Shown here: positions 1 to 43,623 of the stretch, one piece after another | Numbering within the stretch: the stretch's first letter is position 1 | Layout: the number at the start of each line of letters is the position of its first letter | The notes under the pieces: model-generated | The model's input: only the letters and a program-made list of their open reading frames with translations | Database searches by the model: none | Told to the model about the DNA's origin: nothing | NCBI GenBank assembly: GCA_947459875.1 | Contig: CANHFG010000001.1 | Span: 1 to 43,623 of the forward strand | Reading direction: 5' to 3' | Length of the DNA: 43,623 nucleotides | Source: Ignavibacteria bacterium | GTDB lineage: Bacteria; Bacteroidota; Ignavibacteria; Kapaibacteriales; Kapaibacteriaceae | Made by a program: the position numbers and the translations under genes

Positions 1-87
1 AGTGACAAGTGACGAGTGACAAGTGACGAGTGACAAGTGACGAGTGACAAGTGACAAGTGACGAGTGACAAGTGACGAGTGACAAGT
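1..87. repeat. Tandem array of 7-mers AGTGACA/AGTGACG
   Basis: Direct reading: agtgaca agtgacg alternating for about 12 units, no spacers. Confidence 0.95.
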
Positions 88-211
88 ACTTCTGTAATTC
101 TGTACTTCTGTAATTCGGTAATTCCGTACTTCTGTAATTCCGTACTTCCGTACTTCCGTACTTCTGTAATTCGGTAATTCCGTACTTCTGTAATTCCGTA
201 CTTCCGTACCT
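88..211. repeat. Tandem array of degenerate 8-mers (ACTTCCGT / AATTCCGT / ACTTCTGT)
   Basis: Direct reading; adjoins the 7-mer array and lies just 3' of the minus-strand ABC transporter gene. Confidence 0.95.
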
Positions 212-222
212 CCCATCACCCG

Positions 223-2058
223 TTATTCATTACTCGAGTGCAACCGCCTGTACACGCCATCGCGTGCCAGCAGCTCGGCATGCGTGCCTTCTTCGACGAT
301 ATGACCGTTGTCGAAGACCAGAATACGGTCGGCGTTGACGATCGTTGAGAGGCGGTGCGCTACGATGAGGGCCGTACGACCAACGAGGGCATCGTCGATC
401 GCCCCCTGAACCAGGCGTTCAGATTCCGTGTCGAGAGCCGATGTGGCCTCATCGAAGAGCAGGATCTGGGGCTGACGGTAGAGAGCACGGGCGATGGCGA
501 TGCGCTGGCGCTGCCCGCCAGAGATACGCACACCTCTGTCGCCGATGACGGTTTCGTACCCATTTGGAGTTTCACGAACAAACCCGTCAGCATGGGCAAT
601 GCGTGCCGCCATCTGCACGCGTTCCATATCGACCTCGTCATCGCCAAGCGCGATGTTGCGGGCGATGGTATCGTTGAAGAGGAGCGATTCCTGGGAGACA
701 ACACCAAAGAGTCGACGGTAGGCACCGAGATCAAGCGTGCGAACGTCCGTTCCGTTGATACGGATGCTACCCGAGCTCGGATCGTAGAAGCGCATGATCA
801 GGTCGAGGGCCGTCGACTTCCCGCTGCCGGACGCACCGACAAGCGCTACTTTTTCTCCCGGATGAATGGTGAACGAGACGTTGCTAAGCACCTCGCGGTC
901 GGCATACGAAAAGCTCACGTTGGACGCTTCGAGCACCGGCAGCTGGGCAGGGGGCTCGGCAGTTCCGGTCTTGATACTTGGCTTCGTGGCCAGTGCTGCA
1001 GCAACATTTGCGCCGGCGGCAATGCCTCGCTGCATGGCAGCGATCGTGTTGACGATGGCGCTGATGGGTTGCATCAGACCGAAGAGCAGGAAGAGGAACG
1101 TCATCAGGCTCGATGGGGCGATGACTCCAGCCGCCGTGTCCATGCTGCCGATGTAGAAGACTGTCACCAGGGCCATGATGCCGAAGGTATCGTTGACCAT
1201 GGGGATGAGTCCCATCACGCGTGCGTTACGCGTCGCCCTGCGCACGAAGGCAGCCGTCTGCTCGGCAAAGCGATTGGTCACAAAGCGTTCGATATTCATC
1301 CCCTTCACCACTCGGATGCCGAAGACCGTTTCCTGAAGCGTAGAGGTGTAGTCGGCCTGTGCCGCCTGCAACCTGGCTCCGTAGGAACGAAGAAGCCTGG
1401 TGGCCGTACGGATCAGGAGAAGCCCAATCATCGACACGCCAACGGAGATCACCGTGAGCTTGATGCTGATCAGACCCAGCAGTGTTAGGTAGATGATCAC
1501 CGTGGAGACCTCACGCCACATCACGGTAATGGAGTTTATGGTTGCGTGGTTGAGGATGTGAACGTCATTGGTCAGCAACGACATAATGTCGCCTGCTTTG
1601 CGCTTGGAAAAGAAGTCCAGCGATTGATCCGAGATATGATTGAAGAGTGCATCGCGCACCCGTTTCATGATCCCTTCCTCGAGGCGCGTCGAGATCACCG
1701 CGCTGACGTACTTGGTCAGCCCCCTGATGACAAACAGCCCAACGATCACCAGACTGATCGAGCGGAGGGATTCGCTCCGGTCAGCCGAGGTGATAAACCC
1801 ACCGAGCGTTTCGTTGAATACCTTCATGAACCCGGATACAGCCACAGTTCCGGTTGGCAGGGGGCTGGAGCTGGCGCCGAAGAGCGTACGGAACACCGGC
1901 TCGACCACGGCCAGAATGAGCGCATTGGCCGTCGAAAACGTCAGGTTGGCAAGCGTCGAGAATACGACGAGCCTCCATGCCGGACGCACAAAGGGCAGCA
2001 TGGTGCGGGCAAGGCGGCGTACCGTAAAGTCAGCGGCTGTGGTTGTGGGTGATGACAT
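223..2058 (-). CDS. ABC transporter, fused permease-ATPase (MsbA/lipid A exporter-like)
   Basis: N-terminal TM region, Walker [10 protein letters not shown], signature ISGGQRQRIAIARAL, Walker B ILLFDEATSALD. Confidence 0.93.
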   Translation of the reverse strand: MSSPTTTAADFTVRRLARTMLPFVRPAWRLVVFSTLANLTFSTANALILAVVEPVFRTLFGASSSPLPTGTVAVSGFMKVFNETLGGFITSADRSESLRSISLVIVGLFVIRGLTKYVSAVISTRLEEGIMKRVRDALFNHISDQSLDFFSKRKAGDIMSLLTNDVHILNHATINSITVMWREVSTVIIYLTLLGLISIKLTVISVGVSMIGLLLIRTATRLLRSYGARLQAAQADYTSTLQETVFGIRVVKGMNIERFVTNRFAEQTAAFVRRATRNARVMGLIPMVNDTFGIMALVTVFYIGSMDTAAGVIAPSSLMTFLFLLFGLMQPISAIVNTIAAMQRGIAAGANVAAALATKPSIKTGTAEPPAQLPVLEASNVSFSYADREVLSNVSFTIHPGEKVALVGASGSGKSTALDLIMRFYDPSSGSIRINGTDVRTLDLGAYRRLFGVVSQESLLFNDTIARNIALGDDEVDMERVQMAARIAHADGFVRETPNGYETVIGDRGVRISGGQRQRIAIARALYRQPQILLFDEATSALDTESERLVQGAIDDALVGRTALIVAHRLSTIVNADRILVFDNGHIVEEGTHAELLARDGVYRRLHSSNE

Positions 2059-2064
2059 TCCGGG

Positions 2065-3258
2065 TCAGCGATTAAGCGTTCGTTGGTAATCCCGAGCATA
2101 CCGGGAAATGGCCTTTGCCAGTGCCGTAGCGATGGCACTTTGCCCCTTGTTCGAGGCAAGATACTGCGCATCGCCGGTGTTTGAGAGGAAGCCTGTTTCG
2201 ACCAGGACGTTTGGCATGCTTGCACCGACGAGCACAAAAAAGCCCGCCTGGCTGACGCCACGGTCAGCCAGAGGGCAGCTGCCGGTGACCTCGCTCTGGA
2301 TCGACGAGGCAAGCGATTCGCTGAAGCGCACAAACGATCGCTGAGCCATGGTGGCAACGATGATCTGATCCTCGGTCATGGTCTGATACTGCTTCGTTGA
2401 GCTTTCGAATCGCACGGAAGCATTCTCTCTCTGCGCCACGCGTGCTGCATCGTCGTTGCGGCCCGGACGTAAGATGTATGTCTCACAGCCGTGAGCCGGA
2501 TGGGGCTTGCTGGGCATGCTATTGCAGTGAATGCTCATGAACAGTTTACCACCGGCATCGTTGGCGATCTCGGTCCGACGATACAGCTCGATGAACTCGT
2601 CGGTCTCACGCGTCATCACGACCTTGGTCATTGGTAGTTCTTTTCGCAGCGCATCGCGAAGCTTGCGAGCAATGGCCAGGGTAACGTCTTTTTCATAAGC
2701 GCCATTGACGCCTTCAGCGCCGACGTCCTTGCCGCCATGTCCGGCATCGATCACGATCACGTCAAGCGACCAGCGGCCGCCGGTAGCAACCCCGGAAGCA
2801 GGTTCCTGCATCATCAGTGCGGGTGGCGCCGTTCGACGGCGCACGCAGAGCAGGGCAAGTTCATTCGCCCCCTGACGTCGAACGATGAGCGTGTCGCGCA
2901 GGGCCGTGGCGATGCGCAGCACGGCGAACGTGCGGATCTGCTCAATGCTGCAGCGGACCTGTTCGGTGCGTGCCGATGAATCCACGACGGTCTGCGTGCA
3001 CGAGGCCGAAGGAAATCGCAGCAGCCAGCCCGAGGGGGTCTTCTCCGGACGCTGATACTGGGCAAGGGGCGAGGCAGTGCGCAGGACGATCGTGAGCGTA
3101 TCGGTGCCAATCGACGCGCGCACGGACTCGATGACCACCGTCTGAAGCAGCGGCTCGGAAGCGCGTAGCTGCGGCGCGCTATGCCCGATGAGACAGCCCA
3201 CGATGAGGGACGTCAGCGCGACACAACGAAGCACAGCATGAGAAGGGGTGGTGGCCAT
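2065..3258 (-). CDS. N-acetylmuramoyl-L-alanine amidase (Amidase_3) with N-terminal AMIN-like region
   Basis: VIVIDAGHGGKDVGAEG, SIHCNS, VLVETGFLSN motifs; signal peptide from MATTPSHAV; internal start at 3258 preferred over 3294. Confidence 0.9.
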   Translation of the reverse strand: MATTPSHAVLRCVALTSLIVGCLIGHSAPQLRASEPLLQTVVIESVRASIGTDTLTIVLRTASPLAQYQRPEKTPSGWLLRFPSASCTQTVVDSSARTEQVRCSIEQIRTFAVLRIATALRDTLIVRRQGANELALLCVRRRTAPPALMMQEPASGVATGGRWSLDVIVIDAGHGGKDVGAEGVNGAYEKDVTLAIARKLRDALRKELPMTKVVMTRETDEFIELYRRTEIANDAGGKLFMSIHCNSMPSKPHPAHGCETYILRPGRNDDAARVAQRENASVRFESSTKQYQTMTEDQIIVATMAQRSFVRFSESLASSIQSEVTGSCPLADRGVSQAGFFVLVGASMPNVLVETGFLSNTGDAQYLASNKGQSAIATALAKAISRYARDYQRTLNR

Positions 3259-3259
3259 G

Positions 3260-3281
3260 TAACTTTGCGGCTTCAAAACTA
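3260..3281. promoter_or_regulatory. Divergent promoter region with two interleaved TAnnTTTG -7 elements (+ strand TAACTTTG 3260-3267; - strand TAGTTTTG 3281-3274)
   Basis: Match to the Bacteroidetes -7 consensus TAnnTTTG on both strands between divergent starts at 3258(-) and 3294(+). Confidence 0.45.
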
Positions 3282-3293
3282 ACCAGGCAGACA

Positions 3294-4709
3294 ATGAAGC
3301 GGGACCGAATTCCTGTCGACGTAGAGATCACCATCGATGCTTTAGGCTTTGAGGGTGTGGCCGTAGGACGCATCGACGGGCATGTTCACTTTGTCAAAGG
3401 GGCTCTGCCCGGCGAGCGTGTGCGGGCTCGTATCACCGGACGTCAGAAGCGGCACATCCTTGCCGAGACCGTGGAAGTTCTCGAGCCATCGGCCCTGCGC
3501 CGCCAAGCCCCCTGTCCGCACTTCGGCGTTTGCGGTGGCTGCACCTGGCAGCATCTTGAGCATGCCGAGCAACTCCTCTGGAAGCGTCAGCACGTGGTGG
3601 ATGCCTTTGAGCGCATTGCCAAGGTCCCCGTCGGGGAGATCGCACAGACCTTAGCCTCGCCTACCGAGTACCGATATCGTAACAAAATGGAGTTTTCGTT
3701 CGGTGCCTCGCGCTGGCTCACTCGCCAGGAGATTGACAGCGGTGAGGAGTTCACGACATCGTTTGCCCTTGGACTTCACGTGCCGGGACGCTTCGACAAG
3801 GTCCGTCACATCAACTCGTGCCTGCTGCAGAGCAACGTCGGCGATGTGATCCTTCAGCACACACATTCGTGCGCCGAGCAGTTCGGCATAGCCCCATACC
3901 ATCAGCGCAATCATACTGGCTTTGCGCGCAGCCTCGTCGTGCGCACGAGCGCCAGCACTGGATCGGTGATGACCGTGCTGATAACCACAACGCCGCAGGC
4001 CGAGTTTGAGCACGACTTCATTGCCGAATGGATGTCACTGCATGCGCAGCTGCCGGCCGGTTCTTCGATGATCCACGCCATCAACGATACATGGTCTCCT
4101 GTGGCCGTCGGCACGATCACAACGGTGAATGGTCCAGGCTACCTCGAAGAGATAAGTCACGGCATCACCTATCGCATCTCGCCATTCTCGTTCTTTCAGA
4201 CCAACACCACGCATCTACCCAATCTCGTCGGCGCGGTGATGCAGGGGGCCGGCATCACCAAGGACTGCGTGGTGTGGGACCTATACTGTGGCACCGGCAC
4301 GCTCACGCTGCCGGCGGCAAAGCTTGCCAGGCAGGTTATCGGTGCTGAGCTTGCTGAAGGCTCGATCCTGGATGCCCGTGCAAACGCACAGCGCAATGGC
4401 ATAGACAATGTCGAGTTCCAGGTTGTCGATCTGCATCGTCCTGCCGCACTGGAGCTGCTGCGAACCTTCCCGAAGCCCGATGTGGTGATCGTCGATCCTC
4501 CGCGCAGCGGCATGCATGAGCAAGTGGTCAGCCACATCCTGGCTGTTGCCGCGCCCACGGTCGTGTATGTCAGCTGTAACCCCGGCACGATGGCCCGCGA
4601 CTGTGCGATTCTTTCGTCGACCTACGACGTTGCACACGTTACCCCTGTTGATATGTTCCCGCAGACCTACCATGTAGAGGCAGTGGGGGTGCTTCGAAGA
4701 CGGGGGTGA
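3294..4709 (+). CDS. rlmD: 23S rRNA (uracil-5-)-methyltransferase, RlmD/RumA family
   Basis: TRAM domain, CPHFGVCGGCTWQH Fe-S cysteines, WDLYCGTGTLTLP, DPPRSGMHEQV, YVSCNPGTMARD. Confidence 0.93.
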   Translation: MKRDRIPVDVEITIDALGFEGVAVGRIDGHVHFVKGALPGERVRARITGRQKRHILAETVEVLEPSALRRQAPCPHFGVCGGCTWQHLEHAEQLLWKRQHVVDAFERIAKVPVGEIAQTLASPTEYRYRNKMEFSFGASRWLTRQEIDSGEEFTTSFALGLHVPGRFDKVRHINSCLLQSNVGDVILQHTHSCAEQFGIAPYHQRNHTGFARSLVVRTSASTGSVMTVLITTTPQAEFEHDFIAEWMSLHAQLPAGSSMIHAINDTWSPVAVGTITTVNGPGYLEEISHGITYRISPFSFFQTNTTHLPNLVGAVMQGAGITKDCVVWDLYCGTGTLTLPAAKLARQVIGAELAEGSILDARANAQRNGIDNVEFQVVDLHRPAALELLRTFPKPDVVIVDPPRSGMHEQVVSHILAVAAPTVVYVSCNPGTMARDCAILSSTYDVAHVTPVDMFPQTYHVEAVGVLRRRG

Positions 4710-4744
4710 GGTTTGGGGTGTGAGGTGTTAGGTGTTAGGTGTTA
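4709..4744. repeat. Short 7-mer tandem repeat (gtgttag)n between convergent genes
   Basis: ggtgtgaggtgttaggtgttaggtgttac read directly. Confidence 0.75.
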
Positions 4745-7615
4745 CCGGACAATGCCGATGGGAAAGAGGCGGGAGCTGCGCGCCGTGGTGAGGCGCACGA
4801 AGTAGGCACCCTGAGCCACGTCGGGGAGTGTGATCGTGACGCTGTGATCACCACTGATGACGTCGGACTCCGTGTGAAGCACGGCGACCTGTCGGCCGGT
4901 GATGTCGATCAGATCCAGCACGACATTACTTGGAAGTGTGAGCGAGTAGACGATCTCCGCCTCGCCACTTGAGAGAAGCGGAGAACCGGCAACGTGTTTG
5001 ATGCCATCGACCAGCGGGATAGGAACGTAGGGTTGGACTTCGACACCTTGATCAGTTGCTGCGTTTCGCATGCTGGTAAGGCCCTTGAGAAGATCCGAAC
5101 GACTCATTCCCGCTGCGATGATCCACGCGATCTGCTGAGAAGATCCTGGACTCAGCGAGAAGGGGCCTGCCCCGATGACCGTCGACGCGTCGGTGGGTGT
5201 TGATGTGCGCCGCCGCAGGCCCTGCGACATCATGAACCACTTTTCGGCGCGGGTGAAGTCATCGTAAATACTCGGGCAGTCGATCGCCCCGTCATTATCC
5301 ACGGCAAAGCCGTTCAGTGGAAGGGGAGAGATCATCGTCATCGCCACTCGCGGCAGCGCGGACTCGACAACATTACGATGCATGAACGCCCCGAGCTCAC
5401 TGTCCCATGAGCAGACGTTATTCGCACCGTTCGCGCCGATGTCAAAGTCGAAGAAGTATGCCGCGTAGATGTTGTCGATGCTTCTGTCGGAGGCGTTCGT
5501 CACTGTGAGCACAACAAGGATGCTGTTCTTGAGTGAATCCTCATCGCGCGCATAGACGTTTTTCATGACCGTCAGACCCAGGCCATCTGTGCTGCGGTCG
5601 TCCGTAAAGGCAGTCGCTACGCGCGCGCCGCTAACGACGCTATCCGTGCGAAGACTTGCTGCACGAGAGCTTTTGAAGGAGTTGTCGCGCACGTTTGTTT
5701 CTTCACCGCGTGCAACATTCGGAAGAAGCGTCGGCGCTGTGCCGATCATGAGAGCCCCTTCAAAAAGCAGAGACGGCGACTCCTTGTAGCGGAAGCCCAC
5801 TCCCTGCTCGTTAGCCGAGTAGTCGTTATAGCCGATGTTGCCCGAAGAATTCACCGTTGTGGCAATGTCGTTAACACTGATCGTGGCATACGTCGGATTG
5901 GCCACGGTACTGATGACATCGCTTCCAACAACGCCACCGTCATCGAAGACACGCACGCGCAGATCGATACGCTGATTATCCGACAGCGACTGTTTGAGAC
6001 GAAACCGCAGCGGACTCGGCAACGTCAGCTCCTGCTGCGCAGCCAGCGCGCCAAAGGAGATCACCGAGTCGATCATCTCGACGCTGCTGTCGAGACTCTG
6101 CAGCACAACACGTGCGTTGGCAAGGTCACTCAGCACGTTGCGAAGCGTAATGGTAAGATCGAGTGCGTCGCCGTTGCGAAAGATGCCGTCGGCATCAACG
6201 TCCGAGATCAGATGTCGCGTTACCACGCACCAGCGTGTAGCCAGACCTGAGCAGGCACGGTAAGCGTTGATACGTCCCATGCCAAACTTGCCAACGTAGG
6301 CACTATTGAGCGTATCGATGTCCTCGCACGATGAGACCAGCGCTGCACGCACCTGCGACGGGGTATACGATGGGAAGCACTGCGTGATCATGGCAGCGAC
6401 GGCCGAAACGATCGGCGCGGCCATCGACGTGCCGTTGTACGACGCGTAGGAGTTGCCGGTAATCGTTGAGAAAATGCCGACGCCAGGAGCGCATACATCG
6501 ACCGTTGAGTGGATGTTTGAGAAGGGGGCGAGGCGGTCCGAAAGATCCGTTGCTGCAACAGAGACGGCCTCTGCATACGCAGCGGGATAAAAGGCCTGGT
6601 CCGACGCGTCATTCCCGGCAGCGCCCACAACGAGGCTCCCCAGTTTTGTGGCCGTCTGGATCACGTCGACATCGGCAAAGGTGGGCGAGCTGCTCCCGAA
6701 AGAACAGTTGATCACGTCGGCACCCATGGCTGAAGCATACAGGATGCCGTCGGCCGAGCGCGCAACGGATTCCGAGTTCGGATCGTCGCGACCCACCTTG
6801 ACGGCCATCACGCGCACCTGGCGAGCAACACCCGCCATGCCGATGGCGTTGTTGACCTGAGCTGCAACAATGCCGCCAACGTGGGTGCCGTGACTGTTTC
6901 CCGGTAGGGGGATGTTGTCCTGCATCGATCCGTTACGTCCAACAAAGTCCCATCCAAACCAGTCGTCGACAAATCCGTTGCCGTCATCATCCTTGCGGTT
7001 TGTGCGCTTATCCAGGCCGGAGTCATCAAGCCCCATTTCAGCCGAGTTTTTCCAAACGCTTCCCTGCAGATCTACATGGGCGGTATCGATGCCCGTGTCG
7101 ATGATCGCCACCAGCGCGCTTGCTGAAGGGGGAAGCAGTTCCCAGGCACGAAAAACATCGATGCGGGGAAGGTAGTACTGGCGCTGTAGCTCCGGATCAT
7201 TCGGCTGTCCCACGATCCGCTGCTCGGGCAGCACCTGGGCCTGCAGGACCAGCGAATTCTGTCGGAGCTTTGAGGCCAGGAGGGCGGCATTGCGCGGACC
7301 GTGCAGGGTGATCACGGCGTACCGCTGCAGACGCTCAATGGTCGACTCCAGACGGGTCTTTGCCGATGATGACCTTTCGATAGCCTGCTCGACGCATTGC
7401 AGCGTGGAGCTGAGAATGTAGGGGGCTGTGGTGTGCTCACCAAGCAACGACCTAAGAGCGTCAATCTGACCTGATCGGCCGCTGCGGAGCCATTCGGTGT
7501 AGGACGGAGTGTTGCCGTTAAATTCGATGACGATCGACGGCTGCTGAGAGGCAGCACGTCCGGCGCTGAGTGCCAGCAGAAGAGCAACGACCACACGCTT
7601 GACTGCGCGTCTCAT
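4742..7615 (-). CDS. Subtilisin-like S8 peptidase with T9SS type A C-terminal sorting domain
   Basis: VAIIDTGIDTAH, GNSHGTHVGGIVAA, NGTSMAAPIVSAVAAM; C-terminal VLDLIDITGRQVAVL...GAYFVRLTTARSSRLFPIGIVR; ATGA overlap with upstream gene. Confidence 0.92.
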   Translation of the reverse strand: MRRAVKRVVVALLLALSAGRAASQQPSIVIEFNGNTPSYTEWLRSGRSGQIDALRSLLGEHTTAPYILSSTLQCVEQAIERSSSAKTRLESTIERLQRYAVITLHGPRNAALLASKLRQNSLVLQAQVLPEQRIVGQPNDPELQRQYYLPRIDVFRAWELLPPSASALVAIIDTGIDTAHVDLQGSVWKNSAEMGLDDSGLDKRTNRKDDDGNGFVDDWFGWDFVGRNGSMQDNIPLPGNSHGTHVGGIVAAQVNNAIGMAGVARQVRVMAVKVGRDDPNSESVARSADGILYASAMGADVINCSFGSSSPTFADVDVIQTATKLGSLVVGAAGNDASDQAFYPAAYAEAVSVAATDLSDRLAPFSNIHSTVDVCAPGVGIFSTITGNSYASYNGTSMAAPIVSAVAAMITQCFPSYTPSQVRAALVSSCEDIDTLNSAYVGKFGMGRINAYRACSGLATRWCVVTRHLISDVDADGIFRNGDALDLTITLRNVLSDLANARVVLQSLDSSVEMIDSVISFGALAAQQELTLPSPLRFRLKQSLSDNQRIDLRVRVFDDGGVVGSDVISTVANPTYATISVNDIATTVNSSGNIGYNDYSANEQGVGFRYKESPSLLFEGALMIGTAPTLLPNVARGEETNVRDNSFKSSRAASLRTDSVVSGARVATAFTDDRSTDGLGLTVMKNVYARDEDSLKNSILVVLTVTNASDRSIDNIYAAYFFDFDIGANGANNVCSWDSELGAFMHRNVVESALPRVAMTMISPLPLNGFAVDNDGAIDCPSIYDDFTRAEKWFMMSQGLRRRTSTPTDASTVIGAGPFSLSPGSSQQIAWIIAAGMSRSDLLKGLTSMRNAATDQGVEVQPYVPIPLVDGIKHVAGSPLLSSGEAEIVYSLTLPSNVVLDLIDITGRQVAVLHTESDVISGDHSVTITLPDVAQGAYFVRLTTARSSRLFPIGIVR

Positions 7616-8373
7616 CGGGCATTCCACGTGATGCGTTTGCGCATGATGCGCTCGCGGCCCAGACGCACTTCGGCTATGTACTCACCCGTCGAAACCGGCT
7701 TGCCGTCCTGTGCCTTGCCGTTCCAGGTGATCGTGTACGTTCCCGGTTCCTGTTTGCCAGTAAAGAGTGTAGCCACGATCATGGCCTGCGTCGAATAGAT
7801 CACGATCTCCACGTCCAGATAATCGTCAACCACATAACGGATCACCGGGCTGACGTCTTCTCCAATGCCGAACACCTTGGCGATGTCCGAGAAGTTCACC
7901 TGCAGGTTGCCGGTACCCATCGGTCTGAGCAGCACACCTGGTACGTACATCGCATTGGCGATCGTCAACTGGTACTGCGTTACTTCCTGATCGCGCGGCT
8001 TGAAGATCGACGCTGGAATGTCCATCGTTGCGTCGATCTGATCCCAGATCGTGCGTCGGGCATTGGCACGGGACATCGCCAGGAGCATCGCCGAAGTTTC
8101 CCTTGCGGCCATTGCGAAACGTGCCGGAGCCGTGATCTGCAGTTCCATAGCCTGACGGTAGAGACTATCCTGCTCGCGTGAGGAGGGGGCTTGCGCCTGA
8201 CCCGGAACACCCGGACGCGTAGCCTGCGACGTGTCCGATGTCATGAACTCCGCCGGCGAAAGCGGGCGCGGCTGCTGCAGCACCGACGTGGGTTGCTGAC
8301 CGCGCAGCATCAGCGTCGTGCCGAGCATGGTCAGAACAATGCAGAACAGTACCGATGTGTTTCTCAGGATCAT
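7612..8373 (-). CDS. Secreted protein with FlgD-like Ig domain
   Basis: Signal peptide; C-terminal GTYTITWNGKAQDGKPVSTGEYIAEVRLG is typical of FlgD Ig-like repeats. Confidence 0.65.
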   Translation of the reverse strand: MILRNTSVLFCIVLTMLGTTLMLRGQQPTSVLQQPRPLSPAEFMTSDTSQATRPGVPGQAQAPSSREQDSLYRQAMELQITAPARFAMAARETSAMLLAMSRANARRTIWDQIDATMDIPASIFKPRDQEVTQYQLTIANAMYVPGVLLRPMGTGNLQVNFSDIAKVFGIGEDVSPVIRYVVDDYLDVEIVIYSTQAMIVATLFTGKQEPGTYTITWNGKAQDGKPVSTGEYIAEVRLGRERIMRKRITWNAR

Positions 8374-8410
8374 GAGGCAGGCAAATTACCACATAGCAGT
8401 GCGGAGAAAA

Positions 8411-8446
8411 GAAAACGCCGAAACCTCGTGAGAGATTCCGGCGTGT
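8411..8446 (-). terminator. Putative intrinsic terminator of the S1-domain gene
   Basis: Minus strand acgccgg...ccggcgt-like stem followed by tttTCttttc. Confidence 0.55.
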
Positions 8447-8475
8447 GATCGTCGAATGCTTGTTGTAGGGATGAC

Positions 8476-10017
8476 TTACTGACCGAGGCTGGATTTGTCT
8501 GCGTCGCGCAGCAAATCACCGAGGGTGACGCCCGGAGATGGCGGTGCAGGCTCGTGACGCGGCTGTGGACGCTCACGGTCGCGGTCACGGTCATTATCAC
8601 GCTGACGTCCGCCGCCCTGCCAGTCATTTGACTGCTGTCCAGCAACCGAGCCATCTTCGTTGCGCATTGCAAGAATGAGGCTCGCGTTTTCTGGGCTGAG
8701 GTCGACCACGACGCAGGCCAGCGTGTCGCCCACGCTGAGCGTGGTCTTGCCACCGCGAGCTCCGGCCATCTTTGAGCGTGGCATGAAGCCATCGAATGTG
8801 TCGCGCACACGAATAACAGCCCCCTGCGTGCTTACGCTTTGCACGGTGCCTTCGACGTCGCTGCCCGAGGGGAGTTCAGTCGAAAGCGTCAGCCATGGAT
8901 TTGGCTGTGTCTGCTTGTAACCCAGAGCGAGCTGGTGCTTTTGTTCGTCGGCGGAAAGGACTTCAACGTCTATCGTCTGGCCTACAGAGACCACTTCTGA
9001 CGGGTGCTTGACGCGGCGCGTCCAGCTCAGCTCGCTGATACGCAGCAAGCCTTCGATCTTCGGGCTGACCTGGACGTAGGCGCCAAAATCAGTGATGCGC
9101 TGAACCGTACCCTGGATGCGCTTGCCGGCCGGATAGGCCTGTTCGACGCCCACCCATGGATCGGCTTCGTGCTCCTTGTGTGAGAGGGCGATTTTCTTCT
9201 TCTCGCGGTCGATCTCGACGATCGTCACCTTCAGCTTGTCGCCCTTGCGCACAACGTCCGATGGGCTTGTCACGCGCGAGCGCGACATCCGTGAGACGTG
9301 CAGCAGGCCTTCGACTCCGCCGATGTTGACAAACGCGCCAAATGCCGTCACCGACGATACCACACCATCGACCACGGCGCCAACGACGACCGTGTTCCAG
9401 AGTTCGTCGAGGAGGATCTCGCGTCGGGAGACCACTGCTGACTTGTGACCGGCATCATCCGATTGCAACTCGTGCACCTTCACGCGCACGGTCTGACCAA
9501 CCAGCTGTTGCAGCTCATCATCCGACACGTTCTTGCGAAGACCAACCTGCGAGGCAGGAAGGAACACGCGCAGTCCCTGGAAGACGCCACGCAAACCACC
9601 CTTGACGCGCTCACCAATGGTGATCTCGAAGATCCCCGCTGCTTGCTTGAACCCCTCAAGCGCCGCAAAAGCCTCATCACGCTGCTTGCGCTCTTCTTCC
9701 TTGCGCTTGCGTTCTTCTTCACGCTTGCGGGCCTGCTCTTCACGCTCCTCAGCGCTCATGGCCGGTGCTGCTTCAGCCGGAGCTTCAGCCGGAGCTTCAG
9801 CCGGAGCTTCAGCCGGAGCTTCAGCCGGAGCTTCAGCCGGAGCTTCTGGAGCTGGTTCCGGCTGCACGTCGACAGCGGGCTCGGCAGCAACCAATTCGTC
9901 TGGTGCTTCTGGTGTAGCTTCCGTTGCCTCAGGGGCAGCGGCTGTTGGTTCTTGGGCGGACTCGCCTGCGGTCAGATCGGTGTTTTCGGCACCGTCAATT
10001 GGCTGTTCGGACATCAT
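8476..10017 (-). CDS. S1 RNA-binding domain protein (ribosomal S1-like, multiple S1 repeats)
   Basis: Repeated S1 signatures GVVSSVTAFGAFVNIGGVEGLLHVS, GTVQRITDFGAYVQVSPKIEGLLRISELSW; acidic/Pro-Ala N-terminus. Confidence 0.9.
   Translation of the reverse strand: MMSEQPIDGAENTDLTAGESAQEPTAAAPEATEATPEAPDELVAAEPAVDVQPEPAPEAPAEAPAEAPAEAPAEAPAEAPAEAAPAMSAEEREEQARKREEERKRKEEERKQRDEAFAALEGFKQAAGIFEITIGERVKGGLRGVFQGLRVFLPASQVGLRKNVSDDELQQLVGQTVRVKVHELQSDDAGHKSAVVSRREILLDELWNTVVVGAVVDGVVSSVTAFGAFVNIGGVEGLLHVSRMSRSRVTSPSDVVRKGDKLKVTIVEIDREKKKIALSHKEHEADPWVGVEQAYPAGKRIQGTVQRITDFGAYVQVSPKIEGLLRISELSWTRRVKHPSEVVSVGQTIDVEVLSADEQKHQLALGYKQTQPNPWLTLSTELPSGSDVEGTVQSVSTQGAVIRVRDTFDGFMPRSKMAGARGGKTTLSVGDTLACVVVDLSPENASLILAMRNEDGSVAGQQSNDWQGGGRQRDNDRDRDRERPQPRHEPAPPSPGVTLGDLLRDADKSSLGQ
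9770..9841. repeat. Six perfect 12-bp repeats (gcttcagccgga) encoding (EAPA)n in the S1-domain protein
   Basis: Direct reading. Confidence 0.95.
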
Positions 10018-10171
10018 TGCACGACAAAAGTGGAAGGGAGATTCAACATCTACTGCTCGCCATGTGGCGATCGCTGTCCCCCGTTACAAGGGGGCCGTAA
10101 AGATACGGCAAATTGGTATTGTCCTGTGAATATCGAAGGCCTCACGGCAACCATTACCGTAGCGTTACATC

Positions 10172-10195
10172 AGGGGGCGGAATGGCTCGCCCCCT
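10172..10195. repeat. Inverted repeat AGGGGGC-N10-GCCCCCT
   Basis: cagggggcggaatggctcgcccccttc. Confidence 0.95.
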
Positions 10196-10223
10196 TCACA
10201 ATGGAAAAACTTGGGCTTGGCAG

Positions 10224-10255
10224 TTTGGGAAAACCGACCTCGTGCCGTAGGTTTG
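10224..10255 (+). promoter_or_regulatory. Bacteroidetes-type promoter TTTG-N20-TAGGTTTG upstream of rpsF
   Basis: TTTG 10224-10227, TAGGTTTG 10248-10255; matches -33 TTTG / -7 TAnnTTTG. Confidence 0.7.
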
Positions 10256-10334
10256 CAGGCTCTGACGAAAACAATTCACCCCTGTCGACGGTCTGGACGC
10301 CGACGACTGCACATCGCAACCACAGGAGTTCCAC

Positions 10335-10721
10335 ATGAGCGATCGTCGCTTGTACGAGGCCACATACATTGTCAATGCCGTTCTGGAAGACAATGACGTT
10401 GAGGCCGTAATCGCCCGCACCACAGCCTTCCTCGAAGAGCACGGTTCGACGATCGTTGAGCTAAACAAGATGGGGCGTCGCCGCTTGGCATACCCGATCA
10501 ACAAGAAGTTCAACGGCTACTACGTGTACGCAGCATTCGAGTCGGCGCCTTCGACCCTTCCACTGCTGGAGAAGTTCTTCTTCCTTGAAGATCAGGTCAT
10601 CCGCCACCTCACCGTTCAGCTTGATCCAAAGCTCCGCGAGTTCCGCAAGGTTCGCGCTGAAGCCCAGGCTGCCCGTGCTGCTGCCATGGCTGAAGCTGCC
10701 AAGACCGGTGCCACCATCTAA
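10335..10721 (+). CDS. rpsF: 30S ribosomal protein S6
   Basis: YEATYIVNAVLEDNDVEAVIARTTAFLEEHG, GRRRLAYPINKKFNGYYVYAAFES. Confidence 0.95.
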   Translation: MSDRRLYEATYIVNAVLEDNDVEAVIARTTAFLEEHGSTIVELNKMGRRRLAYPINKKFNGYYVYAAFESAPSTLPLLEKFFFLEDQVIRHLTVQLDPKLREFRKVRAEAQAARAAAMAEAAKTGATI

Positions 10722-10782
10722 GACCCTTTTCCAGAGACCAAACCTTGTGGCGCAGAGCGCCCTCTGAATTGAAGGAACCGAC

Positions 10783-11229
10783 ATGAAAATCATTCTTCGA
10801 CAAGACGTAGAGAACCTTGGCAACATCGGCGAGATCGTGACCGTCAAGGCAGGCTTTGCCCGCAACTACCTGATCCCGAATCAGCTGGCGTATTTCGCCA
10901 CGGACGGTGCCATCCGTGCACTGGAGACAGAGAAAAAGCAGTACGAAGCGCGCATGGCCAAGGTCCGCCAGGAATCTGAGGCAACAGCAGCGCAGCTGTC
11001 CGAGCTGCAGATCACGATCTCCATGCCTGTTGGCGAAGAGGGCCGTCTCTTCGGTTCGGTCACCGCACCGATGATCGCCCAGGAACTTGAGCTTCGTGGC
11101 TTCCGCGTCGACAAGCGCAACATCACCATCGACGAGCCGATCAAGACGCTTGGCATCTTCGATGTGAAGGTCAAGCTCATGACCGATGTCGTGGCACCGC
11201 TCAAGGTTTGGGTCATCGCCCAAGACTAA
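10783..11229 (+). CDS. rplI: 50S ribosomal protein L9
   Basis: MKIILRQDVENLGNIGEIVTVKAGFARNYLIPNQLA. Confidence 0.96.
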   Translation: MKIILRQDVENLGNIGEIVTVKAGFARNYLIPNQLAYFATDGAIRALETEKKQYEARMAKVRQESEATAAQLSELQITISMPVGEEGRLFGSVTAPMIAQELELRGFRVDKRNITIDEPIKTLGIFDVKVKLMTDVVAPLKVWVIAQD

Positions 11230-11256
11230 CACCGAATCCATTGCAGATCAAACAAG

Positions 11257-11285
11257 GCCTGTCCGAACTATCGGACGGGCTTTTT
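11257..11285 (+). terminator. Intrinsic terminator after rplI
   Basis: gcctgtccga-acta-tcggacgggc-ttttt. Confidence 0.9.
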
Positions 11286-11298
11286 CGTTTACGGGCCC

Positions 11299-12177
11299 AT
11301 GAGCAACATCCTTATCGTCGGTGGTTCGGGCTTTCTAGGCCGCCGTATCGCCTCTGCCGCCATCGAGCGCGGTCATTCCGTTACCGTAGTTTCCCGGGGT
11401 CGACCATCGATTGCAGGATGCAGTGTCGTCGGGTATGACGCACTGGAAACGGCCGTGCAATCGGTTGACGTGGTCATCAACCTTGCCGGCGAAAATGTTG
11501 GTGCACGCCGATGGAGCGCCCGCGTTCGCCAGGCGATCCTGTCGAGTCGGGTGGACATAACCAAGCGCATTGCCGAGGCCATTCGGCGATCACCCTCCAA
11601 GCCTGCGCTCATCAACGCTTCTGCCGTCGGTTTTTATGGCGACACCTACGTGCCATCGAACGAGGGCATGGGCGCTGGTCAGACGTTTCTTGCCGACGTG
11701 ACGCGTCAGTGGGAAGATGCGGCCATGAGCGCCAGCGACGTCGCGCGCGTGGTGTGTCTGCGCATTGGTGTTGTGCTCGATCCTCACGACGGGGCACTAG
11801 CAAAGCTGCTCCTACCGATGCGGCTCTTTGTAGGGGGCGTACTCGGCAGCGGACGTCAGATGCTCCCGTGGGTACACCGCGACGACGTGGTAGAGGCCTT
11901 CCTTTGGGCGGCAACAGAGCCCACGGCTGCTGGATCCTATAACGTTGTGTCGCCCCATTGTGTGAGCATGCGCGAGTTCACCAAGACGCTTGGAGCCTGC
12001 ATCGGGCGTCCTACGTTGTTCCCCGTACCCGGAGGGCTTCTGCGGCTGCTTCTCGGCAAGCAGGCCGACGTGGTTCTTCACAGCCATTACATCGTTCCTA
12101 TGCGGCTTCCTGGTACATCCTTCCGCTTCCGGTATCCGCATCTGAAGGGGGCGCTAGAGAACCTCCTTGGCAGGTAA
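11299..12177 (+). CDS. TIGR01777/SDR39U1-family NAD(P)-dependent epimerase
   Basis: GGSGFLGRRIA, NLAGENVGARRWSARVRQAILSSRV, GFYGD, LPWVHRDDVVEAFLWA. Confidence 0.9.
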   Translation: MSNILIVGGSGFLGRRIASAAIERGHSVTVVSRGRPSIAGCSVVGYDALETAVQSVDVVINLAGENVGARRWSARVRQAILSSRVDITKRIAEAIRRSPSKPALINASAVGFYGDTYVPSNEGMGAGQTFLADVTRQWEDAAMSASDVARVVCLRIGVVLDPHDGALAKLLLPMRLFVGGVLGSGRQMLPWVHRDDVVEAFLWAATEPTAAGSYNVVSPHCVSMREFTKTLGACIGRPTLFPVPGGLLRLLLGKQADVVLHSHYIVPMRLPGTSFRFRYPHLKGALENLLGR

Positions 12178-12230
12178 GCAACGGACGCACCTGCTTAACG
12201 TCGGGTTCACGTCGGGTCAGATGAATTGGT

Positions 12231-12238
12231 TAGTTTTG
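12231..12238 (+). promoter_or_regulatory. Putative -7 element TAGTTTTG
   Basis: ggttagttttgtgg upstream of the E2 gene; identical GGTTAGTTTTG also upstream of the amidase gene. Confidence 0.4.
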
Positions 12239-12293
12239 TGGCCCAAGAACCGAATAAAAACAGCTGAACGAACATTACGCCAAGGTCGAATCC

Positions 12294-14021
12294 ATGAGCA
12301 TTGAAGTCGTGATGCCCAAAATGGGCGAGTCCATCCAGGAAGGCAAGATCCTCCGCTGGGTCAAGAACGTTGGTGACAAGGTCGAGCGCGACGAAGTCAT
12401 CCTCGAGATCTCCACGGATAAGGTCGACACTGAAGTGCCGTCACCGGCCGCAGGTGTGATCAGTCAGATCCTCTTTCAGGAAGGGGACACCGTGGAGGTT
12501 GGCAAGGTGATCTGCATTCTCGGCGACAGCGTGGGCGCTTCTGCTCCTGCTCCGGTCGCTGCAGCACCAGCGCCTGCTCCTGCCGCTCCGGCACCTGCTC
12601 CCGCGGCCGCTCCGGCTCCTGCTCCAGCAGCCGCTCCGGCCCCGGCACCTGTCTCAGGCGGCGCGACGGTAGACGTCGTGATGCCGAAGATGGGCGAGTC
12701 GATCCAGGAGGGCAAGGTCCTTCGCTGGGTCAAGAAGCCCGGCGACAAGGTCGAGCGCGACGAAGTGCTTCTGGAGATCTCCACCGACAAGGTCGACACG
12801 GAAGTTCCATCGCCATCGGCTGGAACGCTCCTGGAAGTCCTGGCCGCCGAGGGTGATGTGGTTGAAGTTGGCAAGGTGATCGCTCGTCTTTCGAGCGGTG
12901 CGGCCGCTGCGGCAAGCGCACCGGCACCGGCCCCATCCGTCGCAGCACCGGCACCGGTTGCTGCTGCTCCGGTGCCAGCTTCTGTGCCAGCCCCAGCCCC
13001 AGCTCCGGCAAACGGCGTAGTGAACATCGCCGCCGCCGCCACGTCGAGTGTGCCGCGTCAGAGCGGCTCGCGGTTCTACTCGCCCCTTGTTCGCAGCATA
13101 GCCGCTGTCGAAGGTGTCACGGTACAGGAACTCGACAGCATCTCGGGATCTGGTATTGAAGGACGCGTAACCAAGGCAGACATCATGGGCTACCTGGCAC
13201 GCCGCACGCCGGGCGCAGCTCCCGCCGTGGCCCCGGCGCCCGCGTCAGCTCCGTCGGCAGCACCGGTGGCTGTGGACGCATTCCCGACGTTGAATATCCC
13301 AGCCGGCGCCGACACAGAGATCATCCCGATGGACCGCGTTCGCCAGCTGATCGCCGAGCACATGGTCCGCTCAAAGCACACCTCCCCACACGTTACTTCC
13401 ATCGCAGAGGCAGATGTGACGGGCATCGTGAAGCTGCGTGACAAAATGAAGGACGCTTTCGGTGCGCGCGAAGGATTCAAGTTGACGTACAATCCGTTCT
13501 TCGGCTATGCTGTCTGCGAAGGCGTCAAGGCCTTTCCGCGCATCAATGTGAGCGTCGACGGGAAGAACATCATTCAGCACCGCCGCGTCAACCTCGGGAT
13601 GGCCACGGCCCTGCCCGACGGAAACCTGATCGTGCCGGTGATCAAGGGTGCTGAGAACCTGAACGTTACGGGCGTTGCCCGCATGATGAATGACCTGGCC
13701 AATAAGGCTCGGACGAAGAAGCTTACCCCGGACGACATCGCCGGTGGCACGATCACGGTGACGAACGTAGGCTCTTTTGGGTCGCTCTTCGGCACGCCGG
13801 TTATCAACCAGCCACAGACGGCCATCGTGGGCATCGGCGCGATCCAGAAGCGCCCGGTCGTGCGCGAGCTTGATGGCGAAGACGTGGTCGTCGTGCGCAG
13901 CATGGTGTACCTGTCGATCACCTACGATCACCGCGTTATCGACGGTGCACTGGCCACGCAAGCACTCGCCGCAATGGTCCGCGCTCTTGAGAGCATCAAC
14001 GAGGGTAATACGGCGCTCTAG
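12294..14021 (+). CDS. Dihydrolipoamide acyltransferase (2-oxo acid dehydrogenase E2) with two lipoyl domains
   Basis: Two EISTDKVDTEVPSP lipoyl motifs, Ala-Pro linkers, E3-binding domain, C-terminal SITYDHRVIDGALA. Confidence 0.93.
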   Translation: MSIEVVMPKMGESIQEGKILRWVKNVGDKVERDEVILEISTDKVDTEVPSPAAGVISQILFQEGDTVEVGKVICILGDSVGASAPAPVAAAPAPAPAAPAPAPAAAPAPAPAAAPAPAPVSGGATVDVVMPKMGESIQEGKVLRWVKKPGDKVERDEVLLEISTDKVDTEVPSPSAGTLLEVLAAEGDVVEVGKVIARLSSGAAAAASAPAPAPSVAAPAPVAAAPVPASVPAPAPAPANGVVNIAAAATSSVPRQSGSRFYSPLVRSIAAVEGVTVQELDSISGSGIEGRVTKADIMGYLARRTPGAAPAVAPAPASAPSAAPVAVDAFPTLNIPAGADTEIIPMDRVRQLIAEHMVRSKHTSPHVTSIAEADVTGIVKLRDKMKDAFGAREGFKLTYNPFFGYAVCEGVKAFPRINVSVDGKNIIQHRRVNLGMATALPDGNLIVPVIKGAENLNVTGVARMMNDLANKARTKKLTPDDIAGGTITVTNVGSFGSLFGTPVINQPQTAIVGIGAIQKRPVVRELDGEDVVVVRSMVYLSITYDHRVIDGALATQALAAMVRALESINEGNTAL

Positions 14022-14141
14022 AATTACGGAATTACGGAATTACGGAAGTACGGAAGTACGGAAGTACGGAAGTACGGAAGTACGGAAGTACGGAAGTACG
14101 GAAGTACGGAAGTACGGAAGTACGGAAGTACGGAAGTACGG
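14022..14141. repeat. Octamer tandem array: 3x AATTACGG + 12x AAGTACGG
   Basis: Direct reading, starts immediately after the TAG stop of the E2 gene. Confidence 0.97.
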
Positions 14142-14170
14142 GAAAATGGAATGACCGATTACCAGGTGTG

Positions 14171-14638
14171 TCATCGGTCATTGTCCCGCTCCAACATCAC
14201 CGTCACCGGACCATCGTTGACGAGGTGAACCTGCATCATGGCACCAAAGACCCCGGTGGCGATCGTCACGGGGGTTTTTTCTTGAATGATGCGATCCTGC
14301 ATGGTCTTGACAAGTGCGTCGAAGAGGGGGCGTGCCACATCGCCCCCTGCTGCGCGGATAAACGACGGACGGGTACCTTTTGACAGGTCACCGTAGAGGG
14401 TGAACTGTGAAACAAGCAGGACGCCGCCGCCGACGTCGCTGATCGAGCGGTTCATCTTCCCCTCGGCATCGGGAAAGACTCTTAATGACAGGATCTTCTC
14501 GGCGATCCAGCGACATTGCTCTACCGTGTCTGTGTGGGTGATGCCGATAAGTGCTACCAGACCCGTGCCGATGGAGCCGACGGTTGTTTCGTCGACGCTG
14601 ACATGTGCCGAGGTGACACGTTGGATAAGTGCGCGCAT
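14171..14638 (-). CDS. dtd: D-aminoacyl-tRNA deacylase
   Basis: MRALIQRVTSAHVSVDETTVGSIGTGLVALIGI, LLVSQFTLYGDLSKGTRPSF, VHLVNDGPVTVMLE. Confidence 0.95.
   Translation of the reverse strand: MRALIQRVTSAHVSVDETTVGSIGTGLVALIGITHTDTVEQCRWIAEKILSLRVFPDAEGKMNRSISDVGGGVLLVSQFTLYGDLSKGTRPSFIRAAGGDVARPLFDALVKTMQDRIIQEKTPVTIATGVFGAMMQVHLVNDGPVTVMLERDNDR
14250..14280 (+). terminator. Terminator-like hairpin plus T-tract on the + strand, inside dtd
   Basis: accccggtg-gcgatcgt-cacgggggt-ttttt, 8/9 paired; would act on E2 readthrough. Confidence 0.4.
14325..14348. repeat. Inverted repeat AGGGGGC-N10-GCCCCCT inside dtd
   Basis: agggggcgtgccacatcgccccct. Confidence 0.95.
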
Positions 14639-14729
14639 GATGCCGGAGATGTTGTTCGAAACCTTTATCCGAAATTAGCGGTCGAAACCCGGCACGTCAT
14701 CACGTCAATAACGGAGGAGCACATCAATC

Positions 14730-15206
14730 ATGCGAGTTATCCTGAGCATCATCGCGCTGGTTGCCATTGTCGGCAGCGCTATCCCGGCATCAGCGCAGGG
14801 GACCGATAAGCCCCGTTCTGCGGTCAGAGGTATCAGTTATGGGGCAGGCGTTAGCGCCGGAGAGCGCCTCACGCTGGATGCGGCCATGAAGGCAAAGTCG
14901 TTCGGCAAGAGTATCCGCGTGACCGGCACTGTGACCGAGGTTTGCAAGGTCAAGGGCTGCTGGATGATGCTGCGCGATGCCTCCAGTCTTGTGCGCGTGA
15001 CGTTCAAGGACTACGGCTTTTTCATGCCCATGGACCTTGTCGGTAAGACGGTCGCTCTCGAAGGCGTACTGTCGGTGGAGACGCTCACCGAGGCCGAGGC
15101 TCGACATTACGCTGAAGATGCCGGAAAGTCCAAGAAGGAGATCGCCAAGATCGTGGGCGACAAAAACGAATACTCATTTGAAGCAACAGGAGTTGTGGTC
15201 CTATGA
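14730..15206 (+). CDS. DUF4920 domain secreted protein
   Basis: Signal peptide; VTGTVTEVCKVKGCWMMLRD pattern. Confidence 0.75.
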   Translation: MRVILSIIALVAIVGSAIPASAQGTDKPRSAVRGISYGAGVSAGERLTLDAAMKAKSFGKSIRVTGTVTEVCKVKGCWMMLRDASSLVRVTFKDYGFFMPMDLVGKTVALEGVLSVETLTEAEARHYAEDAGKSKKEIAKIVGDKNEYSFEATGVVVL

Positions 15207-15877
15207 TCTTCACCATTGAACATGCCCCAGTGTATGCCTCTCTGCGCGTTAACCTCGATCAGGGAGAGCGTTTCCGCGCTGAGCCCGGCGCACTGCTGTC
15301 GATGACGCCATCGATCGAACTCGAGTCGGCCATGGCCGGAAAAGGGTTCCTCGGATCGATCAAGGCCGCCGTTGGCGGCGAGTCGATCTTCGCCTCGATC
15401 TACACAGCCGTCCATGGTGCTGGAGAACTGATCCTTGCGCCGAGTCAGCCCGGAGATATTGCGCGTATCGACCTGGAGAATCAGACCCTGCTCGCCTTTG
15501 GCGGTGCCTACCTTGCCGGTGCGGCAGACCTTCAGCTGAGTGCCCGCGGGTCTCTTAAATCCATGATCGCCGGCTCGGACCTCTTCCTGTCGGTGATCTC
15601 CGGCAGCGGCCCAGTGTTTTTGAGCAGCTTCGGAGCATTTTACAGCCGGACTCTCGGCGTGGGCGAGCCGTATGTGGTTGATACCGGTCACATTGTGGCC
15701 TTTACCGACGGCATGCACTACTCGATCAAGACCGCTTCGCGCGGGCTTTTCAGTTCAGTCGCCACCGGTGAGGGACTGGTCTGCATGTTCACGGGTCCGG
15801 GCACAATCTGGATGCAGTCCCGCAACGTGCGTGCCTTTGCCAACTCCATCGTGCCTTTCCTGCCCACAGGCGGCTGA
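15203..15877 (+). CDS. AIM24/TIGR00266 family protein
   Basis: GALLSMTPSIELES, LAPSQPGDIARIDLEN, DTGHIVAFTDGMHYSIK; ATGA overlap with upstream gene. Confidence 0.85.
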   Translation: MIFTIEHAPVYASLRVNLDQGERFRAEPGALLSMTPSIELESAMAGKGFLGSIKAAVGGESIFASIYTAVHGAGELILAPSQPGDIARIDLENQTLLAFGGAYLAGAADLQLSARGSLKSMIAGSDLFLSVISGSGPVFLSSFGAFYSRTLGVGEPYVVDTGHIVAFTDGMHYSIKTASRGLFSSVATGEGLVCMFTGPGTIWMQSRNVRAFANSIVPFLPTGG

Positions 15878-15885
15878 ACAGCCCC

Positions 15886-18177
15886 TTAGAACCTCTCTTC
15901 CTTCACATCGCAGAGCACAGATGTGAGGTCGTTGAACACAACCTCCTCAGGCTCGAAGGCTACGGGTGGCAGTTCGACCTCGTTGGTGGCCGACGTGACA
16001 TTGATGCGCAGGCGGATGGCTTTGCCGTCTTCATCGGCGATCTTTACCGGCACGGGCATACGGAACTTCTCACCGACGCCCTGCTGGCGGATGCGCATGG
16101 TGACCTTCCAATTGCCATCCTGCTGTTTCTCTTTCTTCCATGCCACGCGGTAGGTAGGAAGCTGGTTGCCATAGACCCACTGATCAAAAAACCACCCAAG
16201 GTCAGCACCCGTCAGCTGCTCGATCGTTGTCTTGAAATCTTCGGTCGAAGCATACCGGTTCTTGAAGCGATTGTAGAACTCCCGCATCACCGTCATGTAG
16301 GCATCCTCGCGCATCGTGACCAGGTCGATCATCATGTTGCGCAGCATATGGATCACCCACGCCCCCTTGTAGTACACGAACTGATTGTACGCTTCGAACT
16401 CCAATCCTGCGCCGCTTGAAACGCGATATCCGAGGGCAATGGCCGGCGGTTCGAGGTTCTTGCCAATGTCCTTCTTCCCGAAGGACATGATGCCTTTACG
16501 ATACTCTTCGAGCAGGCGGAAGAACTTCTTCGTCTCCTGCGCTGCCAGCTGTGAGTACATCAGGCACGAGTACTCGGAAAAGCCTTCGCTCAGCCACCGG
16601 TCACGGTAGGAAAGGGGCTTTACGCTGATACCCCACCACTGGTGGGCCACCTCGTGAGCGATGAATTGCTCCTGGAAAAAGTCGGCGGTGCTGACGAACG
16701 CCAGTGATGACAGGTGAAGCAGTCCGGGGAAGGCCTCTCCGTGGGTGCCGGGAAGTTCGGTTGCATGCAGCATGTTGATCGGTGGGGGACCGAAGAGCTT
16801 CGTATAGAACGTCAGCGATTGTTCGATGTCCGTGCCGATCACATCAACGTGATCGTATGAATCCGCGACGTGGTAGAGCGTGCACTTCGGCACTCCATCG
16901 GGTGTGGCAAGGGGCTTTTCCTTAAACAGTCCGATGTGAAAAGAGTTGTTCGAGTTCGGCTGTTCGGTCACCCACCGACTTACTGTCATGCGGTCCTGCG
17001 TGGACGTAGAGACCTTCTTACCCAGCGACACCAGGGTCATCGATGCAGGGTAAGAGAAGGTCATGTCGTAGAGTGCCTTATGGAAGTACGAGTGCGATGG
17101 GATCCAGTCAAGAGATGTGCGTAGAATGGTGTAATCGTCCACTCGCCGTATGAGATCACCATTGTACACTACGCGCATGGTAAACGGCTGACCCTTGGGC
17201 ATGGGCACTGGGATGTTGACGAAGAACGTCGATCGGTCCTTGGCGCGGAAGAAGGTGGTGGCCTGGCCATCGATGAACACTGAGTCGACCTTGACGAGAG
17301 AGGTCACATCCATTGAGAGCCATCGTATGTCCGCCCTGAGGGTTGTCATGGCGATATCGTCGACCACACGTACCTTCATCGACCGTTCGATCGTGCAGGT
17401 GGCCGTGTGCCGCTGCGTGCTGACGTCGTCGAGTGAGTTTGAGCCATCGGCTGCAACCTGTACGTTCCGCTCCTGGTCTGGACACATATTCACGAACGTC
17501 ATGTCTTTTGGACCGTTCTTGCCATCTCTGAAGCTCAGTGTGAAGGGTTCCATCATGTAGGGATCATGGCTGATGTAGCAGTCGATCTCTCCGGCCGTCA
17601 GACTCATATCGTAGGCATTGATGCTCATGTACGGAAGCGTGTCGCGGTTGAGCAGAAATCGCGCGACGGACGCATCGATCTGCTTGGGATCATCCTGCAG
17701 CATGAGGTCGCGAACAGCCTTCACATGCTTCGTTAGCACAAGGTCTCCAATCGGGGAGGTCGGGAATTCCTCGATCAGCGACACCAGACGATCGTCGCCG
17801 AACACAAAGACGGCCGACGTGCAGGCCTTGGCAAAGACCTTGCCGTTATTGAAACGACCGAGATTGACGACCTCTGTCGGATGATTAGGCGTGAACGAAA
17901 TGTTGCACGTTCCGCGGAAAATGGCCGCAATGCGGCGCCCCTCCACGGGCTCGAGGAACACCACCGAGCCGCTATCGAGTGTAATCGAGTAAATGCCATC
18001 TTCAAAAAAGAGCCCCGTGACGGAGCGGTGAGTCGCCGAGTCGACCTTGAGCGTATCGAGCCTCTTGAGCAGGGCCTCGTAGGTGATCCCGGCAGGGGGC
18101 AGTCCGGCATGGATGGCTTGGGCCATTGCCACGGCAGGGAAGGCAAGCAGAAAAAGGATCCGCAATACAGTATTCAT
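15886..18177 (-). CDS. M1-family (gluzincin) aminopeptidase
   Basis: QFIAHEVAHQWWG...LSEGFSEYSCLM = HExxH-x18-E. Confidence 0.9.
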   Translation of the reverse strand: MNTVLRILFLLAFPAVAMAQAIHAGLPPAGITYEALLKRLDTLKVDSATHRSVTGLFFEDGIYSITLDSGSVVFLEPVEGRRIAAIFRGTCNISFTPNHPTEVVNLGRFNNGKVFAKACTSAVFVFGDDRLVSLIEEFPTSPIGDLVLTKHVKAVRDLMLQDDPKQIDASVARFLLNRDTLPYMSINAYDMSLTAGEIDCYISHDPYMMEPFTLSFRDGKNGPKDMTFVNMCPDQERNVQVAADGSNSLDDVSTQRHTATCTIERSMKVRVVDDIAMTTLRADIRWLSMDVTSLVKVDSVFIDGQATTFFRAKDRSTFFVNIPVPMPKGQPFTMRVVYNGDLIRRVDDYTILRTSLDWIPSHSYFHKALYDMTFSYPASMTLVSLGKKVSTSTQDRMTVSRWVTEQPNSNNSFHIGLFKEKPLATPDGVPKCTLYHVADSYDHVDVIGTDIEQSLTFYTKLFGPPPINMLHATELPGTHGEAFPGLLHLSSLAFVSTADFFQEQFIAHEVAHQWWGISVKPLSYRDRWLSEGFSEYSCLMYSQLAAQETKKFFRLLEEYRKGIMSFGKKDIGKNLEPPAIALGYRVSSGAGLEFEAYNQFVYYKGAWVIHMLRNMMIDLVTMREDAYMTVMREFYNRFKNRYASTEDFKTTIEQLTGADLGWFFDQWVYGNQLPTYRVAWKKEKQQDGNWKVTMRIRQQGVGEKFRMPVPVKIADEDGKAIRLRINVTSATNEVELPPVAFEPEEVVFNDLTSVLCDVKEERF

Positions 18178-18260
18178 ACGTCCTCTGGATGATAAACGGT
18201 CTGAGTCAACAACAGTAACGAGCCGCCGAATCTAGTCTACGTGATGGTTTCACGCAAACG

Positions 18261-18268
18261 TATCTTTG
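18261..18268 (+). promoter_or_regulatory. Putative -7 element TATCTTTG 5 nt before the thyX start
   Basis: tatctttgccacATG; no clear -33 TTTG found. Confidence 0.35.
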
Positions 18269-18272
18269 CCAC

Positions 18273-19109
18273 ATGACAGAAGAGGTACAGGCCCTTGTGG
18301 GCAAAGAATTCCGATGTCTTGACAAGGGATTTGTCAGGCTCATCGATGTAATGGGTGATGACTCTGCGATCGTTCAGGCCGCCCGCGTGTCCTACGGTTC
18401 GGGAACCAAGAAGGTTCACGAAGACAGGGGGCTAATACGCTATCTGATGCGCCACTTGCACACCACGCCCTTCGAGATGGTGGAGTTCAAGTTCCACGTC
18501 AAGCTGCCGATCTTCGTTGCCCGGCAATGGATCCGTCACCGCACGGCCAATGTGAATGAGTACTCCGGACGTTATTCGGAGATGAAGGACGAGTTCTACG
18601 TGCCGGATGCCGATCAGGTGCGTGCCCAGAGTGCGATGAACAAGCAGGGCCGGGCCGATGAGGCCTTTGATGCCGAGCGGGCCGAGTCTATCCGCACGTC
18701 GATGCAGCAGACCCAGGACATGCTCTACGGCCAGTACCAGGAGATGCTCTCTACGGACCTCGCGCGCGAGATCGCGCGTATCAACCTGCCGGTATCGAAC
18801 TATACCGAGTGGTATTGGAAGATCGATCTTCACAACCTGTTCCACTTTCTGCGTCTGCGCATTGATGCGCATGCGCAGTACGAGATCCGCGTCTATGGCG
18901 AGGCGATGGCCGAGATCGCCAAGGCTGCCGTGCCCCTTGCCTATGAGGCCTTCGAGGACTACCTTCTGCACGCGCAGAGATTCTCGCGCACGGAACTGGA
19001 GATCATCCGTTCGACGTTGTCAACCTTGCCGTCCATCGACGAGCTGCAGGCCCGGGGGCTGAGCGCTCGCGAAGCACGGGAATTTCTCGACAAACTGCAA
19101 AGGGACTGA
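18273..19109 (+). CDS. thyX: FAD-dependent thymidylate synthase
   Basis: RHRTANVNEYSGRYS motif. Confidence 0.95.
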   Translation: MTEEVQALVGKEFRCLDKGFVRLIDVMGDDSAIVQAARVSYGSGTKKVHEDRGLIRYLMRHLHTTPFEMVEFKFHVKLPIFVARQWIRHRTANVNEYSGRYSEMKDEFYVPDADQVRAQSAMNKQGRADEAFDAERAESIRTSMQQTQDMLYGQYQEMLSTDLAREIARINLPVSNYTEWYWKIDLHNLFHFLRLRIDAHAQYEIRVYGEAMAEIAKAAVPLAYEAFEDYLLHAQRFSRTELEIIRSTLSTLPSIDELQARGLSAREAREFLDKLQRD

Positions 19110-19113
19110 TCAC

Positions 19114-20169
19114 ATGCCGAATGGCCGCACGATCGCAGGTCGATTCTCTCTGCTGGGAGCCGCCGTGCTGTGCGTTCTTGTGATTGGCTGCCGGCAGGAT
19201 CCGGTGGTGCCCAGCGAACCGTCGTTCCCGATCATTCCTGCGCATCTGGCAACCGTTCCGGTGCCGCCCGACAATGTACTCACACCGGCGAAGGTCGAGC
19301 TCGGCCGTCGCCTTTTCTACGAAAAGCGGCTCTCCAGTGAAGGCACGGTTTCGTGTGCGTCATGCCACCGTCAGGATAAGGCGTTCAGTGATGCACCGAA
19401 TCAGGTCAGCCGCGGCGTCAATAACGCCCTCGGTCAGCGCAATGCCCCCTCACTGATCAACGTGGCCTACCGGCCGCACTACTTCTGGGATGGGCGCGCT
19501 GCGACGTTGGAAGATCAAGCCATGATGGCCTTCCTGAACTCCGTAGAGATGGATGCTGATACGCTTGCCGTTGCCGCACTGCTTCGATCCGAGCAATATC
19601 GCCGGGCGTGGCAGGCTGCATTTGCCGATACGACGGTAACCATGCGAAGGGCCATGATGGCCATTGCCAGCTTCGAGCGCACGCTCGTGAGCGCTGACAG
19701 CCGCTACGACCGCTACGTCCTGGGCGACCGGACGGCGCTGTCGGAGCAGGAGCGTCGGGGGATGAATCTATTTTTCAGTGCTCGCTCGATGTGTGGGTCT
19801 TGTCATGGTGGACAGGATCTGACGAATGATCAGTTTCAGAACATCGGGCTGTTCAATCATTACTTCGATCGTGGTCGTTTCAACGTCACCAGGAACCCAC
19901 GCGACGAAGGTCTGTTTAAGACCCCTTCACTGCGGAACATCGCGCTGACAGCCCCCTACATGGCAACGGGCGATAGCGACAAGGGGCCGCTGACAACTCT
20001 GGAGCAGGTGGTGCAGCATTATAATGAAGGGGGCACGCCGTTTGCCAACAAGGACAAGCGCGTACGAAAACTTGGACTTTCCGATGCCGAGGTCGCCGAC
20101 CTTGTGGCCTTTATGAAGGCACTGACCGACTCGTCGACACTTACGCGTGCTGAGTGGTCGGCCCCGTAA
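19114..20169 (+). CDS. Di-haem cytochrome c peroxidase/MauG-family lipoprotein
   Basis: Two CxxCH motifs (CASCHRQDKAFSD; CGSCHGG), lipobox VLVIGC, QRNAPSLINVAYRPHYFWDGRA. Confidence 0.92.
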   Translation: MPNGRTIAGRFSLLGAAVLCVLVIGCRQDPVVPSEPSFPIIPAHLATVPVPPDNVLTPAKVELGRRLFYEKRLSSEGTVSCASCHRQDKAFSDAPNQVSRGVNNALGQRNAPSLINVAYRPHYFWDGRAATLEDQAMMAFLNSVEMDADTLAVAALLRSEQYRRAWQAAFADTTVTMRRAMMAIASFERTLVSADSRYDRYVLGDRTALSEQERRGMNLFFSARSMCGSCHGGQDLTNDQFQNIGLFNHYFDRGRFNVTRNPRDEGLFKTPSLRNIALTAPYMATGDSDKGPLTTLEQVVQHYNEGGTPFANKDKRVRKLGLSDAEVADLVAFMKALTDSSTLTRAEWSAP

Positions 20170-20259
20170 TGTTGTCATTACGGTAAACGCGCGACTGTAA
20201 CCAGAGATTGATATTGCCGTAACGTCTGCGTGACGTAGGGCGAGGAGATTTGCATCGTC

Positions 20260-21270
20260 ATGCAACGATGTACCATTCTCTTCATCTGCGGCTCGGTCAA
20301 TCAGACCACTATGATGGTGGAGATCGCCCGCCATCTTTCCGATCACACATGCCGATTTACGCCGCATTACGCCGACGGCCTGTTGGAAGAGGCCGCGCAT
20401 CGCGGACTGCTCGAGTGGACCATCATCGGAGCGCGCCACCGCGAGCGTGCCCGCCAGGTACTTAATGCGCATGGCTGCGTGATCGACGAACGCGGAAGCG
20501 CCAACGACTACGACCTCGTGGTCACATGCAGTGATCTTGTCGTTCAGCGGAACATCGTCAGCAAGCCGGTGATCCTGGTTCAGGAGGGCATGACTGATCC
20601 GGAAAATGCGATGTATCGAGCCGTGGTTGCTCTTGGTCTGCCCCGATATCTGGCATCGACGTCAACGTTCGGACTGTCGCATCAGTATCGGTATCTCTGC
20701 GTGGCCTCCGAGGGCTACCGTGAGCACTTCTTCCGTAAGGGCGTTCCGACCTCGAAGATCCGCGTGACGGGCATCCCGAACTTCGATAACTGCGACCGTT
20801 TTCGCTCCGTGCCGGCAAAGCACAGCGATTATGTACTCGTGGCCACTAGTGATGCCCGTGAGACCCTCAAGTGGGAGAACCGCCGGCGCACCATTGAACA
20901 TGCCAAGAAGATCGCCGATGGCCGAATGCTGGTATTCAAGCTGCATCCCAATGAGCGCGTAGACCGCGCAAAGCGCGAGATCGAGCGCTGGGCCCCGGGG
21001 TCGCCGGTCTATCATGGATGTGATATCAATCCCCTGATCGCTCACTGCGATGCACTGATCACAAAGTTCTCTTCGTGCGTGTACGTTGGAATCGCTCTTG
21101 GCAAGGAGGTCTTCAGCGATTTCCCGGTCGATGAGCTGCGTCGGATGTGCCCTATTCAGAATGGTGGTCGCTCGGGAGCCGCTATCGCCGATGTCTGCCG
21201 GACGGTATTGAATGACGTTGCTGTGACCGCATTTGAACCTTCAATCTTGCAGTTCCGGAGAGCCGTATGA
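20260..21270 (+). CDS. GT-B-fold-like protein (glycosyltransferase or UDP-GlcNAc 2-epimerase-like)
   Basis: Genomic context plus MLVFKLHPNERVD and HCDALITKFSSCVYVGIALGKEVFSD; family not certain. Confidence 0.5.
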   Translation: MQRCTILFICGSVNQTTMMVEIARHLSDHTCRFTPHYADGLLEEAAHRGLLEWTIIGARHRERARQVLNAHGCVIDERGSANDYDLVVTCSDLVVQRNIVSKPVILVQEGMTDPENAMYRAVVALGLPRYLASTSTFGLSHQYRYLCVASEGYREHFFRKGVPTSKIRVTGIPNFDNCDRFRSVPAKHSDYVLVATSDARETLKWENRRRTIEHAKKIADGRMLVFKLHPNERVDRAKREIERWAPGSPVYHGCDINPLIAHCDALITKFSSCVYVGIALGKEVFSDFPVDELRRMCPIQNGGRSGAAIADVCRTVLNDVAVTAFEPSILQFRRAV

Positions 21271-22079
21271 GCATGAATCCGAAGGTGGTCGTCATCTGTC
21301 AGGCCCGCACCGGTTCGACGCGTCTCTCCGGTAAGGTGCTGCTTCCGCTAGCTGGTGAGCCCCTTCTTCTGCGCTTTCTTGAACGCGTGTCAATGTCCAA
21401 GTACGCAGCCAACCTCGTAGTTGCCACAACGCACAAGCCGCAGGACGATGAGATCGTGTCGCTCTGTGAGGGGGCTGGCTATGCGGTGTTTCGCGGACAT
21501 GAGACGGATCTATTGGATCGGCACTTTCAGGCAGCGTGTGCGATGGAAGCCGATGTGGTGGTGAAGATCCCCACAGACTGTCCGCTGATTGATCCGCGCG
21601 TGATCGACCTGGTGATCGACACGTACCTCGCAGCGTATCCGCACGTGGACTACGTGAGTAATCTGCACCCGGGTACCTGGCCCGATGGGAACGACGTCGA
21701 GGTGATGACGTTTCTGGCTCTGCAGCGCGCATGGGCCTCGGCCCGGCTGCCCCATGAGCGCGAGCATACGACGCCGTGGCTCTGGGAGAGCAATCATCAC
21801 ATCCGCACCTTGAACGTGGAGCGTCCGGATGGACAGAAGCTTGACCAACGCCATCGTTGGACGATCGATCATCCCGAGGACTACCTTCTGATCCGCGCCG
21901 TGTTTGATGCCTTGTATTGGGACAATCCGCGGTTTCGCTGCGAAGATGTGCTGTCGTTTCTGACTCAGCACCCGGAGGTCGATCTGATCAACGAGCACCT
22001 GCGGGGTCAGGGATGGTACACCACTCATCTGGAGCGGAAAGCACCGGAGTTTACATCGCAACGAAGGATCGCCTCATGA
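21267..22079 (+). CDS. SpsF/acylneuraminate cytidylyltransferase-like nucleotidyltransferase
   Basis: VVICQARTGSTRLSGKVLLPLAGEPLLLRFLERV; KIPTDCPLIDPRVIDLVI. Confidence 0.88.
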   Translation: MSMNPKVVVICQARTGSTRLSGKVLLPLAGEPLLLRFLERVSMSKYAANLVVATTHKPQDDEIVSLCEGAGYAVFRGHETDLLDRHFQAACAMEADVVVKIPTDCPLIDPRVIDLVIDTYLAAYPHVDYVSNLHPGTWPDGNDVEVMTFLALQRAWASARLPHEREHTTPWLWESNHHIRTLNVERPDGQKLDQRHRWTIDHPEDYLLIRAVFDALYWDNPRFRCEDVLSFLTQHPEVDLINEHLRGQGWYTTHLERKAPEFTSQRRIAS

Positions 22080-22933
22080 CGGTAGATGAACGCAATGAAC
22101 TTGAACAGGCCGCACTGCGCGTTCGGCAGCACATTGTGCGAATGTCCACGAACGGCGGCTGTTTTATCGGCGCGTCACTCTCATGCGCAGATCTACTGGT
22201 GTACCTATACTGGCGGTTCCTGAACATTTCGCCTATGACGGTCAACGCCGAGGATCGCGACGTGCTTCTGCTGTCGAAGGGCCACGACGTGCCGGCGCTC
22301 TATGGCGTCCTTGCCGAACGGGGCTTTATCAGTAAGGCTCGCCTGAAAAATCACCTGTCGGTGGGCGATCACATCTACTGGCATCCGAACCGCGCCGTCA
22401 GCGGCGTGGAGTTCCATTCCGGCTCGCTCGGGCACCTGCTGAGCGTCGGTATGGGCATGGCTCTGGATGCGCGGATGAAGGGGCTCCCCACACGCGTCGT
22501 CGTTATTCTGGGTGACGGGGAACTCAACGAAGGAAGCGTCTGGGAGGCCGGTCTGGTAGCCTCGGCGCTGAGCATTGACAACCTTGTGGCCGTCGTCGAC
22601 CGGAATCACTTCCAGGCCAACATACGCACCGAAGAACTTGTGCCGCTGGAGCCCCTTGCCGAGAAGTTCCGGGCCTTCGGATGGGACACGATGCACGTGA
22701 ATGGTCATGACATGGAATCACTCGACGAGTGCTTTGGTGCGCTGCAACTGAGCACGGGCAGGCCTACCGTTGTGATCGCCGATACCCGACGCGGCAAGGG
22801 GCTCCCCAGTATTGAAGAACGTGCCGACCGGTGGTTCTGCAACTTCAGTCCCGAGGAGGCCGATGCACTCCTGGACGAGCTCGCCGGCAACTCCCGTGCA
22901 ACCCTTACCTCAGAAACACTGATCGTCCGATGA
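22076..22933 (+). CDS. Transketolase N-terminal-half (TPP-binding) subunit
   Basis: LYWRFLNI...LLSKGHDVPALYGVLAERG, GSLGHLLSVGMGMALDARMKG, VVILGDGELNEGSVWEAGLVAS; start chosen at ATGA overlap (ORF-track start 21917 rejected). Confidence 0.9.
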   Translation: MTVDERNELEQAALRVRQHIVRMSTNGGCFIGASLSCADLLVYLYWRFLNISPMTVNAEDRDVLLLSKGHDVPALYGVLAERGFISKARLKNHLSVGDHIYWHPNRAVSGVEFHSGSLGHLLSVGMGMALDARMKGLPTRVVVILGDGELNEGSVWEAGLVASALSIDNLVAVVDRNHFQANIRTEELVPLEPLAEKFRAFGWDTMHVNGHDMESLDECFGALQLSTGRPTVVIADTRRGKGLPSIEERADRWFCNFSPEEADALLDELAGNSRATLTSETLIVR

Positions 22934-23898
22934 ACCGATACGAAACACTTCTTCTCGACACGGCCTCCCGGGATGAGCGTCTTGTGGTGATCACGGCCGA
23001 AAACCGCGGCCACATGCGCACGGTCCCGCCCATGCTTGGAGACCGCTTCATTGACGTGGGCATTGCCGAGCAGACGATGATCGGCATGGCCGCCGGAATG
23101 GCCGTACGCGGACGTGTGGTGGTGACGCATGCCCTGGCGGCTTTCCTGACGATGCGGGCCTTTGAGTTCATCCGCGACGATGTGGCCATTGCCAATGCCT
23201 CCGTGATCATGGTTGGCATGGTTCCCGGCGTGCTCAGCGACGGGAATGGCCCAACGCATCAGGCCATTGAAGACGTGTCGATCATGAGGGGACTGCCCAA
23301 TATGGGGGTGTTCTGTCCATGCGACGAGTCTGAGTTTATCGACGGTATGCGCGTCCTTCTTGAGTCGCGTAGACCATGGTACGTCCGCTACATCAGCACG
23401 CCCGATCTTGCGATCGATCGTGTGGCCTTTGAGCCCGGCGTTGCAGCTGTAGTGCGCGGAGAGGCGTTGCACCGACCGAATGTCACCATTCTGACGTATG
23501 GCTTTCTGACGCGGCAATGCATCGAAGCTGCCGAGGAACTCGGGCGCGATGATGTGCAGGTGCGCGTTGTGAATATGCGAACGCTCAAGCCGGCCGACGA
23601 GAAGTCGATCCTGCACGCCGCTGCCACCAGTGAGCTTGTCGTCACGGTCGAAGATCATCTTCTCACTGGCGGTCTGGCAAGCATTGTCGCCGAAACACTC
23701 ATGGTCCATGGTAAGGGGGCTCATGTGCTGACCATTGGTTTCCCGACGTGGTTCACACCCGGACGTCTGGACGAGGTACTTACCAACGAGCGTATCAGTT
23801 CATCTGCCATTGCCCAACGGATCCGTCAGCGTCTTGCCGACATCGTGCACGCAGCAGTCAAGCCCCCTTCATCAACACACGAGGTCTCTCATGACTGA
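22930..23898 (+). CDS. Transketolase C-terminal-half subunit
   Basis: RFIDVGIAEQTMIGMAAGMAVRGRVVVTHALAAFLTMRAFE; start at 22930 by ATGA overlap. Confidence 0.9.
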   Translation: MNRYETLLLDTASRDERLVVITAENRGHMRTVPPMLGDRFIDVGIAEQTMIGMAAGMAVRGRVVVTHALAAFLTMRAFEFIRDDVAIANASVIMVGMVPGVLSDGNGPTHQAIEDVSIMRGLPNMGVFCPCDESEFIDGMRVLLESRRPWYVRYISTPDLAIDRVAFEPGVAAVVRGEALHRPNVTILTYGFLTRQCIEAAEELGRDDVQVRVVNMRTLKPADEKSILHAAATSELVVTVEDHLLTGGLASIVAETLMVHGKGAHVLTIGFPTWFTPGRLDEVLTNERISSSAIAQRIRQRLADIVHAAVKPPSSTHEVSHD

Positions 23899-25222
23899 AC
23901 CGACCTACCCGCCGATCCATCGATCGACAGAACTGCTTGAGCGCGCCGAGCGGTTGATCCCCGCTACAACGCAAACGCTTGCCAAGGGCCCGGGTCAGCA
24001 CGTGCGCGGTGTGGCCCCGGTATATGCTCGACGTGGCAAAGGGGCGTATTTGTGGGACGTGGACGACAATAAATATCTGGACTATTCCATGGCCATTGGC
24101 CCGCTGATCCTTGGATATGCCGACCCCGGTGTGAACCGCGCTGTCGAGGCTCAGCTTCACGACGGCATGACGTTCTCGCTGATGCATCCGCTGGAGCTTG
24201 AGGTTGCAGAGCTCATTCGCACGATCGTGCCGAATGCCGAACACGTGCGCTATTCGAAGACGGGCTGCGACGTAACCTCGGCTGCAGTGCGCCTTGCGCG
24301 GGCCTATACGGGACGCTCCACAGTGCTCTGCTGTGGCTATCACGGCTGGCATGACTGGTACATTGCCACCACTGACCGGTCAATGGGTGTTCCTCAGGCC
24401 GTACGCGATCTGACGTACACCTTCAGCTACAATGACATGCAGAGCGTATACGACGCGATCGATGCCGATACGGCGGCCATCATCCTCGAGCCGATGACCT
24501 TTGACGAGCCCAAGAACGACTTTCTACACGAATTACGCCAGCTCTGCGACCAGCGCGGTATCGTTCTGATCTTCGATGAAATGTGGACCGGCTTCCGGGT
24601 TTCCCCCGGTGGTGCGCAGATGCGGTTTGGCGTGCAGGCAGACCTGGCATGCTTTTCCAAGGCGGTTGCCAACGGCATGCCACTGTCGGTATTGACCGGT
24701 CGGGCCGACATCATGCGTTTGCTCGAGCATGACGTGTTCTTCTTCACGACCTTCGGTGGTGAGGCGCTCTCACTGGCTGCGGCCAAGGCCACACTGCACA
24801 GGCTTGTCGACGGAGAGGTGCTGCAACGGATAGAGTTGATCGGCGACGAACTGCGTGAGGGTATCCGCGCCATCCTTGCTGAGCATGACATGAGCTATGC
24901 CGCATGTAAGGGGCTTGGCGCTCGCACAATGCTTGCCTTCTCCGACAGTGCCGGTGATCCCTTGATGATGCGTTCATTCGTTCAACAGGAGCTGCTTCGT
25001 TATGGCATTTTGTGGAACGGCTTTCACAATCTGAGCGTAGCTCATACGCAGGGCGAGATCCAATACACCCTTGATATCTATGCCGACGTTCTGCCGATGC
25101 TCCATGAACATGTTCGTATGGGAACTCTGCCTATGGCGCTCAGAGGACGACGCGTCGAGCCGGTGTTTCGCAAGACCGGTGGCTTTAACACAAAGCCACG
25201 ACATGCCGAGGTGTTGCGATGA
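23891..25222 (+). CDS. Class III aminotransferase, glutamate-1-semialdehyde aminomutase-like
   Basis: KTGCDVTSAAVRLARAYTGR, IIFDEMWTGFR-like motif, PLP-lysine region ACFSKAVANGMPLSVLTG. Confidence 0.88.
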   Translation: MTEPTYPPIHRSTELLERAERLIPATTQTLAKGPGQHVRGVAPVYARRGKGAYLWDVDDNKYLDYSMAIGPLILGYADPGVNRAVEAQLHDGMTFSLMHPLELEVAELIRTIVPNAEHVRYSKTGCDVTSAAVRLARAYTGRSTVLCCGYHGWHDWYIATTDRSMGVPQAVRDLTYTFSYNDMQSVYDAIDADTAAIILEPMTFDEPKNDFLHELRQLCDQRGIVLIFDEMWTGFRVSPGGAQMRFGVQADLACFSKAVANGMPLSVLTGRADIMRLLEHDVFFFTTFGGEALSLAAAKATLHRLVDGEVLQRIELIGDELREGIRAILAEHDMSYAACKGLGARTMLAFSDSAGDPLMMRSFVQQELLRYGILWNGFHNLSVAHTQGEIQYTLDIYADVLPMLHEHVRMGTLPMALRGRRVEPVFRKTGGFNTKPRHAEVLR

Positions 25223-26025
25223 ATGCTGTGTTCTCGCTGGATGACCGCGTGGCCATCGTGACGGGCGCAGCGGGTCTGCTGGGACGTCAGCACTGTCGTG
25301 CACTTGCCGAAGCCGGTGCCACTGTGTATGCGTGTGACGTGAAGGCCGATGCCGCCCATGATGCAGTTGCCGACCTGGACGGTCATCATGTCGGAGTACA
25401 GCTTGACGTCACAGACCCGGAGAGTATTCTTGAGCTTCGGCAGCGTGTGATTGCAGACGCAGGACGCATCGACATTCTGGTGAACAATGCGGCCATGAAC
25501 GATATGGTTGAGGCGCCGCTATCGCAAGGTGCGCACTCAGCGTTCGAGAACTATCCTCTGGAGCTGTTTCGCCGTGTTCTGGATGTGAACGTCACGGGCA
25601 TCTTCCTTACGAGTCAGATCATCGGCACGCACATGGCTGACGTCGGACGGGGCTCGATCATAAACATCGCGTCAACCTATGGCGTGGTGGCACCGGATCA
25701 ACGCCTTTACAGGCGTCCCGACGGAACACAGAGCTTCTACAAGAGCGCTGCCTATCCTGCCTCGAAGGGGGCTGTGATCATGCTGACAAAGTTTCTGGCC
25801 ACCTACTGGGCGGATCGTGGAGTGCGTGCAAACGCACTCTCACCGGGAGGGGTTTCCAACGGTCAGGACGAACACTTTCGGCGTTCCTATGCAGAGCGAA
25901 CGCCAATGGGGCGCATGGCCGAGCCCATGGACTACCACGGGGCAATTGTGTTTCTCGCAAGCGACGCCTCCTCGTACATGACGGGTCAGAACCTGCTCGT
26001 CGACGGGGGATGGACGGCATGGTAA
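25219..26025 (+). CDS. SDR-family oxidoreductase
   Basis: TGAAGLLGRQHC, NNAAMND, NIASTYG, YPASK, ASSYMTGQNLLVDGGWTAW. Confidence 0.92.
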   Translation: MNAVFSLDDRVAIVTGAAGLLGRQHCRALAEAGATVYACDVKADAAHDAVADLDGHHVGVQLDVTDPESILELRQRVIADAGRIDILVNNAAMNDMVEAPLSQGAHSAFENYPLELFRRVLDVNVTGIFLTSQIIGTHMADVGRGSIINIASTYGVVAPDQRLYRRPDGTQSFYKSAAYPASKGAVIMLTKFLATYWADRGVRANALSPGGVSNGQDEHFRRSYAERTPMGRMAEPMDYHGAIVFLASDASSYMTGQNLLVDGGWTAW

Positions 26026-26092
26026 ATGCCGCCTCAGTATCAGAACACGCAACACATCATCACTTTTTCGCACACTCTTCGCGGAGTCTACG

Positions 26093-26989
26093 ATGACCTC
26101 AACGTCCCCTGTTTCACCGCTCATCGGTACCGATCAGCCCGTGTACATCATTGCCGAGATCGGCATTAATCATAATGGCTCGCTGGAGATCGCCTCGGAG
26201 ATGATCAAGGGGGCTGCGCGTGCCGGTGCTTCCTGCGTCAAGTTTCAGAAGCGCACGCCGGAGCTTTGCGTTCCGCGCGATCAGTGGATGATCGAGCGTG
26301 ACACACCATGGGGTCGGATGACCTACATCGATTACCGTTACAAGGTAGAGTTCACAGAAGACGACTACCGTGCGATCGATCAGCTCTGCCGCGAGCTGGG
26401 GATCGACTGGACGGTATCATGCTGGGATGAGGAGGCGGTTGCCTTCATGGAAGCATCATTCGACGTTCCTTTCTACAAGGCCGCTTCGGCCTCGCTCACG
26501 GATATCAAACTTCTCAGGGCCATGGCCTCGACCGGCAAGCCGCTGATGATCTCCACCGGGATGTCATCACTTGAGGAGATCGACTCGGCGGTGCAGAGCC
26601 TTGATGGACGCCGCCTGATGATCGCACATGCAACGTCGGCCTATCCATGTGCCACCGATGAACTGAACCTGAAGATGATCCATACGCTGCAGCAGCGATA
26701 TCCACATAGCATTATCGGTTACAGTGGTCATGAGGTCGGCCTTGCTACGACCTATGCGGCGGTCGCACTCGGTGCGCGCTTCGTCGAGAGGCACATCACG
26801 CTCGACCGGGCTATGTGGGGCACCGATCAGGCCGCGAGTGTTGAGATCGCCGGACTCGAACGTATGGTCCGCGATATCCGCGAGATAGAGCGTGCCCTGG
26901 GCGATGGCGTTAAGCGCGTCTACGACAGCGAGCTCGGCGCACGCTCGAAACTGCGGCGCGTGGTCTCATCGGTTGCCGGAGACGAGTAA
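26093..26989 (+). CDS. N-acetylneuraminate synthase (NeuB) family TIM-barrel protein, no C-terminal SAF domain
   Basis: YIIAEIGINHNGSLEIASEMIKGAARAGASCVKFQKR, KPLMISTGMSSLEEI, IIGYSGHEVGLATTYAAVALGARFVERHITLD; ORF ends at 298 aa. Confidence 0.9.
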   Translation: MTSTSPVSPLIGTDQPVYIIAEIGINHNGSLEIASEMIKGAARAGASCVKFQKRTPELCVPRDQWMIERDTPWGRMTYIDYRYKVEFTEDDYRAIDQLCRELGIDWTVSCWDEEAVAFMEASFDVPFYKAASASLTDIKLLRAMASTGKPLMISTGMSSLEEIDSAVQSLDGRRLMIAHATSAYPCATDELNLKMIHTLQQRYPHSIIGYSGHEVGLATTYAAVALGARFVERHITLDRAMWGTDQAASVEIAGLERMVRDIREIERALGDGVKRVYDSELGARSKLRRVVSSVAGDE

Positions 26990-27757
26990 ATGTCGGGTCT
27001 TTCACTGACAGTGGCCTGCACGGCTGCAATCATCATTTCCGGTGGCGTGCTCATCCTGTTCGAGCGACGTTTCCCGCACACGAAAGGGCAGCCCCTTTTC
27101 AGGGAGGGGTTCGCGGCAGACCTTGCCTTCTACTCTCTGCTGCAGAGCTATCTGCTTGGGGTGCTGATCTTTGGCTTCATTCAATGGGTAGACGATCACA
27201 CAACGCTTGAGCGCTTTGAGCTTGTGCGTTCGCAGTCTGTGATACTGCAGCTTGGGTTCTTTCTGGTTGTTCACGATCTGTACATCTACTGGTTCCATCG
27301 CTGGCAGCATTCGAACGCGCTTCTGTGGCGTATTCATGAGGCGCATCATTCGACGAAGGACGTAGACTGGCTCAGCGGCTCGCGCTCGCATAGCCTGGAG
27401 ATATTGGTCAACCAGACCGTAGAGTTTCTGCCAGTCGTGCTGCTAGCCTCACCCGAGGTGGCCATCATCAAGGGCGCCATTGATGCCGTCTGGGGCATGT
27501 ACATTCACTCAAACATTGATGTGCGATCAGGGCGACTGCAGTGGATCGTTAATGGGCCGGAGATGCATCGATGGCATCATGCTGATGATTCGCGATCACA
27601 CAATCGCAACTTTGCCACCAAGTTTGCCATCTGGGACTGGCTGTTCGGCACAGCCTATCTTCCGCAACGGGAAAAGCCAACGAGGTACGGACTCCATGAT
27701 GAATTCCCCAAGGGGTACATCCGACAGCATCTCCATGCCTTTCGTCGTCGGGACTGA
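26990..27757 (+). CDS. Sterol desaturase/fatty acid hydroxylase superfamily protein
   Basis: HDLYIYWFHRWQH, HEAHHSTKDVDW, MHRWHHADDSRSHNRNF di-iron histidine motifs. Confidence 0.93.
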   Translation: MSGLSLTVACTAAIIISGGVLILFERRFPHTKGQPLFREGFAADLAFYSLLQSYLLGVLIFGFIQWVDDHTTLERFELVRSQSVILQLGFFLVVHDLYIYWFHRWQHSNALLWRIHEAHHSTKDVDWLSGSRSHSLEILVNQTVEFLPVVLLASPEVAIIKGAIDAVWGMYIHSNIDVRSGRLQWIVNGPEMHRWHHADDSRSHNRNFATKFAIWDWLFGTAYLPQREKPTRYGLHDEFPKGYIRQHLHAFRRRD

Positions 27758-28514
27758 TACGGACGACGATATCGACGTCGAGGTCGAGATATCCGAGCGA
27801 GAGCGCGTCGACGCGCATCTTGCAACGCCGCTTGACATTGATACCATCATTGTTTCCGATCTCCATCTCGGCTCGGATGTTGCGCGCTCCAAAGCACTGG
27901 TGCTGATGCTGAAGACGCATACGTATCGTCGGCTCGTGCTCAACGGAGACGTTTTTGATGATCTGAACTTCAAGCGTCTGACGAAGGACGACTGGAAGGT
28001 TCTCTCGCTGCTGCGTCGGCTCTCCAATCCGCGTCGCGGGATCGAGGTCGTATGGGTTGTGGGGAATCACGACGGCGGTGTTGCCGAGATCCTGACGCAT
28101 CTGCTTGGTGTTCCGGTGCATGAGGAGATCGTCTTCACGGTGGCAGGACAGCGACATCTGGCCATACATGGTCATCAGTTTGACCGCTGGATCACGAAGC
28201 ACGTGACGATCACGGCCATCGCCTCGGCGCTCTACCTCATGCTGCAGCGACTTGATCCGCATCACCGGATGAGCAGGTGGGTGAAACGAACGAGCAAGAA
28301 ATGGTTGCGATTGAGCGACAAGATCGCACACGATGCAACGGTTCATGGCAGGCGTAACCATCAGGTGCAGGTCGTTCACTGCGGACACACGCACATGCCC
28401 GGCATAAAGCAGATCGACGGAATGGTATACGTTAACTCCGGCTGCTGGACCGATAAGCCATCGACCTACGTCACCATTGCCCACACGGGTGAGGTTACCC
28501 TGCACAGTATGTGA
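27696..28514 (+). CDS. Metallophosphoesterase, UDP-2,3-diacylglucosamine diphosphatase (LpxH)-like
   Basis: DLHLGSD, NGDVFDD, VGNHDGG, HGHQFD, HCGHTHMP; start uncertain, 27696 used instead of 27480. Confidence 0.85.
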   Translation: MMNSPRGTSDSISMPFVVGTDTDDDIDVEVEISERERVDAHLATPLDIDTIIVSDLHLGSDVARSKALVLMLKTHTYRRLVLNGDVFDDLNFKRLTKDDWKVLSLLRRLSNPRRGIEVVWVVGNHDGGVAEILTHLLGVPVHEEIVFTVAGQRHLAIHGHQFDRWITKHVTITAIASALYLMLQRLDPHHRMSRWVKRTSKKWLRLSDKIAHDATVHGRRNHQVQVVHCGHTHMPGIKQIDGMVYVNSGCWTDKPSTYVTIAHTGEVTLHSM

Positions 28515-28545
28515 AAATGCGTTATCGTTGCCATGAGCTCTGCAC

Positions 28546-29271
28546 ATGCACGATCAGCATTCATCGCGACCCGTTCTCTTTGACGTCAGTCATGTGACGA
28601 AGTCATACCGCATGGGTGAGCTTGACGTTGTGGCTTTGAATGACGTCTCGCTCACGATCCGGGAATCGGACCTGGTGGTGATCCTTGGAGCATCGGGCAG
28701 CGGGAAGTCGACGCTGCTCAATATCCTTGGCGGACTGGACGTGCCAACCTCGGGCAGTGTCAGGTACCGGGAAACGGACCTATCACATGCAACCGACGCG
28801 GAGCTCACGTCATTTCGTCGCTCGTCGATTGGCTTCGTCTTTCAGTTCTACAACATCATCCCGAGTCTGACGGCACTGGAGAATGTTCAGCTGGTAACGG
28901 ATCTTGTTGATGCGCCGATGGATCCTCGTGAAGCGCTGGAGCTGGTCGGCCTTGGAGGCCGCATCCATCACTTCCCGTCGCAACTCTCAGGGGGCGAGCA
29001 GCAGCGCGTAGCGATAGCAAGGGCTATTGCGAAACGTCCCGACGTGCTTCTTTGCGACGAGCCGACGGGTGCCTTGGACTTCGAAACCGGCATCCTGGTG
29101 CTCGAAGTGATCGATATGGTCCACCGGGAGCTTGATGCCACCGTTGCGCTCATAACCCACAACGCCAGTATTGCCGACATGGCCGAACGCGTAATACGCA
29201 TGCGCAGCGGCAGCATCGTCGAGGAAGTCGTTCCCGTCAAACGCAAGCTTCCGCGCGAGCTCTCGTGGTAG
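28546..29271 (+). CDS. ABC transporter ATP-binding protein (LolD/MacB type)
   Basis: [39 protein letters not shown]. Confidence 0.95.
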
Positions 29272-29275
29272 AAGC

Positions 29276-31639
29276 ATGAGCCCCTTATCGACCAAGCTGC
29301 TGCGCGAGGTGCGCCACATGCGTGGTCAGCTGATTGCCATCATACTGGTCATCGGCGCGGGTATCGCCAATTACGTGGCATTCCAGAGTACACATGCATC
29401 GCTGGTGCGTTCGCAGCAGACCTACTATGCCGAGTCAAACTTTGGTGACGTGTGGCTGCAGGTGCGCCGTGCGCCGATGGCGCTGCGTGAGCGGATCGAG
29501 TCGATCGATGGCGTTACCAGCGTGGACATGCGTGTCGTGGCCGGCGTGGTCGTCGATATTCCGGGTCTGGATGATCCGGCGAGCGGCATCATCACGAGCG
29601 TTCCTGCGCGTGGTCAGCCCCCTGTCAACCGCCTGAGTATGAGATCGGGCAAATGGTTCTCGCCATTGCCTGACAATGAAGTGATCGTTTCCTACGCCTT
29701 CGCCAGCGCTAACGGCTTTCGTGAGGGCGATACGATCAATGCCATCGTCAACGGACGTTGGAAGAGGCTGACGATCATCGGAACGGCACTGTCGCCCGAG
29801 TGGGTGCTTGAGCTCGTTCCGGGGTCGATGATGATCGATAACAAGCGTTTCGCCGTGATGTGGATGGCGCACGAGGAGCTCGCGTCGCTCTATGACATGG
29901 AGGGGGCATGGAACAGCGCCAGCATTGATCTTGCTCCCGGCACGCCGGTGGGCGGAGTGCTCGCTCGTCTTGACGCGATGCTACGACGCTTCGGAAACAC
30001 CGGTGCCATCGCCCGTGATGACCAGTTATCGCACAAGTTTCTGTCCGATGAGATTCGGCAGGCATCAATGACGGCTTTGTTCGTGCCGGCGATCTTTCTC
30101 GGCGTGGCCGTCTTTCTTCTGAACATTTCGCTGCTGCGTTTTGTCACCACTCAGCGTGCATACATCGCTATTCTCAAGGCGTTCGGGTACAGCAACATGC
30201 GCATATCGATGCATTACATCGGATTTGCCGTTGTTGCCGTCGCCGGTGGCACAGTGCTGGGTCTGGTTGGGGGCTTTGCCATCGGCGTCAAGCTGCTGAA
30301 GTTGTATCTCGACTTCTATCGTCTCCCCGTGATGGAGTTCGATGTACCGGTTTTTGTCATCATCGTTACGATCGCAGCGAGTCTTCTTGCTGCATGCTTA
30401 GGGGCCGTAGCAGCGGTGCGCACCATCGTGCGTCTGCCGCCGGCTGAAGCCATGAGGCCCGAGGCACCGCGGTCGTATCGCGGCGGTATGATCGAACGCA
30501 TGGGGGTGGCCAGGTTCTTCACGGCCCGCGGGCTGATGATCGTCCGTAATGTGCTTCGCCGACCCGTGCGCGCCGGCGTCAGCGTCCTGGCAATTGCCCT
30601 GGCAATGTCGATCCTGGTACTGGGCCGGTACTTTCTGGAGATGTTCGATTCGATCATTGACGTGCAGTTTCACCGCGTAGCGCGAGAGGATGCGGTGGTG
30701 ACGTTCATGACGCCGCGCTCGCACCAGGCTGTGCATGACCTTGCCGCACTTCCGGGCGTGATGTCGGTAGAGCCATTTCGTGCCATAGCCGTTGATCTTC
30801 TCTTTGGCCGTTCTACAAAGAGAACCGTTGTGACCTCTGTCCTCGGCGATCCCGTATTGCATCGTATAGCGTCGATGTCGGGTACGCCTGTGCATGTGCC
30901 CGCCGAGGGTGTTGCATGTTCATCGTTCATGGCACGAACGATGGGCTTCGGCGTTGGAGATACTATTGAGCTGCGACAGATCGACGAGCAGCGGCGCCAA
31001 TTCCGTGTGGTCGTCTCGGCTCTCGTCGAGGACATGATGGGCGTGCAGGTCTACGCCTCAGTGGGCGTGACATCGCAGTTCCTGCGTGAGCAAGGGAGCA
31101 TCAGCGGTGCGTATCTGCAAATCGACCCGCTGCATCGGAAGGAGTTTTACCGTGTAATCAAGCGCCTGCCGTCAATGTCGAGCGTGGTCTTCCGGGAACG
31201 CGCGATGCGTAGTTTCGATGAGAGCTACACGCAGTTCATGGACATTTCGAATTTCTACATCATCTTCTTTGCCACACTGATCGCCTTTGGTGTGGTCTTC
31301 AACAACGCCCGCATCGCCCTGAGTGAACGCGGCAATGAACTTGCCAGTCTGCGCGTGCTTGGGTTTTCCAATCGTGATATCACCATCGTGCTGCTCGGAG
31401 AACAGCTCGTGATCATTCTGGCAGCTCTGCCAATTGGCATGCTAGGGGGCGTTCTGTTTTCCATGTGGATGCCGTCGCTGATCGCTACTGATCTGTTCCG
31501 ATTCCCGTTTTTCATGACAGCACGTAATCTTGCCAACGGATCGGTAACGATCCTCGTTGTCGCTGCCATCACGGGCGTCTTCATCCGCCGGCGTATTCGA
31601 CGTCTTGATATGATCGCTGTTCTGAAATCTCACGAGTAA
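29276..31639 (+). CDS. FtsX-like ABC transporter permease
   Basis: 787 aa with repeated TM blocks around FtsX-type regions; sits between ATPase and membrane fusion protein. Confidence 0.88.
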   Translation: MSPLSTKLLREVRHMRGQLIAIILVIGAGIANYVAFQSTHASLVRSQQTYYAESNFGDVWLQVRRAPMALRERIESIDGVTSVDMRVVAGVVVDIPGLDDPASGIITSVPARGQPPVNRLSMRSGKWFSPLPDNEVIVSYAFASANGFREGDTINAIVNGRWKRLTIIGTALSPEWVLELVPGSMMIDNKRFAVMWMAHEELASLYDMEGAWNSASIDLAPGTPVGGVLARLDAMLRRFGNTGAIARDDQLSHKFLSDEIRQASMTALFVPAIFLGVAVFLLNISLLRFVTTQRAYIAILKAFGYSNMRISMHYIGFAVVAVAGGTVLGLVGGFAIGVKLLKLYLDFYRLPVMEFDVPVFVIIVTIAASLLAACLGAVAAVRTIVRLPPAEAMRPEAPRSYRGGMIERMGVARFFTARGLMIVRNVLRRPVRAGVSVLAIALAMSILVLGRYFLEMFDSIIDVQFHRVAREDAVVTFMTPRSHQAVHDLAALPGVMSVEPFRAIAVDLLFGRSTKRTVVTSVLGDPVLHRIASMSGTPVHVPAEGVACSSFMARTMGFGVGDTIELRQIDEQRRQFRVVVSALVEDMMGVQVYASVGVTSQFLREQGSISGAYLQIDPLHRKEFYRVIKRLPSMSSVVFRERAMRSFDESYTQFMDISNFYIIFFATLIAFGVVFNNARIALSERGNELASLRVLGFSNRDITIVLLGEQLVIILAALPIGMLGGVLFSMWMPSLIATDLFRFPFFMTARNLANGSVTILVVAAITGVFIRRRIRRLDMIAVLKSHE

Positions 31640-31642
31640 ACC

Positions 31643-32797
31643 ATGAGTCTTCGCAAACCCCGACATCTGGGCTGGATTCTTACCGGCATTGTCATCGTTG
31701 CCATCATTGCTGTTGCGCTCTGGCCCCGACCCGTCAGTGTAGAGCAGGTGGTGGTTGAACGCCGGGCCTTTGAGACTTCAATTGACGCTGATGGACTGAT
31801 CCGTGCACATCATCGTTTTTCCGTGGCCATGCCAATGACGGGGATTCTTGAACGGCTCGACATTGAGCCCGGCGACAGCGTATCGGCTGGTCAGATCATC
31901 GCCCATGTCATCCCGCCGGACATAGACGCACGGCAGCGCGAGCAGGCGCAGGCGCATGTTCGATCGCTTGAATCAGGCTCGGCGGAACTTGATCAGCAGA
32001 TCGCTGCCATCAGCCCCCTGCTCGATCAGGCACGGCGGCGCGCCGAGCGCATGGAACGTCTTGGCCAGGCCGGAGCGGTTGCACGCGAACAGGTCGAAAA
32101 TGCCGTTGATGCGCATACGCAGCTTGTGCATCAGGCCCAAGCGCTGCGCGAGCGGCAGCGCGCCACCGCCTATGAGATACAGGCTGCGCGCAGCGTACTT
32201 GCTGCCCGACCCGGCCAGCGTGTGGCCCTCAAAGCGCCGGTGGGTGGAGTTGTACTGCGTCGTCATGAAGAGTCCGAGCGAACCGTCTTAGCCGGCACGC
32301 CGATACTGGAGATCGGTGACACTTCGAAGATGGAGGTAGTTATCGACGTGCTCAGCGCCGATGCTGTTAGGGTTGTCCCCGGTATGGCGGTCCATCTTGA
32401 TGGATGGGGTGGAGACACTCGTCTGAGCGCCGTGGTTCGGCGCATCGAACCGGCCGCGCGCACGAAGGTCTCCTCGCTCGGAATTGAAGAGCAGCGTGTG
32501 AATGTGTTCGCCGATCTAACCGCATGGCCTCCAGCACTCGGCGATGGGTATCGCGTCGAGGCGTCGATCGTCACCCTGCACATCGACACGGCGACCTGCG
32601 TGCCCCTTGGCGCTCTTGTTCGACAGGCCGATCAGTGGTACGTGTATGTGAATGACAACGGCACGGCTCGGCGTAGAAGCGTTCAGCTTGGACCACGCAA
32701 CGCCTTAGTAGCCTCCGTGCGACGTGGACTTCTGGCCGGCGAACGTGTACTGATGCACCCTCCCGAGACCCTCCAGGATGGTGATCGCATACGCTGA
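31643..32797 (+). CDS. HlyD/RND-type periplasmic membrane fusion protein
   Basis: N-terminal TM, GILERLDIEPGDSVSAGQIIAHV lipoyl-like segment, LKAPVGGVVLRRHEESERTVLAGTPILEIGD. Confidence 0.9.
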   Translation: MSLRKPRHLGWILTGIVIVAIIAVALWPRPVSVEQVVVERRAFETSIDADGLIRAHHRFSVAMPMTGILERLDIEPGDSVSAGQIIAHVIPPDIDARQREQAQAHVRSLESGSAELDQQIAAISPLLDQARRRAERMERLGQAGAVAREQVENAVDAHTQLVHQAQALRERQRATAYEIQAARSVLAARPGQRVALKAPVGGVVLRRHEESERTVLAGTPILEIGDTSKMEVVIDVLSADAVRVVPGMAVHLDGWGGDTRLSAVVRRIEPAARTKVSSLGIEEQRVNVFADLTAWPPALGDGYRVEASIVTLHIDTATCVPLGALVRQADQWYVYVNDNGTARRRSVQLGPRNALVASVRRGLLAGERVLMHPPETLQDGDRIR

Positions 32798-32818
32798 ACT
32801 TGGCTGGCAGGGGGCTTA

Positions 32819-35800
32819 TCAGGCCGGATAGGTTGTTGCTCCGCTCGCCCCGTGACAGGCCTTGAACTTCATCCCTGATCCGCACGGACACGGTTCGTTA
32901 CGCCCGACCTTACGTCCGACGTTGCGTACCGTTGACGTAGACTGACTCTCCTGCGAGGCGTTCGGGTCGGCCCCAAGTGCAGGCGTCGCGCTCGGATGTG
33001 AAAAGCGCAGCTGACGTGTTGGCGTGGATGTTGCCACAGACGGCACGACCACAGGACGCGGCGCGGCTGCGGCTGCAGGGCGTTCGACGGCTTGCGGGAA
33101 GTACTTGAAGGCAAACGACACGGTGGCTTCGTTGATCTGATTGATCAGATCGAGGAACACACGATATGCTTCCTGCTTGTACTCAAGGATCGGGTCTTTC
33201 TGACCATATGCCCGCAGGTAGATCCCTTCCTTCAGGTCGTCCATCACACGCAGGTGCTCGCGCCACTCATCGTCTACGGCGCGCAGTGCCGCAACGCGCT
33301 CAAGCTGTGACATGAATTCGTGTCCAAGCATTGACTCTTTTCGATCATAGAAGTCAACGACGGCTTCCATGACCCGCTCCATGACCTGCTCCTTCGATTC
33401 CGAGGAGAATGCTTCAGAGGTCAGATTCGGTTCACACAGCATCTTGGCGCGGATGGTATTCATGAACGCCACATGGTCGCCCGAGGGGTGATGTTCGTCG
33501 TACCAAAGCTCACAGAGTTCGGAAGCATACTCGAGGATCTCACTGCGAAGGCGTTCACCCATAAGGGCATGACGGCGACGATCGTAGATCACTTCGCGCT
33601 GCTGATTCATCACATTGTCATACTCCAGAAGACGCTTGCGGATGCCGAAGTTATTGCCCTCGACCTTCTTCTGGGCGTTCTCGACGGCCTTGGTGACGAT
33701 GCCGCTTTCGATCGGTTCGCCTTCGGGGACCTTCATGCGCTGCATTGCCGATGAAAGGCGCTCACCTCCGAAAAGTCGCATGAGATCATCTTCGAGCGAG
33801 ATGAAGAACTGCGACGAACCCGGATCTCCCTGACGGCCGGAGCGACCGCGAAGCTGTCGGTCGATGCGACGCGCTTCGTGGCGTTCAGTGCCGATGATCG
33901 AAAGGCCTCCGGCCGTCTTCACATCAGCGTCAAGCTTAATGTCCGTGCCACGACCGGCCATATTCGTGGCGATCATCACGGCGCCCTTCTTTCCTGCATT
34001 GGCCACGATCTCTGCCTCACGCTGGTGCTGCTTGGCGTTGAGCACGTTGTGCGGGACGTTAGCACGCTTGAGCATCTTGCTCAGAAGCTCGGATACCTCC
34101 ACACTTGTTGTGCCCACAAGGACGGCTCGGCCGGCAGTGAGCTCGCGCTGGACGCCTTCGACGACGGCATTGTACTTCTCGCGCTTGGTGCGGAAGATAA
34201 GGTCGTTCATGTCCTTGCGCTGAACCGGGCGGTTCGTAGGAATTGCTACCACGTCAAGACTGTAGATCTGCCAGAACTCGGCTGCTTCGGTCTCTGCCGT
34301 TCCGGTCATGCCGGCCAGCTTGTGATAGAGTCGGAAGTAGTTCTGCAGAGTGACGGTGGCAAAGGTCTGCGTATCCTGCTCGACGAACACGCCTTCTTTG
34401 GCCTCGATCGCCTGGTGAAGTCCGTCAGAGTAGCGACGTCCTTCCAGAATGCGACCCGTGAATTCGTCGACGATCTTGATCTTGCCGTCCTGCACCACAT
34501 ACTCATCGTCACGAACATAGAGCGTGTAAGCGCGTAGCAGCTGATTGACGATGTGGATGCGATCTGATCGGTCCGAGAAGATGCGCATCAGTTCGTCGCG
34601 CTTGATCGTCTTTTCCTCGGCGCCAACCGACGCGTCGCCTTCGAGTGCACTCATTTGTGCGGCGATGTCGGGGATCACGAACATCTCAGGGTCTTCCTGC
34701 GACGACGTCAGCAGCTCTCGCCCCTTTTCGGAGATATCGATCGAGTGATTCTTTTCATCGACCGTGAAGTAAAGCTCTTTGTCGATGATATGCATGCGCT
34801 GACCCTGGTCGCGCAGATAGTCCAGTTCCGTGTCGCGCAGAAGCTTCATGGCATCAGGATCCTGAAGCATCTTCAGCAGCTTGCTCTGCTTCGGCATTCC
34901 GCGGTTGGCACGAAGCAGGTTAACACCGGCGTTCACGCGATCTTCTTTGTATCCCGTTGCCAGGAGTTTTTCGGCCTCGGCAACAATGCTGTTGACGAAC
35001 TTGGCCTGGGCATCGACGAGACGCTGGATGCGCGGCTTCATATCGACGAATGCTGTTTCGGTGCTACCGGCCGTTACCGGTCCGGAGATGATAAGGGGCG
35101 TACGTGCCTCGTCGATCAGAACCGAGTCGACCTCGTCAACGATCGCAAACCAGTGCCCGCGCTGTACCATGTCCTGCGGGTCGGTGACCATGTTGTCGCG
35201 AAGGTAGTCGAATCCGAACTCGTTATTGGTGCCCCACGTGATATCGGCTGCATACTGAACCTTGCGGTCATCCGGACGCATGTCGGACTGAATGCAGCCG
35301 GTATTGACGCCAAGGAAATCGAAGATCGGACGCATCCACTCGCGGTCACGTCGCGCCAGGTAATCGTTCACCGTCACAAGGTGCACGCCACGTCCGGCAA
35401 GGGAATTGAGATACAACGGCAGCGTCGAGACGAGCGTTTTCCCTTCACCTGTTCCCATCTCTGCGATTTTGCCCTGGTGCAGCACCATTCCGCCGATCAG
35501 TTGCACATCATAGGGGACCATGTCCCACGTCTGTTCGTTGCCGACCACCATGTAGCGGTGTCCAACCAGACGCCGGCAAGCTTCCTTAACGACGGCGAAT
35601 GCCTCGGGAAGGATGTCATTGAGCGCTTCCTGGGTTGCTTCAAACTGCTCACGCTCATTCGCCGTCAGGCGTGCGTAAAGATTGGACCGCTCGGTGTGAT
35701 CCATCGTCAGGTCTGAGCGAAGACGTTCGCGGATCTCATCGGCTTCTGACCGAAGATCAGCAACGGCCTCGACAACGCGCTCGCGGAACTCCTGCGTCTT

Positions 35801-35935
35801 GGCTCGAAGTTCATCGTTTGATAGTGACTCGATTGCCGCGAAGTGTTGGTTGATCTGCTCAACGGTAGGCAGGAGCTGCTTGACGTCCTTTTCGTGTTTA
35901 GATCCGCCGAAAAGAGACTGCAGAAACTTTAGCAT
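32819..35935 (-). CDS. secA: Preprotein translocase ATPase SecA
   Basis: MGTGEGKTL, VTVNDYLARRD, DEVDSVLIDEARTPLIISG, GRGTDIKL, C-terminal SEC-C CPCGSGMKFKACHG. Confidence 0.97.
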   Translation of the reverse strand: MLKFLQSLFGGSKHEKDVKQLLPTVEQINQHFAAIESLSNDELRAKTQEFRERVVEAVADLRSEADEIRERLRSDLTMDHTERSNLYARLTANEREQFEATQEALNDILPEAFAVVKEACRRLVGHRYMVVGNEQTWDMVPYDVQLIGGMVLHQGKIAEMGTGEGKTLVSTLPLYLNSLAGRGVHLVTVNDYLARRDREWMRPIFDFLGVNTGCIQSDMRPDDRKVQYAADITWGTNNEFGFDYLRDNMVTDPQDMVQRGHWFAIVDEVDSVLIDEARTPLIISGPVTAGSTETAFVDMKPRIQRLVDAQAKFVNSIVAEAEKLLATGYKEDRVNAGVNLLRANRGMPKQSKLLKMLQDPDAMKLLRDTELDYLRDQGQRMHIIDKELYFTVDEKNHSIDISEKGRELLTSSQEDPEMFVIPDIAAQMSALEGDASVGAEEKTIKRDELMRIFSDRSDRIHIVNQLLRAYTLYVRDDEYVVQDGKIKIVDEFTGRILEGRRYSDGLHQAIEAKEGVFVEQDTQTFATVTLQNYFRLYHKLAGMTGTAETEAAEFWQIYSLDVVAIPTNRPVQRKDMNDLIFRTKREKYNAVVEGVQRELTAGRAVLVGTTSVEVSELLSKMLKRANVPHNVLNAKQHQREAEIVANAGKKGAVMIATNMAGRGTDIKLDADVKTAGGLSIIGTERHEARRIDRQLRGRSGRQGDPGSSQFFISLEDDLMRLFGGERLSSAMQRMKVPEGEPIESGIVTKAVENAQKKVEGNNFGIRKRLLEYDNVMNQQREVIYDRRRHALMGERLRSEILEYASELCELWYDEHHPSGDHVAFMNTIRAKMLCEPNLTSEAFSSESKEQVMERVMEAVVDFYDRKESMLGHEFMSQLERVAALRAVDDEWREHLRVMDDLKEGIYLRAYGQKDPILEYKQEAYRVFLDLINQINEATVSFAFKYFPQAVERPAAAAAPRPVVVPSVATSTPTRQLRFSHPSATPALGADPNASQESQSTSTVRNVGRKVGRNEPCPCGSGMKFKACHGASGATTYPA

Positions 35936-36032
35936 GACGTGATTGTGTTTGGTGGACGGAAGCGCCTATGACGTTAAAGGCCGGATCATCGTGCCGATGT
36001 CCAGCGCCCGAACGGCAAAATTACTCGTTATT

Positions 36033-36052
36033 TTCACGGCTTGGACCGTGAA
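36033..36052. other. Inverted repeat ttcacgg-cttgga-ccgtgaa in the leader of the small-protein/desulfurase pair
   Basis: Perfect 7-bp arms, 6-nt loop. Confidence 0.7.
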
Positions 36053-36078
36053 GTTGTCGCCACCGACCAGCCAATCTG

Positions 36079-36327
36079 ATGGAATCTGATCTGCACCTGT
36101 ACACTCCGGAAAATCTCCTTGCCCAGGCGGCCAGTGCTGAGGAGCATCTTGGATACAAGATCCTCACATTCTACGTGGATGAGGCCGGAGTCCTTTCCAA
36201 AACGGTCACGCCCCAAACAGGCACGTTCTTTTTGTCCCCTTCGGGCGGAACCCTCCGTGACAAACATCTGAACATCGTTCTCTACAGCGCGAAGTTTGAT
36301 CTGTACAAGGGTCTTGGTCGGGCCTGA
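36079..36327 (+). CDS. Small uncharacterised protein (82 aa), start/stop coupled to cysteine desulfurase
   Basis: TGATG overlap with the downstream start; same strand; no recognised family. Confidence 0.65.
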   Translation: MESDLHLYTPENLLAQAASAEEHLGYKILTFYVDEAGVLSKTVTPQTGTFFLSPSGGTLRDKHLNIVLYSAKFDLYKGLGRA

Positions 36328-37469
36328 TGATATACCTCGACAATAGTGCGACGACTCGCATTGACGACGACGTTCTTGAGGCGATGATGCCCTGGCTGCG
36401 CGACGAATACGGTAATGCCTCAGGCATCTATGCCAGCGGCCGGCGGGCCCGTGTTGCGATCGAGTCGGCCAGAACAGCCATCGCAGCGGCGATGAATGCC
36501 CATCCGGCCGAGATCATTTTTACCAGCGGTGGAACTGAATCCAACAACGCCATTCTAAAGAGCGTCTGCGTGGAATCAGCCCTGGCCGAGCGCTTGGCTG
36601 TGGCAGCTACCGAACACCATGCCGTGTTGCATCCGGCCGAGACCCTTGAGCATCAGGGCGTGCCGCTGACGATCCTTGCGGTTGACCGCTCGGGGCGTGT
36701 CGTCCCGGGACAGCTGCAGACGCTGAACGTCCCGCGCACGCTTGTTAGCGTGATGCACGCCAACAACGAGACGGGAACCATCCAGCCCCTTGCCGAGATC
36801 CGACGGGAGATTCCCAATGCCTATCTGCATAGCGACGCGGTGCAGACGTTCGGGAAGATCCCCGTTGATGTGCAGGCGTTGGGCGTTGACTTTCTGAGCT
36901 TTTCGGCGCACAAGATCCACGGGCCGAAAGGTATCGGCGCGATGTTTATTCGAAAGGGGATAGACTTCAAATCGCATCAGCAAGGGGGCGGACAGGAGCG
37001 CAACCGGCGTGCCGGTACCGAACCGGTAGCACTGATCGTGGGCTTTGCGCAGGCTGTCAGGAGCGCAATCGAACAGATGGATGAGCGTGCGGCTCACATG
37101 CGGTCGCTGATCACGACGGCGCGCGAGATCATTCAGATGGAGATCCCCGATGTCCGCCTGAACACACCTTCCGATGCGGCCCTGCCGAACATCCTGAACG
37201 TGTCGTTTGTCGATGCCGACAGGATTGACGGCGAAGCCATCATTCAGTCTATGGACATTGCCGGCGTTGCCGTTTCGAACGGAAGTGCCTGCGTATCGGG
37301 CAGTCAGCAGCCATCGCATGTTCTTCTTGCGATGGGGCTCCCAGCGTCTGAATCGCGCGCTGCCGTGCGTTTGTCAGTGAGCAAGTACACCACGCCGGAA
37401 GAGATTATGCAGACCTGTGCAATACTTTCGGACATTGTCCGTAAATTGCGTGGTGCAACACACAATTAG
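36327..37469 (+). CDS. Cysteine desulfurase (IscS/NifS family)
   Basis: YLDNSATTRID, FTSGGTESNN, SAHKIHGPKGIG, GGQERNRRAGTEPV, NGSACVSGSQQPSHVL. Confidence 0.94.
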   Translation: MIYLDNSATTRIDDDVLEAMMPWLRDEYGNASGIYASGRRARVAIESARTAIAAAMNAHPAEIIFTSGGTESNNAILKSVCVESALAERLAVAATEHHAVLHPAETLEHQGVPLTILAVDRSGRVVPGQLQTLNVPRTLVSVMHANNETGTIQPLAEIRREIPNAYLHSDAVQTFGKIPVDVQALGVDFLSFSAHKIHGPKGIGAMFIRKGIDFKSHQQGGGQERNRRAGTEPVALIVGFAQAVRSAIEQMDERAAHMRSLITTAREIIQMEIPDVRLNTPSDAALPNILNVSFVDADRIDGEAIIQSMDIAGVAVSNGSACVSGSQQPSHVLLAMGLPASESRAAVRLSVSKYTTPEEIMQTCAILSDIVRKLRGATHN

Positions 37470-37500
37470 CCGAATCATCATCATTTTCTGAAAGGTCGTC

Positions 37501-38145
37501 ATGCGCAAGACTCTCATTCTGGCCGTTGCCTTCGTGGCTGCAGTGGCATTCTCCTCGGCAACTTCTATTCCCGGTGCACCCGCAGGAGCAAAGAAGTACA
37601 CGCTCAACAACGCGGTCGGCAAGAATGCCATCGAGTTTGTTTCTGACGCACCGATGGAGAAGATCAACGGCACTTCCGACGGTGTTGACGGATCCTTCAT
37701 GCTTGATGCGGCCAACCTCGAGGCAACGACCGGTAAGATCACGGTGAAGGTAATGACCATGAAGACGGCCAACAGCAAGCGCGACGAGCACATGTATGAT
37801 GCTATGTGGCTTGATGCCGGCACCTATCCAACGATCGTTTTTGATGTCAAGTCGCTCAAGGATGTCAAGGTCACAACCAAGGACGGACGTAGCGTCGTGA
37901 CGGCCACAGCGGTCGGCAGTTTCACCTGTCACGGCGTGACCAAGCCGAGCACGGCGAGTGTTACGATCACCTACCTGCCGGAATCAGCCGATACCAAGAA
38001 GCGTGCTTCCGGTAACCTTGCCATGATCGAGGCGTCGTTCACGGTGGCATTGGCCGAGCACAACATCACCGGCAAGGCCGGTGTTGTTGGAAAGAGCGTC
38101 GGTCAAACGATCGCCGTTACAGCGAAGCTGTTCTCGAATTCCTAA
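37501..38145 (+). CDS. YceI-family protein
   Basis: Signal peptide; NAIEFVSDAPMEKINGTSDG, RDEHMYDAMWLDAGTYPTIVFDVKS, GVTKPSTASVTI. Confidence 0.9.
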   Translation: MRKTLILAVAFVAAVAFSSATSIPGAPAGAKKYTLNNAVGKNAIEFVSDAPMEKINGTSDGVDGSFMLDAANLEATTGKITVKVMTMKTANSKRDEHMYDAMWLDAGTYPTIVFDVKSLKDVKVTTKDGRSVVTATAVGSFTCHGVTKPSTASVTITYLPESADTKKRASGNLAMIEASFTVALAEHNITGKAGVVGKSVGQTIAVTAKLFSNS

Positions 38146-38176
38146 AACGCTCCCTCGACAACCATCTCGGAACCTT

Positions 38177-38210
38177 CGGGCCAACGCAAAACGTTGGCCC
38201 GTCGTATTTT
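38177..38210 (+). terminator. Intrinsic terminator after the YceI gene
   Basis: cgggccaacg-caaaa-cgttggcccg then tcgtatttt. Confidence 0.85.
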
Positions 38211-38246
38211 CACCGAATGCTTCCAGATTCCGTGAACGGAGACCCC

Positions 38247-40709
38247 ATGTCGATTACCACGCGCTCTATCCGCCTGCTTTTGCCGCTGAGGCTCGCGATT
38301 TTGTCGCTGATGCTGATTTCCGCATCGAACATTGGCGTTGCCAGCAGCGGAGGCATTTCTGGACGATCGATCGTGGGGTGTGGTGGCTGCCACGGTGGCG
38401 CTTCAGCCAACACCAACGTCAATCTTGAGGGTCCACGCACGGTCAAAGCCGGGGCGACAAATACCTTCACATTCATCGTCGGTCATGGTTTGCACCGCAA
38501 CGCCGGCTTCAATTTGAGCTTTCGTGATAACGTCGGAACCGTCGGCACGCTGATACCTGGACCCAACACGCAGATCTTCGCCAACGAGCTGACGCAGACC
38601 GGTGTTACGGCGTTCAATGGCGCTACGGCGCGCTTTGCGTTTCAGTGGACTGCGCCTGCGGCGCACGGGACGTACAGTTTTGCCGGAGCAGGCAATGCCG
38701 TCAACAATGATGGTAACGATGATAATGCCGACGATTGGGCTCTGACCGGCAATATCACGATGACCGTCACGGGAGCAAACTTCACCAAACCTGCCGCCGG
38801 GACGACGATCTGCGCTGGTTCGCAGATCACCGTTGAGTGGTCGCAGACAGGCCTTGGCAATGTGCGCATCGAAATGTCGAAGGACAACTTCGCCACCACC
38901 GAAGTGATCAATACGCTCGCGGCAAGTGGCCTCTCGACGCTGTATACCATTCCCACGACGGTAGCTGCCGGAAGCTATATCATTCGCATGGTTGACGTGG
39001 CTACGGGCGAAGAGATCACGCGTAGCGGCGCGATCAATGTGCAGGCCGGACCCAATATCACGCTGCAGCCGGCCCCGACGTTTGTCTGTGCCGGGAAGAC
39101 ACTGACTTTAACGGTTTCGGCCACGGGCAACAACGTGCAGTATCGATGGCGTCGTAACGGCGTTGACATTCCGGGTGGGACCAATCCCGTACTGACGATC
39201 AACCAGGCAACGCAGGCCGAGGCGGGCGTCTACCAATGCGTGGTGTTCGCCTGCAACACCAGTGCTTCATCGGATGAGATCGTTGTGACCGTCGGAGACC
39301 GACCGACCATTACACGTCAGCCCCTTCCGAGGCTGATCTGTGAAGGGGACAGTGCGTCGTTCTCGATCGCTGCCAGCGGAGCAGATCTGCGCTATCAGTG
39401 GCTAAAGAATGGAGCGCCGTTGCCCGATGACACATTGAACGTGCTCAAGTTCGACAAAGCAACGCTTCTGGATGAGGCAACCTACAGTTGCCGAGTCGAG
39501 GGGGCTTGCTCTCCGAGTGTGACCTCGGCTGAGGTAAAGCTCGACATCACGGCATTGCCGCTGATCCGCACGCAGCCGGTGGACCGGGCTCTGCGCGAGG
39601 GTGACACGCTTACACTGTCGGTCGAGGCAGGGGGCGAAGAACTCGTCTATCAGTGGTTCCGCGATGGACAGGCGATTCCGTCCGGGAAGTCAAGACTTCT
39701 TCGCGTAGTCAGCGTTACACGTCAAGACAGCGGCGTCTACACATGCATGGTCTTCAACCGCTGTGACAGTGTGACTTCGAAGGGGGCAGTGGTAAGTGTG
39801 CAGCCCGTGGCCGGTCCGGGACGTCTGAAGCTGGCATCATCGTCGATCGCCCTCGGAGGAATCGTCACGTGCCTAACGGTCGATACAACGCTTACGGGCC
39901 TGCTGATCAACGACGGAGGATCGCCGATCACCATCACGTCGATCTCGGCCGACCCGGTTACGAAGATCGAAGTTGTGGGCCTGAAGGCCCCTTTCACGAT
40001 GGCCGTCAACGAGCGTCGTAATCTGCAGATCCGCGTAAGCCCCAAGTCGCCCGGCCCATTTGAAGCCAAGGTGACTTTCTTTGCCAGCTCTGGGCAGGAA
40101 ACATTCACCGTCAGCGGGGATGGCGCACCGTCACTGCGTTTTTCCAAGGACACGCTGTTCTTCCCGAAGGGGCAGGCCGGAACAACGATCTGCAACGAGT
40201 CCTTCGAGATACCTTGCGGAAGCACGGTGATCACCGGCGTGCGCATCTCGGGTGACGGCGCTCTGACGTGGGGATTCTCGCCGTTCCCGGCAACGCCGAT
40301 CGATCTGCGCAGCGGCGAGAAACTGTCTCTCTGCGTTCAATCGACGCAGGCCGAAGGTCTTGGCGCGCTTGTGAGCATCAGCACGGATCTTGGGCTTGTG
40401 ACCTTTTACGTAGACCGTACCGAGGTAACGAGCGTTGAGGAGGGCGACCCGGCCCCAGTCCCGGGAAGCGTCCGCGTGTACCCGAACCCTGCGGCCAGTG
40501 ATGTTACCGTTGCTGGCGCTCCGGACGAGCGCCTGAAGCTCTCGATCTACACTCTGACGGGTCAGCTCGTGCAGACGATCGAGGGAAGGGGCGAACTGCG
40601 CTGGGACCGCAGAGATATCTCGGGTGCGGTGGTGCAAGGCGGACTCTACATGCTAGCAATCGATGGCTCAACCAGCGGGCGGACATTGAGAAAGCTCGTG
40701 GTGTACTAA
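38247..40709 (+). CDS. Surface protein: single CxxCH choice-of-anchor/reelin-like N-domain, Ig-like repeats, T9SS type A sorting domain
   Basis: Signal peptide, GCGGCHGGA, three Ig-like YQW/YRW...GVYxC repeats, C-terminal VRVYPNPAASDVTV...LYMLAIDG. Confidence 0.85.
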   Translation: MSITTRSIRLLLPLRLAILSLMLISASNIGVASSGGISGRSIVGCGGCHGGASANTNVNLEGPRTVKAGATNTFTFIVGHGLHRNAGFNLSFRDNVGTVGTLIPGPNTQIFANELTQTGVTAFNGATARFAFQWTAPAAHGTYSFAGAGNAVNNDGNDDNADDWALTGNITMTVTGANFTKPAAGTTICAGSQITVEWSQTGLGNVRIEMSKDNFATTEVINTLAASGLSTLYTIPTTVAAGSYIIRMVDVATGEEITRSGAINVQAGPNITLQPAPTFVCAGKTLTLTVSATGNNVQYRWRRNGVDIPGGTNPVLTINQATQAEAGVYQCVVFACNTSASSDEIVVTVGDRPTITRQPLPRLICEGDSASFSIAASGADLRYQWLKNGAPLPDDTLNVLKFDKATLLDEATYSCRVEGACSPSVTSAEVKLDITALPLIRTQPVDRALREGDTLTLSVEAGGEELVYQWFRDGQAIPSGKSRLLRVVSVTRQDSGVYTCMVFNRCDSVTSKGAVVSVQPVAGPGRLKLASSSIALGGIVTCLTVDTTLTGLLINDGGSPITITSISADPVTKIEVVGLKAPFTMAVNERRNLQIRVSPKSPGPFEAKVTFFASSGQETFTVSGDGAPSLRFSKDTLFFPKGQAGTTICNESFEIPCGSTVITGVRISGDGALTWGFSPFPATPIDLRSGEKLSLCVQSTQAEGLGALVSISTDLGLVTFYVDRTEVTSVEEGDPAPVPGSVRVYPNPAASDVTVAGAPDERLKLSIYTLTGQLVQTIEGRGELRWDRRDISGAVVQGGLYMLAIDGSTSGRTLRKLVVY

Positions 40710-40741
40710 CCACGGCAGTGTCCTTTCTGGGAGAAAATGAA

Positions 40742-40776
40742 AACGCCGCATCGGATCAGATCCGATGCGGCGTTTG
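40742..40776. terminator. Bidirectional terminator between convergent genes
   Basis: Perfect 17-bp arms aaacgccgcatcggatc-a-gatccgatgcggcgttt. Confidence 0.92.
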
Positions 40777-40793
40777 CTTGTCAGCGAGGGTAA

Positions 40794-42248
40794 TTACGGG
40801 AAGATGCCCAGCGACATGTACGATGTGGCGATCTTGTCGATCGAACTCACGAATGCCGCCGTCCGCATGTCTTTGACCTTTGGATTGCCAAAGTAGATCT
40901 CACCGATCGTGTGATAGGAGGCGATCATGGTGTCTTCCAGACCTGAGTTCACCAGATCTTCTTCGTCAGCACCACGGGCGATCACCTGACGCTCAGCCAG
41001 CGTGAGACTCTTGCCGGTGAGACGTTCTACCGTGTCAACAATGCGAAGGTTAGAGCCCTCTTCGAAGCGCTTGTCCATCCGTCCGAATCGCACGTGTGAG
41101 AGATTCTTGAGCCATTCGAAGTATGAGACCACCACGCCACCGGCGTTGACGAACATATCCGGCATCACCAGAATACCCTTCTTGAGAAGGATCGGTTCTG
41201 CTTCCGAGGTGATCGGACCGTTGGCGCCCTCGGCGATGATCTTGGCCTTGATCTTAGCAGCATTGCCCTTGTGAATCTGTGATTCAAGAGCAGCCGGTAC
41301 GAGAATGTCGCACTCGTACTCGAGCACGCTGTTGCCATCCTTGATCGTCTTGCATCCGGCAAATCCGGTGATGGTTCCTGTGGCCATCCGGTGCGTTTGT
41401 AGGGCATTGATATCGATGCCCTTCGGGTTGACGATCGCGCCGTCCCACTCGATCACGCCCACGACCGTTGCGCCGGCTTCGTGGAGAAACTTCGCAGCGT
41501 AGTATCCTACGTTGCCAAAGCCCTGCACGATGACGCGCTTGTCGGAAAGCCCCGTGGTCATCTTGAGCTTCTTCATAAGCTTTGGATCGTTGACGGCTTC
41601 GCGCACAGCAAAGAACAGGCCACGGCCCGTTGCCGCCGTGCGCCCACGAACACCACCCTGGCCGACCGGCTTGCCGGTAACGCAACCAAGGGCGTTGATG
41701 TCGTCTTGAACCATAGCCTGATAGGTATCGGCGATCCATGCCATTTCGCGAGGCCCGGTACCGTAGTCAGGTGCCGGCACGTCGACCGATGCACCGATGA
41801 AGTTCTTCTTGATCAGCTCCACCGTGTAGCGACGCGTGATGCGCTCGAGTTCTTCCTCGGTATACTGCTTTGGATCGATGCGGATACCACCCTTACCACC
41901 ACCAAATGGCACGTCGACGACGGCGCACTTGTAGGTCATAAGAGCCGCCAATGCCTGCACTTCTTCCTGGTCCACCGTCATGGCATAGCGAATGCCTCCC
42001 TTGGTGGGCAGCTTGTGGTGACTGTGCTCGGCCCGCCATGCCTGAATGACCTGGATGCCACCCTTGATGCGCACCGGGAACTGCATGTAGTACACCGAGT
42101 TGCAGGCGCGAATCTGCTCAAGGAGCCCCTTGGGGACGTCCATGATCGATGCAGCCTTATCGAAGTAGGCGTTAACGGATTCCAGGAACGGGTTGTGCCC
42201 GGGGAAGTGGGAGGACACAGTGCCTCCCTTTTTTGCTGATGCAGCCAT
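40794..42248 (-). CDS. Glutamate/Leu dehydrogenase (Glu/Leu/Phe/Val family)
   Basis: [61 protein letters not shown]. Confidence 0.95.
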
Positions 42249-42283
42249 ACGTCAGCTTTGTAGGTGAAACAAGAGATGGTGAT

Positions 42284-43384
42284 TTACAGATTTCCGCGCA
42301 GCGCCTGCTCGCGTTCGATTGACTCGAACAGGGCCTTGAAGTTTCCTTTGCCAAACGAGCGAGCTCCACGACGCTGAATGATCTCGAAGAACACTGTCGG
42401 ACGATCTTCAACCGGCTTGGTGAAGATCTGAAGGAGATAGCCTTCTTCGTCACGGTCGACAAGAATATTCAGGTCGCGCAGGTCGTTGATGTTCTCATCG
42501 ATCGTACCAACGCGCTCAAAGAGGTCCTCGTAGTATGTATTCGGTACCTGGAGAAACTGTACGCCCCTGCGGCGCAGTTCCCCTACGGTGTGGAGGATGT
42601 CGTCCGTGGCAACAGCGATATGCTGAACACCGGCACCGCGGTAGAATTCGATGTACTCCTCGATCTGACTCTTCTTCTTGCCCGAGGCAGGTTCGTTGAT
42701 CGGGAACTTGACGTATCCGGAGCCGTTCGACACGACCTTTGACATCAGTGCCGAATACTCCGTCGAGATGTCCTTGTCATCGAAGGTGATCAGAAGCTTG
42801 AAGCCAAGCACGTCTTCGTAGAACTTTACCCAGGAGTTCATCTGGCCGAGCTCGACATTACCGACGCAGTGATCGACGAACATCAACCCGATAGGTTCCG
42901 TCTTGTAGCCGTCGTCAATGGCCTTGTAGCCGGGCATGAAGGGGCCCGTGTAGTTCTTACGTTCCACGAACGTGTGAACCGTATCTCCGTATGTCTTGAT
43001 CGTTGCAACAACGACCTCGCCGAACTCGTCCTTCAGGACCGTTGGCTCCTGAACGCCAACGGCACCGCGTGATGTCGTTGCATGCCAAGCCGCCGTTGCG
43101 TCATCGACCCACAGAGCCAGAACCTTGACGCCGTCTCCGTGCTTGGCAACATGTTCGGTAATCGGTCCATCGGGATGCATCGCAGAGGTCAGGACAAGAC
43201 GGATCTTACCCTGCTGCAGAACGTATGATGCTCGGTCGCGGACGCCGGTTTCGGGTCCGGCGTATGCCACGAGCTGAAACCCAAACGCCGTCCGATAGAA
43301 GTAGGACGACTGTTTGGCATTACCGCAATAGATCTCCAGGTAGTCTGTGCCATTGAGCGGCAGGAAATCTTCGTTGGCATTCAT
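42284..43384 (-). CDS. hpd: 4-hydroxyphenylpyruvate dioxygenase
   Basis: YLEIYCGNAKQSSYFYRTAFGF, VDHCVGNV, GVQHIAVATDDI, LLQIFTKPVEDRPTVFFEIIQRRGARSFGKGNFKALFESIE. Confidence 0.95.
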   Translation of the reverse strand: MNANEDFLPLNGTDYLEIYCGNAKQSSYFYRTAFGFQLVAYAGPETGVRDRASYVLQQGKIRLVLTSAMHPDGPITEHVAKHGDGVKVLALWVDDATAAWHATTSRGAVGVQEPTVLKDEFGEVVVATIKTYGDTVHTFVERKNYTGPFMPGYKAIDDGYKTEPIGLMFVDHCVGNVELGQMNSWVKFYEDVLGFKLLITFDDKDISTEYSALMSKVVSNGSGYVKFPINEPASGKKKSQIEEYIEFYRGAGVQHIAVATDDILHTVGELRRRGVQFLQVPNTYYEDLFERVGTIDENINDLRDLNILVDRDEEGYLLQIFTKPVEDRPTVFFEIIQRRGARSFGKGNFKALFESIEREQALRGNL

Positions 43385-43387
43385 GGG

Positions 43388-43623
43388 TCAAACCTCACGT
43401 ACGAGAATTGGTGACTGTTCTTCATGTGTCTGATGCTGAAGTATCCCATTACGAAGAACTTCAGCAAGGCGTGTTGTCTGCTCGAGAGTTCCAGTGCTTA
43501 TCCGAACGCATGAGGGCAGTCCGAATCCGGTCAGGGGGCGAGAGATAAAGCCCCCTTGCAGAAGTAGCCGATGAAATCGCGATGCTGATTCCGGAGACCG
43601 GAGGTCTATCATCAGAAAGTTGG
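43388..43623 (-). CDS. HisC-like class I/II aminotransferase, C-terminal fragment (truncated by window end)
   Basis: GGFISRPLTGFGLPSCVRISTGTLEQTTRLAEVL; frame stays open to the window edge. Confidence 0.8.
   Translation of the reverse strand, partial: NFLMIDLRSPESASRFHRLLLQGGFISRPLTGFGLPSCVRISTGTLEQTTRLAEVLRNGILQHQTHEEQSPILVREV
43533..43556. repeat. Inverted repeat AGGGGGC-N10-GCCCCCT inside the HisC-like gene
   Basis: agggggcgagagataaagccccct. Confidence 0.95.

Follow-up and report, generated by a model that had tools for sequence, protein, structure and literature searches.

The genome of an Ignavibacteria bacterium of the family Kapaibacteriaceae carries, throughout its chromosome, a short directional motif, 5'-ARGGGGC(T)-3', that is strongly over-represented, limited to one family and conserved at orthologous positions. 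Copies in the same orientation avoid one another across several hundred bases, a property newly described here, while copies in opposite orientation are placed independently. We tentatively read the motif, at close to an even chance, as a chromosome-wide signal under selection, with AddAB as its most likely reader and a Chi-like role. A search of the open-access literature found no prior report of a Chi-like signal in Kapabacteria or of an iterated bacterial AGGGGGC.

A degenerate motif at the DNA level

The window, meaning the whole 43,623-nt stretch analysed (contig CANHFG010000001.1, assembly GCA_947459875.1), contains 41 copies of AGGGGGC, 27 in that form and 14 as GCCCCCT, where base composition (58.2% GC) predicts about 10. 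A sequence-only reading of this DNA had reached the same count, positions and expectation by eye, and its remark that GGGGGC is nearly always preceded by A stands, the preceding base on both strands being A 41 times, C once, T once and G never. That reading had taken AGGGGGC as the motif and AAGGGGC, of which the window holds 29 copies, as a shorter relative that is also frequent. Both are indeed enriched, but the definition was too narrow: AAGGGGC belongs to the same motif, differing from AGGGGGC only in the A at position 2, and the full motif is ARGGGGC with T preferred next (ARGGGGCT, 1803 vs 107). The sites in the window, all exact matches, are listed by coordinates, strand and form.

401..407, minus, AGGGGGC
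949..955, plus, AGGGGGC
1719..1725, minus, AGGGGGC
1859..1865, plus, AGGGGGC
2142..2148, minus, AAGGGGC
2867..2873, minus, AGGGGGC
3064..3070, plus, AAGGGGC
3397..3403, plus, AAGGGGC
3507..3513, minus, AGGGGGC
4243..4249, plus, AGGGGGC
5160..5166, plus, AAGGGGC
5754..5760, minus, AAGGGGC
6523..6529, plus, AGGGGGC
7420..7426, plus, AGGGGGC
8184..8190, plus, AGGGGGC
8819..8825, minus, AGGGGGC
10089..10095, plus, AGGGGGC
10172..10195, unstranded, inverted pair of AGGGGGC (10172 plus, 10189 minus), intergenic, hairpin-capable
11832..11838, plus, AGGGGGC
12146..12152, plus, AGGGGGC
13082..13088, minus, AAGGGGC
14325..14348, unstranded, inverted pair of AGGGGGC (14325 plus, 14342 minus), within gene
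15881..15887, minus, AAGGGGC
16361..16367, minus, AGGGGGC
16612..16618, plus, AAGGGGC
16909..16915, plus, AAGGGGC
18094..18100, plus, AGGGGGC
18426..18432, plus, AGGGGGC
18932..18938, minus, AAGGGGC
19444..19450, minus, AGGGGGC
19951..19957, minus, AGGGGGC
19981..19987, plus, AAGGGGC
20028..20034, plus, AGGGGGC
21359..21365, minus, AAGGGGC
21469..21475, plus, AGGGGGC
22478..22484, plus, AAGGGGC
22651..22657, minus, AAGGGGC
22796..22802, plus, AAGGGGC
23714..23720, plus, AGGGGGC
23862..23868, minus, AGGGGGC
24039..24045, plus, AAGGGGC
24908..24914, plus, AAGGGGC
25766..25772, plus, AGGGGGC
26208..26214, plus, AGGGGGC
27091..27097, minus, AAGGGGC
28989..28995, plus, AGGGGGC
29280..29286, minus, AAGGGGC
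29617..29623, minus, AGGGGGC
29901..29907, plus, AGGGGGC
31444..31450, plus, AGGGGGC
32013..32019, minus, AGGGGGC
32602..32608, minus, AAGGGGC
32809..32815, plus, AGGGGGC
34720..34726, minus, AAGGGGC
35093..35099, plus, AAGGGGC
36785..36791, minus, AAGGGGC
36983..36989, plus, AGGGGGC
39320..39326, minus, AAGGGGC
39499..39505, plus, AGGGGGC
39629..39635, plus, AGGGGGC
39781..39787, plus, AGGGGGC
39987..39993, minus, AAGGGGC
40167..40173, plus, AAGGGGC
40586..40592, plus, AAGGGGC
42125..42131, minus, AAGGGGC
42939..42945, plus, AAGGGGC
43533..43556, unstranded, inverted pair of AGGGGGC (43533 plus, 43550 minus), within gene

Across the whole genome (2.4 Mb), AGGGGGC occurs 2026 times (1012 + 1014 on the two strands) against 132 (63 + 69) for the reversed control word, and AAGGGGC 1471 times (741 + 730) against 215 (122 + 93). 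Markov and codon-shuffle statistics were taken from 443.6 kb of the same genome, with the DNA of relatives used for comparisons. No other heptamer in these 443.6 kb exceeds an order-3 Markov expectation by as much as AGGGGGC does (319 vs 46.8, with 101 expected from base composition), and none stands further above a within-gene shuffle of synonymous codons (282 vs 48.8); AAGGGGC within genes reaches 238 vs 44.0 by the same shuffle. Codon-preserving shuffling, which the earlier reading had named as a possible undoing of its motif, thus leaves most of the count unexplained, and the sister words that it had suggested might be equally common instead fall below the shuffle expectation in genes (CGGGGGC, 23 vs 64.5; TGGGGGC, 21 vs 41.2). 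Because ARGGGGC is found in all six reading frames at about six times the codon shuffle, in sense (278 vs ~44) as well as antisense (242 vs ~49), it is a DNA-level signal, as had been proposed, and an origin in codon-pair preference is ruled out.

Enrichment of ARGGGGC extends to 20 of 22 genomes of one family, the relatives of Candidatus Kapaibacterium, and to none of 37 other members of the order; no strong enrichment was seen in the other Bacteroidota sampled. The motif is absent from genus g3, where AddB is present. One g3 genome, G012, is enriched in ARGGCGGC (1052 vs 342), and another, G017, is not, so that a motif "dialect" in this genus is only a hint.

Orientation-specific spacing, conservation and replacement

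Pairs of ARGGGGC in the same orientation are scarce at short range, with 1 observed and 9.6 expected at 7-30 bp, 2 and 12.0 at 31-60 bp, 5 and 16.0 at 61-100 bp, 16 and 40.0 at 101-200 bp, and 19 and 39.9 at 201-300 bp. Opposite-orientation pairs past 30 bp have an observed/expected ratio of ~1.0; at 7-30 bp, inverted pairs are in two-fold excess, 7-8 of 20 lying in intergenic DNA. Genus relatives are likewise depleted of same-orientation pairs (0/6.4, 3/8.0, 0/10.7 and 11/26.6 observed/expected), and the effect is present, in weaker form, in G014, a complete one-contig relative of 2.84 Mb. Permutation of orientations over 31-400 bp gives z = -5.7, -6.0 and -2.9 for the window's own genome, the genus relatives and G014, respectively. 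The AGGGGGC subset of G014 taken alone shows no repulsion, in part owing to a tandem protein repeat in L151. When 66 comparably abundant heptamers are ranked, the two lowest same-orientation values belong to AAGGGGC and AGGGGGC, and gaps between same-orientation copies have a CV of 0.76, vs 1 for random placement. Chi of E. coli, used as a positive control, shows no same-orientation repulsion, and such repulsion is therefore no proven Chi property.

A check proposed by the sequence-only reading, conservation at orthologous positions, bears the motif out: at 74% identity, 41 of 81 ARGGGGC sites are retained vs 10.3 expected from in-phase neighbours, and AGGGGGC ranks third in retention among 311 GC-rich words. 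New sites near lost ones fall in the same and opposite orientations in the ratio 32:24, compared with 12:40 for new sites near kept ones (Fisher p = 4e-4); where a site is lost, a nearby copy facing the same way substitutes for it. Repulsion and replacement, which are sequence patterns rather than a functional assay, together point to a directional reader for which neighbouring copies would be redundant, presumably one that translocates in a single direction.

AddAB as a candidate reader, and competing explanations

The candidate reader is AddAB, the nuclease-helicase of double-strand-break repair, and ARGGGGC would be its Chi-like signal to stop degrading and recombine. AddAB would enter at a broken end and degrade DNA up to a correctly oriented site; because degradation would end only there, each strand would need its own copy at intervals of one or two kilobases. 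Another copy close by and facing the same way would add little, and an opposite-facing one would be irrelevant. The closest known systems are Chi (GCTGGTGG, read by RecBCD) and the Chi-like motifs of AddAB (AGCGG, GAAGCGG, GCGCGT(G)). Like them ARGGGGC is an over-represented, non-palindromic word, short and rich in G, and one of its positions is degenerate, a form common to known Chi-like motifs, for which PMC8022716 lists sequences from only five bacterial species. It shows signs of orientation-dependent reading, and the lineage has AddAB-type genes: AddB homologues were found in 21 of 23 genomes searched, the nearest relative, G008, included, and most genomes have a second PF12705 protein. 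ARGGGGC also departs from Chi, being denser than Chi of E. coli (~1.5 copies per kb) and without leading-strand polarity, and its recognition by AddAB is only presumed. No AddB was found in the window's own MAG, possibly because of an assembly gap; two other PF12705 proteins are present there, neither individually identified as AddA. This absence counts against the AddAB reading, as do the lack of polarity and the lack of repulsion in E. coli Chi. So, too, do the occurrence of AddB without the motif in g3 and in other families of the order, and the rapid divergence of AddB within the motif-bearing family (~30% identity between genera) while the motif stays fixed. An AddB tree, with many long branches, does not separate g3 from the motif-bearing genera and thereby does not identify the reader, and a PDB search with AddB returned no match. 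ARGGGGC may work like Chi, membership in that class being unproven.

Other explanations, among them the roles that the sequence-only reading had listed beside the Chi-like one favoured here, fit less well. A polar chromosome-segregation signal of the FtsK/KOPS kind would likewise be abundant, short, G-rich and directional, but KOPS show strong polarity in the direction of the terminus, and in G014 leading:lagging counts are 114:104 for AGGGGGC and ~261:213 for ARGGGGC (115:24 for E. coli Chi, counted identically); this reading is rejected, its probability being close to nil. That the motif arose as a side effect of codon usage or mutation bias, or from a dispersed repeat, is highly improbable. 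Most copies are genic, since 90% of the DNA is coding, but neither the six-fold excess over codon shuffle in six frames nor orthologous conservation and oriented spacing would follow, and flanks unconserved past ~3 bases on each side rule out a dispersed repeat or MITE. A restriction-modification-linked or HIP1-like word, the site of a methyltransferase or of a repair enzyme favouring its own site, appears improbable. A strictly specific 7-bp word that contains a single adenine and one degenerate purine is reminiscent of non-palindromic type IIG/III-like methyltransferase targets, and cyanobacterial HIP1 (GCGATCGC) has been linked to orphan methyltransferases (PMC4390886). HIP1 is also highly iterated across coding DNA, clade-restricted and of no established function. 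It is, however, a palindromic octamer, and ARGGGGC is directional; the one methyltransferase class searched, the N6/N4 family PF01555, is not conserved along with the motif, being missing from the window's own genome and in roughly half of the family members that carry the motif; and methylation supplies no reason for same-orientation repulsion.

A DNA uptake signal, by which word-bearing DNA would be preferentially imported and copies would build up through biased transformation, is in our estimate distinctly unlikely, although much of the distribution resembles one. Like the DUS of Neisseriaceae and USS of Pasteurellaceae, the motif is mostly intragenic and confined to one family, and its abundance near one per kb, its occurrence in both orientations and its lack of replication polarity are as reported for uptake sequences (PMC1939737); its inverted pairs, some in intergenic hairpins, recall uptake sequence pairs located at terminators. 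ComEC-like proteins occur in 39 of 40 genomes, but also where ARGGGGC is absent, and natural transformation is known in some Bacteroidota, the genes found in Riemerella not being pilus genes (PMC8459023). Profile searches detected a PilQ-type secretin (TIGR02515) in 0 of 40 genomes and the T2SS/T4P ATPase (PF00437) above cut-off in 0 of 40, while 14 of 14 control genomes matched PF00437, so the known pilus-based route fails. Because uptake reportedly acts independently of site orientation (PMC1939737), both orientations should repel, yet only same-orientation pairs do, which speaks indirectly against uptake. The motif is also shorter (7-8 bp vs 9-12) and lacks the one-mismatch cloud of uptake sequences, such forms standing at 0.48 times the base-composition expectation, a weak test given the high background of a 7-mer. 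Some other, undescribed process read by orientation (single-strand-reading replication restart, strand exchange, chromosome organisation or import) is unlikely. Oriented spacing and replacement demand a directional reader while leaving it unnamed, and such behaviour is undocumented for Chi and for uptake sequences; against this, no candidate reader was found, and readers of the lagging-strand or FtsK type are hard to reconcile with the missing replication polarity.

Probable directional reading in the Kapabacteria

A bolder reading, which we hold to be somewhat unlikely, is that ARGGGGC represents a chromosome-wide signal of a new class, read by orientation and distinct both from Chi, given the lack of polarity, and from uptake sequences, given the undetected pilus genes and orientation-specific spacing. 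Selection would keep each strand supplied with one properly oriented copy for every one or two kilobases, and the reader would be a directional machine of the Kapabacteria. The combination of pair correlation (same versus opposite orientation) with oriented replacement across orthologues would offer a way of showing directional reading from sequence alone, and the spacing test could serve both for HIP1-type mysteries and for the discovery of Chi in lineages not yet in culture. Should AddAB be the reader, the sharp taxonomic range of the motif and the fast-evolving AddB clade would constitute a natural experiment on how a recombination signal originates and changes.

The iterated word

The sequence-only reading described an iterated heptamer, AGGGGGC or its complement GCCCCCT, in both orientations and several reading frames. 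An exact recount of the window (43,623 bp, 58.2% GC) returned numbers identical to that reading's: 27 AGGGGGC and 14 GCCCCCT, with CGGGGGC and TGGGGGC once each and GGGGGGC never. The excess is real across the assembly (2.396 Mb, 150 contigs, 99.4% complete), which holds 1012+1014 copies of AGGGGGC vs 63+69 of the reversed word. In 443.6 kb of this genome, no heptamer exceeds an order-3 Markov model by more than AGGGGGC does (319 vs 46.8 expected); AAGGGGC comes second (272 vs 60.0), and AGGGGGC falls in all three reading frames, sense and antisense. It likewise withstands a synonymous-codon shuffle within genes, a null that the sequence-only reading had proposed: 282 observed vs 48.8 expected, with 238 vs 44.0 for AAGGGGC, 132 vs 9.9 for AGGGGGCT and 134 vs 14.2 for AAGGGGCT. 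Because both heptamers are enriched, while nearly all their other single-base variants stay at or below the shuffle expectation, the true word is 5'-ARGGGGC-3', with T favored at the next position. The heptamer first reported was thus genuine but under-described. Intergenic copies (34 of 319) are proportional to intergenic length, taking 9.6% of the sequence as non-coding according to a home-made gene caller. Conservation of the flanks ends about three positions from the word on either side, which rules out the core of a longer repeat.

Other repeats were noticed in the window:
1-87: 7-bp unit AGTGACA, 12 tandem copies, adjoining the octamer array at the window start
86-213: intergenic tandem array of an 8-bp unit, GTACTTCC, 16 copies, degenerate, with a 24-bp superunit
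9770-9846: perfect 12-bp tandem repeat, GCTTCAGCCGGA, 6.4 copies, within a 30S ribosomal protein S1-like gene (8476-10017)
14021-14141: intergenic tandem array of an 8-bp unit, GAAGTACG, 15 copies, 99% matches
Words like ACGGAATTACGG, from the 8-bp array unit, are over-represented elsewhere in the genome too.

Taxonomic range and retention

AGGGGGC is enriched in all 10 genus relatives searched (433-2131 copies) and in five of the six other genera of the family; enrichment is absent from the remaining genus, g3 (genomes G012 and G017), and from 37 other genomes of the order. AAGGGGC matches this distribution. ARGGGGCT, with 1803 copies vs 107 for the control in the genome under study, shows no comparable enrichment in a sample of 140 other Bacteroidota, the majority of which lie near or below control. 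ARGGGGC is a family signature, missing in one genus. Named relatives of a protein from the window belong to Candidatus Kapaibacterium and to metagenome assemblies labeled 'Ignavibacteria'; going by these names, the host would be an uncultured member of the Bacteroidota of Kapabacteria type.

In G012, which lacks ARGGGGC, and only there, ARGGCGGC occurs at about three-fold over control genome-wide (1052 vs 342; loci L112, L161-L169), possibly as a variant of the signal. Separately, about 160 copies of a repeat with GGCTACTAGAGCAGATCTTTGAAAGT in G014, a complete relative (loci L114, L121-L160), and about 75 copies of one with CACCCGCACACGCGGGGATGA in G017 (L170-L179) are probably large CRISPR arrays.

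Conservation at orthologous positions, suggested as a check by the sequence-only reading, is borne out when sites are aligned to relatives with in-phase neighboring 7-mers as control. The word is kept at 41 of 81 sites in G009 (74% identity; 10.3 expected identical), 24 of 44 in G001 (6.3), 15 of 44 in G010 (2.9), and 9 of 52 in G007 (4.9), where it is weakly enriched. Retention of AGGGGGC, 0.35 vs a mean of 0.09, ranks third among 311 GC-rich heptamers. Turnover is nevertheless such that about half of the sites are gone at 74% identity.

Orientation-specific spacing

Counts of all site pairs showed same-orientation pairs strongly depleted at short range (observed/expected to 400 bp: 1/9.6, 2/12.0, 5/16.0, 16/40.0, 19/39.9, 29/39.8), with recovery only past about 1 kb. 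Opposite-orientation pairs match expectation except at distances up to 30 bp, where inverted pairs are over-abundant (20/9.5) and some of them are intergenic hairpins. The depletion recurs in genus relatives, which served as an independent set, and in weaker form in G014; permutation of orientations gives z = -5.7, -6.0 and -2.9. AAGGGGC and AGGGGGC repel each other, and therefore constitute one functional word; they have the lowest same-orientation values among 66 heptamers of similar abundance. The coefficient of variation of same-orientation gaps is 0.76 (random = 1). In G014, where sites are sparser, depletion persists out to about 1.6 kb, which suggests that its length follows site spacing. 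A tandem protein-coding repeat in that genome (L151:10054-11227) has GCCCCCT in several of its units, which pushes up the count of same-orientation AGGGGGC pairs.

When six relatives were compared, the new sites lying no more than 500 bp from a lost one numbered 32 in the same and 24 in the opposite orientation; near kept sites the figures were 12 and 40 (Fisher p = 4e-4, optimistic because some of the genome's own sites enter the count more than once, for different relatives). We infer that the reader of ARGGGGC acts in one direction, and that a neighbor can take over from a site only when the two share an orientation.

Candidate readers

Among readings of ARGGGGC, a Chi-like one leads. AddAB running in from a DNA end stops at a correctly oriented Chi; a nuclease-helicase entering likewise would halt at a correctly facing ARGGGGC. 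Such an enzyme would make same-facing sites redundant, leave opposite-facing sites independent, and create selection for even site coverage on each strand. AddB homologs occur in 21 of the 23 genomes searched (best match, NCBIfam TIGR02773); the search of the studied assembly gave no match, though its nearest relative, G008, has AddB. AddB is also found in families and one genus without ARGGGGC, and within the family it diverges fast while ARGGGGC is stable. The family's AddB sequences (L240, L248, L251, L253, L255, L256) form a long-stemmed, fast-evolving clade, with about 30% identity between genera, compared with about 70% for SecA. As a control, the same script was applied to E. coli Chi (650 kb, 139 sites), where polarity was strong (115:24, on replichores assigned from the generally known layout of the chromosome) and same-orientation repulsion was not seen. 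Non-polar, self-repelling ARGGGGC differs from E. coli Chi on both measurable properties, and the repulsion is at most a candidate property of Chi. Around the single contig of G014, with the origin set by GC skew, AGGGGGC occurs 114 times on the leading and 104 on the lagging strand. This lack of replication polarity excludes the FtsK/KOPS role that the sequence-only reading had listed along with a replichore check. Because leading-strand polarity, a defining feature of Chi, was tested for and not found, ARGGGGC is not classed as a Chi member; that it works like Chi we rate just short of an even chance.

A DNA uptake signal resembling DUS/USS is not impossible. To our knowledge all established systems of that kind rely on pilus-driven uptake, which would here lack its machine, since searches of 40 genomes of the order gave no hit over cut-off to either a PilQ secretin or a type II/IV ATPase. 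The idea keeps some standing because Riemerella, also of the Bacteroidota, is transformable, and pilus genes were not recovered in its screen (PMC8459023). The orientation of uptake sequences reportedly has no effect on uptake efficiency (PMC1939737), whereas ARGGGGC shows repulsion in the same orientation only, a restriction to same-facing pairs that orientation-independent uptake does not predict. The serious alternative to the Chi-like reading is an undescribed directional reader of ARGGGGC. The oriented spacing sets this family's word beyond a merely over-represented oligomer.
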